From NCBI RefSeq assembly GCF_017305435.1, contig NZ_JAFKIP010000009.1:1-64000 (forward strand): a stretch of DNA of 64,000 nucleotides. The letters run 5' to 3'. Origin of the DNA: Microbacterium sp. GTDB lineage: Bacteria; Actinomycetota; Actinomycetes; Actinomycetales; Microbacteriaceae. Positions 1 to 64,000 of this stretch are shown here, in pieces (positions within the stretch are counted from its first letter, which is position 1; every line of letters begins with the position of its first letter). The position numbers and the translations under genes are program-made. The notes under the pieces were generated by a model. That model saw nothing but the letters and a program-made list of their open reading frames with translations, was not told the origin of the DNA and searched no databases.

Positions 1-1
1 A

Positions 2-97
2 CGCCGCTACTTCTCCGACATCTCCATGCGCAGACTCGTCCACATCCTCACCGAGCACACCGAACCCGCCCGCCCCGAGCTCCACCTCACCGCCTGA
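2..97 (+). CDS. C-terminal 31 residues of an unidentified protein
   Basis: An open frame enters from the left edge and stops with TGA at 95-97, so only the last 31 residues are present; they are basic at first and end HLTA. I cannot assign a family. Because it abuts the broken methyltransferase remnant that follows, the tail of an insertion-sequence transposase is a reasonable guess, but nothing in these residues proves it. Confidence 0.35.
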   Translation, partial: RRYFSDISMRRLVHILTEHTEPARPELHLTA

Positions 98-126
98 CCA
101 CCACCCCCAGGAAGCAACCGGAGTGA

Positions 127-495
127 CACCACACCACGGGACTTGACCATTACGCTGAGCCATCAGGTGGTCGACTTGGTGAAGAGACGCGGACGCCAGC
201 CCTCGCCGGACACGACATTCGCGTTGATCGAGGAGTTCTTCGACGCTGGGGACGCTACGCCGGAGCTATCGCCCGATGGGAACGAATCACCGGACGACCT
301 GCACCCGCGCCCGCAGTCCTGAACGAGGCCGCTGGCCCCCGGCCTGCGGCCTTGTTTGTCGAATGGCTAATGGGTATCGAGGAAGGCTGGGTAACGGCAT
401 CCAGCTATGGGCTATCCCAAAGTCAGCAGTTGACTGCGCTGGGAAACGGGGTTCTTCCTAGCCAAGCTGTTGCGGCCCTACGTGCACTGCTGTGA
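127..495 (+). pseudogene. C-terminal remnant of a phage/plasmid DNA methyltransferase
   Basis: The frame is open from 127 to the TGA at 493-495 but has no convincing start. Its C-terminal half reads WGRYAGAIARWE, then LFVEWLMGIEEGWVT and LTALGNGVLPSQA. This order (W-G-x-Y-A-x-A-I-x-R-W-E, F-V-E-W-M-M-G, A-L-G-N-G-V-V-P-x-Q-A) is what I know from the end of actinobacterial phage and plasmid cytosine-type DNA methyltransferases. The catalytic N-terminal part is absent, so this is a decayed fragment. The break lies next to the gene end at 2-97, which suggests an insertion into the methyltransferase gene. It is unlikely to be translated into anything active. Confidence 0.6.
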
Positions 496-570
496 GGTGC
501 CGCAACGATCACGTTCATCTGCGGTCGAAGCGCACGAACGAACATGGTCGGTGCATGTCGTCCGGTCGGC

Positions 571-1032
571 TCACGGTTTCCAGACCATTAGCACGACTAC
601 GAGCACCAAGAGGAGACTCACTGCGCCTGATCCGGCGCCGATCATGCCGTAGCCGGTCATGGGTACTGCGACGGCGTCTGCGGAATTCTCTCCGGCTGCC
701 CGCGCGCCGGCCCTACGCAGAGTCGGCACAACGATCACGAGGCTGAGGATGACAGCGACCACATAGGCGACGATCGACCAAAGCACCCAGGGCGTCGTCA
801 CCGACAGGTGGTACTTCGGGTCTGCCATTCCGACAAGCGCGAACCCGAGGACGAAGACGACCAGCGACAAGTAGCTGAAGACTGCAGTCGACTTTGCCAA
901 AGTGGACACCTGAGCGGTGTTGCCCGCACGCAGCGCGCGCAGGGCGGTCATCGGCAGGATCGCCATCGGACCGACGACGAATACAGCGCCGACGACGTGC
1001 AATGTGGAAAGCACAACGTCCATGGAGACCAA
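571..1032 (-). CDS. DUF2269-like small integral membrane protein
   Basis: A 153-residue, very hydrophobic protein with four likely membrane spans: one at the N terminus (residues about 5-30), two in the middle (about 50-70 and 85-105) and one at the C terminus (about 130-150). The spacing and the N-terminal histidine followed by a Gly-Ala-rich helix resemble the DUF2269 family, whose biochemical role is not established. It lies directly downstream of the VIT-type transporter on the same strand, with 42 bp between them, so the two may be co-transcribed. The family call is moderate; membrane location is clear. Confidence 0.6.
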   Translation of the reverse strand: MVSMDVVLSTLHVVGAVFVVGPMAILPMTALRALRAGNTAQVSTLAKSTAVFSYLSLVVFVLGFALVGMADPKYHLSVTTPWVLWSIVAYVVAVILSLVIVVPTLRRAGARAAGENSADAVAVPMTGYGMIGAGSGAVSLLLVLVVVLMVWKP

Positions 1033-1074
1033 TCTATCGAGCGCGGCGGGAGCCCGTCGGAATGTCTGTCCCGG

Positions 1075-1818
1075 TCACACGACTCCGGTGACGCCGAGCA
1101 GCAACCCGACGCCGTATGTCGCGGCCAGGGCGAGCGCGCCGCCGATGACGACTCTGAGGGCGGCACGCGATCGGGAGCTGCCGCCGATGTGCGCCGCCGT
1201 GGTTCCGGTGATCGCCAGAGCCACGAGCACCACCGCGAAGGTCACCGGCACTCTCCACTCCGTTGGCGGGAGCAGAATTGCCACCAGGGGCAGGACGGCG
1301 CCGATGATGAAGGCGATCGCCGAAGCGAACGCGGCGTGCCACGGGCTGACAAGATCCTTCTCGCTGATGTTCAGCTCGGCGGAAAGGTGAGCGGCGAGGG
1401 CGTCATGCGCAGTGAGCTCAACTGCGACCTGGTGAGCGGTCTCTGGGGTCAGGCCTCTGGCTTGGTAGATGCCAGCGAGTTCGGCGAGCTCCTCGTCCGG
1501 CATCTCGGCGAGTTCGCGGGTCTCCTTCGCGATCAGCGCCTTCTCGCTGTCGCTCTGGCTGCTGACGGATACGTATTCGCCAAGTGCCATCGAGATCGCG
1601 CCGCCAACGAGGGCCGCGACCCCTGCGATGAGGATCGGGGCTGACCCAGTGCTGGCGCCGGCGACGCCAACCACCACCGCTGCCGTTGATACGATGCCAT
1701 CGTTGGCACCCAGCACTCCTGCCCGCAGCCAGTTCAAACGCTTCGCGACACCGCCCTTGTGGGGCTCCCCAGGATGCTGATCCGGTGGGCCAAGGGCGGG
1801 TTCGACTGCACTGCTCAT
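1075..1818 (-). CDS. VIT1/CCC1-family iron/manganese transporter
   Basis: A 247-residue membrane protein of the VIT/CCC1 family, which moves Fe2+ or Mn2+ out of the cytosol. The family signature appears near the N terminus as LRAGVLGANDGIVST, followed by a GGAISMALGEY helix; the acidic and methionine-containing stretch in the middle (about residues 95-150) corresponds to the cytosolic metal-binding loop. Three further membrane helices close the protein. The start at 1818 gives a short hydrophilic leader and is acceptable. The gene sits between a P-type metal ATPase and a DUF2269 protein, all on the minus strand, which fits a metal-export block. The substrate metal cannot be read from the sequence. 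Confidence 0.85.
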   Translation of the reverse strand: MSSAVEPALGPPDQHPGEPHKGGVAKRLNWLRAGVLGANDGIVSTAAVVVGVAGASTGSAPILIAGVAALVGGAISMALGEYVSVSSQSDSEKALIAKETRELAEMPDEELAELAGIYQARGLTPETAHQVAVELTAHDALAAHLSAELNISEKDLVSPWHAAFASAIAFIIGAVLPLVAILLPPTEWRVPVTFAVVLVALAITGTTAAHIGGSSRSRAALRVVIGGALALAATYGVGLLLGVTGVV

Positions 1819-1944
1819 GTTGACAAGGGAAACACTCCCACGCGCTCTCCGCCAGCGAGGCGAGGCTTTCCTACTTCGTGCTAATAGTGCTTACCAAAGC
1901 TGGTTCAGGTCAGGCTCAAATGAGAGTCCGGAGAGCCTGTCTTG

Positions 1945-3834
1945 TCAGGACGCCGCAACGGGGGACGCCTCGGCAGGCGTCGCGACAATGGGGGGCTGTG
2001 TCTCCTTGCTGCCGGTTGAGGCACGCAGGGCCCAGAGGATGGAGATGACGTCGACGCCTTCTTGAAGCCAGGCTCCGACGAGTGCAGGGAGTACCCCGGA
2101 CGCGGCGATGATCATCAGGATCATGCTGAGGGCGATGCCGACCCAGATGCTCTGCAGGGCGACGTTGACCGTCTCGCGTCCCACGGTGAGTGCTCGTGCG
2201 ACGCGGGAGATGTCGTCGCGGAGGATAACGACGTCGGCGGATTCGCTGGCCGCGGTCGATCCGCGTGCTCCCATGGCGATGCCGATGTCGGCGGCGGCGA
2301 GGACGGGTGCGTCGTTGACGCCGTCGCCGACCATGACGACGGGACGTTCGGTGATGGCTGTGACGGCGTTGACTTTATCGATGGGTAGGCAGTTCGCCCT
2401 CACGTCGTCGATGCCGAGTGTTGATGCGACGTGCTCTGCGGTGGGCCTGTCATCGCCGGTGAGCATCACGACCTGACGGATGCCTTGTGCGCGCAGGCTG
2501 TCGATGGTCGTGCGAGCGTTCGCGCGGACTTCATCCCGAAACACCAACGCGCCCGCCGAGGCGCCGTCGACAGCGACATACACTGCCAGCTCTCCACTAT
2601 TCAGCAGCGCGTGCCGGACTTCCTGACCGACCGTTGCAGAGATGAATGAGCGCTTGCCGACCACAACAGTGTGGCCGTCGATTCTCGCGGTGACGCCGTT
2701 CGCGGTCGACTCCTCGGCGTCCGTGGAACCGGAGAGCGGGAGTCGCCGCGCGGTGGCGGCTTTGATGACCGCCGCGGCCAGGACGTGCGCGGAGAACTGT
2801 TCAGCGGATGCCGCCAGCCTCACCAGTTCGTCAGGCGTGATGTCGCCGGCTGCCCGCACGTCGACGAGGCTGGGTTCGCCCTGGGTGAGCGTGCCGGTCT
2901 TGTCGAACGCGAAGGTCCGGGCACGGTGGAACTTCTCCAGTGTGGCGCTGCTCTTGACGATCGCGCCCTCCCTCGCGGAGCGGCTCATCCCCGCCATGAA
3001 CGCCACCGGCGCGGCGATGATCAGCGGGCACGGGGTTGCGACCACCAGCACCTCCGCGAAGCGCACCGGGTCGCCCGAAACCAGCCACGCCACTCCGGCG
3101 ATCACGAAGGCCACCGCGGTGAACGGCAGCGCGATGCGGTCTGCCAGGCGCACCATCGGGGAGGTGCTGGCGGCCGCCGACTCGACCAACGCGACGATCT
3201 GCTGATACTGGCTGTCTTTGGCCGCCCGGGTGACCTCAAGCACGACGGCCGTCTGTCCATTGACGCCACCGGAGAGCACTTCCTGACCGGCCGATAGCTC
3301 GACCGGCAGGCTCTCGCCGGTGAGGGAGGACTCGTCGAACACACCGAGTTCGCTCACAAGGGTGCCATCGACGGGGACAACCTCGTTGGCGCGGACCACA
3401 ACGCGATCCCCAGGGATGATCGCTTCGATCGGCACGTCTTCGGTCGTACTGTCCGCTGACAGACGGTGCCCGAGCTGGGGGGCGCGGGAGAGCAGTGCGG
3501 TGAGATCCCGCTTGGCGCGGTTGGCCGCATAGTCTTCGAGTGCTTCTCCGCCGGTGAGCATCAGCACGATCACGAGCGCAGCCCAATACTCGCCGACGAC
3601 CACGGATGCCACGATCGCTGTGACTGCCAGAATGTCGATTCCGAACGTTCCGGCGCGTAGCTCGCGCACCATCGTCCACGCCGACCTGGCCGCCATCAGC
3701 AGGGCGAAGCCGGCCAGCAGCCGCGGGGTGAATGCGCTCCAGGGGGTGACGGTGAGGACCCCAGCCGCGGTCGCGACCAAGAGCGTTGCCACCACGAAGG
3801 GGTACCTGCGAGCGGCGGCAACTAGTCGAGCCAT
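1945..3834 (-). CDS. P1B-type heavy-metal translocating ATPase
   Basis: A 629-residue P-type ATPase that should couple ATP hydrolysis to export of a transition metal across the membrane. Seen in order: N-terminal membrane helices, the TGES actuator motif, the transmembrane metal motif TPCP (Thr267-Pro-Cys269-Pro), the phosphorylation site DKTGTLT with Asp311, and the hinge GDGVND near the C terminus. There is no N-terminal CxxC or histidine-rich metal domain. TPC replaces the CPC of copper/cadmium pumps and the SPC of cobalt/zinc pumps, so specificity is uncertain. The protein ends in an Ala-Pro-rich tail. It is divergent from the redox operon at 4101, with a palindrome between them. Confidence 0.9.
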   Translation of the reverse strand: MARLVAAARRYPFVVATLLVATAAGVLTVTPWSAFTPRLLAGFALLMAARSAWTMVRELRAGTFGIDILAVTAIVASVVVGEYWAALVIVLMLTGGEALEDYAANRAKRDLTALLSRAPQLGHRLSADSTTEDVPIEAIIPGDRVVVRANEVVPVDGTLVSELGVFDESSLTGESLPVELSAGQEVLSGGVNGQTAVVLEVTRAAKDSQYQQIVALVESAAASTSPMVRLADRIALPFTAVAFVIAGVAWLVSGDPVRFAEVLVVATPCPLIIAAPVAFMAGMSRSAREGAIVKSSATLEKFHRARTFAFDKTGTLTQGEPSLVDVRAAGDITPDELVRLAASAEQFSAHVLAAAVIKAATARRLPLSGSTDAEESTANGVTARIDGHTVVVGKRSFISATVGQEVRHALLNSGELAVYVAVDGASAGALVFRDEVRANARTTIDSLRAQGIRQVVMLTGDDRPTAEHVASTLGIDDVRANCLPIDKVNAVTAITERPVVMVGDGVNDAPVLAAADIGIAMGARGSTAASESADVVILRDDISRVARALTVGRETVNVALQSIWVGIALSMILMIIAASGVLPALVGAWLQEGVDVISILWALRASTGSKETQPPIVATPAEASPVAAS

Positions 3835-3951
3835 CGTCCCGGTCTACCCACAATATGCTGCCCCTGCCAGCGAGGCTAGGCACTCCTTATGTGCTTGCGC
3901 GAGTGCACGGAATGGTCCGACAATCAGGTGTTATTGTGCAGGCTTGCGATG

Positions 3952-3967
3952 CCAGTGATGTCACTGG
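3952..3967. promoter_or_regulatory. 16-bp palindrome in the divergent P-ATPase/reductase intergenic region
   Basis: CCAGTGA and TCACTGG face each other around a 2-bp centre, a perfect dyad in the 266-bp region between the P-type ATPase (starting leftward at 3834) and the ferric-reductase-like gene (starting rightward at 4101). Its position fits an operator for one or both transcription units. No regulator gene lies immediately beside it; the two-component system at 6.9-8.7 kb is one candidate. The remainder of 3835-4100 shows nothing else I can name. Confidence 0.4.
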
Positions 3968-4100
3968 GATCTTGACCGGCCCCGGTTCTTCTACACCCAA
4001 GCTGAACGCCATCCGAGTATTCGCTTAGTGGTTTGTAGGAACCAATGTGGAAGCCGGATTTCTTGGCCGAGCCTTATAGACCGCCGCCGAGCATGATGCC

Positions 4101-5519
4101 ATGTCCACGCGTCGTCTCACCGGTTCGCGATCGCGTTCCTCCGCGTCACCGTCCGGTGCCGCCCGGCGACGCACGGATGTGCGGCATGCGATCGGGGTTT
4201 CGGCGATCTGGTTGACCAGCCTCGTCATCGTCGCGCTCTGGGTCTCCGGCGGCGGGATCCAGACCACACTGGCGGGGGGCGCTGATGCGCTGACCTCGTT
4301 GAGCCGACTGACCGGGCTGGTGTCCGCCAACTTGCTGCTGTACCAGGTGCTGCTGATGGCGCGGGTGCCCCTGTTCGAGCACGCGTTCGGGCACGATGTC
4401 ATCACTCGGATGCACCGGCTGACCGGGTTCTGGTCGTTCTGGCTGTTCCTCGCCCACATCGTGCTGATCGTTCTCGGGTACGCGGGTGCGGCTGGTATCG
4501 ATGTCATCCGGCAGGCCTGGGAGCTGATCTGGGACTACCCGGGGATGCTGCTGGCCACAGCCGGCACCCTGCTTCTTGTCGGGGTCGTCATCCTGTCGAT
4601 CCGAAGCGCCAGGCGGAAGATGCGCTACGAATCCTGGCACCTGCTGCACCTGTACTCGTACCTTGGCGTCGGCCTGGCACTGCCGCACCAGCTGTGGACC
4701 GGCGCCGACTTCCTTGCCTCACCCCTGGCGACCTTCTATTGGTGGACGGTGTGGGTCGGTGCGGCAGGCTGCACCCTGATCTACCGGGTGGCGCTGCCGC
4801 TGGTGCGTTCGGCCAGGTCCCGGGTCACGGTCACGCAGGTCGTCGCGGACGGGTCCGATGGGGTGACGGTGGTGATGACCGGCAATCGGCTGAACCGGCT
4901 GCGCACCAAGGCCGGCCAGTTCTTCATCTGGCGTTTCCTCGACGGACCGGGCTGGTCACGCGGGCATCCCTTCTCGATCTCCACCCGTCCCTACGCCGAC
5001 CGGCTCACCATCACCGCCAAGATCACCGGGGACGGTACCCAGAAGCTCACCGAGCTGAAGGCGGGAACCCGGGTACTAATCGAGGGCCCATACGGGCACC
5101 TCACCGGTGACCAGCGACGCGGCACGAAGTTGCTCATGCTCGGCGCCGGTGCAGGCGTCGCTCCGCTGGTCTCGCTGCTGCAGGAGCAGCCCTACGCGCC
5201 CGGCGAGGCGACCCTGGTCACTCGGGACAGCACCCCCGACGCGGCGGTGATGTCCTGGGCGATTCGGCGCCTCGTCGAGAAACGCGGGGTGCGCCATGTG
5301 CCCCTCGACGGGCCACGCAGCCGGATGGGCTCGCCGTGGATTCCGAAAGAGTACGAGCAGTGGGCCGGCTCGCAACTGATCCGCCACCTCGCCCCGGACC
5401 TGGCGAACTACGACATCTATCTCTGCGGCCCCACCCGGTGGATGGACAGTGTGCGCTCCGATCTCGACCAGCTTGGCGTCAAGCGCACGCGCATTCACTC
5501 CGAGGCATTCGACATCTAG
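4101..5519 (+). CDS. Ferric reductase-like transmembrane heme/FAD oxidoreductase
   Basis: A 472-residue membrane flavocytochrome. The first half has about six membrane helices carrying the histidines expected to bind heme (RMHRLTGF and FLAHIV, then WHLLHLYSY and LPHQLW). The second half is a ferredoxin-reductase-type module: an FAD-binding HPFSIS motif at about residue 297, a NAD(P)-binding GAGAGVAP at about 349, and a terminal LCGP. It probably passes electrons from NAD(P)H through FAD and heme across the membrane. The next two genes encode an FMN-binding extracytoplasmic protein and the enzyme that attaches flavin to it, so this protein is the likely electron donor of that chain. Confidence 0.85.
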   Translation: MSTRRLTGSRSRSSASPSGAARRRTDVRHAIGVSAIWLTSLVIVALWVSGGGIQTTLAGGADALTSLSRLTGLVSANLLLYQVLLMARVPLFEHAFGHDVITRMHRLTGFWSFWLFLAHIVLIVLGYAGAAGIDVIRQAWELIWDYPGMLLATAGTLLLVGVVILSIRSARRKMRYESWHLLHLYSYLGVGLALPHQLWTGADFLASPLATFYWWTVWVGAAGCTLIYRVALPLVRSARSRVTVTQVVADGSDGVTVVMTGNRLNRLRTKAGQFFIWRFLDGPGWSRGHPFSISTRPYADRLTITAKITGDGTQKLTELKAGTRVLIEGPYGHLTGDQRRGTKLLMLGAGAGVAPLVSLLQEQPYAPGEATLVTRDSTPDAAVMSWAIRRLVEKRGVRHVPLDGPRSRMGSPWIPKEYEQWAGSQLIRHLAPDLANYDIYLCGPTRWMDSVRSDLDQLGVKRTRIHSEAFDI

Positions 5520-5529
5520 GCAGGAACCC

Positions 5530-6054
5530 GTGAAGAAGATCGTGATCGCGCTGCTGGCAACCATCAGCGGCGTAGTGCTGCTGTTCAGCTACCGCACCTC
5601 CACCGAGGCCATCCCGCCGACCTCACTCGCCGCCGGCACCGGAGCTGAGCCATCCACAAGCGCTGGATCAACAAGGTCCGGGAGCACACCCTCCGCCAGC
5701 TCCGCACCAGAGGCTGGCCAGAGTACGGCACAACCGGTGCCGTCCGCCCGGCAACCGGTCACATCGACGGGGCTCGTGGACGGCACCTACCAAGGCCCGT
5801 CCACCTCGACCCGGTGGGGACCCGTGCAGGTGCAGATCACCGTGGGCGAAGGTAAGGTCACCGACGTTCAAGCCATCGACTACCCCACCGAGAGCGGCCG
5901 GGACCAGCAGATCAACAGCTATGCCATTCCCAGACTCGCCACGGAGGCGCTGGCCGCGCAGAGCGCCAAGATCGACATGGTGTCCGGCGCTACGGTTACC
6001 AGCCGCGGGTACATCACCTCGCTGCAGGGCGCCCTCGACCAGGCAAAAGGTTGA
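5530..6054 (+). CDS. Exported FMN-binding domain protein, ApbE flavinylation target
   Basis: A 174-residue protein starting at GTG 5530, ten bases after the preceding stop. An N-terminal hydrophobic helix (residues 2-20) anchors or exports it; a low-complexity Ser/Thr/Pro linker covers about 25-80; an FMN_bind domain fills the C terminus. SGATVTS near residue 147 is the acceptor site where ApbE links FMN to threonine through a phosphoester. Gene order reductase, FMN carrier, ApbE points to a short transmembrane electron-transfer chain ending outside the membrane. A longer reading from 5449 is possible but would overlap the upstream gene and lose the leading signal helix. Confidence 0.85.
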   Translation: MKKIVIALLATISGVVLLFSYRTSTEAIPPTSLAAGTGAEPSTSAGSTRSGSTPSASSAPEAGQSTAQPVPSARQPVTSTGLVDGTYQGPSTSTRWGPVQVQITVGEGKVTDVQAIDYPTESGRDQQINSYAIPRLATEALAAQSAKIDMVSGATVTSRGYITSLQGALDQAKG

Positions 6055-6908
6055 CCCTCGTGGCCGCCGCGCGTTCCGCTGCGTTCCACTGGCTGGTCGA
6101 TGTCGAGCAGATCATGGGAATGCCCATCAGCATCCACACCCTCATCGAAGGCCCGGCCACCACTGATTCTGTCGTCCAGGACGCCGCCCGGCGCTGCTTC
6201 GACGACCTTCGGCAGGTTGACCGTGTCTTCTCGCCCTTCGATCCGCGATCCGATATTCGTCGGATCGCGCGCGGTGAACTGCGAGACTCCGACGCGGCAC
6301 CGATGCTCGCGGAGGTCAGGGAACTGTGCGATCAAGCGCGGGACGCGACGGGCGGACTGTTCGACGCAGGCTGGAAGGGTTGGTTCGACCCCACTGGTCT
6401 GGTCAAGGGCTGGGCGGTCGAGCAGGTCGCCCGCCGTCACCTGGAACCGCTCATGACCGATCGACGAGTCGCTGCCGTCGGCATCAACGCCGGAGGAGAC
6501 GTGCAGCTGTTCACGCACCCGGATTCATCCTGGATCTGGAACGTCGGCATCGCCGACCCCCGCGCTTCAGGAGAGATCATCGCGACCCTGCCTGTGTCGA
6601 CCGGCGCGATCGCCACGTCCGGTACGGCCGAACGCGGCCCCCACATCATCGACCCCCGCACCGGGAAGCACACCACTGGCATCCTCTCCGCCACGGTCGA
6701 GGCAGACAGCCTCACCCGCGCAGACCTGTGGGCAACGACCGCCATGATCGCCGGATTCGACGATCTGAGCTGGCTGGATAGCGCCGGCACATCCACGGGG
6801 CTTCTCGTGGCAGCAGACGGACGCACCCGACGGTGGCTCGGAGCCACCGAGATCATGGTCACCGCGCACGACCCAGACTTCATCACAGGTGTCATCGGCG
6901 GCGCGTGA
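6051..6908 (+). CDS. apbE: FAD:protein FMN transferase (ApbE family)
   Basis: A 285-residue flavin transferase that moves FMN from FAD onto a threonine of partner proteins. Visible family marks are the GGLFD block followed by PTGLVKGWAV, the INAGGDVQLF segment, and SGTAERGPHIIDPRTG, whose Asp/Thr region belongs to the metal and FAD site. The start TTG at 6051 overlaps the stop of the FMN-binding gene; GTG at 6060 is an alternative. The overlap implies translational coupling with its substrate. The family is often lipid-anchored or exported, but no clear signal peptide is seen here, so modification before export or at the membrane face remains open. Confidence 0.9.
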   Translation: MTLVAAARSAAFHWLVDVEQIMGMPISIHTLIEGPATTDSVVQDAARRCFDDLRQVDRVFSPFDPRSDIRRIARGELRDSDAAPMLAEVRELCDQARDATGGLFDAGWKGWFDPTGLVKGWAVEQVARRHLEPLMTDRRVAAVGINAGGDVQLFTHPDSSWIWNVGIADPRASGEIIATLPVSTGAIATSGTAERGPHIIDPRTGKHTTGILSATVEADSLTRADLWATTAMIAGFDDLSWLDSAGTSTGLLVAADGRTRRWLGATEIMVTAHDPDFITGVIGGA

Positions 6909-6915
6909 GTCGCGG

Positions 6916-7896
6916 CTAATCGACCGATCGGGCTATCGGGAACACGAGCAGCATCGTCGTGCCCGCCTCAGACGTCTCCTCCACCGACACGCTGCCGCGG
7001 TATCGCACTGCAACGTCGCGCACCAAGGCGAGCCCGAGCCCGAAGCTACGATGCTGACCGGTCTCCCGCGAGCGGGAGAACCTCTCGAATATCTGGTCGG
7101 TGCTGATATCCAGGATGCCTGGCCCGGCGTCGCTGACCCGGATCGTCGCCCGATCGCCATCCAACCCTTCTGTGACCACAACGGACGATCCGGGCGGCGA
7201 ATGGTGGATCGCATTGTCCAGTAGCGCCACCACACATCGGATCAGGGTGACCCTCGGTACAGCCACCGCGGTGGAGGCAGCGGTTCGAACCTGGATGCGG
7301 ACATCGGCCTCGTCGGCGAGCACCTCGAGAGTCGCTGCCGCCGCTCGCACCGCTTCCTCCACAGTCGGTGCAGTGTCCGTCGGCGGCTCGGCGCCCTCGG
7401 CGCTCAACAGCAGATCATTCAGCACTTCCGCCATCGACGTCGCATCTCGACGCAGCGCCGCGACCACGTCATCGACCGGCTCACCTCGACCCAGTCGGCG
7501 CTCCAGCACCTGCACTCGACTGCTCAACACCGTCAGCGGGGTACGCAGTTCATGGCTGGCATCGGCCACGAAGTCGCGCTGCACCCGCAGCGCTTCGGCC
7601 AGAGGCGCCACTGCACGCCGAGCGCCCAGCCAGCCGACGAGACCGATCAGCACGATCCCGATCAGGGCGAGCACGACGATCAGCAGGATGACCCGGCTAC
7701 TGTCGATCACCCACGCATCGTCCCGTCCTGGCAACGCCCCCGGATGCTCGGCCTGTTCATGGCGCGAGTTCAGGGTGATCGCCGTAATCAGCACGGCAAC
7801 GCCGACCGTCATCAGCACGGCCGCGGTGACACCCACAAAGAGGCCGACCGAGACCGCCGCGCGGCGCACGCGCGCCCGATCGGGCCCCATACTCAT
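6916..7896 (-). CDS. Two-component sensor histidine kinase
   Basis: A 326-residue membrane kinase. Two hydrophobic segments (about residues 15-42 and 66-92) flank a short extracytoplasmic loop of about 25 residues. The dimerisation helix has DASHELRTPL with phospho-acceptor His115, and the catalytic domain shows LDNAIHH, DAGPGI and FGLGLALV as N, G1 and G2 boxes. Such a small sensor loop suggests sensing in or near the membrane. It is convergent with apbE, 7 bp apart, and its start overlaps the stop of the response regulator by ATGA, so the pair is one operon. A role in controlling the adjacent redox or metal genes is inference. Confidence 0.9.
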   Translation of the reverse strand: MSMGPDRARVRRAAVSVGLFVGVTAAVLMTVGVAVLITAITLNSRHEQAEHPGALPGRDDAWVIDSSRVILLIVVLALIGIVLIGLVGWLGARRAVAPLAEALRVQRDFVADASHELRTPLTVLSSRVQVLERRLGRGEPVDDVVAALRRDATSMAEVLNDLLLSAEGAEPPTDTAPTVEEAVRAAAATLEVLADEADVRIQVRTAASTAVAVPRVTLIRCVVALLDNAIHHSPPGSSVVVTEGLDGDRATIRVSDAGPGILDISTDQIFERFSRSRETGQHRSFGLGLALVRDVAVRYRGSVSVEETSEAGTTMLLVFPIARSVD

Positions 7897-8651
7897 GGCC
7901 GGTCTCCGAGCCGGTAGCCGTGTGCGCGCACCGTCTCGACCATGTCACGGCTGGTCTTCTTCCGCAGGTAGTGCACATAGGTGTCGACAGTCCCGGGCGA
8001 GTCATCCGAATTGAACGCGGCATGCAGGATCTCCTCCCGCGAGAACACGCGCTCGGGGCTGGTACTGATCAGATCGAGCAGCGCATTCTCCGCCACTGTT
8101 AGTAAGATCCGACCCCCGGTGGGAGAGTAGACGGTCTTGTTGTCCGGAGTGTAGATCCACTCGCCCAGATAACGGCGCCTGCCCTCCGCAGTGAAAGCAC
8201 GCCGCAACGCTCGCAGGCGCGCCAGCAGCTCATCGAACTCGAACGGCTTGACCAGATAGTCGTTCGCGCCCCCGTCCAGACCCGACACTTTGTCTTCGAG
8301 AGTGCCCAACGCCGTCAGCATCAACACTGGGGTCGTGATGTTGGCCCGGCGTATCGCCTGAATTAGCGCGACACCGTCCATCCCCGGCAGACGTCGATCG
8401 ACCACGATCACGTCGAAGTGGCGACGCAGAGCCACGGCAAGCGCTCGCTCCGCGTCGGGGACATGATCAACCTCGTACAGATCGGCCAGCACTTCCGAAA
8501 GCATCCCCGCAATGTCCTGATCGTCCTCAACCAGCAATAAGCCCGGTCGGCGCGTCTCCATCTCCACTTCGAACTCCTCCGACTCACGTTCCCTCATTGT
8601 CGCTCGTGTCTCCAAGAACTCTCTAAGAATGCGGCCGAGTGAAGCGATCAC
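7893..8651 (-). CDS. OmpR-family response regulator
   Basis: The receiver domain begins at LLLVEDDQD (about residue 38), has the phospho-acceptor Asp in VVDRRLPGMDG, the conserved Thr/Ala of MLTALG and the Lys of LVKPF. A winged-helix DNA-binding domain follows, ending in VRAHGYRLGDR. At 252 residues from the first start the N terminus is about 30 residues longer than usual; an internal ATG at the METRRPG position (about 8549) would give a normal length. Partner of the kinase whose start it overlaps. The 292-bp region downstream to 8943 holds no gene I can support. Confidence 0.88.
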   Translation of the reverse strand: MIASLGRILREFLETRATMRERESEEFEVEMETRRPGLLLVEDDQDIAGMLSEVLADLYEVDHVPDAERALAVALRRHFDVIVVDRRLPGMDGVALIQAIRRANITTPVLMLTALGTLEDKVSGLDGGANDYLVKPFEFDELLARLRALRRAFTAEGRRRYLGEWIYTPDNKTVYSPTGGRILLTVAENALLDLISTSPERVFSREEILHAAFNSDDSPGTVDTYVHYLRKKTSRDMVETVRAHGYRLGDRP

Positions 8652-8943
8652 ACGAGGTCATACGCACCGGGCTTCCACACCTCACTCACCTCGGGCTCGC
8701 GCCATCGTTCACAATCAAGACATAGCCGGAGTGAAGGTCCTCGGCTGCGCGGACCCATTCGCTGGAAGCCTAGACACGCAATCAGTAAGGTCTTCGACTT
8801 CGGCTACACGCTTCCGCTCGGCTCGGCTCGGCGTGGGACGCTGCCTAGATGTACCTGGAACGACATGTCAGGAACCGGCCGACAAGCTCAGGCGGCTAAG
8901 AGGCACCCTAGTCCGCTCCAGGGCACGGGAGAGAAGGGGTGGG

Positions 8944-10209
8944 CTAGATCCGGTTCGCCGTCCTCTGGACCCGCAGCCGGATCAGCCGGTAGCCGACGCC
9001 GACAGCGAGGACGATCAGCCCGACGACGATCGAGGTGAGCGGCAGGGTGGCGACGAGAACCAGGCAACCGACAGTGCCGAGGATCTGGAGGGCCCTGGGG
9101 TAGCGGCGTTGCTCCTTGGCCTGGGTGAAGGCGGAGATGTTGGCTATGAAGTAGTACAGCAGCACCCCGAACGAGGAGAACCCGATCGCGCCTCGTAGGT
9201 CGACGGTCAAGACCAGGATGCTGACGACGACCGCCAGGGCGATCTCGGCGTGGTGCGGGACCTTGTACTTCGGATGCACCCCGGCCAGCCAGGCGGGCAG
9301 GTCGCGGTTGCGGGCCATCGCCAGGCTGGTCCGTCCGACACCGGCGACCAGGGCGAGCAGGGCGCCGAGTGCTGCGGCGGCGGCCCCGACCCGAACGATC
9401 GGGGCCGCCCATCCTGCGTTCGCGGCGGTGACCACCTCGACCAGGGGCGCGGTCGAGGTGGCGAGCTTTTCCGGCCCGACGACCAGCAGCACCGTGGCGG
9501 CGATGAGGGCGTAGACGACCAGGACGATGAACAGGGCGGTGATGATCGCCCGCGGGATGGTGCGCTGCGGGTCCTTGACCTCCTCACCCATCGTCGCGAT
9601 CCGGGCATAGCCGGCGAACGCGAAGAACAACAGGCCCGCTGACTGGAGGATCCCGTAGGGTCCATCGGCGAACAGGGCCTTGCCGAGGTCGTTTCCAGCC
9701 GGGTCGCCTGCCGAGATCCCGACGACCACCACCAAGGCGAGCACGAGCAGCGCCACCGCGACGATGATCCGGGTCAGCCCCGCGGTGCGGGTGACTCCGA
9801 AGTAGTTCACCGCGGCAAGTACCAGCACTGCAGCGACCGCGATCGGTTTCTCCCACCCGGCCGGGGCGGCATACGCGGCGAACGTGAGCGCCATCGCCGC
9901 ACAGCTCGCGGTCTTGCCGATCACGAAGCTCCACCCGGCCAGAAACCCCGGCCACTCGCCGAGCCGCTCCCGGCCATAGACGTAGGTGCCGCCCGAGGTC
10001 GGATACTGAGCGGCCAGCTGCGCGGACGCCGTCGCATTGCAGTAGGCCACGATCGCGGCGACCGCCAGACCGAGCAACAGTCCGGCGCCCGCGGCAGCAG
10101 CGGCCGGCGCGAACGAGGCGAAGATGCCCGCGCCGATCATCGAGCCCAGACCGATCACCACCGCGTCGGTGGTTCCGAGCTTGCGGGCCAAGGCCGGGCT
10201 AGGGGTCAT
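8944..10209 (-). CDS. APC-superfamily amino acid permease
   Basis: A 421-residue transporter with about twelve membrane helices. The first helix carries GLGSMIGAGIF, the unwound substrate-binding helix signature of amino acid/polyamine/organocation permeases; ARNRDLP occurs in the loop expected after helix 8. The start at 10209 (MTPSPALAR) is chosen because it places a normal-length N terminus and overlaps the end of the PadR gene. An upstream in-frame ATG at 10275 would add 22 unlikely residues. Co-transcription with the PadR-type repressor suggests self-contained regulation of uptake or export. The transported compound cannot be inferred. Confidence 0.88.
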   Translation of the reverse strand: MTPSPALARKLGTTDAVVIGLGSMIGAGIFASFAPAAAAAGAGLLLGLAVAAIVAYCNATASAQLAAQYPTSGGTYVYGRERLGEWPGFLAGWSFVIGKTASCAAMALTFAAYAAPAGWEKPIAVAAVLVLAAVNYFGVTRTAGLTRIIVAVALLVLALVVVVGISAGDPAGNDLGKALFADGPYGILQSAGLLFFAFAGYARIATMGEEVKDPQRTIPRAIITALFIVLVVYALIAATVLLVVGPEKLATSTAPLVEVVTAANAGWAAPIVRVGAAAAALGALLALVAGVGRTSLAMARNRDLPAWLAGVHPKYKVPHHAEIALAVVVSILVLTVDLRGAIGFSSFGVLLYYFIANISAFTQAKEQRRYPRALQILGTVGCLVLVATLPLTSIVVGLIVLAVGVGYRLIRLRVQRTANRI

Positions 10210-10531
10210 GGTCGTTCTCCGTTCGGGTGCCGGGCTCGGGTGGGAGGACTTCGGCAGCGAGCTCGCGCACCGCACGACGACCCTCGGCGAGAGCCTCGAC
10301 GCCGGCCGGAGTCGCCCGATAGACGCGCAAGACCCGGCCGTCGACCGTCTCCTTCGTGGAGACCAGCAGGCCGTCCGCTTCCATCCGATGCAGCGTCGGA
10401 TACAAGGTCCCGGCGGAGATGTCGTAGCCGTGGTTGGACAGCTCCGCGCTCATCCACGCACCATGAATCGGCTCCTCGGCCGCGTGGTGCAGGATGTGCA
10501 GGAACACCGCCCCCCGAAACAGCTCCCTCAT
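10199..10531 (-). CDS. PadR-family transcriptional regulator
   Basis: A 110-residue winged-helix regulator. The signature is ILHHAAEEPIHGAWMSAEL followed by GTLYPTLHRMEADGLL and then a short helical dimerisation tail rich in Ala/Glu; this matches small PadR proteins. An AGGAGG-like ribosome site precedes the ATG at 10531. Its 3' end overlaps the permease start by 11 bp, so both form one operon. A 12-bp dyad just upstream overlaps the likely promoter, the usual arrangement for PadR self-repression. Confidence 0.88.
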   Translation of the reverse strand: MRELFRGAVFLHILHHAAEEPIHGAWMSAELSNHGYDISAGTLYPTLHRMEADGLLVSTKETVDGRVLRVYRATPAGVEALAEGRRAVRELAAEVLPPEPGTRTENDHDP

Positions 10532-10546
10532 CAGTCCTCCGCCTCG

Positions 10547-10575
10547 AATCGTATCCCGATATCGGGTTCCGATAA
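10547..10575 (-). promoter_or_regulatory. Probable PadR operator/promoter
   Basis: CCCGAT (10555-10560) and ATCGGG (10561-10566) form a perfect 12-bp palindrome 24 bp upstream of the padR-like start, and a further CGATAA half-like copy lies just beyond. Read on the minus strand, TACGAT immediately after the palindrome is a plausible -10 box. The overlap of dyad and promoter suggests autorepression relieved by a ligand. Confidence 0.5.
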
Positions 10576-10755
10576 CGGTGACGGAGATGACGTGCAGGTG
10601 AACAGATCGGACAACGCTCCGGCGCGCAGCCCCGCGCGGAGGTCAGCGCGTCTGCGGATTCTTGGACCGTGCGTTCCTCTGAGATTTCTTAGCCGGTTCT
10701 TGGCCCGCTCCTGTCAGGGTTGGCGCGCACGCTCGCCGCCGGACTCGAGGACACT

Positions 10756-11607
10756 GTGGACTTTCTCAACGCAATTCTGCTGGGCTTCGTCCAGGGACTC
10801 ACGGAGTTCCTGCCCATCTCCAGCAGCGCCCACATCCGTATCGTCGGTGAACTCATCGGCACCGGCGCCGACCCGGGCGCCGCATTCACGGCGATCACCC
10901 AACTGGGCACCGAAACCGCCGTGATCCTGTACTTCTGGCGGGACATCGTCCGGATCGTGTCCGCATGGTTCAATTCCCTCGTCGGTCGGCTACCTCGCAG
11001 CAATGTGGACGCCCGGCTCGGGTGGTACATCATTCTCGGCAGCCTGCCGATCGTGGTGCTCGGCATCCTGTTCCAGACCCAGATCGAGACCACCCTGCGT
11101 TCGCTGTGGATCGTGGCCGGCACCATGATCGTCTTCGGAATCCTGCTCGGCATTGCCGACCGAGTCGGTGCGAAACAGCGCCGACTCGGCCAGCTGACCA
11201 CACCCCATGCCGTCGTGTATGGGCTCGCCCAAGCGCTTGCGCTGGTACCCGGGGTATCCCGCTCCGGAGGCACAATCACCGCCGGACTGTTCCTGGGGTA
11301 CGAGCGCGCCGCAGCCGCCCGATACGCGTTCCTGCTCGCGATTCCTGCGGTCTTCGGCAGCGGACTCTACGAGCTCTACAAGACGCTCACCCGCACATGC
11401 ACCACGACAACGTCCTGTACTCCCGAGGTCTTCACCGGCCTCGAAACCGCCGTCGCGACCGTAGTCGCCTTCGGGGTTGGCCTCGCTGTGATCTCGTTCT
11501 TCATGCGCTACATCGCCCACCGCAGCTTCCTGCCGTTCGTGATCTATCGCCTGGCCGTCGGTGTTGTCCTGATCGTCCTGCTGTCGACCGGTGTGCTCGC
11601 GGCCTAG
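10756..11607 (+). CDS. uppP: Undecaprenyl-diphosphatase (UppP/BacA)
   Basis: A 283-residue membrane enzyme that dephosphorylates undecaprenyl pyrophosphate to recycle the lipid carrier of cell-wall synthesis. The two family motifs are present: [13 protein letters not shown] at about residues 10-22, and [14 protein letters not shown] around 165. About eight hydrophobic helices complete it. I choose the GTG at 10756, giving the usual [14 protein letters not shown] start, rather than the TTG at 10720. Located in the accessory region, it may be a second copy; extra UppP copies are known to raise bacitracin tolerance, though that role here is inference. Confidence 0.9.
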
Positions 11608-11684
11608 TTTGCCGCCATTTGGGTTGTGCCGCACTCCGATTCCCACCCCCTTGAACCTGTGAAAGCGAAATTGAGGAGTGTCTC

Positions 11685-12170
11685 TTGTCCTGGCTGTTCG
11701 ATGGTCTTCCGCTACATCCTCTCTTCGTCCACGCTGCGGTCATTGCGGTACCGGTTGTAGCACTTCTCGCTATCGCTGCCGCATGGGTCCCCAAGGTGCG
11801 CGACTGGCTCGGCATCGTCTTCCCCATCCTCGCCACCCCCGCCTTCATTGCGGCGTTCCTCACCAAGCAGTCAGGTGAGGCTCTAGCTACCCAGGTCAGT
11901 CAGACAGCGGCAGTGACCGCGCACACGGAGATCGCGGACATCGCGACCGTTGGCGCCTTCTTGCTGTTCGCTGGAGCCTGGGCGCAATGGGTATGGCTCC
12001 GCTTCTTCGTTCTTCCCCGCCCGGGTCGACCCGAAGCGAGAGTGACCCATCCGCGCCTCGTGCGCGCGGTGTCAATGGGCGTTTCGGTCCTGCTCACGTT
12101 GGTCGGGGTGTTCGCGATCGTCGCCATCGTGATCGTCGGCGACACAGGGGCCCGCGCCGTATGGGAGTGA
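11685..12170 (+). CDS. DUF2231-like membrane protein
   Basis: A 161-residue protein with four likely membrane helices. It opens with LFDGLPLHPLFVHAAVIAVPV, the His-rich first helix I associate with DUF2231 proteins, of unknown biochemical role. The start is a TTG at 11685, preceded by TTGAGGAG as ribosome site. It follows uppP by 77 bp in the same direction and may share its transcript. The family call rests on that first helix; membrane location is clear. Confidence 0.65.
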   Translation: MSWLFDGLPLHPLFVHAAVIAVPVVALLAIAAAWVPKVRDWLGIVFPILATPAFIAAFLTKQSGEALATQVSQTAAVTAHTEIADIATVGAFLLFAGAWAQWVWLRFFVLPRPGRPEARVTHPRLVRAVSMGVSVLLTLVGVFAIVAIVIVGDTGARAVWE

Positions 12171-12189
12171 TCACGCCCTCCAGTGTCCG

Positions 12190-12529
12190 GCTGTGGCTAC
12201 ATGTCGACGCCATCAAGTCCTGGAGGCGACGGTCATGGGTCTTCTCGATCTTGGAGCCTCGCCGGGAATCGGATTGCGTCGGGCCTTGGCTGCCCCTCGC
12301 GTCCGCATCCGCCAGCAGTTTCCTCACCGAAGCTGTACTGCTCTCCCCTCTTGGAGGCATGGCCGGCGCGCTTCTTGGCGTGGCCGTGACCGTGGTGTTC
12401 ACGCTCGGCAACGGCAGGGTTCTCTCGACGCCGTCGCTTGTCGTTGCTGCAGTCATCATCGGCGGGGTCTCCGGCCTCTGCCGTTCGATCCGCGTCGCAT
12501 GCACCCCCGCCGCGGCACTGAATGCGTGA
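12190..12529 (+). pseudogene. Frameshifted C-terminal fragment of an FtsX/MacB-type ABC permease
   Basis: Two overlapping frames together spell the end of a MacB/FtsX permease. One frame reads GIGLRRALAAPRVRIRQQF, matching the conserved E-I-G-L-R-R-A-L-G-A segment of that family; at that point the frame shifts and the other continues FLTEAVLLSPLGGMAGALLG, a canonical next helix, through to VAAVIIGGVSGLCRSI. The shift lies near 12318. The N-terminal part and the partner ATPase gene are absent, so this is a remnant. It ends inside the start region of the AraC-type gene. Confidence 0.65.
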
Positions 12530-13640
12530 TCGTGGGAGTCAGCAGCGACCCGCGCGCAAGACGTCCTCGGGCGCGCTGCGCTGGGACGGGGGACACTCGA
12601 CGACAAGCCGATCGTTGGAGTTGATCGCCGAGCGGTCATGCGGTCTACCCCTGTTCGCCGTCGAGAGTGCAAGGACGGCGCCGGTCCGTCGAGCGGTGTT
12701 TGCGCACGCGAAGATCGTGCACGTCCTGGAAGGGCGCGCTCGCGTGCATACGGCAACGGGATCGCACGAGGTGGTAGCCGGAACCGTGCTGGCGCTCGGC
12801 GCAGGCCAATGGTGCTCGATGCGCCCAATGCCATCGGTCCGCGTGTGGACGCTCTACGTGGACGAAGCATTCTTGCGGGCGCAGATGAGCTGGGTTCTGC
12901 TCGACGCGAGACGAGTGGTTCGAGGCGCCCACCCGGACGAGTGGGACGGGAGCGCTCTCGTCCTGACGCCCGGGATCGAAGCCTTGCAGTGCTGCGAACC
13001 GTTGTGGCGGCAGATCAGCCTCATGGATCAGACAACGACACCTGAGCTGACCGCGACGCGCATGATCAGGCTGTTCTCTCGTGCGATTGAGTACACACTG
13101 CCCGCCCTTCTCGTTGAGCCGAACGGCGAGACGACGTCGGCGTATCCGCGAGGCTCCTTCCCCGTCAAGGGCACGCTTACTCAGCCGCCGCTCGCGCCGC
13201 AAGTACGTCGATCCACCGACCTTCTGCGCGTCAAAATGGCGGAGCCGTGGACAGTGCATCGGCTCGCGGCCGAGGTCGCAATGTCGAGAACGCACTTAAC
13301 GCGCCTGTTCAGCATGCAGGTCGGCGTGGCTCCTATGCGGTTCCTCACTGAGGTACGTCTTACTGAGTTCACTCGGTTGATCGAGGAGACCAGGATGTCG
13401 GTTGCCTCGGCGGCGCAGTCCGTCGGGTGGGCTGACTCTCGCGTCGCTGCAGGGTGGTTCCGACGTCGCTTCGGGATCGGGCCTTCCGAGTACCGGCGGC
13501 ACCCCCATCCAACTTGCATCGGTGATATGCCTTGCGACTGGTGTCACGGTGACTGCCCGAAACCGGGGCAACCGGTGCGGCCAATGCGTCCTACGACACG
13601 GGTCTTGCAGCGCGACGCCCAGATACGCCCCAACCCCTAG
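12522..13640 (+). CDS. AraC-family transcriptional regulator
   Basis: A protein of up to 372 residues. The N-terminal part (about 40-200) resembles the cupin-like AraC ligand domain, with VHVLEGRARVHTATG and a GTVLALGAGQW turn. The C-terminal DNA-binding domain has both helix-turn-helix units: TVHRLAAEVAMSRTHLTRLF and SVASAAQSVGWADSRVAAGWFRRRFG. A cysteine/histidine-rich tail (CIGDMPCDWCHGDC) follows the usual C terminus and is unusual; it could bind metal. The true start may be the TTG at 12615 rather than the ATG at 12522, which lies within the decayed permease. Target genes are unknown. Confidence 0.75.
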   Translation: MRDRGSQQRPARKTSSGALRWDGGHSTTSRSLELIAERSCGLPLFAVESARTAPVRRAVFAHAKIVHVLEGRARVHTATGSHEVVAGTVLALGAGQWCSMRPMPSVRVWTLYVDEAFLRAQMSWVLLDARRVVRGAHPDEWDGSALVLTPGIEALQCCEPLWRQISLMDQTTTPELTATRMIRLFSRAIEYTLPALLVEPNGETTSAYPRGSFPVKGTLTQPPLAPQVRRSTDLLRVKMAEPWTVHRLAAEVAMSRTHLTRLFSMQVGVAPMRFLTEVRLTEFTRLIEETRMSVASAAQSVGWADSRVAAGWFRRRFGIGPSEYRRHPHPTCIGDMPCDWCHGDCPKPGQPVRPMRPTTRVLQRDAQIRPNP

Positions 13641-13735
13641 ACCGATCCCGGCCAAGTCCCGTAGGCCAGTTCAGACACGTTGGGTTCATCGGAGAACCTG
13701 ACGGTCGCAGCCTCATTTCGCCGTCCGTCCCGCCT

Positions 13736-13811
13736 CCTGATCCTCCCGGCGTACCTAATGGTCGCAAGGAGCACCGACACATGCTGTCGGTTTCGCCGGG
13801 AGGAGGTCAGG
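13736..13811 (+). promoter_or_regulatory. Structured leader of the ArdC-like gene sequestering the ribosome site
   Basis: CCTGA-TCCTCCCGGCG (13736-13751) is complementary to CGCCGGGAGGA-gg-TCAGG (13794-13811), an outer stem of 16 pairs with a 2-nt bulge that buries the GGAGGAGG ribosome site just before the ATG at 13813. Inside it, ACCGACA (13773-13779) and TGTCGGT (13785-13791) form a second perfect 7-bp hairpin. A GCGTACCT box (13750-13757) resembles the CGCACCT boxes of other leaders in this element. Further upstream, ACCTGACGGTCGCA (13696-13709) is nearly repeated as ACCTAATGGTCGCA (13753-13766). Confidence 0.65.
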
Positions 13812-13812
13812 G

Positions 13813-14886
13813 ATGGTGACAGGCGAAGAGGTACGAGCGGCGCGCGACGCGAAGCTTGACGAACTGCACGAACGGCTGGCAGGCGCAGTCGAGCGCTTGG
13901 TGTCCGGGGACAACTGGCGGCGCGCGCTTGAGTTCGGGGCACGATTCCGGTCGCGATCATTCGGGAACACGCTGCTGATCTTCGTACAGCATCTCGATGC
14001 TTTCGAGCAGGGCCGTGTGCCGGTGTCTGAGCCGTCGTATGTGGCCGGGTACAAGCAATGGCAGATGCTCGGACGGCAGGTGGAGAGGGGCCAGGCGGGC
14101 TATCAGATTCTCGCGCCGGTCACGGGCCGGTTCGCGTCCTCGACGCCGCAGGATGGCGAGTCGTGGCGCCGGCTCGGCCAGTACGAGAAGCCCAAGCCGG
14201 GCGAGGCGGTGCGTTCCCGCCTGGTTGGCGCGCGGCCGGCCTACGTGTGGGATGTCTCGCAGACAACGGGCGACCCGATTCCCGAGCGGCCGGCGCCGAG
14301 GCTGTTGGAAGGCGAGGCTCCTGCGGGGCTCTGGGATGGCCTGTCTGGACTGATCGAATCCGAGGGCTTCGCCGTGCTGCGGGTGGAGCACGAGGGCATG
14401 ATCCGCGGCGCGAATGGCCTGACCGATTTTCGGGCGCGGACGGTGGCGGTGCGGTCGAACATGGAGCCGGCGGCGCAGGTGAAGACCCTCGCGCACGAGC
14501 TCGCGCATGTGAAGTTGCACGGCCCCGAGAACGCGAACGCGGTGCGGCATCGCGGGATTGGCGAGGTCGAGGCGGAGTCGGTGGCCCTGATGATCGGCGC
14601 CGCTCACGGCATGGACACCAGCTCCTACTCCGTCTCCTACGTCTCCGGTTGGGCTGGCGCGGTGAAGGACAAGGGGCCGGCCGAGGTCGTGCAGGCCACC
14701 GGCGAGCGGGTGCGCAAGGCGGCCGGTGTGATCCTCGATGCTCTGCCGACCGTGCAGATCGGCGCCGGCGACCCGCCCGGTCTTGTACGCGACGCGCAAC
14801 GCCTCGACCGGGCCGAGCGGGGGCCATCCGCCGCGGATCTCGCACGGTCGGCGCGTCCGCCGGAGTCTGCGGTCAGGAGCCTGTGA
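13813..14886 (+). CDS. ArdC-like antirestriction/ssDNA-binding protein with metallopeptidase motif
   Basis: A 357-residue protein. The N-terminal part (about residues 15-140) resembles the ArdC ssDNA-binding domain, including FRSRSFGNTLLI and a later GYQILAPVT segment. The C-terminal part carries a zinc-peptidase motif H228-E-L-A-H232 followed by an EVEAESVA helix, as in ImmA/IrrE-type domains. ArdC proteins shield incoming single-stranded DNA from host restriction during conjugation, which fits first place in a transfer operon. Its stop overlaps the next ATG (TGATG), so it is coupled to the primase-polymerase. A structured leader precedes the start. Confidence 0.8.
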   Translation: MVTGEEVRAARDAKLDELHERLAGAVERLVSGDNWRRALEFGARFRSRSFGNTLLIFVQHLDAFEQGRVPVSEPSYVAGYKQWQMLGRQVERGQAGYQILAPVTGRFASSTPQDGESWRRLGQYEKPKPGEAVRSRLVGARPAYVWDVSQTTGDPIPERPAPRLLEGEAPAGLWDGLSGLIESEGFAVLRVEHEGMIRGANGLTDFRARTVAVRSNMEPAAQVKTLAHELAHVKLHGPENANAVRHRGIGEVEAESVALMIGAAHGMDTSSYSVSYVSGWAGAVKDKGPAEVVQATGERVRKAAGVILDALPTVQIGAGDPPGLVRDAQRLDRAERGPSAADLARSARPPESAVRSL

Positions 14887-15797
14887 TGGACACGGTGGAG
14901 TTATTCGCCTCCGTCTCGGACCTGTCGTTGCCGGAGGCGGCGGCCTGGTTCGCGGCGGTGGGGGTTCCGGTGTTCCCGTGTGTGCCGGACGGGAAGCGCC
15001 CGCTGGTGGAGCACGGCTTCCACGACGCGGCAACCGATGCCGGGCAGGTCGCCGCGTGGTGGCGGCGCTGGCCGACCGCGAACATCGGGGTGCCAACCGG
15101 TGCGGCCTCCGGAGTGGAGGTCGTCGACGTTGACCGGAAGGCGGCCGGTTCCGGCTTCGCGGCGTTCGGTCGCGCCCGGCAGGCCGGTCTCGTGGGCGCG
15201 TGGCTGGCGGTGGTGCGGACCCCTTCGGGCGGGATGCACGCCTACTTCCCGACCGATCCCGACCGCCCGCAGGCGTCCTGGCAGGCGGCTCGCGCGCACG
15301 TGGACTTCCGGGGTGCCGGCGGCTACATCATCGCGCCGCCATCCGTGGTGAATATGCCGGGCGGTCCTCGCCCTCGTGCCCGTTACGAGCTGATCGGCGG
15401 GGCACAGCCCGGTGCGGCTCCCTTGGATGCGATGGCGCTGCGGGACTTCCTCGACCCGCGTCCCCCGCTGGTCGTTCGGCGAAGCATCACGACCCGAGTC
15501 GAGGATGCCGAGCGGCTGGCGGCCTGGGTTTCGGCGCTTGGGGAAGGCGAGCGGAACCGTGGCCTGTTCTGGGCTGCGTGCAGGATGGCGGAGGCCGGCG
15601 CGTCACCTGCCGCCACGCTGGACACGCTGTCTCCGGCGGCCGAGCGCGCGGGCCTGCCTCCGCGCGAGGTCGCCGTGACCATCCGCTCGGCCTACCGCAC
15701 GATCCGCACGGCCCCAACGCGGACGGCTTCTCACGCGCCAGGGCACGACGAAGCGCCGCACCGAGCGGCACGGGTCGACAGTCAGGTGCTGTCGTGA
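14886..15797 (+). CDS. Bifunctional DNA primase/polymerase (Prim-Pol, AEP family)
   Basis: A 303-residue protein. Its N-terminal domain (about 15-200) matches archaeo-eukaryotic primase-polymerases of mobile elements: AAWFAAVGVPVFPCVPDGKRP at the start, GVPTGAASGVEVVDVDR with the catalytic acidic residues, TPSGGMHAYF with the catalytic-site histidine, and VDFRGAGGYIIAPPS. The C-terminal helical part may be a primase-associated domain. It probably primes second-strand synthesis of the transferred DNA. The start ATG at 14886 overlaps the upstream stop, and its own stop overlaps the next GTG, so all three genes are coupled. Confidence 0.85.
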   Translation: MDTVELFASVSDLSLPEAAAWFAAVGVPVFPCVPDGKRPLVEHGFHDAATDAGQVAAWWRRWPTANIGVPTGAASGVEVVDVDRKAAGSGFAAFGRARQAGLVGAWLAVVRTPSGGMHAYFPTDPDRPQASWQAARAHVDFRGAGGYIIAPPSVVNMPGGPRPRARYELIGGAQPGAAPLDAMALRDFLDPRPPLVVRRSITTRVEDAERLAAWVSALGEGERNRGLFWAACRMAEAGASPAATLDTLSPAAERAGLPPREVAVTIRSAYRTIRTAPTRTASHAPGHDEAPHRAARVDSQVLS

Positions 15798-16483
15798 TCC
15801 CCGCGCGTCTGCCGAACGGTCGGCTCGCGGTGAGCACGGCGATCATCGGGACCGTGCTGATCGCTGCGGCCGCATTCTGGCTGTCTTTCACCGCCCTGAC
15901 CGATCTGGCCCGCCGTTCCGGGGTGGACGAGGGGCAGGCGTGGGCGTGGCCCCTGATTGTGGATGGGCTGATCGTCGTGGCGACCGTCGCGGTCGTCGCT
16001 CTCGATGGGCAGCGGGCGGCCTGGTACCCGTGGCTGTTGCTCATGGCGGGAACGGCCGTCTCGGTGACGGCGAACGCGCTGCACGCGACGGTCGCCGCCG
16101 ACGCCGATGTGCCCGCCTTGCTGGCCGCGTGTGTTGCGGCGGTGCCGCCGCTGGTGCTGCTGGCCTCCACCCATCTGACGGTCGTTCTCGTCCGCTCTCA
16201 CCGCATCGTCCCGGAGCCGACCGTCGAGGCGGAGGCCACGGAGGTCCAGGCATCCGCACAGGCCGTCGTTTCCGCGGGTACCGTGCCGGGGCCGGTGGGC
16301 CGGCGAGAGCTCGCGGCCCGCCTGCGTGAGGAGCGCTGGTCGAACAAGTCGATTGCCAGGCATCTGCATGTGGCCCCGTCCACGGTGGGCCGGTGGTTCG
16401 CCAAGACCGAGGCGTTGGGCGCACCTGCCGTGCAGGACACCGCACCCGACCCGCGGGAGACACCGAAGGAGCTGACCGCATGA
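15794..16483 (+). CDS. DUF2637 membrane protein with C-terminal helix-turn-helix
   Basis: A 229-residue protein starting at GTG 15794 inside the preceding stop. Four membrane helices fill residues about 12-135; the GQAWAWPLIVDGLIVVAT segment is typical of DUF2637 proteins found on actinobacterial plasmids and integrative elements. After a linker rich in Glu/Val/Ala, residues about 175-205 (RLREERWSNKSIARHLHVAPSTVGRWF) form a helix-turn-helix. A membrane-bound DNA-binding protein could tether element DNA to the transfer site; that is inference. The stop overlaps the next ATG. Confidence 0.8.
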   Translation: MIPARLPNGRLAVSTAIIGTVLIAAAAFWLSFTALTDLARRSGVDEGQAWAWPLIVDGLIVVATVAVVALDGQRAAWYPWLLLMAGTAVSVTANALHATVAADADVPALLAACVAAVPPLVLLASTHLTVVLVRSHRIVPEPTVEAEATEVQASAQAVVSAGTVPGPVGRRELAARLREERWSNKSIARHLHVAPSTVGRWFAKTEALGAPAVQDTAPDPRETPKELTA

Positions 16484-16641
16484 ACGACATCGACCCGAGC
16501 CCGGAGACACGACCGGACCGCCCGACCAAGACGGTGCCCGAGGCGGAGGAGGTCTCGGCGCTGGCACGCCACGGCGACCCGTCGCAGACCACGACGACCA
16601 CCTCGAAGAGGGTGGAGAAGGCCAAGCGCGGCATCGTGTGA
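16480..16641 (+). CDS. Small hydrophilic element protein (53 aa)
   Basis: An ATG at 16480 overlapping the preceding stop opens a 53-residue acidic-to-basic protein rich in Asp, Glu, Thr and Pro, with no hydrophobic segment and no recognisable family. Translation coupling and the unbroken frame support it as a real gene. It probably has little fixed structure. Function unknown. Confidence 0.55.
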   Translation: MNDIDPSPETRPDRPTKTVPEAEEVSALARHGDPSQTTTTTSKRVEKAKRGIV

Positions 16642-16878
16642 GTGCGCCCGTCCGAGCTGATGAGCCAGACCACGGCGCGGGTCGCCGGGCGGGGCATCGA
16701 CTTTCAGGCCGAGCTCGCTCGCCGCGCCCGCCGCCTTCCCGGTGAGGTGACCCGCAGGACACGGCGTGGCATCCGCTCGAGTAGTGAGCGGGCTCGCCGG
16801 CTGCCACCGGTCACGGCGTTCGGCCGCCGCGAACAGTCGTCCACCGGGGCGACTCGCTCGGGGATCGGGCTGCGGTGA
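16642..16878 (+). CDS. Small arginine-rich element protein (78 aa)
   Basis: A GTG at 16642 directly follows the previous stop and opens a 78-residue protein with about 20 arginines and repeated ARR/TRR runs, suggesting nucleic-acid binding. No family is recognised. High GC makes arginine-rich spurious frames common, so support comes only from gene order and adjacency. Confidence 0.4.
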   Translation: MRPSELMSQTTARVAGRGIDFQAELARRARRLPGEVTRRTRRGIRSSSERARRLPPVTAFGRREQSSTGATRSGIGLR

Positions 16879-16885
16879 GCTGAGA

Positions 16886-16957
16886 TGCGCACCCCCGGCA
16901 GCACACCGACGTGGGCTGCTGGGGCGTGCGTGCGCACCTTCCCTCCAGGAGGTGCCG
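16886..16957 (+). promoter_or_regulatory. Leader with CGCACCT box and sequestered ribosome site (gene at 16960)
   Basis: TGCGCACCT begins at 16931. GCACCT (16934-16939) pairs with AGGTGC (16950-16955), extended by CC (16941-16942) to GG (16948-16949) across a one-base bulge, so the AGGAGGTG ribosome site is inside a hairpin. Upstream, TGCGCAC at 16886 begins a region that can fold back on the second TGCGCA through CCCC/GGGG and GCAGC/GCTGC pairs, so alternative folds are possible. Confidence 0.55.
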
Positions 16958-16959
16958 CA

Positions 16960-17805
16960 ATGCGCGAACAGGACACCGGGCTCCGGCAGGGGTTCGAGGA
17001 TTCGGAGGGGCTGCGCGCCCTGTTGAACCGGCTGTACGAGGCTGGCCGGGGAGCCTGGCGGGAGGACCCGGAGGCGGCGGCATTGATGCGGCACGCGGCC
17101 GAGAAGTATGCCGCGCTGGCGAAGAAGCATGGTCTGGACCCGTGGGAGGCGGCGGGGGCCGCATTCGACGCGATGCGCAACGCTTCCGTCAGGAATGCCG
17201 ACGACCCGTGGGCGATGGTCACCCACGCCGTCCGGATCACCTGCGTTGCCGAGGAACGCGGCCAAGGGCTGCTGTGCTCGACCGGCCGCGCCCGCCGACC
17301 GCACTACTCGGTGTTCCACGATGCCGAGCGGTTCTCCGACCGGGAGAACGTGCTGACCGACTACCACCCCGCCTTCCAGACACCGCCGCCCGACGACGAA
17401 CCCGAGCCAGATGCCGGAGGGCAGACGACCAGTGTCGGATCGGCCGTCGAGGACACGATCGCCCTGTTCACGCTGCTGGGCTGGCCGGCAGCCACCGCCC
17501 GCGCCGGGATCGAGTATGTCTGCGCCCGCCTGGCCGAGGCGTCCTCTCGTGCGGCGGCGTTCGAGGCACTGCGCCGCGACTACCACGCCCGCGTTCTGCT
17601 GGGCGTCCCCGGTCCGTCGTGGGTGGCGATGCTGCGCACGGTGCTCGGCAACCCCGATCCGGATCTCGCTCATATCGGCGCCGGCCGTGGCGTGCTGCTG
17701 CGTCTGCTGATCGGCGAACCGCTGCGCGCTCTCCTGGCCGACGACCGTCTCCTGGCGGAGGTGGTTCTTTCCACACCCGGAAGCCCGGGGAGGCGTCGTG
17801 AGTAG
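16960..17805 (+). CDS. Conserved-looking element protein of unknown function (281 aa)
   Basis: Reading from the ATG at 16960, which follows an AGGAGGT ribosome site, gives 281 residues. It is soluble, mostly helical and acidic, with LRALLNRLYEAGRGAW near the N terminus, a basic middle (CSTGRARRPHYSVF) and a helical C-terminal half ending in a leucine-rich stretch. I recognise no family. An ATG at 16885 is also in frame but would place the leader hairpin inside coding sequence. Its last 8 bp overlap the ParB-like gene, so both are co-translated. Confidence 0.65.
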   Translation: MREQDTGLRQGFEDSEGLRALLNRLYEAGRGAWREDPEAAALMRHAAEKYAALAKKHGLDPWEAAGAAFDAMRNASVRNADDPWAMVTHAVRITCVAEERGQGLLCSTGRARRPHYSVFHDAERFSDRENVLTDYHPAFQTPPPDDEPEPDAGGQTTSVGSAVEDTIALFTLLGWPAATARAGIEYVCARLAEASSRAAAFEALRRDYHARVLLGVPGPSWVAMLRTVLGNPDPDLAHIGAGRGVLLRLLIGEPLRALLADDRLLAEVVLSTPGSPGRRRE

Positions 17806-18865
17806 CGGCCTCGGGCACATCGAGCTGGAACGCACTCTCGATTCGATCAACGTCGGGCGCCGTCACCGGCAGGACCTGGGCGACATCGACGCCCTCGCGA
17901 CGTCCATTGATGAGAACGGAGTCTTGCAGATCATCACGATCGACCCGGACGGCAATCTCGTGTGCGGGCAGCGCCGCTACGCCGCGATGCGCAAGCTCGG
18001 CTGGAAGACGACCGATGTGTGGGTGCGGCCCGGGATCACCGACCGGCTCGGAGAGCTGCTGGCCGAGCAGGACGACAACGCGCTGCACAAGCCGCTCACC
18101 CTCACCGAATCCGCCGCCCTCTACCGCGAATACAAGGCGCTGCTGGCTGAGGACGCCACCAGGAGGCAGGAATCGACCCGCTTCGCCGCCGGCGGCCAGA
18201 ACCCTAGAGCGAACGGTGGGGCCACCGTGGCCCCACCGTGGAACGAGCCGGCGGGGAAGAGCCGCGAGCAGGCTGCCCTCATGGTCACCGGCCGCAACTC
18301 CTACACGAGCCTGGAACGCATCGGCGAGCTGCAGCGCCTCGCCGCCGACGACACCCAGCCCGCCACCGTCCGGGAGCGCGCCGCCGCCGAACTGGAAGGC
18401 ATCGACGCAGGCGGGTCGATCACCGCCGCCCACCAGCGCACCCGTATGGAACGGTCCCTCGCCGAGCTCGACGAGCTCGCCGCCGACCTCTCCGCACCCG
18501 ACGCGATCCGCGCTCGTGCCGCGCAGGACGCGACCGCGTTGCGGGCTGCGGACACGCAGATGCGAGCGGCGGACCTGGAACGCCTCGCCGCCGACGCGCT
18601 GGCCCGGATACGCGGGAGCAAGAAGCGCGGCAAGAGCACCCGTCCGGCCGCAATCCCGATCTTGCCGGGAACGATGACGCTGCGGGCATTCGTGCTCACC
18701 TGGGATGAGCTGGCCGGATGGTGGGAGCGCGCCGACCCGGCAGAGGTCGGCCCGGCACTGACCGAGGAGCAATGGGAACGGTTCGCCGCGACCGTGGCCG
18801 GTACGGTCGCGTTCGCCGAGGCGGCCGACGCCGCACGCCGACAGGGCGAACTCCGTAGCGCCTGA
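17798..18865 (+). CDS. ParB/Srx N-terminal domain protein
   Basis: A 355-residue protein. Residues about 10-90 form a ParB-type nuclease/CTPase fold: INVGRRHRQDLGDIDALATSIDENGVLQ, then VCGQRRYAAMRKLGW, the C-box-like G-Q-R-R-Y. A basic, glutamate-rich helical part follows (about 110-290) with an Arg/Lys cluster KKRGKSTR, and the C terminus is acidic and tryptophan-rich. It may act in partition or maintenance of the excised element. No ParA gene is adjacent, so transcriptional or transfer-related roles are also possible. Its start GTG overlaps the upstream gene. Confidence 0.75.
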   Translation: MSSGLGHIELERTLDSINVGRRHRQDLGDIDALATSIDENGVLQIITIDPDGNLVCGQRRYAAMRKLGWKTTDVWVRPGITDRLGELLAEQDDNALHKPLTLTESAALYREYKALLAEDATRRQESTRFAAGGQNPRANGGATVAPPWNEPAGKSREQAALMVTGRNSYTSLERIGELQRLAADDTQPATVRERAAAELEGIDAGGSITAAHQRTRMERSLAELDELAADLSAPDAIRARAAQDATALRAADTQMRAADLERLAADALARIRGSKKRGKSTRPAAIPILPGTMTLRAFVLTWDELAGWWERADPAEVGPALTEEQWERFAATVAGTVAFAEAADAARRQGELRSA

Positions 18866-18884
18866 CCCGCGGCTGGTCTCGCGT

Positions 18885-18930
18885 CGCGCACCTTCCTGGC
18901 GAGATTCGTTCGCCCACTCTGGAAGGCATC
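18885..18930 (+). promoter_or_regulatory. Leader with CGCACCT box and sequestered ribosome site (gene at 18935)
   Basis: CGCGCACCTTCC is followed by a fold in which CCTTCC (18891-18896) pairs with the ribosome site GGAAGG (18921-18926) and GGCGA (18898-18902) pairs with TCGCC (18910-18914) in an inner hairpin with a 7-nt loop. This is the outer-stem plus inner-hairpin plan seen at other leaders of the element. Confidence 0.55.
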
Positions 18931-18934
18931 CCCC

Positions 18935-19624
18935 GTGATGGACCCTGCCGCCGACCGTCGCCGTCGCCGCCTGCTCTTCGCCGCCATCGCCGGCGGTCTC
19001 GCCCTGCTCCTCCTTGTCGGCCTCGGCATGTACGGCCTGCTGCGGGGCCCGGCCACCAATGGGCCCGACCCGGAAGAATCGGCCTCACCTGCCGCCGCGA
19101 CGCCCGCCCCATCGGCGGCCGCGCCGAGCTCGCCCGAGCCGATCCCGGCCCTATCCGACCCGGAGGGGTTCGCGCGGCAGGTCGCGCAGGCGCTGTTCAC
19201 CTGGGACACGAGTTCGGGTCTGGAACCATCGGACTACGCGCAGGTGCTCGCGGACGCGGCCGACACCACGGAGGCCAACGCACTCGCGACCGACGTGCGC
19301 ACCTACCTCCCCAGCCCCGAGGCGTGGGCGCAACTGCGGACCTATCAGACCCGGCAACGGCTCACCATCGACAGCGTCGTGGTACCGGAGGCGTGGGCGA
19401 CCGCCGAGGCGCAGGCCGCGCCGGGCCAGATTCCACGCGGCGCCACCGCCTACACGATCGAGGGCACACGGCACAGGACCGGCATCTGGAGCACGGAGCC
19501 CGTCGAAGCGTCGCGGCCGGTGTCGTTCACCGTGTTCATCGTCTGCACGCCACCCGCACCCGAGTTCCGCGCGGACATGTGCCGGCTGCTGCGACTATCC
19601 GCACTCGCCAACCCCCTCCGCTGA
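18935..19624 (+). CDS. Single-pass membrane protein of the transfer apparatus
   Basis: A 229-residue protein (228 from the ATG at 18938): a short basic N terminus (RRRRR), one membrane helix (about residues 14-37), a Pro/Ala/Ser-rich linker (about 45-75) and a soluble extracytoplasmic domain. The arrangement is that of VirB8/TcpC-type assembly factors, whose soluble domain adopts an NTF2-like fold, but I see no diagnostic motif, so this is by topology and position only. The next gene encodes the cell-wall hydrolase of the same apparatus, 12 bp downstream. Confidence 0.6.
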   Translation: MMDPAADRRRRRLLFAAIAGGLALLLLVGLGMYGLLRGPATNGPDPEESASPAAATPAPSAAAPSSPEPIPALSDPEGFARQVAQALFTWDTSSGLEPSDYAQVLADAADTTEANALATDVRTYLPSPEAWAQLRTYQTRQRLTIDSVVVPEAWATAEAQAAPGQIPRGATAYTIEGTRHRTGIWSTEPVEASRPVSFTVFIVCTPPAPEFRADMCRLLRLSALANPLR

Positions 19625-19636
19625 GCCAGGGTCGTC

Positions 19637-20830
19637 ATGGTGAAGAAACTGCTCGCGCTCGCCGCCGCCCTGCTGTGCTTCGGCCCCTCGGCCGGGCTGA
19701 TCGGCGTCGGGGTACTGATGAACCCGGCCGCCACCGCTTCCTGCCTTCCTGGCTCGCTCATCGTTGGCCCGATCCCGGACTCGTTGACCGCGACCACCAA
19801 AGACGGCACGACGATCACGCTGAACAAAGTCCAGCTCACCCACGCGGCCACGATCATCACGGTCGGCGGCCAGACCGCCGGCATCGGCCGCTCCGGTGTG
19901 GTCGTCGCGCTCATGGCCGGCCTCACCGAGACGAGCTTGCGGATGCTCGCCAACACCGGCTCCTACCCCGAGTCCGCGAACTACCCCAACGACGGCAACG
20001 GATCGGACCATGACTCGTTGGGCTTGTTCCAGATGCGGCCGGCCTCGAGCTGGGGCACCGTCGCCGAGCTCATGGACCCGAACTATCAGGCCCGCGCGTT
20101 CTACGGCGGACAGACCGGCCCGAACTACCCCTCACCGCGGGGCCTGCTGGACATCCCCGGCTGGCAGCAGATGGACCCCGGCGAAGCTGCCCAGGCCGTC
20201 GAGGTATCGGCCTACCCGGACAGATACCAGAACTACCAGCCCGTCGCCGAGGCCATCCTGACCACTCTCACCCACCCTGCCGCCAGCGGCAGCAGCGGCA
20301 GCAGCGACGGCAACACCGCACCGCTGGTCGTGCCGGAGACCCGCCGCATCGTCTTTCCACTGCCGGAAGGCACCTGGGTGCGCACCGACCCATTCGGGTG
20401 GCGCACCGACCCGATCAACGGGGAACGGGCCTTCCACTCCGGCAGTGACTTCGCCGCCCCGGACGGCACCCCCATCTATGCGATCGCGGACGGCGTCGTG
20501 GTCCGCGCCGACTACAGCGACTCCGGCGGCGGCGTGATCGTCATCGAGCACACCGTCCAAGGTCAGCGCGTCGCCTCTTACTACATCCATATGTGGCAGA
20601 CCGGCATCCATGTAGCGGTCGGCGAGACGGTCAGCGCCGGACAGCACATCGGCGACGTCGGCTCCTCCGGCCACTCGACCGGGCCGCACCTCCACGTAGA
20701 GATCCATCCTGGCGGCGCGAACGAGCCCGCCGTCGACGCCGACGCCTGGCTCACCGAACACGGCGCCGAACGCATCCAGGCCGGCGACACCGCCCCGGCC
20801 GCCTGCACCCTGGCAGGAGGTTCCCACTGA
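19637..20830 (+). CDS. Bifunctional transglycosylase-like / M23 peptidase cell-wall hydrolase
   Basis: A 397-residue exported protein with an N-terminal membrane/signal helix (residues 4-30). The first domain (about 70-205) contains ALMAGLTETSLRML and DHDSLGLFQMRP, resembling lysozyme-like lytic transglycosylase folds with a catalytic glutamate candidate in LTETS. After a Ser/Gly linker, the second domain is an M23 peptidase: HSGSDFAAP holds the first zinc His and Asp, and GPHLHVEIHPGG the H-x-H. Such two-domain enzymes open peptidoglycan for conjugative DNA transfer in Gram-positive bacteria. Its stop overlaps the next ATG. Confidence 0.88.
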   Translation: MVKKLLALAAALLCFGPSAGLIGVGVLMNPAATASCLPGSLIVGPIPDSLTATTKDGTTITLNKVQLTHAATIITVGGQTAGIGRSGVVVALMAGLTETSLRMLANTGSYPESANYPNDGNGSDHDSLGLFQMRPASSWGTVAELMDPNYQARAFYGGQTGPNYPSPRGLLDIPGWQQMDPGEAAQAVEVSAYPDRYQNYQPVAEAILTTLTHPAASGSSGSSDGNTAPLVVPETRRIVFPLPEGTWVRTDPFGWRTDPINGERAFHSGSDFAAPDGTPIYAIADGVVVRADYSDSGGGVIVIEHTVQGQRVASYYIHMWQTGIHVAVGETVSAGQHIGDVGSSGHSTGPHLHVEIHPGGANEPAVDADAWLTEHGAERIQAGDTAPAACTLAGGSH

Positions 20831-21096
20831 TGGACGTGTTCCCCAACTTCGGCGGCGTCGGCGGCTCCGGCGAGCTGCGCTCCATCGTCGGCGCGCTGCT
20901 GATGTTCGTCCTCATCATCGCTGTGCTCATGCTCATCGTCTGCGCGATCGTGTGGGCGGTCGCCTCCGCACATGGCAACTACCAAGCCGCCACGAAAGCC
21001 CGTACCGGCCTCTGGGTCGCCGTCGGCGCCGCAGCGCTGGCCGGTGCCGGGGTGGCCTGGCTCAACTTCCTCCTCGACGTCGGCACCCAGCTTTAG
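20830..21096 (+). CDS. DUF6112-like small membrane protein, copy 1
   Basis: An 88-residue protein from the ATG at 20830 that overlaps the previous stop. Two membrane helices (about 20-45 and 62-85) are separated by a short charged loop, and the N terminus holds PNFGGVGGSGELRSIVGALL. The VirB2-like two-helix layout suggests a pilin-like or channel subunit. A second related protein follows (21165), sharing ELRSIVGA/QLRTIVGA and a GAA...A-x-V-x-x-x-N-F pattern near the end, pointing to ancient duplication. Confidence 0.75.
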   Translation: MDVFPNFGGVGGSGELRSIVGALLMFVLIIAVLMLIVCAIVWAVASAHGNYQAATKARTGLWVAVGAAALAGAGVAWLNFLLDVGTQL

Positions 21097-21117
21097 AACG
21101 ATGCGCGGAGTCGTCGG

Positions 21118-21160
21118 GCGCACCTGACCGCCGAGAACCCTCTCGCAACTGTCAAGGAGC
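21118..21160 (+). promoter_or_regulatory. Leader with CGCACCT box and sequestered ribosome site (gene at 21165)
   Basis: GCGCACCTGAC is followed by an inner hairpin CGAGA (21132-21136)/TCTCG (21141-21145) with an ACCC loop. CCTGAC (21123-21128) pairs with GTC-a-AGG (21151-21157), which includes the AAGGAG ribosome site. The start codon GTG is at 21165. Confidence 0.6.
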
Positions 21161-21164
21161 AACC

Positions 21165-21434
21165 GTGATCAACATCGACCCCAACGGCACCGGCCTTCCC
21201 GGCATCGAGCAACTGCGCACCATCGTCGGCGCGGTGATGACCGTGGGCCTGATCCTCTCCGTCCTCGCGCTCATCATCAGTGCGATCATCTGGGGTTTCG
21301 GCGCCAACTCCTCCAACCCGCACCTCGCCTCGCGTGGCAAGGTCGGCGTCCTCGTGTCCTGCGGGGCCGCGATCATCTGCGGCGCGTCGGTGACGTTGGT
21401 GAACTTCTTCTGGGGCGTGGGGCAGTCGGTATGA
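21165..21434 (+). CDS. DUF6112-like small membrane protein, copy 2
   Basis: An 89-residue protein from GTG 21165, preceded by AAGGAG. Two membrane helices (about 20-45 and 60-85), with GIEQLRTIVGAVMTVG in the first half and VNFFWGVG near the end. Related in layout and in several positions to the upstream 88-residue protein, so the two could form a hetero-oligomeric pilin or channel component next to the TrbL/VirB6-like protein. Unlike its paralogue it has its own structured leader, which may set the ratio of the two. Confidence 0.75.
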   Translation: MINIDPNGTGLPGIEQLRTIVGAVMTVGLILSVLALIISAIIWGFGANSSNPHLASRGKVGVLVSCGAAIICGASVTLVNFFWGVGQSV

Positions 21435-21464
21435 GCCCGCGTGCCGCGGGCCCGGTCGACCGGG
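21435..21464. repeat. Two adjacent intergenic dyads before the TrbL-like gene
   Basis: GCCCGCG (21435-21441) and CGCGGGC (21445-21451) form a 7-bp hairpin with a 3-nt loop. CCCGGTCGACCGGG (21451-21464) is a perfect 14-bp palindrome sharing one base with it. Both fit in the 40 bp between the DUF6112 copy 2 and the next start. They could act in mRNA processing or as a protein site. Confidence 0.45.
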
Positions 21465-21474
21465 AGCCGGACCG

Positions 21475-22878
21475 ATGAGCGTCTGCGATGTCCCGGTGAT
21501 CGCCTCGGTCTGCGACGCCGTGGGCGAAGGGACCGCGTCGTTGATCGCGGCCCCGTTCGACTGGCTCGCGCAGGCGATGGGACAGGCGGCCGGCTGGTTG
21601 TTCACCGCGGTGTGGGGCGTGTTCGACAGCACGACCCTGGTGGATGTCACCAAGCCCGAGTACGTCGGGGTCTACAACATCCTGTTCGGCATCGCGATCT
21701 TCCTCTTCCTGATCTTCTTCTGCCTCCAGCTCATCACCGGGCTCATCCACCGCGACCCGACCGCCCTGTCCCGCGCGGCGCTCGGCCTGGCGAAATCGGT
21801 GCTGGGCTCGTTCCTGCTCCTCACCCTCACCGGACTGCTGCTGGAAGTCACCGACCAGCTCTGCGTCGGCATCGTGCAGGCCACCGGAAACACCATGTCC
21901 GGGATGGGCGACCGGATCGCGCTGCTCGCGGCCGGGCTGACGACCATCAACATCAGCGCCCCCGGCGTCGGCGCGATCATCACGATCTTCCTCGGCGGGC
22001 TCGCCATCTCCGCGGCAGCGATCGTGTGGTTCTCCCTGCTCATCCGCAAGGCCCTGCTGCTGGTCGCCATCGTGTTCGGCCCCATTGCCCTCGCCGGGGC
22101 GACGTGGGATGCGACCAAGGGATGGTTCGCCAAGTGGGCGACATTCGTGATCGCCCTGATCTTCAGCAAGCTGGTCCTGGTCGTGATCTTCCTGGTCGCG
22201 ATCGCCCAGGTGTCGGCGCCGATCGAGGCGGACCTGGCTTCTATCTCCGACCCCATCGCCGGGGTCGTCCTGATGGCGATCGCGGCGTTCGCGCCATACA
22301 TCACCTACAAGTTCCTGTCGTTCGTGGGCATCGACATGTACCACGCGATGAGCTCGGAGCAGGAGGCGAAGCAGGCGCTCAACCGGCCCGTCCCGGTTCC
22401 TTCCGCCCCGTCCGCGGACAGCGCGAAGAAGGTGCTCGACGGTGGCGGATCACCGGCAGGCGGCAGCTCGGGTGCGACCCCGCCAGGCGGCCCGTCCTCA
22501 GCAGGCGGGGGCGCGTCCGCATCCGCCGGAGCGGGCTCGAGCTCGGCCGCCGGGAGCGGCGCTGCGGCCTCCGGTGCCGGAGGCGGAGCCGCCGGAGCAG
22601 GAGCAGGGGCGGCGGGCGCGGGTGCTGCTGCCGGGCCGATCGGTGTCGCCGCAGTCGCGGGAGCCGCAGTCATGAAGGCCGCGGCGACCGCCGGACCCAA
22701 AGCAGGGGCCGCGGTCGGCGGCGCCGCCGAAGGCCACGCCGGTGCCGCCACGGAGCAGGCGCCACCACCCCAGATGCCGCCCTCGCAGCCAATTCCGCCC
22801 TCATCGAGCACGCCCGCCTCTGCCACTCCCCGGCAGGCCGACCCGCCGCCGACCACGACCGCCTCCGGGAAGGAATAG
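21475..22878 (+). CDS. TrbL/VirB6-like polytopic conjugation protein
   Basis: A 467-residue protein. The first 300 residues contain about seven or eight membrane helices, with an N-terminal amphipathic region and a central FSLLIRKALLLVAIVFGPIAL segment like the conserved core of TrbL/VirB6 proteins, which form the inner-membrane channel. The C-terminal 150 residues are low-complexity Gly/Ala/Ser/Pro and probably extend into the cytosol. It follows two DUF6112 proteins and precedes SCO6880 and VirB4-like ATPase genes, the normal order of an actinobacterial type IV system. Confidence 0.85.
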   Translation: MSVCDVPVIASVCDAVGEGTASLIAAPFDWLAQAMGQAAGWLFTAVWGVFDSTTLVDVTKPEYVGVYNILFGIAIFLFLIFFCLQLITGLIHRDPTALSRAALGLAKSVLGSFLLLTLTGLLLEVTDQLCVGIVQATGNTMSGMGDRIALLAAGLTTINISAPGVGAIITIFLGGLAISAAAIVWFSLLIRKALLLVAIVFGPIALAGATWDATKGWFAKWATFVIALIFSKLVLVVIFLVAIAQVSAPIEADLASISDPIAGVVLMAIAAFAPYITYKFLSFVGIDMYHAMSSEQEAKQALNRPVPVPSAPSADSAKKVLDGGGSPAGGSSGATPPGGPSSAGGGASASAGAGSSSAAGSGAAASGAGGGAAGAGAGAAGAGAAAGPIGVAAVAGAAVMKAAATAGPKAGAAVGGAAEGHAGAATEQAPPPQMPPSQPIPPSSSTPASATPRQADPPPTTTASGKE

Positions 22879-22881
22879 CCG

Positions 22882-24345
22882 ATGACCACCCACGACCAGG
22901 GCACCGGGTATGCGCTTGCGCCGGTGCAGTTCTCCCGCCTCACCCGCCGTGGTGTTCTGCTCGGCCTGTCGCTGCCGCAGCTCATCGTCCTCGGCTTCGC
23001 GATCCTCACCGTCGTCGCCGCCCTCTACACGGCAGGCGGCATGGGATTGGCGTGGACCTCGCCGCTGTGGGGCGCCTCGGCGCTGCTCGCGGTGGTCCCG
23101 GCTGGCGGGCGCAAGGTGGTCGAGTGGGTACCGATCATGGCCCGCTGGGTCTGGCGGGCCTACCTCGGCCAGCTCCTCTTCCGCCGCCGCATCGTGCGAC
23201 CCCGCCCTGCGGGCACGCTCGCCCTGCCCGGCGACGCGGCCGCCTTGCGGGAATGGGAGGACCCCGAGACCGGGGCCGCGATGATCCACGACCCGCGCGC
23301 GCAGACCCTCACCGCCATCCTCGGCGTCTCCCATCCCGCCTTCGTCCTGCTGGACCCCGGCGAGCAACAGCGCCGCGTCTCCGGCTGGGGCCGCGTCCTG
23401 GCCTCCGCGTGCCGTTCCGGGCGCATCGCCCGCATCCAGGTATCCGAGCGCACCCTGCCCGACTCCGGCACAGGGCTTGCGGAGTGGTGGCGCACCCACG
23501 GCACCGACGACGGCTCGTGGGCTGCGACCACCTACAAGGAACTGATCGACCGGGCCGGCCCCGCCGGTGAGCGGCACGCCACGACCATCAGCCTCGCCTT
23601 GGACATGAAGGCCGCCGCCCGGCAGATCCGCACCGCCGGCGGCGGGATGCGCGGTGCCGCCGCGGTGCTGAGACAGGAGATGACGACGCTGACGACCGCG
23701 CTGCGCGCCGCGGAGCTCACATCGACCGGGTGGCTCACGCCCGGCGAGGTCGCGGTCATCCTCCGCTCGGCCTACGACCCTGCCGCAGCTCCCGCGCTGG
23801 AACGCCACGGTGCGCTGGGCCGTGACCTCGCCACGGCCGGGCCGGTTGCGGTCACCGAGACCTGGGAGCGGCTGCGCTCCGATTCTGCGTTCCACGCGGT
23901 GCTGTGGGTGACGGAGTGGCCGAGGTCGCAGGTCTATCCCGGCTTCCTGGCCCCGCTGGTGCTGTCCAACGGCATCCTGCGAGTCCTCGCCCTGCACTAC
24001 ACCCCGGTACGTGCCGACCAGGCCGCACGGGACCTGCGGAAGAAGAAGACCGAGCTCATCTCCGATGCCGCCCAGCGCCGCCGCATCGGGCAGGTCGAGG
24101 ACGCCTCCGCCTCCGCTGAGCTCGGCGATGTGCTCCAGCAGGAGGCCGACCTGACCGCCGGGCACGGCGTCCTGCGCGTCACCGGTCTCGTCTCCGTCTC
24201 CGCGCCGACCGCAGAGGAGCTCGACGCGGCCGTGGCTGCGATCGAGCAGGCCGCCATCCAAGCGTCCTGCGAGACCCGCCGGCTCGTCGGCCAGCAAGCC
24301 CAGGCGTTCACCGCCGCGGCGCTGCCGCTGTGCCGGAACGTCTGA
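22882..24345 (+). CDS. SCO6880-family conjugation protein
   Basis: A 487-residue protein. Two membrane helices near the N terminus (about 35-75), after the sequence FSRLTRRGVLLGLSLPQLIVLG, look like the PrgI/VirB3-type module. The remaining soluble part (about 100-480) resembles the SCO6880 family and corresponds in role to the N-terminal, non-ATPase half of VirB4: it lacks Walker motifs, while the ATPase half is encoded two genes downstream. Start ATG at 22882, three bases after the preceding stop, so coupled. It ends just before a CGCACCTTCC leader. Confidence 0.82.
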   Translation: MTTHDQGTGYALAPVQFSRLTRRGVLLGLSLPQLIVLGFAILTVVAALYTAGGMGLAWTSPLWGASALLAVVPAGGRKVVEWVPIMARWVWRAYLGQLLFRRRIVRPRPAGTLALPGDAAALREWEDPETGAAMIHDPRAQTLTAILGVSHPAFVLLDPGEQQRRVSGWGRVLASACRSGRIARIQVSERTLPDSGTGLAEWWRTHGTDDGSWAATTYKELIDRAGPAGERHATTISLALDMKAAARQIRTAGGGMRGAAAVLRQEMTTLTTALRAAELTSTGWLTPGEVAVILRSAYDPAAAPALERHGALGRDLATAGPVAVTETWERLRSDSAFHAVLWVTEWPRSQVYPGFLAPLVLSNGILRVLALHYTPVRADQAARDLRKKKTELISDAAQRRRIGQVEDASASAELGDVLQQEADLTAGHGVLRVTGLVSVSAPTAEELDAAVAAIEQAAIQASCETRRLVGQQAQAFTAAALPLCRNV

Positions 24346-24367
24346 GCTGCACCGTTTGAACCCGGCG

Positions 24368-24412
24368 GCGCACCTTCCAGGCAAACCCGTCCCGGATGTG
24401 TGAGGAGCCCTG
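24368..24412 (+). promoter_or_regulatory. Leader with CGCACCT box (gene at 24416), weak pairing
   Basis: GCGCACCTTCC starts at 24368, 48 nt before the ATG at 24416, and TGAGGAG is the ribosome site. CTTC (24374-24377) can pair with GAGG (24402-24405), including one G-U pair, and CAC/GTG can also pair, but the fold is clearly weaker than at other leaders. Listed because the box is well conserved in sequence and position. Confidence 0.4.
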
Positions 24413-24415
24413 ACC

Positions 24416-25222
24416 ATGCCGACCTTCGATGACCCGGTGAAGGACGCCGCCGAGGCGTCGGCCGCGCTGCGCGGCCTCGCCCACGCGACCCGCGTTTTTG
24501 ACAGCCCGGCCGACACCTACCCGGTGATCGGCGATCTGCTTTACGGGGTCCGGTCGCTGCGGCAGGTGCTCGACCAGGTCGCCGCCGTTCACCTCGGCCA
24601 CAGCGCCCAGGCTCGCGACGACGCCGGCAGCCGGGCCGCCGGCGCGACATCGGCTCTCGCCGCCGCGGACGAGCTGCACCAGGCCGCCTCGCTGCTGGAC
24701 ACCGTGGAACGGCGGCTCGACGCCGCCTCCCAGCACTCCGGCCGCATCGCCCGGCACCCGGCCGGACCCGGCAACGCACTCCCGCCGAGCACGGCGGCTC
24801 AGGTCGGCACGCCGAGGCCGCGGTGGATCAGTGTCGTGTTCCTCCAGAGCGAGGAGGCCGACACGGTGCTGGACCTCATCGCCAAGGAGGGCACGGATGC
24901 CGCAATCGAGCATCTGGCCGGGCACGATTTCGGCGAGGAGACCACGCAGGCGGCCCTCGCCAACGGGTACGTCTACGACGCTCCGCCACGCGGAGCGCTG
25001 GACCGGGCGGCGAGCAAGGACGCCTACACGTTGACCTACAGCCCGTTCCTCGGGCACGTCTCCCTGCTTCGCGAGTACGACGCCCTGCCCGACCCTGCAC
25101 TGATCGGCATCGAGAACCTGCACCCGATACCGGCCAATGCCCGGCAGCGGACGGATGCCCGCACCGGCTGGTTCGAGCGGGCTCCGGGCCTGCCCCGGCC
25201 GGGCAGGGGGCTGTCGCTGTGA
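24416..25222 (+). CDS. Element protein of unknown function between SCO6880 and VirB4-like genes
   Basis: A 268-residue soluble protein. The first 130 residues are helical and alanine-rich with heptad-like spacing (DELHQAASLLDTVERRLDAA); the second part (about 140-268) is a mixed domain with WISVVFLQSEEADTVLDLI and a basic, proline-rich tail. No family is recognised. The end overlaps the next GTG, so it is translated together with the VirB4-like ATPase. It may be an accessory factor of that ATPase. Confidence 0.6.
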   Translation: MPTFDDPVKDAAEASAALRGLAHATRVFDSPADTYPVIGDLLYGVRSLRQVLDQVAAVHLGHSAQARDDAGSRAAGATSALAAADELHQAASLLDTVERRLDAASQHSGRIARHPAGPGNALPPSTAAQVGTPRPRWISVVFLQSEEADTVLDLIAKEGTDAAIEHLAGHDFGEETTQAALANGYVYDAPPRGALDRAASKDAYTLTYSPFLGHVSLLREYDALPDPALIGIENLHPIPANARQRTDARTGWFERAPGLPRPGRGLSL

Positions 25223-26709
25223 GCGGCGAGGAAGGGCGCCTGCACACCAGTGTCCTGGTCGGCCCGGAGGGCGAACGTCGCCGTCACCGCAAGGCGCGCC
25301 GGAAGGCCGTCGCGCGGGTGGAGGCCGAGGCACGGCAAGCCCACCGGGACGCCGCGAAAGCCCGCTGGGACGCTGAGCAGGCCGAACGGCAGGCCGCGAC
25401 CTACCTGCCCGCCGCCGGGGAGCCAGGGCCGGCGATGCTGCGCACGCCCGGCCGGTTCCGGCTGCCGAAGCATCAGGACACTTCCGCGACCCTCGCCGGC
25501 CAGTACCCGTTCCTGGCCGAAGCGGGCCTGGGAAGCCATGGCGTGTTCGTCGGGCAGGACCTGTTCAGCGGCGGATCGTTCGTCTACGACCCGTGGGAGC
25601 TCTACCGGCGCGGGGCGATCACCGCCCCGAACGTGGTGCTGGCCGGGATCGTCGGCTCGGGCAAGTCGAGCCTAGCGAAGTCGCTCTACACCCGGTCCCT
25701 GCCGTTCGGCCGCCGCGTCTACATCCCCGGCGACCCCAAGGGCGAGCACACCGCCGTCGCCGAAGCGGTAGGCGGGCGGGCAATCGTGCTCGGGCATGGC
25801 CTACGCAACCGGCTCAACCCCCTCGACGAAGGCCACCGACCTTCGTCCGTGTCGGATGCCGAATGGGCGTTGCAGGTCGCCGCACGCCGCCGCGACCTCA
25901 TCGGCGCGCTCGCGGAGACCGTGCTGGACCGACCCCTCTCCCCGTTGGAGCACACCGCCATCGACCTCGCACTGCGCGACGCCGTGCGATCTTCAGAGGT
26001 GCCGATCCTGCCGATGGTCGTGGACCGGGTGCTCGCCCCGAACCCCGCCGATGACGAAGACGGCCGGCTCGCAGAGGATGGCCGCCTCGTCGGTCACGCG
26101 CTGCGCCGGCTCGTGGCCGGTGATCTACAGGGCTTGTTCGACGGGCCGAGCACGGTGCGGTTCGACCCCTCGCTGCCGATGGTCACTCTCGACCTGTCCC
26201 GAGTAGCCGAGAACTCCACGCTGATCTCCGTACTGATGACCTGCTCCTCTGCCTGGATGGAGTCGGCCCTGGCCGACCCCGACGGAGGCCAGCGATGGGT
26301 GATCTACGACGAGGCATGGAGACTGATGCAATACCCGTCCCTACTGCGGCGGATGGACGCCCAATGGCGCCTGGCCCGGCACTACGGCATCGCGAACATG
26401 CTGATCTTCCACAAGCTGTCCGATCTGGACAACGTCGGCGATCAGGGCTCGGCCATGCGCGCACTCGCGTCGTCGCTGCTCGCGAACGCGGAGACCAGGA
26501 TCGTCTACCGGCAGGAACCGGACCAGTTGGGTTCGACCGCGACCGCACTCGGGCTGACCGGGACGGAGCAGAAGCTACTTCCGACACTCGGCACCGGGCA
26601 AGGGCTCTGGCGGATCAAGGACCGCAGCTTCGTCGTCCAGCACCAACTCCACCCCGCCGAGCTCGCCACCTTCGACACCACCAGCCGCATGACCGGGAAA
26701 CTCCCGTAG
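25219..26709 (+). CDS. VirB4-like conjugation ATPase (catalytic half)
   Basis: A 496-residue ATPase from GTG 25219, overlapping the upstream stop. The first 60 residues are a basic coiled segment; then the ATPase core shows a Walker A loop AGIVGSGKSS (about residue 142), YIPGDPKGEHTAV, and a Walker B RWVIYDEAWRL (about 360), followed by HKLSDLDNVGDQGS and a sensor-like region, all as in VirB4/TraC-type motors. The protein energises substrate transfer and pilin handling. The VirB4 N-terminal domain is carried by the separate SCO6880 protein, so the function is split over two genes. This is the last transfer gene before the cargo insertion. Confidence 0.88.
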   Translation: MSGEEGRLHTSVLVGPEGERRRHRKARRKAVARVEAEARQAHRDAAKARWDAEQAERQAATYLPAAGEPGPAMLRTPGRFRLPKHQDTSATLAGQYPFLAEAGLGSHGVFVGQDLFSGGSFVYDPWELYRRGAITAPNVVLAGIVGSGKSSLAKSLYTRSLPFGRRVYIPGDPKGEHTAVAEAVGGRAIVLGHGLRNRLNPLDEGHRPSSVSDAEWALQVAARRRDLIGALAETVLDRPLSPLEHTAIDLALRDAVRSSEVPILPMVVDRVLAPNPADDEDGRLAEDGRLVGHALRRLVAGDLQGLFDGPSTVRFDPSLPMVTLDLSRVAENSTLISVLMTCSSAWMESALADPDGGQRWVIYDEAWRLMQYPSLLRRMDAQWRLARHYGIANMLIFHKLSDLDNVGDQGSAMRALASSLLANAETRIVYRQEPDQLGSTATALGLTGTEQKLLPTLGTGQGLWRIKDRSFVVQHQLHPAELATFDTTSRMTGKLP

Positions 26710-26749
26710 GTTCACGAACTCTGAAGCCGGATAGGCCCGGAACCTACGG
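26704..26749 (+). terminator. Hairpin at the 3' end of the VirB4-like gene
   Basis: CCGTAGGTTC (26704-26713) and GAACCTACGG (26740-26749) form a perfect 10-bp stem around 26 nt, overlapping the VirB4-like stop codon. No T-run follows, so it may be a Rho-assisted terminator or an mRNA-stabilising structure. It also contains one copy of the 10-bp repeat flanking the arsenic/metal cargo. Confidence 0.4.
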
Positions 26750-26792
26750 CGTCGGCACCTATTTCAGTGTGGGTGAGTTCGCGGGTCGCGTT

Positions 26793-28181
26793 TCATGCGC
26801 TTATCGGGCTGAGGCGTCGCGCGGCCTCCCACGCTTGGGCCGCGACTTGGACGGCGTCCCACGGGGAGCCGAGCGGAGGCGTGTAGGCGAGGTCGAGTTC
26901 GGAGAGCTGCGCCACGGTGAGGCCGGCGTAGATCGCGGTCGCGTAGGTGTCGACGCGCTTGGAGACCTCTGTGCCGTAGCGGCCGACGAGCTGGGCGCCC
27001 AAGAGCCGCCCATCGGTCGAGTCGCCGGTGATGCGGAAGTGGATCGGGTGCGCGCCCGGGTAGTAGCGCTTGTGGTCGTCCGCGGCCGACTGCACGGTTG
27101 CAGCTGTGAGTCCGGCGTGCTCGGCTTCGCTCTGCTTGAGGCCGGTGCGTCCGGCGACGAGGTCGAAGACTTTGACGGCCTGGGTGCCGATGGAGCCGGC
27201 GAAGCGGGCGGTCCCGCCGAGGGCGTTCTCGCCGGCGATGCGGCCTTGCTTGTGTGAGGTCGTGCCGAGTGGGAGGTAGGTCTGGCCGAGGAGGCGGTGG
27301 TGGGTGATGATGCCGTCGCCGGCGGACCAGACGTGCGGCAGGCCGGTCGCCATGTGCTCGTCGACGACGACCGCACGGCCTGCACCGAGCGATGCGCCCG
27401 CGCGTTCGAGGAGCTCGGTGTTGGGGCGCACACCGACGACGACGAGCACGAGCTCGGCGATCGCCGAGTACGGCTGGCCGTCGCGGCGGCCGGTGACGGT
27501 GATACCGCCGGCGGTCTTCTCGCCGGCTGCGACGGTCGTGTTCAGCACGACCTCGACGCCGTGGGATTCCAGCTCGGCGCGCACGTGGCTGCCGAGTTCT
27601 GGGTCGAGGGTGGAGAGGACTTCGGGGCCGCGCTGAAGCTGGGTGACGGTCATGCCGCGGGCGATGAAGGCCTCGGCCATCTCCAGTCCAACGTAGCCGG
27701 CGCCGACGATGATCGCCGACTGCGGTTGCCGTGCAGTCAGGTCGTGGTCCAGGGCGAAGGTGTCGCCCATCGAGTGGATGACATGCACCCCGTCAGCGGC
27801 CGTGAGCTGTTCGAGGCCGGTGATGCCAGCGTGTGATGGGAGGGCGCCGGTGCCGACGATGAGCTCGTCATAGGCGATCTGCTCGGTGCTGCCATCCGGA
27901 GTGCGAACCTCCAGGCGCTGCCCGGCGACATCGATCGACGTGGCGAAGGTGTTCAACCGCAGGTTCATGCCCGTGGCCTCCAGATCAGCAGCGGTGCGGT
28001 GCGCTAGCGACTGCCAAGGGGCGACATCGCCGGTGAAGTAGTAGGGGATGCCGCAGATGGAGAAGTTCGGATACTCGTCCGCGACGACGACCGTGACATC
28101 GGTTGCGGGGTCGAGTTCGCGGGCGCGGAGGGCGGCGGATATGCCGGCGTCGGAGCCGCCGATGGCGATCAGGTGAGTCAT
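26793..28181 (-). CDS. FAD-dependent pyridine-nucleotide disulfide oxidoreductase in ars operon
   Basis: A 462-residue flavoprotein of the CoA-disulfide reductase/NADH oxidase group. It has an N-terminal FAD-binding GGSDAGISAA, the single redox cysteine in SICGIPYY (about residue 42), a NAD-binding GAGYVGLEMAEA near 155, GVRPNTEL and WSAGDG of the FAD C-terminal site. Start 28181 is chosen because MTHLIAIGG begins the Rossmann fold; the ATG at 28265 would add 28 arginine-rich residues. Its start overlaps the aquaporin stop (ATGA). Homologues travel with arsenic genes in actinobacteria; the substrate is unproven. Confidence 0.85.
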   Translation of the reverse strand: MTHLIAIGGSDAGISAALRARELDPATDVTVVVADEYPNFSICGIPYYFTGDVAPWQSLAHRTAADLEATGMNLRLNTFATSIDVAGQRLEVRTPDGSTEQIAYDELIVGTGALPSHAGITGLEQLTAADGVHVIHSMGDTFALDHDLTARQPQSAIIVGAGYVGLEMAEAFIARGMTVTQLQRGPEVLSTLDPELGSHVRAELESHGVEVVLNTTVAAGEKTAGGITVTGRRDGQPYSAIAELVLVVVGVRPNTELLERAGASLGAGRAVVVDEHMATGLPHVWSAGDGIITHHRLLGQTYLPLGTTSHKQGRIAGENALGGTARFAGSIGTQAVKVFDLVAGRTGLKQSEAEHAGLTAATVQSAADDHKRYYPGAHPIHFRITGDSTDGRLLGAQLVGRYGTEVSKRVDTYATAIYAGLTVAQLSELDLAYTPPLGSPWDAVQVAAQAWEAARRLSPISA

Positions 28182-28882
28182 GCGTGGACCTTTCGATTCG
28201 GGAAGAGCAGAAGAACGAGGACGATGCCGAAAGCGGCGCCGATGAGTTGCGCGGCGATGAACCACAGCGCGGAGGCCGGGGCGATGCCGGCGAAGGTGTC
28301 GGTGAAGACCCGGCCGAGCGTCACCGCGGGGTTGGCGAACGAGGTCGAGGACGTGAACCAGTAGGCGGCACCGATGTAGGCGCCGACGGCGGGGGCGACG
28401 ATCGCGGACCGGCCGGTGCGGGCGAGGGCGAAGATCAGCAGCACCAGCCCCGCAGTGGCGACGACCTCACCGAGCGGATGCCCGGTCGAGAGGCGGTCGG
28501 TCGCAGAGATCGTCGTCGAGGTGTCGAACATGAGGTTCGCGAGGATCGCGCCGCCGATGCTGCCGACGATCTGGGCGAGCAGGTAGGCGGTGATCTCTGT
28601 CGGGCGGTGGCGGGTGCCGAGGAGACGGTCAGCGAGCGTGACGACGGGGTTGAAGTGTGCGCCGCTGAGGGTCTGGAAGATCAGGATGAGCACGGTCAGG
28701 CCAAGTGCTGTCGCCAGGGAGTTCTCCAGCAGTTGCAGACCCACGTCGCCCGGCGAGAGACGCTGCGCGGCGATGCCGGAGCCGACCACGACGGTCACGA
28801 GCAGGCCGGTGCCGATCAGCTCGGCGGCAGCACGCCGCCACAAGGGCGCAGCGTCAGGGTGGGGTGTCGGCGTGGTGTTCAT
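28178..28882 (-). CDS. MIP-family aquaglyceroporin in arsenic operon (AqpS-like)
   Basis: A 234-residue channel with six membrane helices and two half-helix motifs, FNPVVT in the first half and FANPAVT in the second, the paired Asn-Pro boxes of aquaporins. Arsenite enters and leaves through such channels as As(OH)3. In Sinorhizobium an AqpS next to arsC lets arsenite formed inside flow out. The same logic fits here because no ArsB or Acr3 exporter is encoded in the cargo. It shares an overlapping divergent promoter with the arsR-arsC fusion. Confidence 0.88.
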   Translation of the reverse strand: MNTTPTPHPDAAPLWRRAAAELIGTGLLVTVVVGSGIAAQRLSPGDVGLQLLENSLATALGLTVLILIFQTLSGAHFNPVVTLADRLLGTRHRPTEITAYLLAQIVGSIGGAILANLMFDTSTTISATDRLSTGHPLGEVVATAGLVLLIFALARTGRSAIVAPAVGAYIGAAYWFTSSTSFANPAVTLGRVFTDTFAGIAPASALWFIAAQLIGAAFGIVLVLLLFPNRKVHA

Positions 28883-28891
28883 TGCAGGATC

Positions 28892-28923
28892 ATCTTGACG
28901 CGGATAGATCGCTCAGTCAAGAT
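28892..28923. promoter_or_regulatory. Symmetric face-to-face promoters and likely ArsR operator
   Basis: On the plus strand TTGACG (28895-28900), 17 bp, then CAAGAT (28918-28923). On the minus strand TTGACT (28920-28915), 17 bp, then CAAGAT (28897-28892). Each -35 box overlaps the other promoter's -10 box. TCTTGAC (28893-28899) and GTCAAGA (28916-28922) form the inverted repeat expected for ArsR binding. One bound dimer could block both directions. Confidence 0.6.
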
Positions 28924-28930
28924 TGAGGTA

Positions 28931-29611
28931 ATGAACTTTGAGAGAACTGACCTTGTAGGGCGGGCGGCGCGGTATGCGGCGCTGGCCGATCCGGTGCGGC
29001 TGCGGATCATCGACCTGCTCACCCTGGGCGACGTCGCCCCCGTTGAGCTGCAGACGGAGCTGGGTATCTCCTCCAGCCTGCTCGCGCACCATCTGAACCT
29101 GCTGGAGCGGGAGGGGATGCTGGTGCGCACCCGCTCGGAGGCCGATCGGCGCCGCACCTACCTGCATCTCGCTCCTGGCGCGTTCGACGGGCTTATTCCG
29201 TCGCCGGCGGTCGGGGTGCGCCGGGTGGTGTTCGTCTGCACCGGAAACTCTGCCCGCTCGCAGCTCGCCGCCGCGCTCTGGCACGATGCCAGCGAGATCC
29301 CGGTGGCCTCGGCGGGCACGCACCCGGCCGACGCGATCGAGCCTGGCGCGATCGCCGCCGCCGACCGGCACGGCCTTACCCTCCGCGCCTCCCAACCTCA
29401 GGGATTGGACCAGGTGCTGGAGGCAGACGACTACGTGATCACCGTCTGCGACACCGCCCACGAAGAACTTGGCCGTACCGGCCGGCTGCACTGGTCGGTG
29501 CCCGACCCGGTGCGCGACGGCAGCGAGGCGGCATTCGATGCCGCGTTCGAGGACATTGCCGCCCGCATCCAGAGCCTCGCCCCGAGGCTGACCACCACTG
29601 CGAAAGGATGA
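28931..29611 (+). CDS. ArsR repressor fused to low-molecular-weight-phosphatase-type arsenate reductase
   Basis: A 226-residue fusion from ATG 28931. Residues 1-85 form a winged helix of the ArsR type (YAALADPVRLRIIDLLTLGD, then LGISSSLLAHHLNLLEREGML). From about residue 97 an ArsC/LMWP domain follows: VVFVCTGNSARSQLA is the P-loop C-x5-R with catalytic Cys and Arg, and VPDPVRDG has the general-acid Asp. One protein should therefore sense arsenic and reduce arsenate to arsenite. Such fusions are known in actinobacteria. The alternative upstream start in the same frame overlaps the divergent promoter and is rejected. Confidence 0.9.
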   Translation: MNFERTDLVGRAARYAALADPVRLRIIDLLTLGDVAPVELQTELGISSSLLAHHLNLLEREGMLVRTRSEADRRRTYLHLAPGAFDGLIPSPAVGVRRVVFVCTGNSARSQLAAALWHDASEIPVASAGTHPADAIEPGAIAAADRHGLTLRASQPQGLDQVLEADDYVITVCDTAHEELGRTGRLHWSVPDPVRDGSEAAFDAAFEDIAARIQSLAPRLTTTAKG

Positions 29612-29616
29612 CGAAG

Positions 29617-29985
29617 ATGTCACAGCACGAGCCGCACGCCAGCATCACGATCGACCAGGAAGCGGCCCTCGCCTCGGGTGCCGATCGATTGACGCGGGAG
29701 TTCGAGGGCACGTTCGGGCGGGAGACGATCGACCGGTTTCTGCATTCCTCCTACGCCGAGCTCGCGGTGCGCGCGACGGTGGCGAACTACCTGCCGCTGC
29801 TGACCGAGAAGTTCGCCCGCCAACGCCTGCGCGCCCTGGCCAAGGTCGACGGCCTTCAGGTCGACGGGAAGCCGACGGTGCTGTTCCTGTGCGAGTGGTC
29901 TTGGTTCACTTCAGGTCGTGAGTTCTGCTGGACTCGTGTGGGATGTGGCGAGGGTGCGGATGTGCATCTCGTCCACGTTGGGTAA
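29617..29985 (+). pseudogene. arsC: Truncated arsenate reductase (helical N-terminal domain only)
   Basis: From ATG 29617 (or 29608) about 92 residues match the three-helix N-terminal domain of actinobacterial mycothiol-linked ArsC and the beginning of its catalytic domain (LQVDGKPTVLFLC). Normal proteins continue with the C-x5-R loop; here the sequence changes abruptly after the Cys, at about 29893, to WSWFTSGREF and then an unrelated tail. The catalytic Arg and all later motifs are missing, so the product cannot reduce arsenate. The junction lies 18 bp before the end of the convergent CDF gene. Confidence 0.75.
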
Positions 29986-31008
29986 ATGTCGTTTGACGGA
30001 TTCCTCGGCTTCAGCGGCGATGGTGTTCGCCTTGGTCAAGGGGACGTCCGGGATGCGGATGGTGGCGTCGCCGTGGAGGCGGTGGCCCACCCAGCGCAGG
30101 CGCACTTGTTCGATGCCGCGCACCTCGTGCACATGCTCCAGTGCGTGCGCGGCGCGTTCGACCAGCTCAGGCTCCACCCCGTCCATCAGGCGACGTCCGA
30201 CGGATCGAATGGTGCCGATGAGCAGGACGAATATCATCAGCGAGATCACGAGCCCGACGATGGGGTCTGTCAGCGGGAAGCCGAGGAGCACCCCGATGCC
30301 GCCGAGGACGACGGCGAGGGAGGTGAACCCGTCGGTGCGGGCGTGGATGCCGTCTGCGACCAGGGCGGCGGAGCCGATCTTCCGTCCGACACGGATGCGG
30401 TAGACCGCCACCGCCTCGTTGCCGAGGAATCCGACGATGCCGGCGACGATGACCCAGCCGACATTCTCCAGCGGCTGGGGGTGGATGATGCGGTCAATGG
30501 ACTGCCACGCGGCAACGACCGCGGACAGGACGACGACGAACACGATGAACAGGCCGGCAAGATCTTCGGCCCGGTTGAAACCGTAGGTGTAGCGCCGGGT
30601 CGCGACCCGACGTCCGAGGACGAACGCGATCCACAGCGGCACCGCGGTCAGGGCATCGGAGAAGTTGTGGATCGTGTCGGCCAGCAACGCCACCGAGCCG
30701 GAGAACATGACGATGATGCCCTGCAGGACAGTGGTGACCAGCAGAACGACGAGGCTGATCTTCAACGCCCTCACACCCGCCTTGCTGGCCTCCATCGCGT
30801 CGTCGATCGAGTCGGCCGCGTCGTGCGAGTGCGGCACGAAGATCCCGTAGAGGAGACCCCTGAATCCGGTCGGGTGCTCGTGTCCGTGGCCGCTGTGCTG
30901 ATGCAGGTGTCCGTGAGCGCCATGCGAGTGCGAGTGGCCGTCAGGAGGATGAGGCTGCTCGTGGTCGTGACCAGCACCGTGGTCGTGGTCGTGGACCGTG
31001 GCGGTCAT
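29911..31008 (-). CDS. Cation diffusion facilitator (CDF) metal exporter
   Basis: A 365-residue exporter. The N terminus (about 1-65) is extremely His-rich (HDHDHGAGHDHE and later HSHSHG), a metal-binding region. Six membrane helices follow with LLADTIHNFSDALTA and LVADGIHARTDGFTS, whose H/D pairs make the zinc/cadmium transport site; a cytosolic ferredoxin-like domain closes it (WVGHRLHGDATIRI). Zn2+/H+ antiport is the likely reaction, but cobalt or cadmium is possible. It overlaps the upstream SmtB/ArsR-type regulator by ATGA, so both form one metal-inducible unit. Confidence 0.92.
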   Translation of the reverse strand: MTATVHDHDHGAGHDHEQPHPPDGHSHSHGAHGHLHQHSGHGHEHPTGFRGLLYGIFVPHSHDAADSIDDAMEASKAGVRALKISLVVLLVTTVLQGIIVMFSGSVALLADTIHNFSDALTAVPLWIAFVLGRRVATRRYTYGFNRAEDLAGLFIVFVVVLSAVVAAWQSIDRIIHPQPLENVGWVIVAGIVGFLGNEAVAVYRIRVGRKIGSAALVADGIHARTDGFTSLAVVLGGIGVLLGFPLTDPIVGLVISLMIFVLLIGTIRSVGRRLMDGVEPELVERAAHALEHVHEVRGIEQVRLRWVGHRLHGDATIRIPDVPLTKANTIAAEAEESVKRHLPNVDEMHIRTLATSHTSPAELTT

Positions 31009-31370
31009 GCCTGCTCTTCCTGGCTGTGGTGGTGGCGAGGCGTGCCACCGAGGGAGTGCTCGGCCTGGAAGATCGCGTCCGAGACGAGCTGGGAGGCGTG
31101 CTCATTCTCCAGCCGGTAGAACACCCTCTGGCCCTCCTGTCGGGTCGCGACGATCCGCGCCAGGCGCAGCTTCGCCAGATGCTGCGAGACTGCGGCCGGA
31201 GTCTTTTCGACGGTTTCGGCGAGCTGGTTTACGGGCAGTTCTCCCGCCGCGCGCAACGCGAGGACAATCCGTACGCGCGTCGCGTCCGCGAGCATGGCGA
31301 AGACCTCGACGGCCAGCTCCACGAACTGACTGTCCGGATCAAGCCCGCATACTCGCTTATCTGCATCCAT
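31005..31370 (-). CDS. ArsR/SmtB-family metal-sensing repressor
   Basis: A 121-residue winged-helix protein with FAMLADATRVRIVLALRAAGE, the HTH KTPAAVSQHLAKLRLARIV and a His-rich C terminus (PRHHHSQEEQA). The CGLDPD near the N terminus and the terminal histidines are candidate metal ligands, as in Zn/Cd/Co-sensing SmtB-type proteins. It directly precedes the CDF exporter gene, so release of DNA on metal binding should induce export. No convincing 12-2-12 operator is seen in the short upstream region. Confidence 0.88.
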   Translation of the reverse strand: MDADKRVCGLDPDSQFVELAVEVFAMLADATRVRIVLALRAAGELPVNQLAETVEKTPAAVSQHLAKLRLARIVATRQEGQRVFYRLENEHASQLVSDAIFQAEHSLGGTPRHHHSQEEQA

Positions 31371-31491
31371 GCGCAGATTATTTCACAGGATTCTTGCCCG
31401 CGGGTTCACGAATCCAGACGCATCGACACGATTCCCGCGAATCGGTCACGAATTCCCGAAGAACGATCGGACGCCGCAAGACTGACGATAG

Positions 31492-31655
31492 GGCCCACGC
31501 ACCTCCTGACATGGGCCAATGCGACGCGCACCTCCACCAACGAACTCACGGCAGTTGGGACAGGCCGTCAGTCCTCACTGCCGGCTGGGGGCGCCCGGCG
31601 CACCTCCTGGCTGGACGGCTCTACTGCCGTCCACTCGCACCGAGCCAGGAGGACA
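31492..31655 (+). promoter_or_regulatory. Extended leader with three CGCACCTCC boxes and perfect ribosome-site stem
   Basis: Three boxes CGCACCTCC lie at about 31499, 31527 and 31599. In the last, CCTCCTGGCT (31603-31612) is perfectly complementary to AGCCAGGAGG (31643-31652), which contains the ribosome site for the ATG at 31660. Between them GGACGGC (31613-31619) and GCCGTCC (31626-31632) make a perfect 7-bp hairpin. The first box sits in the loop of GGCCCA (31492-31497)/TGGGCC (31512-31517). This is the clearest copy of the leader architecture in the element. The rest of 31371-31491 contains nothing I can name. Confidence 0.7.
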
Positions 31656-31659
31656 TGCC

Positions 31660-34659
31660 ATGTCTGCGACGACCGTCAGCCCGCCCCCGAACCAGATGCG
31701 CCCGCCGGGCAGGACATGGCGCCGTGCCGCGTCGGTTCTGATTGCGGTGCTCGTCGCGGTCAGCTCCCTCGTCTTCGGCGCCCTGCCCGCCCATGCGGGC
31801 AGCCACGGTGTCGGCTACGACGAGGGGCTGGGGTTCCTCGGCGCGTACAGCACCAACGTCGATGGACGGCAGGCGTACAGCATCGACCTCGGCGCCAACG
31901 CCCGTTCGGGCCGACCTCGGGACCGCAGACCGTGACCTCGCTGGATTCCCTCTCCCGCCAGGACCTCGCGCAGCTCAACTATGTCCTCGACCGCTGGGGG
32001 CAGTCGGGAGATCCGAACCTCACCTCCGCGGTCGCCCTGTTCGTGTGGTCGGTGGCCGATCCGGGCGTCTACAACAGCCACGGCATGTCGGGAGACGACT
32101 ACTACGTGGGCCGCGCCCCGGCCGGCGCACGCGGCACGATCCTCGGCAACCTCGCGGTGATGCGGCAGGAAGCCTCCGTGAACGCAGTCACCGACCCTTC
32201 GCTGTCGGTCGCGCTGTCGATGGCCGACCAGTACGCGGGGACGCTGACCGTGCAGGCCAACCCGACGTCCTTGCAGGGCACCGCGACTCTCACCGGCGGC
32301 GTGTTCACCGGCGGCGGCTCCTCCCGCACCCTGGGCGCGGGCCAGTACGCCGTGACCGGCACCCCGCAGGACGGCACAGCCTCGTACCGCATCGAAGCGT
32401 CCATGAGCGTCGCCGCCGCCGGATACGGCGCGGCGGTCGACCTCTACACGACGCCGGACTCGCAGCGGACCATCGCCGCGGTCGCCGGCACCTCGACCGG
32501 CCTCTCAGCGCAGGCGCAGACCCCGATGATCGACCTGGACTTCCAGCCCGAGGCGACCACGCAGGTCTCCTCCCGATTCGTGGTGGAGGGCGACGCCTTC
32601 GCGGACGAGCTGGCCGTCACGGTGACCAAAGGCACCTGGATCAAGATCGGCGGGAGCCCGGTCCCGATCACCGCGACCGGAACCATGTACGGGCCGTTCG
32701 ATGAGCAGCCGGCCGAGGCCGACGCCCCGCCGACCGGCGCGCCGGTCGCGGGGACCGAGACGGTCACGCTGACCGGTGCGGGCTCCTACATTTCGCCCGG
32801 CACGATCACCGCCCCGGAGTCGGGCTTCTACACCTGGGTGTGGGCGATCGACAAGAACGCCCAGGGCGAGACGGCCAAGTACCTGACCGATTCGTTCACC
32901 GACCGGTTCGGGCGGGTCGCGGAGACCAGCGTCGTGCCGTTCCAGCCCGAAGCGGTCTCCAAGGCCGACCAGCACCTGGCCGTGCCGGGCGAGACGCTGA
33001 CCGACACGATCACGGTCACAAGCTCGAACGGGGCGTGGCTCAAGCGCGACGGGGCGTTCATCCCTGTCGTGTTCGAGGGCACCGCCTATCAGGTGCCCGG
33101 AACCCTCCCACCCGGCCGCGGTGCGGCCGTGCCATCCGGAGCGGTGCCGCTGGGCGCCGTCACGATCACGGCGGACGGCCGGGCGTCTACACCTCGCCCG
33201 AAGTCCTCGCCCCGACTGGCGGGTTCGTGACCTGGGTGTGGCAGATGCACAGGGCCACGCAGCCGGCGGATGTGCGCGACTACCTCGCCGCCGACTGGAG
33301 CGACCAGTACGGCGTCCCGGTCGAGACGAGCTCTGTGCGGTGGCCGCTCACGACGACCTCGCTGATGCGCGAGTACAACGTCCACGACGGCGGGCGCGCG
33401 TTCGACACCGTGACCGTCACCGGGTTCCCCGCGAACTACGGCGACTTCGCCGGCGACGGGTACTGGCAGGCCGACGCACCCGAGCTCACCCACACCGTCT
33501 ACGGGCCGTTCACGGATGATGCGGTGCTCACCGACACCCTCGACCTGTCCGGCGCGCCGGTGCTGGCGACGATCACTACGCCCGCCCGGAACGGGGTCTA
33601 CCGGCTCGGCTACACCGACGCCGACCGGATCACCCCGACCGAGCCCGGCTACTACGTCCTCGTCACCACCTTCCCCGGCGACGACCGGGTGCAGCCGTAC
33701 CGCTCCTCGCCGGCGGACGTGCTCGAACGGTTCTTCGTCCCGCCGACCCCGGAGACCCCGCTGCCGGTCACGGTCATCGCGCAGGCGACCCCGGCCGCGC
33801 TGACCGGGCAGCCGTTCGCGGACACCGCGCTCGTGCAGGGCACGATCCCCGGCGGCGCGACCCTGGTGTTCCGCGCCTACGGCCCCGAACCCGCCGACAC
33901 GACGCCGGTGTGCGAGACGCCCTTCTATGAGTCCGATCCGACCCCGGTCACCCAGGCCGGCGTGTACTCCTCCGGGCAGACGAGGACCGGCCAGGCCGGC
34001 ACCGTCTACTGGATCGAGACCCTGTACGGCGAGGACGGCACCGTGCTCGCACAGGGCGCCTGCGGCGCGCCCGGTGAGACGACCGTCGTCACCGAGCAAC
34101 CAACCGCGCTGACCCTCACCACCGTCGCCACGACGGCGGTCACCCTGGGCGGGCCCGCCCATGACACGGCGACCGTCACCGGGACCGTGCCCGAAGGGAC
34201 GACGCTCGAGTTCGAGGCCTACCGGCAGGACGGCGACACGGCGACCTGCACCGCTGACGAGCTGGCGTTCACCTCCGATGCTCACTCTGTCACTGGACCT
34301 GGCGAGTACACCTCCGAGGATGTCGAGTTCGAGAAGGCCGGCACCTACTACTGGATCGAGACGCTGCACGGCCCGGATGGCACCGTGATCCACCGCGGCC
34401 TGTGTGGGGCGCCGAACGAGACCACCGCGGTCACGGCAGTCCCGGCCCCGACGCCGACTCCGGAGCTGCCTTCGACGCTGGCGTTCACCGGAACGGGTGA
34501 CTGGCTGCTGCCGTTCGGCATCGGCGGCGGCATCCCCTCCTCGCCGGGGTGCTGACCCTCTGGTTCGGCCGCCGGCTGGCGATCTACCGGGAACGCAACG
34601 GCTACGTCCGCGAGGAGGACCAGGCGTTCCACGACCTCCTCAACAACGAGGAGGACTGA
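31660..34659 (+). pseudogene. Large surface-anchored repeat protein, three frameshifts
   Basis: Joined over three frames it encodes about 1000 residues: signal peptide (RAASVLIAVLVAVSSLVFG...AHA), a thioester-like head domain in which the usual Cys of Y-C-I-D is Ser, then at least five beta-type repeats with a recurring GxYxS and Y-W-I-E-T-L or F-x-T-W-V-W pattern, and a C-terminal LAFTG sortase-type signal, membrane helix and charged tail. Breaks lie near 31906, 33178 and 34536. Each is repaired by adding one C to a C-run, so sequencing error and true decay are both possible. Its place in a transfer operon suggests mating-pair adhesion. Confidence 0.75.
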
Positions 34660-34677
34660 CCACTCTGCCCCCGATCA

Positions 34678-34715
34678 GGGAAGGGCGCGCACCCCGGCCG
34701 GTGCGCGCCCTTCCC
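34678..34715 (+). terminator. Strong hairpin terminator after the surface-protein gene
   Basis: GGGAAGGGCGCGCACC (34678-34693) and GGTGCGCGCCCTTCCC (34700-34715) form a perfect 16-bp stem with a 6-nt loop, 19 bp after the stop at 34659. There is no long T-run, as is common for high-GC actinobacterial terminators. It would separate the surface-protein transcript from the next genes. Confidence 0.7.
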
Positions 34716-34758
34716 GTCTGTCACAGCTCCGTCCTCCCACCTCGGCAGGTTTGGCTGG

Positions 34759-34795
34759 GCGCACCTCTCCTCTGCCGCACGGAAGGAACAGCCGC
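34759..34795 (+). promoter_or_regulatory. Leader with CGCACCT box and sequestered ribosome site (gene at 34799)
   Basis: GCGCACCTCTCC begins at 34760. CCT (34764-34766) plus TCC (34768-34770), with one bulged C, pair with the ribosome site GGAAGG (34781-34786). The loop TCTGCCGCAC has no inner hairpin. ATG lies at 34799. Confidence 0.5.
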
Positions 34796-34798
34796 ATC

Positions 34799-35353
34799 AT
34801 GAACCGCCCCCGCTACAAGCGCACCACTGACGAGGACGGCACCCCCGTGGCCTCGGAGGTGCCGGTCGTCCTGCCGCACGTCGTCATGGGCGTCGCTGAG
34901 GACGGCACGATGACCGTCACCATCGACGGCTTACCCCACCAGCCGCCGCCGTTCGCCCCGCCCTGGCGGCGGGATGCGTTCGCGCAGGTGCTCGACGAGA
35001 TCACCGGCCGGCGCCGCTCACCCGTGCGGGTCGAGGTCCGGGAGGCGGACGGCACCGTGTTCACCGACATCGTCACGCCCGGCCGGCGGCGACGCCCCGA
35101 GCCAGATCCCACGCTGATGCCGATGGCGGAGGAGCGCGCGACTGGCATTCCCGAGCTCGTCATGCTGCACGGCGAGGGGTTCGTTCCTGGGGAGGACGTG
35201 GCGGTCGCCATCGTCGTCGCCCACGGCGACGCCGCCCCGGACGGCACGATGCGCGGCCTGCTCACCGCGGAACAAGCCGCGACCAGCCCGACCCGCGAGG
35301 TCATCCTGCTCGGCCGGGTCTCCGGGACGCTGGCGATCGGGCATCCCGAGTGA
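34799..35353 (+). CDS. Element protein of unknown function before the coupling protein
   Basis: A 184-residue soluble protein from ATG 34799 after GGAAGGA. The first half is basic and proline-rich (PHQPPPFAPPWRRD), the centre contains a strand-rich VRVEVREADGTVFTD, and the last 50 residues read as a small beta domain with ELVMLHGEGFVPGEDVAVAIVV. No family recognised. Its stop overlaps the GTG start of the TraG/VirD4-like gene, so it is probably an accessory factor for substrate coupling. Confidence 0.65.
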   Translation: MNRPRYKRTTDEDGTPVASEVPVVLPHVVMGVAEDGTMTVTIDGLPHQPPPFAPPWRRDAFAQVLDEITGRRRSPVRVEVREADGTVFTDIVTPGRRRRPEPDPTLMPMAEERATGIPELVMLHGEGFVPGEDVAVAIVVAHGDAAPDGTMRGLLTAEQAATSPTREVILLGRVSGTLAIGHPE

Positions 35354-37122
35354 GCACCCCGCGCCCGGCCGGGCCGCTCGGAGACGAGCTGACCAACCTC
35401 GGCATCGGTCTCCTGATCGCGGCCGCGATCCTCGCCGGCATCCTCCGCGGCGCTGGGTCGCTCGCCGCCTGGATCACCGGCACGACCCAACCCGCCGGCG
35501 GCATCGAAGCCGGCCTCGGCGTCCTGCTCCACGCCGGCGACCCGGCAGTGCCACTCGCCGCGCCCGGGCTGAACGCCGCCGCCTACTGGATCACCGCCGC
35601 CGTCCTCATCGTCGGAACCGGCGCGCTCGGCTGGTGGGTGTGGGGCGCCGTCCATGAGCACGGCCGTCAGGTGAAGGCCGACCCATACCGCATCGCCGGG
35701 ATCGCCACCCGGACCGAGGTCGCCGCGGCGGCGTCGGAGAAGGCGCTGCTGCGCCGCGCGCAACATCTGCGGCCCACACTCGACAAGCCGACCCCGAAGG
35801 ACGTCGGATACTGGATCGGCACCTCCCGCGGGCACGGGGTCTGGGCGTCGGTCGAGGACTCGATACTCCTGCTCGGCCCGCCCCGCAGCGGCAAAGGTGT
35901 CGGCATCGTCATCAACATGATCCTCGACGCACCAGGCGCGGTCGTGACCACCAGCACCCGGCCCGACAACCTCACCGCGACCCTCCGCGCCCGGCAGAAG
36001 ATCGGACCCGTCGCCGTCTTCGACCCACAACACCTGGCCGAAGGCGTACCCGCAGGGCTGCGCTGGTCACCCATCCGCGGATGCGAAGACCCGCTGACCG
36101 CGATGATCCGCGCGGCCGGCCTCGCTGCCGGCACCGGGCTCTCAGCAGGCGGGGTCGAGGGCGGCGGGTTCTGGGAAGGCAAGACCAGGAGCGCCCTTCA
36201 AGCCCTGCTCCACGCCGCAGCACTCGACCACCGCGGCCCAGCCGAGCTATTCCGGTGGACCCTCGACCCCTCCGTCGCCGCCGAGGCCGTGGCGATCCTC
36301 ACCGCGAACCCCCACGCCGCAGTCGGGTGGGCCGACTCGCTGCAGGCGATGATCGAGTCCGACCCCAGGACCCGCGACTCCATCTGGCAAGGCGTGTCGC
36401 TCGCGCTCGCCGCACTCGCGGACCCCCGCGTGCTCGACGCGGTGAGCCCACGCGAGGGCGAGGACTTCGACCCCGAAGCGTTCCTGCGAGCCAAGGGAAC
36501 CCTGTACCTGCTGGCGACCGGAGCGGGAGCGAACAACTCCGCCGCGCTGGTCGCCGCGTTCGTGGAAGACCTCGTGGAAGCCGCCCGGCACATCGCCGCA
36601 ACCAGCCCTAGTGCCAGGCTCGACCCGCCGCTCCTCCTCGCATTGGATGAGGTCGGGAACCTCGCACCCTTGCCGTCGTTGCCGACGCTGATGTCCGAGG
36701 GAGGGGGCACCGGCATCACCACGATGCCTGTGCTCCAATCGCTCGCCCAAGCTAGGGAGAAGTGGTCGGAGAACGCCGCGGGAGCGATCTGGGACGCCTC
36801 AATCGTCAAGGTCATCCTGGGCGGCGCCTCGAACTCCAAGGACCTCCACGACCTCACCACTCTCATCGGCGAGCGCGATGAGCTGACCGACTCCACCACA
36901 GTCGGCGACCACGGCTCCCGCTCCGCACAGCGCTCGATCCGCCGGGTGCCGATCATGCCGCCCGACGCCATCCGAACCCTCCCGTTCGGCACCGCGCTCG
37001 TGCTGCTGCGCTCCGCCGCGCCCATTGTGACCCGTCTGAGGGCATGGACGGCCCGCCCGGACGCCGCGCTACTCCGCGCCAACCGTGCGGACATCGAGGC
37101 CCTGTTGGAGCGCCGACCGTAG
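35350..37122 (+). CDS. TraG/VirD4-type coupling ATPase
   Basis: A 590-residue protein from GTG 35350. Two N-terminal membrane helices (about 15-35 and 75-95) are followed by an ATPase domain: Walker A GPPRSGKG (about 178), a TTSTRPDN segment typical of TraG/VirD4, an all-helical insertion, and Walker B LLLALDEVGN (about 433) followed by LPTLMSEGGG and a sensor-like region. Coupling proteins bring the relaxase-DNA complex to the type IV channel. Together with the VirB4-like and SCO6880 proteins, this makes the element a type IV (not FtsK/TraB-type) transfer system. Confidence 0.9.
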   Translation: MSTPRPAGPLGDELTNLGIGLLIAAAILAGILRGAGSLAAWITGTTQPAGGIEAGLGVLLHAGDPAVPLAAPGLNAAAYWITAAVLIVGTGALGWWVWGAVHEHGRQVKADPYRIAGIATRTEVAAAASEKALLRRAQHLRPTLDKPTPKDVGYWIGTSRGHGVWASVEDSILLLGPPRSGKGVGIVINMILDAPGAVVTTSTRPDNLTATLRARQKIGPVAVFDPQHLAEGVPAGLRWSPIRGCEDPLTAMIRAAGLAAGTGLSAGGVEGGGFWEGKTRSALQALLHAAALDHRGPAELFRWTLDPSVAAEAVAILTANPHAAVGWADSLQAMIESDPRTRDSIWQGVSLALAALADPRVLDAVSPREGEDFDPEAFLRAKGTLYLLATGAGANNSAALVAAFVEDLVEAARHIAATSPSARLDPPLLLALDEVGNLAPLPSLPTLMSEGGGTGITTMPVLQSLAQAREKWSENAAGAIWDASIVKVILGGASNSKDLHDLTTLIGERDELTDSTTVGDHGSRSAQRSIRRVPIMPPDAIRTLPFGTALVLLRSAAPIVTRLRAWTARPDAALLRANRADIEALLERRP

Positions 37123-37130
37123 GAGAACGC

Positions 37131-37195
37131 GGACGCACCTGTCTGGCAGGGCGACTTCACCGTGAGGCCGCCGTCGATGTCAGAAGGGGACAGTC
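37131..37195 (+). promoter_or_regulatory. Leader with CGCACCT box (SSB gene)
   Basis: ACGCACCTGTC starts at 37133. CTGTC (37139-37143) can pair with GACAG (37189-37193), just beyond the AAGGGG ribosome site, enclosing about 45 nt that contain smaller pairings (CGAC/GTCG). The start ATG is at 37198. Box conserved; fold less certain than in the best copies. Confidence 0.4.
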
Positions 37196-37197
37196 CG

Positions 37198-37629
37198 ATG
37201 GCTATCCACACGCAGGAGTCGGTCTCGGGGTTCATCGCGTCCGACCCGCAGCTCAGGTATACAGAGCAAGGCGACGCACGCTTCTACGCCAAGATCGGCC
37301 AGGAGCATTACCGCAAGGAATCCGACGGGTCGTTCACTCAGACCGAGACGACCTTCCACGACCTCGTGGCTTTCAAGAAGACCGCGGAGCGCGCCCACGC
37401 CAGGTTCGCCAAGGGCGACAAGTTCATCGCCGAGGGCTACATCCGCGAGTACGACCGCGTCGAGCCGGGTGGTCAGAACATCCGCGCGGAGGAGTTCGTC
37501 GCCAAGAAGCTCGGCCACGACCTCGCCCGTACCAGCTACGAAGTCGACCGAACCCGTCGTTCCCAAATCGCTGCTGTGCATGAAGCCCCTGTTGGGCAGA
37601 CGAGGGCCGCACCGGCGCTCGGGATGTGA
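37198..37629 (+). CDS. ssb: Single-stranded DNA-binding protein
   Basis: A 143-residue OB-fold protein from ATG 37198. The N-terminal part VSGFIASDPQLRYTEQGDARFYAKI and a central TFHDLVAFKKTAERAHARFAKGDKFIAEGYIREY match element-encoded SSBs. The C terminus is short and basic and lacks the acidic D-D-D-x-P-F tip of chromosomal SSB, as often in mobile-element copies. It should coat the transferred strand and assist the primase-polymerase. Confidence 0.85.
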   Translation: MAIHTQESVSGFIASDPQLRYTEQGDARFYAKIGQEHYRKESDGSFTQTETTFHDLVAFKKTAERAHARFAKGDKFIAEGYIREYDRVEPGGQNIRAEEFVAKKLGHDLARTSYEVDRTRRSQIAAVHEAPVGQTRAAPALGM

Positions 37630-37645
37630 CAAGGAGACGTCGATC

Positions 37646-38218
37646 GTGAGTGATTACGACTCCGTCCCCGAGCCGGACGAGCCCGAACCGGGCGACGAAC
37701 CTGAGGACGCGGAAGGGTCACTGCTGCCCGAACCGCCTCACCCGATCAACTGGAACCTGCTCAACGCCGAGGAGGCCGAGGCCGAGTGGCTGGAGCTCAA
37801 CAAGTGGGTCAACTGGCTGCGCCGAACCTACGGTCTCCCGGCTTCCGTGATCCCGCCGTTCTGGCACCGGCATCCCGAGGTCGTGTGGGAACTCAGCGCG
37901 CTGCACCTGCACTGGCTGTGCGCCTACGACCCCGAGCAGAATGGCTCGGCCCCGCTGGGCTGGCATCGCGATTTCGCTGACGCCCGCCAACGGCTGCGCG
38001 ATTGGGTCGCCGCCTGCGGCACCCGCCTGGATCGCGATCGCCCCACCCGACAGACCGCGTGGCCGGGCGAGGACGCCACCCAGCCCGTTGAGGACCGGAT
38101 CATCGCCAACCGCGACGAGGACTTCGTGCAGTTCGTCCTCGATGATGTCGCCGCACGCCGCCAGGCTGAGGACGAGTTCTACGCGGGCCTCGATCCGCGG
38201 ACCGGCGAGCTGTCATGA
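37646..38218 (+). CDS. DUF4913 protein
   Basis: A 190-residue protein from GTG 37646, with AAGGAG ahead. The first 35 residues are very acidic (repeated PEPDEPEPGDEP); the core (about 45-140) has WLELNKWVNWLRRTYGLPASVIPPFWHRHPEVVWELSALHLHW, the W/H-rich block characteristic of DUF4913 proteins found on actinobacterial plasmids and integrative elements. Function unknown. Its stop overlaps the next ATG (ATGA). Confidence 0.8.
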   Translation: MSDYDSVPEPDEPEPGDEPEDAEGSLLPEPPHPINWNLLNAEEAEAEWLELNKWVNWLRRTYGLPASVIPPFWHRHPEVVWELSALHLHWLCAYDPEQNGSAPLGWHRDFADARQRLRDWVAACGTRLDRDRPTRQTAWPGEDATQPVEDRIIANRDEDFVQFVLDDVAARRQAEDEFYAGLDPRTGELS

Positions 38219-38424
38219 CCCGACAGCGGCGTAGTCGGCGGGCGCGAGAACGTGACTACCGAGTCGAGGCGGTGCCCCGGCAGTTGCCCGAGTTGCACAA
38301 GCTCGCGCAGGTCTTTCTCGGCATGGCCGTCGCACGGGCGGAACTCAACGGCAGACGCGGTGAAGAGCGATCGCCGGACGAACTCAACGAATCCGAGCCC
38401 GAAGGCGGTAGCGAGGTAGAATGA
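38215..38424 (+). CDS. Small basic-to-acidic element protein (69 aa)
   Basis: An ATG at 38215 overlapping the DUF4913 stop opens a 69-residue protein. The N terminus is strongly basic (RQRRSRRARERDYR), the middle is helical (LPELHKLAQVFLGMAVARAEL), and the end is acidic. No family recognised. Coupling to DUF4913 supports it as real; a DNA-binding or chaperone-like partner role is possible. Confidence 0.6.
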   Translation: MTRQRRSRRARERDYRVEAVPRQLPELHKLAQVFLGMAVARAELNGRRGEERSPDELNESEPEGGSEVE

Positions 38425-38444
38425 AAGCACATCGCCACAGTCCG

Positions 38445-38592
38445 TATAAGCGGGCTGGGTGCGCGGTCCTGTTGCCTTCGTGGCTTACCTGCGGCCCTTC
38501 CGGCTGCTGGTCGTGTTTCCGATTACGAGTCGCACTGCATGACGCTTCGCCGTCGTGCTGGCTCCCACCTTTGGTGAGAGGAAACACGACTC
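38445..38592 (+). promoter_or_regulatory. Promoter-like box and structured leader of the serine recombinase
   Basis: TATAAG (38445-38450) is a plausible -10 box. GTCGTGTTTCC (38510-38520) is perfectly complementary over 11 bp to GGAAACACGAC (38580-38590), directly before the ATG at 38593. Inside, GACG/CGTC (38541-38554) and CACC/GGTG (38566-38576) can form further hairpins. The weak ribosome site GAGAGGAAA lies within the outer stem, so recombinase synthesis is probably kept low. Confidence 0.55.
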
Positions 38593-40314
38593 ATGACCCT
38601 GGCACCTCCGGCACCGCCTACGAGCCTTGACCGCTTGGGCGAGACCACGACGCTCGCCGTCTCCTATCTGCGCGTCTCCACCAAGGAACAGGCAGAGCGC
38701 GGAGGCCGCAATGAGGGCTTCTCGATCCCAGCCCAGCGTGACGCGAATCTGCGCAAAGCCCGTGACCTCAACGCGATCGTCGTAGAGGAGTTCATCGACG
38801 CGGGCGAGTCCGCACGCAAGGCCGACCGGCCCGAGCTGATACGGATGATCGAGTACGTAAAGACCCACCATGTCGCATACTGCATCGTCCACAAGGTCGA
38901 CCGGCTTGCCCGCAACCGCGCCGACGACGTAGCGATCCACCTCGCACTCAGGGAGGCCGGGGTGATGCTCGTCTCGGCCACGGAGAACATTGATGAGACG
39001 CCTTCGGGGATGCTATTGCACGGCATCATGTCCACGATCGCAGAGTTCTACTCTCGCAACCTCGCCAGTGAGGTCGCCAAAGGCATGACGCAGAAGGCGG
39101 CCACCGGTGGCACGGTTGCCCGCGCACCCCTCGGCTACCTCAACGTCCACAGACGCGACGAGCTGGGTCGCGACGTGCCCACCGTTGAGCCAGACCCTGA
39201 CCGCGCCGCGCTCGTCAAGTGGGCGTTCGAGGCATACGCGAGTGGGAACTACTCGACCATCACCTTGCGGGAGGAGTTGATCGACCGCGGGCTGACGACC
39301 GTGCCGACTCCGAAGCGCCCCGCGAAGCCGCCCGCTCTCTCCACGATCCAACGGATGCTGTCGAACCCGTACTACAAAGGCGACGTGATCTTCCGTGGCG
39401 CCTCCTACGACGGTCTGCACGAGCCGCTCGTCAGCCCCGAGAGGTGGTACCGGGTGCAGAACGTACTCACCGCTCACCAGGTCTCCGGGGAGAAGACGCA
39501 GGCCCACGACCACTACCTGAAAGGCACGATCTACTGCGGCGACTGCGGCTCCCGGCTCATGGTTACCCATGCCAAGAACCGGCACGGCAACGTCTACCCG
39601 TACTTCATCTGCGCCGGGCGGCACTCCAAACGCACCAACTGCATCCGGCAGGCGATGCCCGTAGCCGACATCGAGCAGAAGATTGAGGACTACTACCGGC
39701 AAGTGCAGATCCCCGAACACATCGTCACCGCGCTCCGGCACATGCTCACTCGCCAGTTCGATGACCTGCGCACCGCGAGTAAGGCGGAGCGACGGACGCT
39801 GACGACCGAACGCGACCAACTCCGAGACGAACGCCGCAGCCTTCTGCACGCCCACCACGCCGGAGCCGTGCCGCTCGACTTGCTCAAAGAGGAACAAGAC
39901 CGCCTCTCCCGGCGGCTCGCGTTCCTCGACTCGCGCATCGAGGCGGGGGAAGTCGAGTACGACCAGGCCAAAGCCCACCTGGAAGACTGCCTGGCCCTGG
40001 CCGGCAATGCTCACGCGATCTACATGAGCCTCGATGATTCGCTGCGCCGCATCGCCAACCAAGCGTTCTTCGAGCGCATCAACATCTACGAGGTCGAGAG
40101 CACCGACACCGTGGATGCAGAGCACGGCGAGCCCTTCGACACGCTGTTCGATCCCGCTCTCCACGCGGAGGCGCTGGCCTTCGATGCGCGGCTACAGGCA
40201 GGCGACGATGCTCAACCCGCTCGTGTCGCGGGTTTGAACATCGAACATTGGGTGGGCCCCGTGGGGCTCGAACCCACGACCCGCGGATTAAAAGTCCGAT
40301 GCTCTACCGACTGA
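38593..40314 (+). CDS. Large serine recombinase (integrase of the element)
   Basis: A 573-residue large serine recombinase. The catalytic domain starts at LAVSYLRVSTKEQ with catalytic Ser29, and contains KVDRLARNRADD and the E-F-Y-S-R-N-L helix. The recombinase domain (about 170-270) and a zinc ribbon (IYCGDCGSRL ... CAGRHSKRTNC) follow, then a coiled-coil (about 380-460) as used for directionality control. The last 20 codons (GPVGLEPTTRGLKVRCSTD) read through the antisense strand of the tRNA-Lys gene, so the crossover point lies within or just before the tRNA 3' end and integration determined the protein's C terminus. Confidence 0.92.
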   Translation: MTLAPPAPPTSLDRLGETTTLAVSYLRVSTKEQAERGGRNEGFSIPAQRDANLRKARDLNAIVVEEFIDAGESARKADRPELIRMIEYVKTHHVAYCIVHKVDRLARNRADDVAIHLALREAGVMLVSATENIDETPSGMLLHGIMSTIAEFYSRNLASEVAKGMTQKAATGGTVARAPLGYLNVHRRDELGRDVPTVEPDPDRAALVKWAFEAYASGNYSTITLREELIDRGLTTVPTPKRPAKPPALSTIQRMLSNPYYKGDVIFRGASYDGLHEPLVSPERWYRVQNVLTAHQVSGEKTQAHDHYLKGTIYCGDCGSRLMVTHAKNRHGNVYPYFICAGRHSKRTNCIRQAMPVADIEQKIEDYYRQVQIPEHIVTALRHMLTRQFDDLRTASKAERRTLTTERDQLRDERRSLLHAHHAGAVPLDLLKEEQDRLSRRLAFLDSRIEAGEVEYDQAKAHLEDCLALAGNAHAIYMSLDDSLRRIANQAFFERINIYEVESTDTVDAEHGEPFDTLFDPALHAEALAFDARLQAGDDAQPARVAGLNIEHWVGPVGLEPTTRGLKVRCSTD

Positions 40315-40325
40315 GCTAGAGGCCC
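40253..40325 (-). tRNA. tRNA-Lys (anticodon TTT)
   Basis: On the minus strand the gene begins GGGCCTCTAGCTCAG, has the D-arm GTCGGTAGAGC, an anticodon loop CTTTTAA with anticodon TTT, and a T-arm GTGGG-TTCGAGC-CCCAC. The acceptor stem GGGCCTC pairs with GGGGCCC (one G-T pair). The discriminator is A at 40253, and the following CCC means CCA is not encoded. Length 73. The recombinase frame of the integrated element overlaps it antisense, so the 3' half is the attachment region. Confidence 0.95.
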
Positions 40326-40351
40326 GTGTCTCTAGCGTATCGGCAACGACG

Positions 40352-40391
40352 CGGTGCGGCCGCCGGCACCCCCGCGCCGACGGCCGCACCG
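40352..40391. terminator. GC-rich hairpin between tRNA-Lys and the fasciclin gene
   Basis: CGGTGCGGCCG (40352-40362) and CGGCCGCACCG (40381-40391) form a perfect 11-bp stem with an 18-nt loop. On the plus strand TCTTCCT follows. It can serve as a terminator for rightward transcription leaving the recombinase and for leftward transcription from the fasciclin gene. Confidence 0.55.
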
Positions 40392-40421
40392 TCTTCCTCC
40401 CCCTTGTCCCGAGGGGAAGAG

Positions 40422-40435
40422 TCCCCCGAAGGGGA
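40422..40435 (-). terminator. TTCG-tetraloop hairpin after the fasciclin gene
   Basis: Eight bases past the fasciclin stop on the minus strand, TCCCC-TTCG-GGGGA forms a short stem with the stable UUCG tetraloop, upstream of the larger hairpin at 40352-40391. Together they make a probable leftward terminator. Confidence 0.5.
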
Positions 40436-40442
40436 GTCGTGA

Positions 40443-41105
40443 TCAGTTGGTGGGCATAAGCACCGTGTCGATCAGGTAGACGGTCGCGTTGGCGGTCTTG
40501 ACTCCGCCGCAGATGACCTTGGCGTCGTTGACCATCCAGTCATCGCCCGAGCCCGTGACGTTGACCTCGCCGCCTTCGACGGTCTTGTGCATGCCCGCGA
40601 TGTCGGCCGGCGCGATCTGGCCGGGGACGACGTGGTACGTCAGGATCTTCGTGAGCGTCGCGCTGTCGGTCTTGAGCGACTCGATCGTCGCCGGGTCGAT
40701 CTTCGCGAAGGCGTCATCCACCGGCGCGAACACCGTGAACTCGCTGCCGTTGAGCGTGTCGACCAGGTTGACGTCGGGGTTCAGCTGCCCGCTGACGGCC
40801 TGCGTGAGGGTCTTCAGCAAGGGGTTGTTGGATGCCGCGACCGCCACCGGATCCTGCGACATCCCCTCGACCGAACCGGCGCCCGAGGGCACAGCCTGCG
40901 CGTAGGCTGCGCATCCCGGCCCCACGAGGTCAGAGGCCGTGTCGTTCATCATGTCGTCGGGCGTCATCGACGGCGTCGACTGTTCCATCGCCGCGGGCGT
41001 CGTCGCCTCGGGCGTGGATGAACCCATGGAACACGCCGACAGGGCGAATGCCCCCGCGATCGTCAAGGTGAGAGCTGCGGTGATCTTCTTCTTGGTGCTG
41101 AGCAT
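40443..41105 (-). CDS. Fasciclin-domain (FAS1) lipoprotein
   Basis: A 220-residue lipoprotein. The signal peptide ends in the lipobox LSAC with Cys25; a Ser/Thr/Pro/Met-rich spacer covers about 26-60; one FAS1 domain fills the rest, with [24 protein letters not shown] and [11 protein letters not shown] as the H1 and H2 conserved regions. Similar to mycobacterial MPT70/MPT83, extracellular proteins controlled by SigK. Start 41105 is chosen because it begins a normal signal peptide (MLSTKKK). It diverges from the sigK-rskA pair and has a SigK-like promoter in front. Confidence 0.9.
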
Positions 41106-41152
41106 GATGCCTCCGGTGTTCGGGAGGTCGCGGGAGTGCGGCCTCGAGGGTG

Positions 41153-41179
41153 GTTCGGAGTCCGTGCGCAATCGGATGG
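41153..41179 (-). promoter_or_regulatory. SigK-type promoter of the fasciclin gene
   Basis: On the minus strand CCATCC (41179-41174), a 16-bp spacer, then CGAAC (41157-41153), 47 bp before the fasciclin start. In Mycobacterium tuberculosis SigK promoters are described as CCATCC followed after 16-17 bp by a CGAAT-like box. The match, and the sigma factor opposite, suggest this ECF factor controls the lipoprotein. Confidence 0.6.
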
Positions 41180-41315
41180 GCCGATTTTCCGGTCAATCCG
41201 AAACCGCCCTCGCCGCGAACCACTTGCGATACAGCCGGGCGTCGAGGCTTACTCGCTCACGCTCGAGTGATGCAAGGGTGCGACAGGGGGTGCGCAATGC
41301 GGCATGCTGTGTGGG

Positions 41316-41918
41316 ATGGTCATCGACGGAATGGATGTGACGGCAGGCGAGGGCGCCGACCGTCCGCGCGACCACGCCGCCGAACTCCTCGAACGCGTGG
41401 CGGCGCAGGACCAGGGGGCCTTCGCGCAGCTGTACGACCTGTTGTCGTCTCGCGTGTTCGGGCTCGTTCTGCGGGTGCTGGTCAACCGCGCCCACGCCGA
41501 AGAGGTGTTGCAGGAGGTCTTTCTCGAGATCTGGCAATCCGCCGCGCACTTCGCTCCGAACAAGGGGCAGGGGAGGGCGTGGATCATGACGATCGCGCAT
41601 CGACGAGCGGTTGACCGGGTGCGGTCGGCGCAGTCGAGCGCCGACCGCGACGAGCGGGCGGGGCTGCGAGAGTTGCGTTCCGAGCCGGCCGGCGTCGACG
41701 AGCAGGTGGAGCTGCGGATCGAGAGTCGGCGGGTGGCGCGGGCGCTCGACGCACTGCCCGAACCCCAGCGCGAAGCGCTGACCCTCGCCTACTTCGGGGG
41801 CTACAGTCAGAGCGAGATCTCGGCCATGACCGGGACGGCACTGGGGACGATCAAGACGAGAATGCGTGACGGGCTGTCACGCCTGCGCCACGAGATGGGG
41901 GTGACCGATGAGCGATGA
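41316..41918 (+). CDS. sigK: ECF RNA polymerase sigma factor, SigK-type
   Basis: A 200-residue ECF sigma factor. Region 2 contains QLYDLLSSRVFGLVLRVLVNRAHAEEVLQEVFLEIWQ and region 4 LPEPQREALTLAYFGGYSQSEISAMTGTALGTIKTRMRDGL, the helix-turn-helix that reads the -35 box. I use the ATG at 41316; 41304 and 41331 are in-frame alternatives. It overlaps the anti-sigma gene by 11 bp, and the fasciclin lipoprotein lies divergently upstream. That three-gene arrangement is the sigK-rskA-mpt83 theme of mycobacteria, which is why I use the symbol. Confidence 0.85.
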   Translation: MVIDGMDVTAGEGADRPRDHAAELLERVAAQDQGAFAQLYDLLSSRVFGLVLRVLVNRAHAEEVLQEVFLEIWQSAAHFAPNKGQGRAWIMTIAHRRAVDRVRSAQSSADRDERAGLRELRSEPAGVDEQVELRIESRRVARALDALPEPQREALTLAYFGGYSQSEISAMTGTALGTIKTRMRDGLSRLRHEMGVTDER

Positions 41919-42729
41919 GATGACGGTGGGCGAGTTCGCCGAGCTCTCCGCCGGTCACGCCCTGAGCGCGCTGTCCGCCGAGGACGCTGAGCGCTTCCGC
42001 GCCGCACGCATCGCCCATCCCGAGTGGGAGGAGATCGCCGCGCAGGACGAGCTGACGGCCTCGACGCTCGCCGAGGGTGCCGCGCCGGTTGCGCCACCGC
42101 TCGACGTGCGCTCGCGCCTGCTCGCGGCGATCGTCCCGCCCCTCGCGGCCGACCCGGCAGCGGATCCGCAGGCCGCGGACGAGGGCCAGGCCGCGGACGA
42201 CATCCCCGAGACGGTGCCCCCGGCATCCCCGCCGACGGCGCCGTCGACGGAGATCGTACAGACCGTGCAGCGCCGAAATTGGACGCGGGGGCTGTTCGCG
42301 CTCGTGGCCTCCTTCGTGCTGCTCGTCGGCATCGGCTGGGGCGTGGGGGCTGTCTCGCAGGTGTGGCAGACGCCCGCGTCGGTGACGGCGCTGCACGAGA
42401 TCCAGGATGCCCCGGACGCGGCGTCCGCGCAGGCCGAGTTCGACGGAGGCACGGCGACGGCGCACTGGTCGGTGAGCCTCGGCAAGGTGGTCCTCGTCGC
42501 CGACGGGCTCCCGGAGATCCCCTCGGACCGGACGTTCGAGCTGTGGTACGTCCGCGGCGACGCGGCGATCGCCGCGGGTACCTTCTCCGCTGACGGCGGC
42601 ACGAGCACGGCCCAGCTCAGCGGGCAGATGCAGCCGGGCGACGTCATCGCCGTGACCGTGGAGCAGGCGGGCGGTTCGCCGGACGGCACGCCGACGACGA
42701 CCCCGGTGCTGACGGTGCCGACCGCCTGA
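41908..42729 (+). CDS. rskA: Anti-sigma K factor (RskA-type) membrane protein
   Basis: A 273-residue single-pass protein. The N-terminal cytosolic domain (about 1-125) begins FAELSAGHALSALSAEDAERF, the typical anti-sigma start; one membrane helix lies at about 130-152 (LFALVASFVLLVGIGWGVG); the extracytoplasmic domain (about 160-270) resembles RskA, with FELWYVRGDAAIAAGTF. It should hold SigK at the membrane until cleaved by regulated proteolysis. Coupled translation with sigK is implied by the overlap. Confidence 0.87.
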   Translation: MSDEMTVGEFAELSAGHALSALSAEDAERFRAARIAHPEWEEIAAQDELTASTLAEGAAPVAPPLDVRSRLLAAIVPPLAADPAADPQAADEGQAADDIPETVPPASPPTAPSTEIVQTVQRRNWTRGLFALVASFVLLVGIGWGVGAVSQVWQTPASVTALHEIQDAPDAASAQAEFDGGTATAHWSVSLGKVVLVADGLPEIPSDRTFELWYVRGDAAIAAGTFSADGGTSTAQLSGQMQPGDVIAVTVEQAGGSPDGTPTTTPVLTVPTA

Positions 42730-42804
42730 CCGCGCCCGGCGAGCTCCCCGCGGACGGCGAGCGCGGCCAGCGCGGCCCCACGGCCTCGCGGGTAGCCTGG
42801 TGGA

Positions 42805-43446
42805 GTGACAGACGACGCGCGACGTGAGTACCATCGGCCCGTCCACCGGCCCGCGGACACCTTCGATCGGCGCTTCGGGTCCACCGATCCCGCGGAGGTG
42901 TCGCGCGCAGCGCACGCCACGGCATCCGCCTTGCTCACCCGTGTCCGCGATGAACCGGAGGGCGAGGTCGTCGACCGCCTCGTGAGCTTCACCGACACGC
43001 ACGGCATCGACACGCTCGCCGAACTCTGGTCGCATTCCCCGGCCCTGTCGCTGCCGGGCGCGCTGTGGCGGCTCTACCTCCTGCAGCTCATGGTGCGTCG
43101 TGATGCCCGCACGGCGGCGCTGCTCTACGAGCGCGGCCGATCGGCGCTTGGAACCGTGGACGACGTCGTCGCCGGTGCGCCGACCCCGGCCGGTCCCGAG
43201 GAGCTCATGGCCCTCGTCGATGAGATCCTGCGCGGCGTCTTCACGGGCGACTTCGCGGTCGCGCTCGAACGGGCGGCATCCTTCTGCCGTGTCGAGGCGG
43301 CGGGTTCGCTCGACCTCGCGGACGACCACGACGTCGCCGAACCCGACCGTGCGGCCGGCTTCACGACGCGTGCCCTGCGTCTCGACACCTATGCCGCCGA
43401 GCTCACCGCGTGCGCGGGCCTGTGGCGCCGCGACAGCCTCACCTGA
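42805..43446 (+). CDS. Conserved-looking cytosolic protein of unknown function
   Basis: A 213-residue soluble helical protein from GTG 42805. It starts YHRPVHRPADTFDRRFGS, then alpha-helical segments with GVFTGDFAVALERAASFCRV, and ends in TCAGLWRRDSLT. Proteins of this kind occur in Microbacteriaceae and are sometimes loosely labelled as RNA-polymerase related, but I see no polymerase motif, so no role is claimed. The 216 bp after it (43447-43662) are very GC-rich, with a TATAGG box at 43595-43600 as the only promoter-like mark before the aminotransferase gene. Confidence 0.65.
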   Translation: MTDDARREYHRPVHRPADTFDRRFGSTDPAEVSRAAHATASALLTRVRDEPEGEVVDRLVSFTDTHGIDTLAELWSHSPALSLPGALWRLYLLQLMVRRDARTAALLYERGRSALGTVDDVVAGAPTPAGPEELMALVDEILRGVFTGDFAVALERAASFCRVEAAGSLDLADDHDVAEPDRAAGFTTRALRLDTYAAELTACAGLWRRDSLT

Positions 43447-43662
43447 GTCCGCGCCCATCCGCGCGCCCCCGCGCCCCCGCGCCCGGGCCGATCGCGCCGC
43501 TCATGCGGGCAGAGAAGTGCCGGGCCGCAGAACGCCTCTCGGCGCGAGGCCGCTCAGAGCGGCGAAAGATGGAGCCCGGGGTTACTGCGGCCCGGCTATA
43601 GGAGTCTAACAACGCCGCCGCGGTGGATCATTCCCGCGACTGCGCTCGCTTAGGCTCACACC

Positions 43663-44547
43663 ATGGCCTGGCGCTTCGCACTCATGATCGATCCCATCGC
43701 CGCGGACACGTCCCGCGCCGATCTCGCCGACACCTTCACGCCGGTGGATCCCGCGGCCCCGGCGCTCACCGTCGGCGAGCTCAGCACGCAGCGCGGCGAC
43801 GGCATCTTCGAGTCGATCGGCGTCGTGGACGGGCACGCGCAGGAGGTCGGCCCGCACCTCGAACGTCTCGCGCACTCCGCGCAGCTGTGCGAGCTGCCCG
43901 CACCGAACGCGGCGCAGTGGCGTGCGGCCGTCGAGCTCGCGGCGGCGCACTGCGGCGCGGGGGAGTCCGTCATCAAGCTCATCCTCAGCCGCGGCGTCGA
44001 GCACGGACCGGCTCCGACTGCGTGGGTGACGGCCGCCGAGGCATCCGACTTCTCGCGCGCGCGTCGCGACGGCATCTCGGTCGTGACGCTCGATCGCGGC
44101 TACCCGCTGGACGTGCCGGCGCGGGCGCCGTGGCTCCTGCTGGGGGCGAAGACGCTGTCGTACGCCGTCAACATGGCGGCGCTGCGCGAGGCGCGCCGCC
44201 GCGGCGCCGACGATGCGATCTTCACGACGACCGACGGCTACGTGCTCGAGGCGCCGACGGCCTCACTCATCCTGCGGCGCGGCGATACGTTCGTCACTCC
44301 CGCGCCCACCGCCGGCATCCTGCACGGCACGACCCAGCTGAGCCTGTTCGAGCACCTCGAGGCGCGGGGGTTCGCGGTCGCCTACGAGACGATCCCTGTC
44401 GACACGCTCCCCGTCGCGGATGCCGCCTGGCTCGTCTCGAGCGTGCGCCTCGCCGCGCCCGTCACCGCGATCGACGGGGCGGCGCTGCCGGTGGATGCCG
44501 AGTTCACGGCATCCCTGAACGCCTATCTGTTGAGCCCGCGCGACTGA
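43663..44547 (+). CDS. pabC: Class IV PLP aminotransferase, aminodeoxychorismate lyase-like
   Basis: A 294-residue fold-type IV PLP enzyme. The Schiff-base lysine is expected in LLGAKTLSYAVNMAALREA (about residue 165), with QRGDGIFESI at the N-terminal substrate side and TTTDGYVLEAPTASLIL plus TAGILHGTTQ for phosphate binding. PabC converts aminodeoxychorismate to p-aminobenzoate for folate; branched-chain or D-amino acid transaminases of the same fold cannot be excluded. No pabA/pabB neighbour is present, so the symbol is provisional. Confidence 0.75.
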   Translation: MAWRFALMIDPIAADTSRADLADTFTPVDPAAPALTVGELSTQRGDGIFESIGVVDGHAQEVGPHLERLAHSAQLCELPAPNAAQWRAAVELAAAHCGAGESVIKLILSRGVEHGPAPTAWVTAAEASDFSRARRDGISVVTLDRGYPLDVPARAPWLLLGAKTLSYAVNMAALREARRRGADDAIFTTTDGYVLEAPTASLILRRGDTFVTPAPTAGILHGTTQLSLFEHLEARGFAVAYETIPVDTLPVADAAWLVSSVRLAAPVTAIDGAALPVDAEFTASLNAYLLSPRD

Positions 44548-44580
44548 CGCACTCCCACCCTGCCTCTCTCCCTTTCACCA

Positions 44581-44631
44581 TGTCCCACTTGTGGCTGTTT
44601 CAGCGCGCTGAAACCGACCACAACTGGGACA
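44581..44631. repeat. 51-bp imperfect palindrome between convergent pabC and pstB
   Basis: TGTCCCA at 44581 matches TGGGACA at 44625-44631; TTGTGG matches CCACAA; and the centre TTTCAGCGCGCTGAAA (44598-44613) is a perfect 16-bp palindrome. The structure lies between two genes that converge, so it may terminate both transcripts. A further GAAGTGGGAC follows at 44642. The unusual AT-containing arms and near-perfect symmetry suggest an interspersed palindromic repeat. Confidence 0.6.
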
Positions 44632-44691
44632 GGCCTCGCCCGAAGTGGGACGGCGGGTGAGGACGACGGAGGAGCGGGGAGAGTGTGCGGA

Positions 44692-45471
44692 TCAGCCGAA
44701 GCGGCCGGAGACGTAGTCCTCGGTCGCCTGCACCGACGGCGTCGTGAAGATCGTGTTGGTGTCGTCGTACTCGATGAGCTTGCCGGGCTTGCCCGTGCCG
44801 GCGATGTTGAAGAACGCCGTCTTGTCCGAGACTCGCGACGCCTGCTGCATGTTGTGGGTGACGATGACGATCGTGTAGTCGCTCTTCAGCTCCTGGATGA
44901 GCTCCTCGATCGCGAAGGTCGAGATCGGGTCGAGCGCCGAGCAGGGCTCGTCCATGAGGAGGACATCGGGGGAGACGGCGATCGCCCGTGCGATGCAGAG
45001 GCGCTGCTGCTGACCACCCGACAGCCCCGCGCCGGGCTTGTCGAGCCGGTCCTTGACCTCGTTCCAGAGGTTGGCGCCCTGCAGCGAGCGCTCCACGAGG
45101 GCATCGCCGTCGGACTTCGAGATGCGCTTGTTGTTGAGCTTCACGCCCGCGAGGACGTTTTCCCGGATCGACATCGTGGGGAACGGGTTGGGCCGCTGGA
45201 AGACCATGCCCACGTGGCGACGCACGAGCACGGGGTCGACGCCCGGGCCGTACAGGTCGTCGCCGTCGACGAGGACCTTGCCCTTGACGTGGGCGCCGGG
45301 GATGACCTCGTGCATGCGGTTGAGTGTGCGGAGGAACGTCGACTTGCCGCAGCCCGATGGGCCGATGAACGCCGTCACGGCGCGCGGCGCGATGTCCATG
45401 GAGACGCCCTCGACAGCGAGGAATTCGCTGTAGTAGACGTTGAGGTCCTCGACTTCGATGCGCTTGGACAC
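44692..45471 (-). CDS. pstB: Phosphate ABC transporter ATP-binding protein PstB
   Basis: A 259-residue ABC ATPase powering high-affinity phosphate import. Walker A is GPSGCGKST (about residue 37), the Q-loop [12 protein letters not shown], the ABC signature LSGGQQQRL, and Walker [14 protein letters not shown], all at typical positions; [14 protein letters not shown] is characteristic of PstB. Last gene of the leftward pstSCAB operon, 16 bp after pstA. Confidence 0.95.
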
Positions 45472-45487
45472 GGTTGCCTTTCCTTAT

Positions 45488-46585
45488 TCAGCGCGCCTTC
45501 GGCGCGAAGACCATCGCGACGATCCGGGCGATCAGGTTGAAGATGACGACGATGATGACCAGGAGGAGCGCGGCGCCCCACGCCTGGGCCTGGGAGGCGT
45601 CGATGTCCTTCCCGGGGAAGCTGTAGGCCGTGTATGCCATGACCGGGAGGGTCTGCATGGGCCCGTTGAACGGGTCGGCGTTGAAGTTGTCGGTGAAGCT
45701 CGCCGCGATGAAGATCGGCGCCGTCTCGCCGACGACGCGGGCGACGGCGAGGACGACGCCCGTGATGATGCCGCTCGCCGCGGTGCGAAGGACGACCTTG
45801 ATGATCGTGACCGAGCGCGGCACGCCGAGGGCGAAGGATGCCTCGCGCAGGTCGCTCGGCACGAGCCGGAGCATCTCCTCGGTCGAGCGGATGACGATGG
45901 GGATCATCAGCACGCTGAGCGCGATCGCCGCGGAGAATCCGCTGAACGCCTTCGGCCCGACGATCAGGGCGAAGAGCGAGAAGGCGAACAGACCGGCGAC
46001 GATCGAGGGGATTCCGGTCATCACGTCCACGAGGAACGTGATCGACCGTCGCAGCGGGTTGTTCGGCTGTGCGTACTCGACGAGATAGACAGCGGCGAGG
46101 ATGCCGATCGGCACGGAGATGAGGGCGGCGATCCCGGTCACGATGAGCGTTCCGACGACGGCCTGCAGCGCTCCGGGCGTCGAGACGACTTCGAGGGTGT
46201 TGGGGTCGAAGGTCGTACCGCCGACCTGTGTGATGAAGTTCCAGGACAGCACCGACACGCCCTTGGAGACGACCGTCCACAGCGTCGAGATGAGCGGGGC
46301 GACGGCGAGGACGAACGCGGCGGTGACCAGACCGCGCACGACACGGTCGGTGGCCTTGCGGCGACCCTCGACGATCGTCGAGAAGACGCCGATGCCGATG
46401 AGGTAGACGATGGCGCTGAAGATCAGCCAGGTGGCGAGGTTGAAGCCGCTCAGGACGAACTGGAGTGCGGCGACGAGCGCCAGTGCGGCGACGAGGGCGG
46501 CCGGTTCGACGAACCGGGGCAGCCGGCCGCTCGTCAGCGACAGTGCGGTCGACGGAGGGGTCGTCGGCGTGGTGATCTGGGTCAC
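45488..46585 (-). CDS. pstA: Phosphate ABC transporter permease PstA
   Basis: A 365-residue permease with about eight membrane helices: two in an N-terminal extension, then the six-helix core with the cytoplasmic coupling loop (LREASFALGVPRSVTIIKVVL). The GTG at 46585 is chosen because it overlaps the pstC stop (GTGA) and gives a plausible N terminus (TQITTPTTPP); the much longer frame upstream is a shadow of pstC. Works with PstC to form the channel energised by PstB. Confidence 0.93.
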   Translation of the reverse strand: MTQITTPTTPPSTALSLTSGRLPRFVEPAALVAALALVAALQFVLSGFNLATWLIFSAIVYLIGIGVFSTIVEGRRKATDRVVRGLVTAAFVLAVAPLISTLWTVVSKGVSVLSWNFITQVGGTTFDPNTLEVVSTPGALQAVVGTLIVTGIAALISVPIGILAAVYLVEYAQPNNPLRRSITFLVDVMTGIPSIVAGLFAFSLFALIVGPKAFSGFSAAIALSVLMIPIVIRSTEEMLRLVPSDLREASFALGVPRSVTIIKVVLRTAASGIITGVVLAVARVVGETAPIFIAASFTDNFNADPFNGPMQTLPVMAYTAYSFPGKDIDASQAQAWGAALLLVIIVVIFNLIARIVAMVFAPKAR

Positions 46586-47580
46586 GAGCGCTTTCCTCTC
46601 TTGCGGCCCTTCGCGCCCGGACCGGTCGCGGCGATGATGTAGCGCGCCAGCATGTTGACGGCGAGGGAGACGACGAAGAGCATCAGACCGGTGCCGATGA
46701 GCGCCGAGCGCTGCAGATCGGTCGCGATGGGGAAGTTCAGGGCGATGTTCGCCGCGATGGTCTGCGAGTTGTAGCCGTCGGTGAGCAGGGCCACGGAGTA
46801 GATCAGGCTGGGTGAGACGATCAGCGCGATCGCCATCGTCTCGCCCAGCGCACGGCCGAGGCCGAGCAGGGTCGCGGAGACCATGCCGCTGCGGGCATAG
46901 GGGATGACGGCGAGCCGGACCATCTCCCAGCGGGTCGCGCCGAGCGCGAGGGCCGCCTCCTCGTGCAGGCGCGGTGTCTGCAGGAAGATCTCGCGCGTGA
47001 TGGAGGTGACGATCGGGAGGATCATGACCGCGAGCACCACGCCACCGGCGAGCATGGTCGACCCGGTGCTGGACACCGGGCCCCGGAAGAGCGGGATCCA
47101 GCCCAGGTAGTCGTTGAGGAACTGCGCGAAGGGAATGAGCAACGGGCGCATCACGATGATGCCCCAGAGTCCGAAGACGATGGAGGGTACCGCAGCGAGC
47201 AGGTCGATGATGTACCCGAGGAAGCCCGCGATGCGGCGCGGTGCGTAGTGCGAGATGAACAGCGCGATGCCGATGGCGACGGGCGTGCCGAGGACCATCG
47301 CGATGAGGGCGGCCCAGACGCTTCCCCACAGGAGCGGTCCGACGTAGTCCCAGAAGTTCGCCCAGTCCTTGTTCTGGTATCCGGCGAGGTCGCCTTCGCC
47401 CCAGTTCGCGGTGATGGCCGGCAGGCCCTTGAGGATCAGGAAGATCGCGACGCCGGCCAGGATGACCATGATCGAGACCGCAGCCGTGGTGGACAGGCCG
47501 AGGAAGACCGAGTCGCCGGCGCGGCGCCCTCCTGTGATGGAAGAGCGCTTCTGGCTGGGCGCAGCGGTGACGTCAGTCAC
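46582..47580 (-). CDS. pstC: Phosphate ABC transporter permease PstC
   Basis: A 332-residue permease. After a 25-residue hydrophilic start there are six or seven membrane helices; the coupling loop is HEEAALALGATRWEMVRLAVIP and the conserved GRALGETMAIALIV follows, as in PstC. It overlaps pstA at its end and lies 171 bp after pstS, from which it is separated by a strong stem-loop, so it is probably expressed from pstS read-through. Confidence 0.95.
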   Translation of the reverse strand: MTDVTAAPSQKRSSITGGRRAGDSVFLGLSTTAAVSIMVILAGVAIFLILKGLPAITANWGEGDLAGYQNKDWANFWDYVGPLLWGSVWAALIAMVLGTPVAIGIALFISHYAPRRIAGFLGYIIDLLAAVPSIVFGLWGIIVMRPLLIPFAQFLNDYLGWIPLFRGPVSSTGSTMLAGGVVLAVMILPIVTSITREIFLQTPRLHEEAALALGATRWEMVRLAVIPYARSGMVSATLLGLGRALGETMAIALIVSPSLIYSVALLTDGYNSQTIAANIALNFPIATDLQRSALIGTGLMLFVVSLAVNMLARYIIAATGPGAKGRKRGKRS

Positions 47581-47702
47581 GACGGGCCCCCAGATCGAAC
47601 GGGGTCATGTGTTCTCTCCTCGGGTCGGGAAGATCGCAGAGGCGGATGTTCGGAGGTCCGGCTCAGCAGAGTCGTCGACGCGGGGTCGAAGGCCCTGCTC
47701 AG

Positions 47703-47742
47703 CCCGTTCCGGCCTGCACGAGAGTGCGCAGGCCGGAACGGG
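47703..47742 (-). terminator. Stem-loop between pstS and pstC (partial terminator/mRNA stabiliser)
   Basis: CCCGTTCCGGCCTGC (47703-47717) and GCAGGCCGGAACGGG (47728-47742) form a perfect 15-bp stem with a 10-nt loop, starting 9 bp after the pstS stop. Within an operon this usually ends most transcripts or protects the upstream mRNA, giving more binding protein than permease. Confidence 0.7.
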
Positions 47743-47751
47743 ACCGAGGTG

Positions 47752-48873
47752 TTACTTGATGCTGTTCAGCGTCTCCGCGGCGGCGGTGAGAACCGACTCG
47801 GGCAGCGGCGCGGAGCCGGCGTTCTTCTCGGCGACCGACTGACCGAGCGAGCTCGTGACGAAGCCGAGGTACGACTTCACGAGCTCCGCCTGAGCGGCAT
47901 CCTTGAACGTCGTGCAGACGACGGCGTAGGACACCAGCGGGATCGGGTAGGCGTCAGCGGAGAGCTTGGCGTAGTCGAACTTCTTCGACAGGTCGCCCGG
48001 GACGCCGTTGGAGGCGTCCACCGCGGCCGACTCGAAGGCAGCGGCGGCGGCGTCGCCGCTGTAGGCGACGGCCTTGCCGTCCGTGAGGATCGATGCCGCG
48101 TTCAGCGTGCCGATGGCGGAGTGGTCGGCGTAGCCGATCGTGCCGGTGCCGGCCTTGACGGCCTCGACGACACCCGATCCGCCCTTCTGCTTGGACACGT
48201 TGCCCTCGACCGGCCAGTCCTTGCCCGCGGGGGAGGTCCAGACCGCGGACTGCGTCGCCGCGAGGTAGTTGGTGAAGTTCTGGGTCGTGCCCGAGCCGTC
48301 CGAGCGCGCGACGGTGGTGATGGGACCGGCGGCCAGCGCCGTCCCGTTGTCCTTCGTGATCGCCGGGTCGGACCAGTCGGTGATCTGGAGCGCGAAGATC
48401 TTCGCGATCGTCTCGCCGCTCAGGGTCAGCTCGGTGACGCCGGGGATGTTGAAGATGATCGCGACGCCATCGAGGTAGACGGGGATGTTGACGCCACCCT
48501 CGGTGCAGATGGCCTTCGACTGGGCGGTCTGGTCGGCGTTCAGGGGCGCGTCGGAGCCCGCGAAGTCGTACGCGCCGCTGAGGAAGTTCGTGACGCCTCC
48601 GCCCGAGCCCTGCGACTTGTCGTAGTTGATCGTGACGTTCTTCGCGGTGGCGTTGTAGGCGCTCGTCCACGCGGCCTGCGCGTTGGACTGGGCGCTCGAG
48701 CCGCCGGCGGTGATGGTGCCGGAGAGGCTGGGGTCGATCTCGAAGGCGACCGAGCTGGGGGTGGGGCTCGCGCTCTCCGACGGCGTGGCCGCGGGAGTCG
48801 ACGAACATCCGGCGAGGGAGAGGGCCGCGACGGCGGCGACAGCGCCCAGCTGGGCGATGCGGGTGAGCTTCAC
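47752..48873 (-). CDS. pstS: Phosphate-binding lipoprotein PstS
   Basis: A 373-residue substrate-binding protein. The signal peptide ends at the lipobox LAGC with Cys23, followed by a Ser/Thr/Pro spacer. The phosphate-binding protein core shows GTITAGGSSAQSNAQ, YDKSQGSGGGVTNF and ARSDGSGTTQNF, the loops that bind phosphate oxygen atoms in PstS. Start GTG at 48873 after AAGGACT. First gene of the pst operon, preceded by a Pho box. Confidence 0.95.
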   Translation of the reverse strand: MKLTRIAQLGAVAAVAALSLAGCSSTPAATPSESASPTPSSVAFEIDPSLSGTITAGGSSAQSNAQAAWTSAYNATAKNVTINYDKSQGSGGGVTNFLSGAYDFAGSDAPLNADQTAQSKAICTEGGVNIPVYLDGVAIIFNIPGVTELTLSGETIAKIFALQITDWSDPAITKDNGTALAAGPITTVARSDGSGTTQNFTNYLAATQSAVWTSPAGKDWPVEGNVSKQKGGSGVVEAVKAGTGTIGYADHSAIGTLNAASILTDGKAVAYSGDAAAAAFESAAVDASNGVPGDLSKKFDYAKLSADAYPIPLVSYAVVCTTFKDAAQAELVKSYLGFVTSSLGQSVAEKNAGSAPLPESVLTAAAETLNSIK

Positions 48874-48964
48874 TGTGAGTCCTTCAGGTAGTCAGGGTGG
48901 TGCTGCCCGGTGCAGGGCACGTTGGGGACGGTAGACGCCGACTCTTACGAGACGGCGCTGTGGT

Positions 48965-48982
48965 GGTGAACGGGAGGTGAAC
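48965..48982 (-). promoter_or_regulatory. Pho box upstream of pstS
   Basis: On the minus strand GTTCACC-TCCC-GTTCACC gives two direct repeat units 11 bp apart, the pattern bound by PhoP/PhoB-type regulators in actinobacteria (GTTCACC N4 GTTCACC in Streptomyces). It lies 92 bp before the pstS start; TAAGAG at 48943-48948 is a possible -10 box about one and a half turns downstream. Predicts induction in low phosphate. Confidence 0.75.
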
Positions 48983-49066
48983 GAGCCGGGGGCAGTCGGC
49001 GCGACGGTGCACGCCGCAGATCAGGTGTTCGCGGGACGTTCACGTCGGCTGACTATTCTGTCGCGC

Positions 49067-49663
49067 ATGGCGAAGACGACGAAGGACGAGCGCGCCGCTC
49101 TCGAGGCGATCGACGAGGCGGCCGATGCCGTCTCGCGGGCGAAGAAGCTGCGACGGTCTCTCCCCAAGAAGCAGGGGCGGAAACTCGATGACGCGATCGA
49201 CGAGGCGCGGGACGCCGCGGACGTGACGAAGAAGCGCATCCGTCGCGCTCCGCGCGATGTCGCGCGGACGGCGGAACGCGCGGCCCGTCGCCTCGAGCGT
49301 GCCGTGGCGAAGGTCGTGGCCGCCGTGGAGCACAAGGAGCGTCTCCGGGCGGACGCGCGGGCCGCCGCAGAGGCGGCCGAGGCCGCGGAGCGCGCTGCTG
49401 CGCTGCGTGCCGAGGAGGCCAAGGCCGCCCGGAAAGCGGCACGGCGCGCGGAGAAGGACGCGGCGCGCGCGGAGCGGGCGGCCGAGCTGGCGAGCGACGC
49501 GCTCACAGTCCAGCTGGCAGCGCGTCCCGTGGAGCCGGACGCAGAGGCGGAAGGAGCGCTCGCCGCGATGACCGTCGCGCAGTTGCGCGCCAAGGCGCGT
49601 TCCGAGGGGCGCAGCGGATACTCCCGGCTGGCGAAGGCCGCCCTGATCGACCTGCTCAGCTGA
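49067..49663 (+). CDS. Alanine-rich coiled-coil protein with C-terminal SAP/Rho-N-like motif
   Basis: A 198-residue protein from ATG 49067. Residues about 10-150 form a charged, Ala/Arg/Glu/Lys-rich coiled coil; the C-terminal 35 residues, TVAQLRAKARSEGRSGYSRLAKAALIDLL, look like a SAP or Rho N-terminal helix-extended-helix that binds nucleic acid. Such proteins often bundle DNA or RNA non-specifically. Stands alone between the Pho box and the synthetase gene, whose GTG is directly after its stop. Confidence 0.6.
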   Translation: MAKTTKDERAALEAIDEAADAVSRAKKLRRSLPKKQGRKLDDAIDEARDAADVTKKRIRRAPRDVARTAERAARRLERAVAKVVAAVEHKERLRADARAAAEAAEAAERAAALRAEEAKAARKAARRAEKDAARAERAAELASDALTVQLAARPVEPDAEAEGALAAMTVAQLRAKARSEGRSGYSRLAKAALIDLLS

Positions 49664-49664
49664 C

Positions 49665-52600
49665 GTGGAGTCGGATGTTCAGGCGGTTCTCGACCGCCGC
49701 GCGCAGGCCGCTCCGGCACGCACACTGGTCGATGTCCTTCGCGAGAGCACAGCGCGCTATCCCGAGGCCTCGGCGATCGATGACGGCTCCGGCGCGCTGA
49801 GCTACCGCGAGCTGACGGCCCGCGTGGGCGCGACGGCCGCGCGCCTCCACGCCGCAGGCGTGCGACGCGGAGACCGGGTCGGAGTGCGGATGCCGTCCGG
49901 CTCGAAGGAGCTCTACGTCGGAATTCTGGGCATCCTCGCCGCCGGTGCGGCTTACGTGCCCGTCGACGCCGACGACCCCGATGAACGGGCACGACTCGTC
50001 TTCGGCGAGGCGCGCGTGCGCGGAGTGATCACCGGGACGGGCGAGTTCACCGCTGCGGACGGAATCGCCGAGGAGCCCGATTCGGTGGAGCTCTTCGATG
50101 GCGACGCGCCGCATCCGTCGACGCACGCCGTCGTCACCGTCCCACCGCCCGATCCCGCCGATGACGCCTGGGTCATCTTCACCTCGGGGTCGACCGGTGT
50201 GCCCAAAGGGGTGGCGGTCTCGCATCGCTCGGCCGCGGCGTTCGTCGATGCCGAGGCGCGGCTCTTCCTGCAAGGGGCGCCGCTCGGCCCCGACGATCGG
50301 GTCCTGGCGGGGCTGTCGGTGGCCTTCGATGCCTCCTGCGAGGAGATGTGGCTCGCGTGGCGGCACGGTGCGTGCCTCGTGCCGGCACCACGGTCCCTCG
50401 TCCGGTCGGGTGAGGACCTCGGCCCGTGGCTGCTCCGCCAGGGGATCACCGTCGTCTCCACCGTGCCGACGCTGGCTGCGATGTGGGCCACCGCGGCGAT
50501 CGAGAACGTCCGACTGCTGATCTTCGGCGGGGAGGCCTGCCCTCCGGAGCTCGCCTCCCGGCTGGCCGACGATGGACGCGAGGTCTGGAACACCTACGGT
50601 CCGACGGAGGCGACGGTCGTGGCGTGCGCGGCGCTCCTGGACGGCACCTCACCGGTGCGCATCGGTCTCCCGCTCGACGGCTGGGCGCTGGCGGTCGTGG
50701 ACGGCGAGGGTCGGCCCGTGGCCGAAGGTGGCATCGGCGAGCTCATCATCGGAGGCATCGGGCTCGCACGCTACCTCGACTCCGAGAAGGATGCCGAGAA
50801 GTACGCCCCGATGCCGTCGCTCGGATGGGAACGCGCTTACCGATCCGGCGATCTCGTCCGCTTCGAGGCGGCGGGGCTCGTCTTCCAGGGGCGCGCCGAC
50901 GATCAGGTCAAGGTCGGCGGTCGCCGGATCGAGCTGGGCGAGGTCGAGAACGCTCTGCAGGATCTCCCCGGCGTGACCGGTGCCGCGGCGGCAGTACGGA
51001 CGACCGAGGCGGGCGTGCCCGTGCTCGTCGGCTACCTGGCCGCGGCATCCGACTTCGATCGTCTTGCCGCCCGCGCCGCGCTCGCCGAGCGTCTGCCCGC
51101 GCCGCTCGTTCCCCTGCTCGCGGTCGTGGACGAGCTCCCCGTGCGCACGTCGGGCAAGGTCGACCGGGCGGCGTTGCCGTGGCCGCTGCCGAACGTCGAG
51201 ATCCCGGCCTCCGACATGTCGCCCGCAGAAGCCTGGCTGGCCGCGCAGTGGCAGGCCGTGCTGGGCCTGCCGGTCACCGACCGCAAGGCGGACTTCTTCG
51301 ATCTGGGCGGCGGGTCGCTCGCCGCCGCGCAGCTCGTCTCGCGCATTCGCGCCCGCGTCCCCGACTTCTCGGTCGCCGACGTCTACGACATCCCGCGCCT
51401 GAGCGCGATGGCGAAGGCGGTCGGGCACGCGCTGCGCGACGAGGACATCGCCTTCCATCGCCCCGAGCCGACGCCACGCCGCATGCAGTGGCTCCAGACC
51501 CTCCTCGGAGCGCCGCTGTTCATCATCAGCGGCTTCCGCTGGATGCTCTACCTCCTCGCCGCGTCGGCGATCCTGCGACTTTTCCCCGGTTTCGACGTGC
51601 TGCCCGAGACGCCGGTGGCGCTTCTCGTGATCGGCCTGCTCCTGTTCGCCACCCCGTTCGGGCGGATGGCGGTGGCGGTTCTCGCGGCACGGACGCTCCT
51701 CGCGGGGCTGCGGCCCGGCGACTACCCGCGGGGCGGTGGGGTGCACATCCGTCTGTGGCTCGCGGAGCAGATCGCCGATCAGGTGGATGCCGTGGGACTC
51801 TCCGGCGCACCGTGGATCAGCTACTACGCGCGTGCGCTCGGCGCCCGTATCGGACGGGGCGTGGATCTGCACGCGCTCCCGCCGATCACCGGCATGCTCG
51901 AGATCGGGGACGGCGCCGCGATCGAACCCGAAGTCGACCTGTCCGGGTACTGGATCGACGGAGATGTCGTGCGCATCGGCGGCATCCGCATCGGCGCCGA
52001 CGCGACGATCGGATCTCGGAGCACCCTCGCACCGGGCACCCGAATCGGCCGGCGCGCGGAGATCGCGCCGGGCTCAGCAGTCTTCGGTCGCGTCCGCGCA
52101 GATCAGACGTGGGCGGGCTCGCCCGCAGAGCGCGTCGGCGGCGCGGGTGAGCGACCGGGTTCGGGAGCCGATCCGTGGCCCGCCGAGCGGGCGCCGGCTC
52201 CCACCCGTTGGCTGTGGGCGTACGCGGCGTCGGCGCTGGGACTCGCCCTCCTGCCGCTCGTCGCCTTCGCCGCCGCCGGTGTCGTCGTCGCCTGCGGCAT
52301 CGCGGGGGCGGAGACCCTGGGCGCCGCGTTCCTCGGCGCGCTGACGTGGCTCGTCCCCGCGGTCGTCGTGGCAGGCCTCGTCGTCGCCGTGACGGTGGTC
52401 GTGGCCGTCCGGCTGCTCTCGATCGGACTCGCCGAAGGCGTCCATCCCGTCCGCAGCCGCATCGGCTGGCAGGCATGGACGATCGAGCGGTTGCTCGACT
52501 CCGCACGCACCATCCTGTTCCCGCTCTACTCGAGCCTGTTCACGCCCGTGTGGCTGCGGATGCTCGGTGCGCGCGTGGGCCGGGACGTCGAGGCATCCAC

Positions 52601-53618
52601 CGTCCTCCTTCTGCCCTCCATGACCCGCATCGAGGACGGCGCGTTCCTCGCCGACGACACCATGGTCGCCTCCTACGAGCTGCGCGGCGGGTGGATGCGC
52701 CTCGGTCGCGTGCAGATCGGCAAGCGCGCGTTCCTCGGCAATTCGGGTATGGCCGCCCCCGGTCACCGCGTGCCGCGCGACGGCCTCGTCGCCGTCCTCT
52801 CCTCGGCGCCGGCGAAAGCGAAGCCGGGCTCATCCTGGCTCGGTTCGCCAGCCGTGCGCCTGCGGCGTCTGTCCGCGGAGGGCGACGAGTCGCGCACCTA
52901 CCAACCGCCGGCGGGCCTTCGAGTGGCGCGGACGCTGTGGGAGCTCTGCCGCTTCGTCCCGGTCGTCGTCACCTGCGCGATCGGCCTCGCGGTGCTCTTC
53001 ACCCTGGCGGCCGCGATCGAGGCGTGGGGGCTCGGCATCGCCGTCCTCGTCTCGGGACTCGTCCTGCTGGCGGCGGGCGCCTTCGCCGCCGCGGTCTCCA
53101 CGGCGGCGAAATGGCTGATCGTCGGCCCGATCCGTGCAGGCGAGCAGCCGCTGTGGTCGAGCTTCGTCTGGCGTACGGAGGTGTCGGACACCTTCACCGA
53201 GATGGTCGCGGCGCCGTGGTTCGCGCGGTCGGCGGCAGGCACTCCGGCGCTCGCCGTGTGGCTGCGCTCGCTCGGCTCGACGATCGGCCGCGGCGTCTGG
53301 TGCGACAGCTACTGGCTGCCCGAGCCCGACCTCGTGACGCTCGGCGACGGGGCGACGGTCAATCGCGGCTGCGTTGTGCAGACGCACCTGTTCCATGATC
53401 GAATCATGAGCATGGACACCGTCGAACTCGAAGCGGGAGCCACCCTCGGCCCGCACAGTGTCATTCTGCCCGCGGCATCCATCGGCGCGCACGCGACCGT
53501 GGGACCGGCCTCACTCGTCATGCGCGGCGAGTCCGTGCCGGTCGGATCGCGCTGGAGCGGAAACCCCATCGGCCCGTGGCGGGCAGTGAAGGTCCGCGCC
53601 TACCAGTCGACATCGTGA
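49665..53618 (+). CDS. Pls/PosA-type membrane non-ribosomal peptide synthetase
   Basis: A 1317-residue protein, almost the length of epsilon-poly-lysine synthetase. It has an adenylation domain (about 20-500; [52 protein letters not shown]), a carrier domain (about 515-590; [11 protein letters not shown] with the phosphopantetheine Ser), and then three tandem soluble domains of left-handed beta-helix/acyltransferase type separated by six or so membrane helices. In Pls these C-terminal domains catalyse iterative condensation, giving homopolymers of lysine or related residues. The amino acid used here is not known. An M1 peptidase and a phosphopantetheinyl transferase follow. Confidence 0.9.
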
Positions 53619-54922
53619 GCGGGCATGACCCCTACGCACCCGAGAGCGGCGATCCGTCGTACGACGTCGAGTCCTACGACCTCACGCTCGACTACCGTGT
53701 GCGGACCAATCGGCTCGAAGGGCGCGCGGTGCTCAACGCCGTCGCGGCGGTGCCGGTCTCTGCGGTGAGCATCGATCTCGTGCGCCTCCGCGCGACGCGC
53801 GTCCGGGTGGACGGCGAGCGACGGACCTCGTTCTCCCAGGGTCCGCGGAAGCTCCGCGTCACGCTGCCGCGCCGGATGGCGCCGGGCGAGCGCTTCTCGG
53901 TCGAGATCGTCTACGCAGGCGCGCCGGCGCCGCGACGGTCGAGATGGGGTGCGATCGGCTGGGAGGAGCTCGAGGACGGGGCGCTGGTGGCATCCCAGCC
54001 CACGGGGGCTCCGACCTGGTTCCCCTGCAACGACCGTCCGGACAACCGTGCGCGCATGCGCGTGTCGTTGACGACGGATGCCGATTACCTCCCCGTCGCC
54101 ACAGGGCGCCTGCGGGGCGTGCGTACTGCCGCCGGCCGTGTGACCGCCGAGTCTGAGTCGACCGTCCCAGTCGCCACCTACCTCGCCGCGGCGCACATCG
54201 GCCGCTACGAATCCCGCACCCTGACGGGCGACGATCGTGTGCGCCTGGTGTCGCCGCCCACGTTGCGCTCCGCCGCCGACCGGGCTTTCGCCGACGTGCC
54301 CGCGATGCTCGCGCTGTTCGACGGAGCGTTCGGCGCATACCCGCAGGAGGATTGCACGCTCGTCGTGACGCCCGATGAGCTCGAGATCCCGCTCGAGGCG
54401 CAGGGGATGGCCGTCTTCGGGGCCAATCATCTCGTCGCCGCCGAGCAGCGCCTCATTGCGCACGAGCTGGCGCATCAGTGGTTCGGCAACAGCGTCGGCA
54501 TCGCCCACTGGCGGGACATCTGGCTCAACGAGGGCTTTGCGTGCTTCGCGGAGTGGATGTGGTCAGAGCGCGCGGGCCGGGCCACGATCGCGCAGAAGGC
54601 GGCGAAGCACCACGCGCGGCTGAGCGCCCTGCCGCAGGACCTCCTCCTGTCCGATCCGGGCCCGGACCTCATGTTCGACGACCGTGTCTACAAGCGCGGA
54701 GCGCTGACTCTGTATGCGCTGAGGTGCGCGCTCGGTGAGAGTGTCTTCACCGAGATCCTGCGTGGGTGGGCGGAGCTCCATCGGCATCTGCTCGCGACGA
54801 CGGCGGATTTCCGAGCCTTCGTGGCGGCGCGCACCCCCGTCGATGTCGAGCCGGTGTTCACGGCGTGGTTGGACAGTCTCGACCTGCCTCCCCTTCCGGA
54901 GTCCACGCCAGTGCGACGCTGA
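53615..54922 (+). CDS. M1-family zinc aminopeptidase
   Basis: A 435-residue peptidase from GTG 53615, overlapping the synthetase stop. An N-terminal beta domain (about 15-200) is followed by the catalytic domain with HELAH (His283, Glu284, His287) and the third ligand Glu306 in NEGFA. The usual exopeptidase GxMEN is replaced by [10 protein letters not shown], so the substrate N terminus is bound differently from classic aminopeptidase N. The C-terminal helical domain of larger M1 enzymes is missing. Coupling to the Pls-like gene suggests trimming or degradation of its product, or self-protection, by inference. Confidence 0.85.
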
Positions 54923-55445
54923 GCAGGACTCCCGGCGCGAGAGCGCGCTCCGCGGAAGGGGCGGGCTCCACTCCGGTGACGGGGCAGTCCCGACCCGGGA
55001 CGCGGGCACGCCAGCCGTCGATGGTCTCGGCGATCTCCACGTGGGCCGGGTCGATCCGCAGTCCACGTCCGTCCGCCTTCAGCGCCGCCTCGGTACGCAC
55101 CCAGCGCAAGAGGCCGCCCGGGGCGCCCCCCGCGGCGTTGCGCACTGCGTCTTCGAGAGGTTCCGCGTCGATTCCGAGGCCCGTCGGCACGAAGCCGGCG
55201 CGGTGGACACGCGGGTGCACGGCGACGACCGCGATCGTTCCCGCGTAACTGACCGACGCGAGCCATGGCGCGCCGGTGACCTGCACGGGTCCGTGCGGCC
55301 CGCCGCAGTACGGGCATCGAGCGGAGAGCGCGGCCTTCGGATGTCCCGCCGCCGCGAGGAGGTCACGCACAAGCGACCAGGCGACGTCCCGGCGTTCCGT
55401 GCGAGCGGCGGGTGCGGGCGCCCACGCAACCCGGAGGCCGTCCAC
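54858..55445 (-). CDS. Sfp-type 4'-phosphopantetheinyl transferase
   Basis: A 195-residue enzyme from GTG 55445 that attaches phosphopantetheine from CoA to carrier-protein serines. The family marks are GLGIDAEPL (magnesium-binding Asp) and [15 protein letters not shown], the W-x-x-x-E-A-x-x-K motif. A zinc-ribbon-like [10 protein letters not shown] sits before them. It overlaps the end of the M1 peptidase gene by 65 bp on the opposite strand, and its start lies against the NUDIX gene end. Its obvious local client is the carrier domain of the Pls-like synthetase. Confidence 0.85.
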
Positions 55446-55446
55446 G

Positions 55447-56381
55447 TCAGGGCTTGGGTTCGTGGGTCTCGATGCAGACGATGCCCGATCCGGGGTGCTC
55501 GCGGGAGAGGTGCACGACGGAGAACGACCCGGGTTCGAGCGCCGATGCGCTGCCCAGGTACGAGCCGCGCAATGTCCCGGTGGCGAGGGCGAGCTCCGCG
55601 AGGATGCCGGGCAGCACGGGCCCGTGACTGCACAGGACGGCGCTCTTGCGTGAGCGCACGCGCTTGCCGATGACGGCGCGCAGATCCGACGTGCCGTCCT
55701 CCCAGGCATCCTGGCTGATGAGCGGCGTCCGCTCGATCGTGCGCCCGAGCGCCGCCGCGAGCGGCGTCACGGTCGCGACGCAGCGCACGGCATCGCTCGA
55801 GATGACCCGTCGCACGCCGAACGCGCGCAGCGGGCCCACGAGCGCGTGGGCCTGGCGCGTGCCGCGCCCCGTCAGCGGGCGGGCGGCATCCGCGCCGTCC
55901 CACTCCTCGCGCGGCAATGCCTTGGCGTGGCGGAGCACGATGATCGGGAATGTCGAGAGGATGCCGTCGTCGACGTACCGCAAGAACTGGTCGAGGATCT
56001 CGACGTCGACGGGGTAGGAGAGGTAGCTGCGCGCCTTGCGGGGCGAGACCCATTCGATCGCGGCGATCTCCTTGTTGGGGACGAACGCCGACGCGCGGAT
56101 CGCCTTCTCGGTCGCCTCCGCGGCCCAGTAGTGCACGATCTTCTGGCGGCCTTTGGCCATGCGGTAGCGCGAGACGCCGACGGGGATGCCGAGGTGCACC
56201 GCGATCCCGGTCTCCTCGAAGATCTCCCGCACCGCCGTCTCGGCGAGCGTCTCGCCCGGGTCGACCTTGCCCTTGGGGAGCGTGACGTCGGCGTACGCGG
56301 TGCGGTGGATCACGAGGATGCGGAGCTTCCCCTCGACGACGCGCCAGACGACCCCGCCCGCGGCGAAGACGGCGGTCTCGG

Positions 56382-56385
<4 letters not shown>
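55447..56385 (-). CDS. NUDIX hydrolase fused to histidine phosphatase (MutT1-like)
   Basis: A 312-residue two-domain enzyme. Residues 5-135 are a NUDIX domain with a typical box ([22 protein letters not shown]), and residues about 145-300 are a histidine phosphatase with [11 protein letters not shown] (catalytic His) and CSHGPVLPG (second His). The same architecture occurs in mycobacterial MutT1, which hydrolyses 8-oxo-(d)GTP and diadenosine polyphosphates. The start overlaps the ppk stop by ATGA, linking it to polyphosphate metabolism. Function beyond the family is inferred. Confidence 0.9.
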
Positions 56386-58565
<2,180 letters not shown>

Positions 58566-58599
58566 GCCCTCATCATTGCAGGGACCGGTGACCGGCGCG

Positions 58600-59286
58600 T
58601 TAACGAGCGGAGGTGGCCGCCTGCTCGTCCTCGTAGACGTTGAAGCGGTACCCGACATTGCGCACCGTGCCGATCAGCTGTTCGAGGTCGCCGAGCTTGG
58701 CGCGCAGGCGCCGCACGTGCACGTCGACCGTGCGCGTGCCGCCGAAGTAGTCGTAGCCCCACACCTCACTGAGGAGCTGTTCCCTCGTGAACACCCGCGA
58801 GGGGTGCGTCGCGAAGAAGTGCAGCAGCTGGAACTCCTTGTAGGTGAGGTCGAGTGGCTTCCCGTGCACCTTCGCCGAGTAGGAGGACTCGTCGATCGTG
58901 ATGCCCGAGGTCTGGATGCGGCTCGTCGTCTGCTCGGCGCTCTGTCGCCCGACCGCCAGCCGGACGCGCGCGTCGACCTCGGCGGGGCCTGCGGTGTGGA
59001 GGATGACGTCGTCGATGCCCCAGTCGGTGGAGACCGCGGTGAGCCCGCCCTCCGTGACGATGAGGACCAGGGGAGCGTCGAGACCCGTCGTGTTGAGGAT
59101 CTTGCAGAGGGACTTCGCGCCCACGAGGTCGGTCCGCGCGTCGACGAAGATGACGTCGGCGTTCGGTGCGTTGACGAGCTGCGCCGGCTCGGCGGGGATC
59201 TGCCGCACGCGGTGGCTGAGCAGTTCGAGGGCGGGCAGGGCGGGGCCACCGCCGAGGGCGGAGCTCAAGACGAGGAGCTGAGCCAT
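58600..59286 (-). CDS. glnR: GlnR-family orphan response regulator
   Basis: A 228-residue OmpR-type regulator. The receiver domain is atypical, with [10 protein letters not shown] in place of a full acidic pocket, then [20 protein letters not shown] and [17 protein letters not shown], sequences diagnostic of actinobacterial GlnR. The DNA-binding domain reads [35 protein letters not shown]. No partner kinase is present, as usual for GlnR. It controls nitrogen assimilation in streptomycetes and mycobacteria; here it is followed by ppk1 after 34 bp. Confidence 0.88.
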
Positions 59287-59406
59287 GAAGTCCCTTCCCG
59301 GCGATCTCGTCGCCAGTGCCTACATCTTAGGGCGCGATGCGCGAGTGTTCGGGCGCGGGGTGCGGCGAGGGACGCGCGAAGGGGCGGTGTCCGTCATGAT
59401 GGGGGG

Positions 59407-59697
59407 ATGACGGTTCCCGGACTTGCACCGCGCGGCGGCTTCGGCGGCATCCTCGCCGTGTGGGCGGCGGCCGCGGTGGTCGCGATCGTGATCGGGCTCG
59501 CGGCACCCAGCGAATGGCGCGCCGCGTGGATGGCGGTCGGCCTCGCCGGATGCCTCGTGCTCTCCTTCGTCGTCCAGCTCGTCGTCGGGCACGCCGAAGG
59601 GTTCCTGCGTCGCATCGCGGCGAGTGTGATCGGAGCTTTCGTCGTGATGGGACTCATCGGCGTCGGACTGGGGCTCGCGAGCCTGTTCGCCGGGTAG
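59407..59697 (+). CDS. Small integral membrane protein (96 aa)
   Basis: A 96-residue protein from ATG 59407 with three membrane helices (about 14-32, 40-60 and 70-95) and short loops containing PSEWR and GHAEGFLRRI. No family function known to me. Oriented away from glnR, with about 120 bp between the starts. It is the first gene of a rightward cluster ending with the FUSC gene. Confidence 0.65.
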   Translation: MTVPGLAPRGGFGGILAVWAAAAVVAIVIGLAAPSEWRAAWMAVGLAGCLVLSFVVQLVVGHAEGFLRRIAASVIGAFVVMGLIGVGLGLASLFAG

Positions 59698-59706
59698 AGT
59701 GGTCCC

Positions 59707-59820
59707 ATGGACCTCGTCGCACTCGAACTCTTCTTCGTGGGGCTCCTCGCACTCGCGTCGCTCGCGATCGTCTTCGTGTCGGGCGTCGTGATCAAGAACC
59801 TCTATCGCGGCCAGCGCTGA
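59707..59820 (+). CDS. 37-residue single-helix membrane microprotein
   Basis: An ATG at 59707, ten bases after the preceding stop, opens 37 codons ending TGA at 59820. The product is one membrane helix (about residues 4-29: ELFFVGLLALASLAIVFVSG) followed by a basic KNLYRGQR end. Tight spacing to both neighbours and clean composition support translation. It resembles small helper subunits, but no partner is known. Confidence 0.55.
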   Translation: MDLVALELFFVGLLALASLAIVFVSGVVIKNLYRGQR

Positions 59821-59824
59821 GCAC

Positions 59825-60436
59825 GTGTTCGATCTTCCGACCGATCTGCCGGCGGACATCGTTCCGCTCTCCTGGCTGCTCGGCGTCTGGGAGGGGACGG
59901 GGGTCATCGATCATGAGGCATCCGGCACCCGTTTCTCCGGAGAGTTCGCCCATCGCGTGAGCTTCAGCCACGACGGGGGTGACTACGTCAACTACGCCGC
60001 GAGTGCGTGGCTTCTGGGCGACGACGAGGACGCGCCCCGCACCCCCCTCGTCGCCGAATCCGGCTACTGGCGGCTGGCGCGGCCGGCGGAGGACACGGAT
60101 CCCGGCCCCGCCCTCCTGCCGGCATCCGCGGCGCGCGAGAGCGCGCGCACCGCCGACGACGTCGAGGCGTTGCGGAACGCCGACGGCGGGTTCGACCTCG
60201 AGGTCGCGATCGTGCATTCGGACGGGATCAGCGAGCTGTACCTCGGTCAGGTGCGCGGGCCGCGCATCGACCTCGCGACCGACGCGATCGTGCGCCCTGC
60301 CAGCGCGAAGCCGTACGCCTCGGCGACCCGCATGTACGGGTACGTCGACGGACATCTGCTCTGGGCGTGGGACATCGCCGCCCTCGGCGGGGCGCTCTCG
60401 TCGCACGCGTCCGCGCGCCTGGCGCGGGCGGAATGA
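59825..60436 (+). CDS. Nitrobindin-like FABP-family beta-barrel protein
   Basis: A 203-residue protein from GTG 59825. It opens with LSWLLGVWEGTG, the G-x-W-x-G-x-G strand of nitrobindins (heme-binding beta-barrels of the DUF1794/FABP-like group), continues with YVNYAASAWLL and ESGYWRL, and ends with the barrel-closing strands. In nitrobindins a His near the C terminus binds heme; no clearly equivalent His in the last strand is identified here, so heme binding is uncertain. Confidence 0.75.
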   Translation: MFDLPTDLPADIVPLSWLLGVWEGTGVIDHEASGTRFSGEFAHRVSFSHDGGDYVNYAASAWLLGDDEDAPRTPLVAESGYWRLARPAEDTDPGPALLPASAARESARTADDVEALRNADGGFDLEVAIVHSDGISELYLGQVRGPRIDLATDAIVRPASAKPYASATRMYGYVDGHLLWAWDIAALGGALSSHASARLARAE

Positions 60437-60446
60437 GCGCACGGCG

Positions 60447-61529
60447 ATGACGGATCCGTTCGCCGCCGTGCCCGGCGCCGTGTTCGACGGCGACCTCCTC
60501 AGCCACCTCGGCTCACCCGCGCGCGAGCAGCGTGAGCTCGCGGCCGGGCGGGCGCTCGCGCCGCTCGCATCGCGCGCCGTCGTGACGGTCACGGGCCCCG
60601 ACCGCCTCAGCTGGCTCGACTCGATCACCTCGCAGGCGCTCGCCGGCCTCGCGCCGGGCGAGAGCACCGAGCTGCTCGTCCTCGACCCGCAGGGTCATGT
60701 CGAGCATGCCGCCGCGGTCGTCGACGACGGCGAGCGGACCTGGCTCATCGTCGACCGCTCCCGTGCCGGAGACCTCGCGACGTGGCTCACGCGCATGCGC
60801 TTCCGGCTGCGCGTCGAGGTGCAGGATGCCGCGGACACCCATCGGGTCGTCGGAGGGACCCGCGACGCCGTCACGCCGCTCCGGGCCGCCGCCGTCTGGC
60901 ACGACCCCTGGCCCCGCGTGACCGCCGGCGGGTGGGGCTATGCCGCGACCGACCCGCACCCCGGCGCCGAGCGCGACTGGGCGGAGGCGATCGTCGACGT
61001 CGCGGAGTACGCGCGGATCGCGGCGGCGGGTGTGGACGGCAGCGCGCCGTCGATCGCGGGGGAGCTCGCCGCGGAGGCGCTGCGGGTCGCGGCTTGGCGC
61101 CCGCGCTCGTCTCGCGAGGCCGACGGGCGCGCGCTGCCGCACGAGGCCGACTGGCTGCGGACGGCGGTGCACCTGGACAAGGGATGTTACCGCGGTCAGG
61201 AGACCGTCGCGAAGGTACACAATCTCGGGCATCCTCCGCGCCGCCTCGTCTTCCTGCATCTCGACGGCAGCGACGCCGTGCTGCCCGGTCCAGGCTCCGA
61301 AGTGCTCCAGAACGGTGATGTGGTGGGCGCCGTGACCTCCGTCGCGCGCCACCACGACGAAGGACCCATCGCGCTCGCCTACGTCAAGCGCACGACGCCG
61401 ATCGACGCGGACCTCGTCGTACGTGCAGAAGACGGTGATGTCGCCGCCGCGCAGGAGCCGATCGTGCCGCCCGACGCGGGGCGCACCGCCGCAGTGCCGC
61501 GCCTGCCGCGGCTCTCGCGCCGCCGCTGA
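60447..61529 (+). CDS. ygfZ: YgfZ/GcvT-like folate-binding protein
   Basis: A 360-residue protein of the YgfZ family, which uses tetrahydrofolate to support Fe-S cluster enzymes. The family signature KGCYRGQE is present at about residue 246, with VTGPDRLSWLDSITSQ in the N-terminal domain and a C-terminal beta-barrel. The cysteine in the signature is intact. ATG at 60447 is 11 bp after the nitrobindin-like gene, so the two are co-transcribed. Confidence 0.87.
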   Translation: MTDPFAAVPGAVFDGDLLSHLGSPAREQRELAAGRALAPLASRAVVTVTGPDRLSWLDSITSQALAGLAPGESTELLVLDPQGHVEHAAAVVDDGERTWLIVDRSRAGDLATWLTRMRFRLRVEVQDAADTHRVVGGTRDAVTPLRAAAVWHDPWPRVTAGGWGYAATDPHPGAERDWAEAIVDVAEYARIAAAGVDGSAPSIAGELAAEALRVAAWRPRSSREADGRALPHEADWLRTAVHLDKGCYRGQETVAKVHNLGHPPRRLVFLHLDGSDAVLPGPGSEVLQNGDVVGAVTSVARHHDEGPIALAYVKRTTPIDADLVVRAEDGDVAAAQEPIVPPDAGRTAAVPRLPRLSRRR

Positions 61530-61538
61530 CGGGCCGGC

Positions 61539-62660
61539 GTGAACGTGTCGGAACGACCGTCGGAGCCCCCCGCAGATACCCGCGCGGTGCCGACGGGGTG
61601 GCGCCGGAGGATATCCCCGCGGCGCGGACTCGACCGCGTGCGCGACTCGCTCGGTGCGATCGCGCAGATCGTCATCGCGGCGACGGCGGCGTTCGCGTTC
61701 GCGCACTACGTGCTCGGTCACCCCGCCCCGCTGCTCGCCGCAACCGTCACGATCTCGAGTCTCGGGCTCGTCCGCGACGCACGCCCGCGTCGCGTCGCGG
61801 AGACCGTCGTGGGTATGGTCCTCGGCATCCTCATCGCGGAGCTCATCGTGCTCGTCGCGGGGATCGGCTGGTGGCAGCTCGGCCTGACGCTCGCGGCGAG
61901 TCTGCTGGTGGCGCGGTTCCTCTCCGCGCAGCCCGCGTTCGCCGTCGCGGCGGCGATCCAGGCGGCGATCGTCATGGTGATCCCCGCGAGCGTCCCGTTC
62001 CTGCGCCTGGCGGACGGGGTCGTCGGCGGCGTCGCGGCGCTGCTCGTGACGGCGCTCGTGCCGCGGAGCCCGCTCCGCGCGGTCGCCGCAGAGGGCGCCG
62101 AGGTGTTCGCCGCCTTCGACGGCGCGGTCACGACGCTCGTGCAGGGGCTTCGGCGGGGTGACCGCATGCGGGCCGAACGCGGGCTGGAGAAGGCGCGGGC
62201 GCTCCAGGACCCGATCGACCAGTGGCGCACCGCGATCGACTCGGGCGCGGCCGTCGCGCGGCTCTCTCCGTTCCTGCGCCGCCAGCGAACCGAGTTCGAA
62301 CGACAGGAGCGCATCCGCACCCAGCTGGACCTTGCGAGCCGCAACCTGCGGGTGATCGCCAGGCGCGTGGTGTACCTGTGCGACGACGGCGTCGCGCGGC
62401 CGGTCGCCGCCGACCTGCTGGCGGAGCTCGGCGCGGGCGCCCGGCGCGTCGCCGACGCGATCGGCGACATCTCCTATGAGCCGGTCGCGCGCGAGGCGGT
62501 CCGCGCCGTCGCGTCCCGGCTCGATCCGGCGGCGCTCGCCGCCGGATCGTCGAGCGTCGATCAGAACCTCATCGGCGCGCTGCGCCCGCTCGCGGTCGAC
62601 CTGATGTCGGCGGCGGGCATGCCCGCCGCCGACGCGCGCGCCGCCCTGCCCCGTACCTGA
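61539..62660 (+). CDS. FUSC-family (aromatic-acid exporter-like) membrane protein
   Basis: A 373-residue protein from GTG 61539. About six membrane helices cover residues 40-175 (QIVIAATAAFAFAHYVLGHPAPLLAATVT is the typical first pair); a long cytosolic helical part with heptads follows (about 185-360). It resembles the FUSC/ArAE family, exporters or envelope proteins with small-molecule or unknown substrates. Follows ygfZ by 9 bp in one operon. Confidence 0.75.
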   Translation: MNVSERPSEPPADTRAVPTGWRRRISPRRGLDRVRDSLGAIAQIVIAATAAFAFAHYVLGHPAPLLAATVTISSLGLVRDARPRRVAETVVGMVLGILIAELIVLVAGIGWWQLGLTLAASLLVARFLSAQPAFAVAAAIQAAIVMVIPASVPFLRLADGVVGGVAALLVTALVPRSPLRAVAAEGAEVFAAFDGAVTTLVQGLRRGDRMRAERGLEKARALQDPIDQWRTAIDSGAAVARLSPFLRRQRTEFERQERIRTQLDLASRNLRVIARRVVYLCDDGVARPVAADLLAELGAGARRVADAIGDISYEPVAREAVRAVASRLDPAALAAGSSSVDQNLIGALRPLAVDLMSAAGMPAADARAALPRT

Positions 62661-62677
62661 ACGCCGCGCTGCGCCCT

Positions 62678-62727
62678 TCTCACCGAGCCAGTCTCACCGG
62701 GGCGTTCTCACCGCGCCGTTCTCACCG
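62678..62727. repeat. Four tandem copies of a 14-bp unit, TCTCACCG N6
   Basis: TCTCACCG occurs at 62678, 62692, 62706 and 62720, exactly 14 bp apart, with partly similar 6-bp spacers. The last copy overlaps the stop codon of the methyltransferase gene on the minus strand. Tandem expansion by slippage, or a multi-copy protein site, are both possible. Confidence 0.55.
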
Positions 62728-63597
62728 GGTCGGGAGAGCGGGGGCGACCGTCGCCCAGGGGACGGTCACCTCGCCGAGGCGCCAGCGGGAGCGGCCCTGG
62801 ACGGGCCAGTCCGACGCGGCGAGGGCGTCGAGCGCCGTGCGCCAGCGGTGCACGGGGCCGAACGGGGCGGATGCCGCGGCCCGCACCCACTCGGCATCCA
62901 GCGCGGCGAGGAACGCGTGCACCGGCTCGCCCGGCACATTGCGGTGGATGAGCGCCTTGGGCAGCCGCTCGGCGGCGATCCCGGGGGACTCGAGCTCCGC
63001 GAGCCGCAGCGACAGCGTGAGCGAGCGCGGCGCGGCATCCGCCCCCACCTCGATCCACGTGCACACGCGGCCCAGCTCGTCGCACGTCCCTTCGACGAGG
63101 ATGCCGCTGGGCTGCAGCCGCGCGCACATGAGCGCCCAGGCGCCCGCGACGTCGCTCTCGTCGTACTGCCGCAGGACGTTGAAGGCGCGGATGATCGCCG
63201 GTCGTCGCGCAGCGAACGCCTCGGGCATCGGCACTTCGAAACCGCCGCGCGCGAACGCGACCCGGGCGTCCGGCCGGAACGGCGTCCGCCCCGCGCGCAC
63301 GTCGCCCAGCTGCGCGTTCGCGCGGGCGACGCGAGCCGGGTCGATCTCGAGGCCGACGACCTCGACGCCCTGTCGCGCGGCGCGCAGCCGCGCCTCGAGC
63401 TCGAACGCCGTCACGCCGCTCGCACCGTAGCCGAGATCGACGACGAGGGGATCCGCCGCGCGCCGGAGGACCGGATGCCGTGCGATCCAGCGGTCCACGC
63501 GGCGCAGCCGGTTCGTGTTCGTCGTGCCGCGAGTGATCTGGCCGACGATCTCGCGCCGCGGGACCCCGCGCCCGGCGCGGTGTTTCTCCGGCGTCAT
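62722..63597 (-). CDS. Class I SAM-dependent methyltransferase-like protein
   Basis: A 291-residue protein. LVVDLGYGASGVTAFEL is a SAM-binding glycine loop, EVVGLEIDPARVARA the acidic strand 2, and later IIRAFNVLRQYDES corresponds to motif IV positions. The C-terminal 90 residues do not look like a standard methyltransferase cap. Start 63597 (MTPEKHRAG) is chosen over 63639 because the longer form overlaps the gpmA start. Substrate unknown. Divergent from gpmA. Confidence 0.7.
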   Translation of the reverse strand: MTPEKHRAGRGVPRREIVGQITRGTTNTNRLRRVDRWIARHPVLRRAADPLVVDLGYGASGVTAFELEARLRAARQGVEVVGLEIDPARVARANAQLGDVRAGRTPFRPDARVAFARGGFEVPMPEAFAARRPAIIRAFNVLRQYDESDVAGAWALMCARLQPSGILVEGTCDELGRVCTWIEVGADAAPRSLTLSLRLAELESPGIAAERLPKALIHRNVPGEPVHAFLAALDAEWVRAAASAPFGPVHRWRTALDALAASDWPVQGRSRWRLGEVTVPWATVAPALPTR

Positions 63598-63637
63598 CCC
63601 TCCATGATGCCAGCGGGCGATCGGTAGGATGACGAGC

Positions 63638-64000
63638 ATGACCGCTCCCTACACGCTGATCCTCCTCCGCCACGGGCAGAGTGAGTGGAACAAGACCAAC
63701 CAGTTCACGGGCTGGGTCGACGTCCGCCTCACCGAACAGGGCCGCACCGAGGCCGCGCGGGGCGGCGAGCTGCTCAAGGAGTCCGGCATCCTGCCCGACG
63801 TCCTGCACACCTCGGTCCTCAGCCGCGCGATCCAGACGGCGAACATCGCGCTCGACAGCGCGGACCGGCTGTGGATCCCGGTGAAGCGCACGTGGCGCCT
63901 CAACGAGCGCCACTACGGCGCCCTGCAGGGCAAGGACAAGGCGCAGACCCTCGAAGAGTTCGGCAACGAGCAGTTCATGCTGTGGCGCCGCTCGTTCGAC
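63638..64000 (+). CDS. gpmA: 2,3-bisphosphoglycerate-dependent phosphoglycerate mutase (5' part)
   Basis: The first 121 residues of a glycolytic phosphoglycerate mutase, cut by the window edge (full proteins have about 245-250). The phosphohistidine motif is [10 protein letters not shown] (His11 region), followed by [13 protein letters not shown] and later [16 protein letters not shown], all diagnostic of the dPGM family. ATG at 63638 follows GGATGACG; only 40 bp separate it from the divergent methyltransferase start. Confidence 0.93.

Follow-up and report, generated by a model that had tools for sequence, protein, structure and literature searches.

Since 2011, descriptions of actinobacteriophages have included short asymmetric repeats at translation starts, to which no function has been assigned (PMC3203893, PMC7302621). 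In the sections of these papers that treat them, the start-associated sequences (SAS) and extended SAS are found in Cluster K mycobacteriophages and Cluster EF Microbacterium phages. Each is a short asymmetric repeat of unknown function with many, mostly co-oriented copies at translation starts, and the host chromosome has few or no copies of the SAS consensus (PMC3203893, PMC7302621). According to the authors of PMC3203893, there is little to support hairpins forming in the mRNA between ESAS repeats. The account of the Cluster EC Microbacterium phages gives an asymmetric 18-bp motif, TAGaCTCTaGGTgTaAgC, with 12 copies oriented alike, 21–30 bp upstream of starts and upstream of the RBS (PMC7302621). 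The stoperators of Cluster A mycobacteriophages are described as many asymmetric sites oriented with transcription (PMC9283540, PMC4351075).

The window analysed here is the stretch of 64,000 nt at positions 1–64,000 of contig NZ_JAFKIP010000009.1 (Microbacterium sp., GCF_017305435.1). The ten listed copies of the CGCACCT-type box are all on the + strand, as are the genes (Table 1). Sequence and reading frames confirm eight leaders, in agreement with the original prediction that boxes precede seven or eight genes of a conjugative element. The predicted distance of 25–65 nt to the start holds for these leaders, which measure 28–65 nt when counted from the first nucleotide of the 8-nt box up to the start codon, but it fails for the copies at 31498 and 31527, whose distances to the start at 31660 are 162 and 133 nt. 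At least one coding copy had also been noticed (near 19299); six in-gene copies were counted on the + strand, at 16420, 19298, 20685 and 21319 within the element and at 29153 and 30119 within its cargo. By word count, CGCACCT is mildly in excess in the window (22 copies vs 14.1 expected, sd 3.6; 22 was reached in 1 of 100 shuffles). In the whole genome, GCGCACCT occurs 518 times on both strands vs 409 for the reversed word. The placement of the boxes before starts is not chance.

Table 1. Box-bearing leaders and neighbouring genes in the window (SD, Shine-Dalgarno sequence).
Feature	Coordinates	Strand	Box copy	8-nt box and span	Start	Description
AraC-family regulator	12522–13640	+				directly upstream of ardC
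ardC-like gene leader	13749–13812	+	13749	GCGTACCT, 13749–13756	13813	hairpin 13773–13791; SD GGGAGGAGGT
orf281 leader	16932–16959	+	16933	GCGCACCT, 16932–16939	16960	compact hairpin GCACCT..AGGTGC over SD AGGAGG
orf281	16960–17805	+				conserved protein of no known family, behind the most compact leader
orf229 leader	18886–18934	+	18887	GCGCACCT, 18886–18893	18935 or 18938	outer helix CCTTCC..GGAAGG, inner hairpin
Two DUF6112 genes	20830–21434	+				20830–21096 and 21165–21434
Second DUF6112 gene leader	21118–21164	+	21119	GCGCACCT, 21118–21125	21165	helix CCTGAC..GTC(A)AGG, inner hairpin
TrbL/SCO6881-like membrane protein	21475–22878	+				matches below curated cut-offs; no upstream box
SCO6880 family protein	22882–24345	+				served to find related elements
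orf268 leader	24368–24415	+	24369	GCGCACCT, 24368–24375	24416	
VirB4-like conjugal transfer ATPase	25219–26709	+				matches below curated cut-offs
Two extra boxes	31498–31533	+	31498, 31527	31498–31504, 31526–31533		
Adhesin-like gene leader	31598–31659	+	31599	GCGCACCT, 31598–31605	31660	CCTCCTGGCT..AGCCAGGAGG over SD, inner hairpin
orf184 leader	34759–34798	+	34760	GCGCACCT, 34759–34766	34799	post-box bases cover SD in the fold
TraG/VirD4-like coupling protein	35350–37122	+				
SSB-like gene leader	37133–37197	+	37134	ACGCACCT, 37133–37140	37198	
Serine recombinase of the element	38593–40314	+				ORF overlaps an opposite-strand tRNA-Lys gene

The pattern GYGYACCT or CGYACCT was scored 15–85 nt upstream of genes called by a codon-usage gene finder. 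In the window element, 8 of 22 genes are boxed; when only genes that have a 25-nt gap are considered, the count is 7 of 11. The eight include the coding copy at 16420, ahead of a small ORF at 16480, whereas the leader of the adhesin-like gene is missed. Two other close elements in the same genome (L036 and L054) have 6 of 33 genes boxed. Across 68 close loci, these two included, the box precedes 211 of 1055 genes, vs 12 for the reversed word and 11 for the antisense word. In 12 distant SCO6880 element loci it precedes none of 156 genes (reversed word 2, antisense 1). The original prediction had named equal frequency at chromosomal genes as evidence against it; in 400 kb of the host chromosome the box stands at 5 of 339 genes, and the control words at 4 (reversed) and 3 (antisense). 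A cruder first gene finder was dropped because it recovered only 2 boxed genes among 17 in the window element; under it, 2 of 286 host genes and 88 of 1158 genes in close loci were boxed. A search for the SCO6880 protein in phages gave no match at E 1e-5.

Box forms rank first among non-coding 8-mers in the window with its 68 related loci, where sense to antisense is 235:10, and again in 63 more loci, where it is 238:22. The non-coding parts of 131 loci contain 473 sense boxes. Within a scan limited to 20–109 nt, 296 of 351 boxes lie 25–69 nt from the chosen start. Among the held-out loci that have at least two boxes, 23 genus names occur, MAG labels included. These counts support a leader signal that is common to and specific for one actinobacterial serine-recombinase conjugative element family.

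The full motif, found de novo by EM in 563 dereplicated of 833 upstream regions with the 63 loci as the hold-out, consists of GG(G), a near-fixed gap, and GYGYACCTGnYnGnYRA. GG is present at -10 in 58% of 237 distinct non-coding boxes vs 19% of 59 coding boxes, against a background of 5–12% at -25 to -12, and in 54% of 208 held-out leaders. The motif is distributed unevenly over gene classes. It is present in most leaders of ssb (38/39; held-out 31/32), ardC (13/16; held-out 13/13), the second DUF6112 gene (34/43; held-out 42/51, reverse-strand control 12/51) and orf281 (33/45; held-out 35/42). Frequencies are 15/31 for orf229 (held-out 30/38), 25/37 for orf268 (held-out 25/49), 2/2 for the adhesin-like gene (held-out 2/11) and 2/14 for orf184 (held-out 5/17). 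It is missing or nearly so before M23 (0/33; held-out 1/35), trbL (0/26; held-out 0/51) and, in the held-out loci, virB4 (0/59).

Pairing with the SD does not account for all of this conservation. GYGYACCT is kept in 7 of 51 orf281 leaders despite a non-complementary SD flank; leaders were picked by their box, so that box conservation within them is partly an effect of that choice. Neither GG(G) nor other upstream bases pair with the box, the SD or each other beyond chance (z -0.8 to +1.7 in 286 leaders). Because the box is kept beyond the need for SD pairing, and because GG(G) stands at near-fixed spacing and pairs with nothing tested, the box looks like a recognition site, in either RNA or DNA. 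At positions 0 and 14, the box variant of one leader tends to match those of the other leaders in its element; with 19 elements this weakens to z 1.4 and 2.1, and the conserved positions 10 and 15 show no agreement. Coupling to the upstream stop codon was rejected, the stop-to-box gap being broad (337 of 419 leaders measured).

In the window leaders, the complementarities between the box, or the bases just after it, and the SD region that had been pointed out earlier are present in the sequence. Their recovery in minimum-energy folds is partial. Box–SD pairing is seen in four of the eight leaders (16932, 18886, 21118 and 31598), and in a fifth (34759) the SD is covered by the bases right after the box; in the other three (13749, 24368 and 37133) neither the box nor these bases cover it. 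The SD of the SSB-like gene leader is in the loop of a TGTC..GACA hairpin at 37178–37192. Fold z-scores against shuffles range from -4.06 (31598) to +0.98 (24368) in the eight leaders, with 34759 at +0.94. In the larger set, leaders are more stably folded than their shuffles (mean z per class from -0.75 to -2.19) and hairpins often follow the box.

The ten post-box bases pair better with the SD region of the leader to which they belong than with SD regions swapped in from other leaders of the same gene class. In the first set of 146 leaders, z is -3.7, and 0 and 1 of 1000 swaps are as good in two runs. In 98 held-out leaders, z is -5.3 with 0 of 1000 swaps as good, and the reversed and complemented arms give z +1.0 and +0.1. 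The 286-leader set gives z -6.1, and the reversed post-box arm gives z -1.1 in the first set. By class, the first set has no signal for ardC and orf281, two of its six classes, and little for ssb (168 of 1000 swaps). An arm made of the box plus the post-box bases was rejected as a test. Its reversed control also reaches z -4.1, probably owing to the pairing with GGA that the box retains when read backwards, and the post-box arm alone therefore serves as the clean test. Box–SD pairing probability is 0.563 in 172 leaders vs 0.513 in chimeric leaders. Predicted SD accessibility is not lower at 145 boxed starts (0.313) than at 273 box-free starts (0.329; p 0.29). Leader pairing with the 16S 3' end was also rejected, as the 16 nt upstream make no contribution (-22.32 vs -22.55 after shuffling). 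The box is 7/8 complementary to AGGUGCGG of the 16S tail (helix 45); the tail is from the relative G137, the assembly itself having no 16S match.

Alignment tests covered three leader classes, those of DUF6112, ssb and orf229. In the DUF6112 alignment, the box–SD helix is 70.8% paired vs 34–45% when slid, 34 cells are changed on both sides (as many in 1 of 500 shuffles), and the score exceeds all 500 shuffles. The relatedness-robust counts for this alignment are 4 pairs with both-side changes (495 of 500 shuffles as high) and 19 pair types (80 of 500). In the ssb alignment, the stem score is reached by 7 of 500 shuffles, and the relatedness-robust counts, reached by 163 and 88 of 500, are not above chance. 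The orf229 alignment has no covariation excess (305 of 500 shuffles), a one-column slide is equally good, and fixed-column covariation is absent. RNAalifold finds no consensus pair in the three alignments, and a single conserved secondary structure for the leaders is not supported. The absence of covariation had been proposed as grounds for dismissing the original prediction. Here the swap tests and two alignment scores (DUF6112 and ssb) stand above their shuffles, but the relatedness-robust counts do not and the orf229 alignment shows nothing. That no named RNA family has this plan is borne out: at the gathering threshold, Rfam 15 matches only one tRNA each in the window and six relatives, and at E up to 1 it matches nothing in 13600–38600. 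The compact orf281 leader, searched as an exact pattern, has no occurrence in viral contigs.

The reading preferred here, held at a little below an even chance, is an element-specific, start-associated leader in which the box is both one strand of an SD-covering helix and a putative factor site. The box would mark short leaders (28–65 nt in the window) before up to eight starts of one element family, each running from GG(G) through a near-fixed gap, GYGYACCTGnYnGnYRA and a variable, often hairpin-forming stretch to the SD. In the mRNA, ACCU of the box and the bases after it would pair with the SD or adjoining bases, holding translation down. A trans-acting factor, probably element-encoded, may bind GG(G)-N7-GYGYACCU. 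As the masking strand is part of this site, the factor on binding would draw that strand away from the SD, and the box-led genes would come on together. The switch and its factor are inferred, and the direction of control has been chosen rather than derived from the data. The data suggest that the element controls its box-led genes together through a putative shared mechanism. That this amounts to a translational regulon, in which one element-made factor strips the masking strand in several leaders and turns on the transfer programme post-transcriptionally, is a tentative proposal that may well prove wrong; if true, such leaders would have accompanied the element in its spread to more than 20 genera of actinobacteria. 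Of the earlier idea of a shared RNA switch or protein site, the element-specific leader signal and the own-over-swapped SD pairing are supported; a single fold, a signal in every class and lower predicted SD accessibility are not.

A repressor encoded by the element might instead bind the box as an asymmetric DNA site and block transcription at many places, as stoperators do. The box is asymmetric, oriented with transcription, located in short intergenic gaps and element-specific; SD pairing alone does not explain it, GG(G) precedes GYG by about one helical turn at near-fixed spacing, and the relatedness-robust RNA covariation counts are not exceeded. The AraC family usually binds asymmetric DNA sites, and in the window such a gene is directly upstream of ardC. 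A DNA site would not be expected to give post-box bases that pair better with their own SD region while the arm controls stay near zero. A further point against it is that the box goes with certain starts and is lacking before trbL, where the window has a 40-nt gap. This alternative is considered rather unlikely. GG(G), pairing with neither box nor SD, would fit a DNA signal, or one read by RNA polymerase, equally well. In an ops-like pause or antitermination signal of the latter kind, GG(G) and G-Y-G would be followed by a hairpin. The elemental pause consensus is G-11 G-10, Y-1 G+1; G-Y-G follows GG(G) at about this spacing, GG at -10 is enriched, and hairpins often come after the box. The register is 1–2 nt off this consensus, however, neither ACCT nor the link to the SD is explained, and host genes lack the site; a polymerase signal is judged improbable.

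Two further alternatives share the RNA evidence of the preferred reading. The factor could act in reverse, stabilising the SD-covering helix at a shared site of translational repression. The same swap tests would serve this arrangement, and conjugative elements are usually kept silent, but the same bases would need to bind the factor and pair with the SD at once; it is judged quite unlikely. The leader could also work constitutively in cis and free of any factor, closing the SD against read-through transcripts or tuning the rate. Pairing with the own SD region speaks for this, and no factor was found. The conserved GYGY, GG(G) and the agreement of box variants within elements would then be left unexplained, and this is the most improbable of the alternatives.

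By position only, two genes are candidate regulators: the AraC-family gene upstream of ardC, and orf281. For orf281 the database searches give no backing, as the window protein has no NCBIfam match, its PDB matches have E 0.15 or worse, and Pfam matches are sub-threshold (TetR_C_27 in 5 of 37 members, best E 0.018). A search for sigma-70 promoters in 13400–26800, with other promoter types outside its scope, found none.

In SD-sequestering leaders, such as riboswitches, thermometers and attenuators, a 5' strand is complementary to the SD. Unlike these leaders generally, the masking strand here is a near-invariant, multi-copy box common to unrelated genes of one element. Stoperators are sites on the DNA at which a phage repressor binds and transcription elongation is halted, and they are not known to be tied to the SD. 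The box resembles them in being asymmetric, oriented with transcription and located in intergenic gaps. Like the Cluster EC motif as described, it is asymmetric, co-oriented and upstream of the RBS. The motif TAGaCTCTaGGTgTaAgC differs from GYGYACCT, and its description in PMC7302621 mentions no SD-complementary strand. The phage start-associated sequences appear to be the closest kind. Like SAS, the box is many-copied, in one orientation, tied to starts and not found at host genes. Unlike SAS, which in the published descriptions are at the SD (GGGATAGGAGCCC, GGGAAAGGACCCC), the box is upstream of the SD and complementary to it, and it is carried by a conjugative element instead of a phage. 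Any trans-acting factor, should one exist, would provide one single point from which the transfer of these elements is controlled. Here a start-associated repeat occurs in a conjugative element, and its link to the ribosome site can be tested; the role of start-associated sequences becomes a directly testable question.

The window carries a conjugative element with all named genes on the forward strand. For the box, a CGCACCT/GYGYACCT-type word on this strand, placement before gene starts is what matters, not word count. CGCACCT occurs 22 times in the window against 14.1 expected, a mild enrichment only (1 of 100 shuffles is as high). A box lies 15-85 nt upstream of eight of the 22 predicted element genes, one of the eight being a coding copy. 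For comparison, 339 genes on 400 kb of the host chromosome include 5 with the box upstream and 4 with the reversed word. The placement is specific to the element rather than equally frequent at chromosomal genes. The boxes listed in the original prediction were all found, and most lie 25-65 nt before a start, as it had claimed, but two have no start within 65 nt. Coding copies exist, as it had noted, and it missed several more.

The TrbL/SCO6881-like and VirB4-like assignments are matches under curated cut-offs. The ORF of the recombinase and the tRNA-Lys gene overlap on opposite strands (38593-40325), so the attachment site may form the tRNA 3' end; a second copy of this end was looked for in the window and not found. 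Between the VirB4-like gene and the adhesin-like gene is a cargo block of apparent arsenic/metal resistance-like genes, named by reading the sequence only. The adhesin-like gene runs through three successive frames, and the two frame changes are either decay or assembly errors. The host assembly is a 3.5 Mb draft in 10 contigs and contains three further SCO6880-type loci, whose protein identities are 89, 72 and 31%.

Features of the element in the window
Feature	Position	Strand	Remark
AraC-family regulator	12522-13640		Directly upstream of ardC
Upstream ORF in ardC leader	13781-13819		12 codons; stop overlaps ardC start (ATGGTGA); SD-like AAGGAG ahead
Cargo block	26793-31370		Oxidoreductase, aquaporin-like, ArsR-like, short phosphatase-like ORF, cation diffusion facilitator (names by reading)
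Adhesin-like gene	31660-34555	+	Frames 31660-31935, to 33230, to 34555
Serine recombinase	38593-40314	+	Adjoins tRNA-Lys gene
tRNA-Lys gene	40251-40325	opposite recombinase ORF
Transfer products		+	TrbL/SCO6881-like protein, SCO6880 family protein, VirB4-like ATPase, TraG/VirD4-like coupling protein, SSB-like protein
Other element products		+	ArdC-like protein, primase, ParB-like protein, M23 peptidase, two DUF6112 proteins

SCO6880 homologues were found in 104 of 298 related genomes. The first set comprises 80 loci, none longer than 20 kb, 68 of them close (L031-L098, including L036 and L054 of the window's own genome) and 12 distant (L099-L110: L099 is 51% identical, L100 is 73% identical but a fragment that lacks neighbours, and the remainder are 25-45% identical). 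In non-coding sequence of the window and the close loci, the most enriched 8-mer, with no prior word choice, is GCGCACCT (167 copies where coding frequency predicts 14.1; 3 antisense), followed by GTGCACCT (55 against 1.2 expected, 5 antisense). The sense to antisense ratio of GYGYACCT is 235:10 in the close loci, 63 of which contain at least one box, 8:0 in the window and 2:1 in the distant loci. In one group of close loci (L049, L050, L052, L054-L057, L062 and L063), ssb and the second DUF6112 gene still have a box, as do orf268 and ardC in most cases, but orf281 and orf229 show none.

The second set contains 80 loci from titled records; 17 overlap the first set, and the other 63 form a hold-out of relatives of the first set, hence not independent in descent. 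In the hold-out, the top 8-mer is GTGCACCT (94 against 1.3 expected, 4 antisense) and GCGCACCT ranks fifth (122 against 13.5, 14 antisense). GYGYACCT occurs 238 times in sense and 22 in antisense, with at least one box in 58/63 loci. The 53 hold-out loci with at least two sense boxes span 23 genus names, some of which are MAG labels, including Microbacterium, Leucobacter, Agromyces, Demequina, Brachybacterium, Tessaracoccus, Nocardia and Cellulosimicrobium. One record titled as an Acidobacteria MAG (L115, UBA2994) has an SCO6880 protein 88% identical to an actinobacterial one; its taxon label is possibly a binning error.

Expectation maximisation with no word supplied, on 563 dereplicated of 833 upstream regions (130 nt each), returned the motif GYGYACCTGnYnGnYRA, which precedes many of the genes but is nearly absent before spdB, orf190, M23 and trbL. 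GG starting at -10 from the box is present at 58% of 237 distinct non-coding boxes versus 19% of 59 coding boxes, and in 54% of 208 held-out leaders (box to start codon).

Upstream regions with the motif, by gene
Gene	First set	Hold-out	Hold-out reverse-strand control
ssb	38/39	31/32
ardC	13/16	13/13
second DUF6112	34/43	42/51	12
orf281	33/45	35/42	2
orf268	25/37	25/49	0
parB	19/34	19/43	1
orf229	15/31	30/38	1
first DUF6112	10/49	4/50
SCO6880	6/33	1/61
tcp	5/34	2/39
virB4	3/39	0/59
orf184	2/14	5/17
primase	2/25	0/31
adhesin	2/2	2/11
recombinase	1/4	0/4
spdB	1/36	0/35	5
orf190	1/23	1/14
M23	0/33	1/35
trbL	0/26	0/51

In many leaders, the box and the bases directly 3' of it (post-box bases) are complementary to the Shine-Dalgarno region (SD), with sequences that differ between elements. 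The pairs adjoining CCT/AGG in DUF6112 leaders are, for example, GAC/GTC, TGT/ACA, TGC/GCA and AGC/GCT. At least three complementary bases abut the SD in 11/34 DUF6112, 4/14 orf229, 3/35 ssb, 2/26 orf268, 2/15 ardC and 0/22 orf281 leaders. In the swap test, right halves are exchanged between leaders of the same class and the ten post-box bases are scored against the SD region. The exchange weakens the pairing in the first set (z -3.7, 146 leaders), in the hold-out (z -5.3, 98 leaders, 0/1000 swaps; reversed arm +1.0, complemented arm +0.1) and in all leaders pooled (z -6.1, n=286). By class, the hold-out gives 0 swaps per 1000 for DUF6112 and orf229, 40 for ssb and 62 for orf268; the first set gives no signal for ardC or orf281, and 168/1000 for ssb.

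The DUF6112 alignment contains 56 leaders (93 dereplicated to 57, with L092 removed by hand). Its box-SD helix is 70.8% paired versus 34-45% when slid, with 34 double-changed cells (1/500 shuffles has as many) and a covariation score above all 500 shuffles; scores of the pair-counting tool may beat all shuffles from relatedness alone, and two measures are robust to relatedness. For the ssb stem, the 55 leaders give a score of 0.338, versus 0.273 shuffled (7/500 reach it) and at most 0.207 slid. The robust measures give no excess for DUF6112 (495/500 and 80/500 shuffles as high) or ssb (163/500 and 88/500). Leaders fold better than dinucleotide shuffles, with class mean z from -0.75 (orf268) to -2.19 (DUF6112). 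The SD is equally accessible at the 145 starts that have a box and the 273 that do not, and the box pairs with the last 24 nt with probability 0.563 versus 0.513 in chimeras (172 leaders). In the window (37178-37192) and some relatives' ssb leaders, a small TGTC/GACA hairpin carries the SD in its loop; the 5' arm of this hairpin can pair with post-box bases instead, giving two exclusive folds. By eye, two leaders (L180:15789-15851 and L088:14832-14900) have a further match to their post-box bases elsewhere than at the SD, which would allow alternative hairpins.

The masking of the SD proposed by the original prediction is partly borne out. The SD is covered by the box in four of eight window leaders and by post-box bases in a fifth, and the swap tests are positive overall, but RNAalifold gives no consensus base pair in three leader alignments and the orf229 helix is not above shuffles (305/500), with a one-column slide equally good. 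These results fit a variable, maybe weak or dynamic helix and not a rigid conserved fold. A DNA-level, stoperator-like site remains a serious rival, though we consider it rather unlikely. Because relatedness affects the two control arms (reversed and complemented) as much as the true arms, we still lean towards RNA.

The box may also be a recognition site. Among 51 orf281 leaders with AGGAGG, the SD flank is non-complementary to the box in eight, and GYGYACCT is kept in seven of these; many ssb leaders with a non-complementary SD flank likewise keep it. Leaders were selected by their box, so this retention is partly selection. No pairing of the GG(G) with the box or the SD was found. Box variants agree across different leaders of one element more than expected at position 0 (z 5.8 with 83 elements, 1.9 with 34 and 1.4 with 19) and at position 14 (z 4.1, 2.0 and 2.1), and not at unconserved positions 9, 13, 16 and 17 or conserved positions 10 and 15. 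Taken together, these observations are weak evidence for a trans-acting factor recognising the box; as host genes are without the box, the simplest source of such a factor would be the element itself. By position only, orf281 and the AraC-family gene are candidates. The AraC protein has tblastn matches, irrespective of position, in four first-set loci and 19/80 titled loci, many of them partial or weak.

In the RNA leader that we tentatively propose, quite possibly but by no means assuredly the right reading, the box would be both one strand of the SD-covering helix and the site of the putative factor, whose binding would open the SD and activate translation. What the data show is conservation, placement, specificity and better pairing of own than of swapped halves; that the leader is transcribed, that the SD is masked in the cell, that a factor exists and which way control runs are inferred.

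No Rfam family matches the leader, in agreement with the original prediction, which knew of no named RNA family with this plan. By titles and abstract beginnings among the matches listed, with most subscription papers outside the scope, no published description of the box leader was found; within the same scope there was none on DUF6112 or on RNA motifs or riboswitches of conjugative elements, and one on SCO6880, whose title and abstract beginning do not describe the box leader. Among the matches listed for extended start associated sequences and promoters, none was relevant. The nearest relatives in kind among published systems are the start-associated sequences that actinobacteriophages carry, and some Microbacterium phages have start-associated motifs too, but of a different sequence from the box. 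We regard the box leader as a variant within this kind, one whose carrier is a conjugative element and which has an SD-complementary strand.
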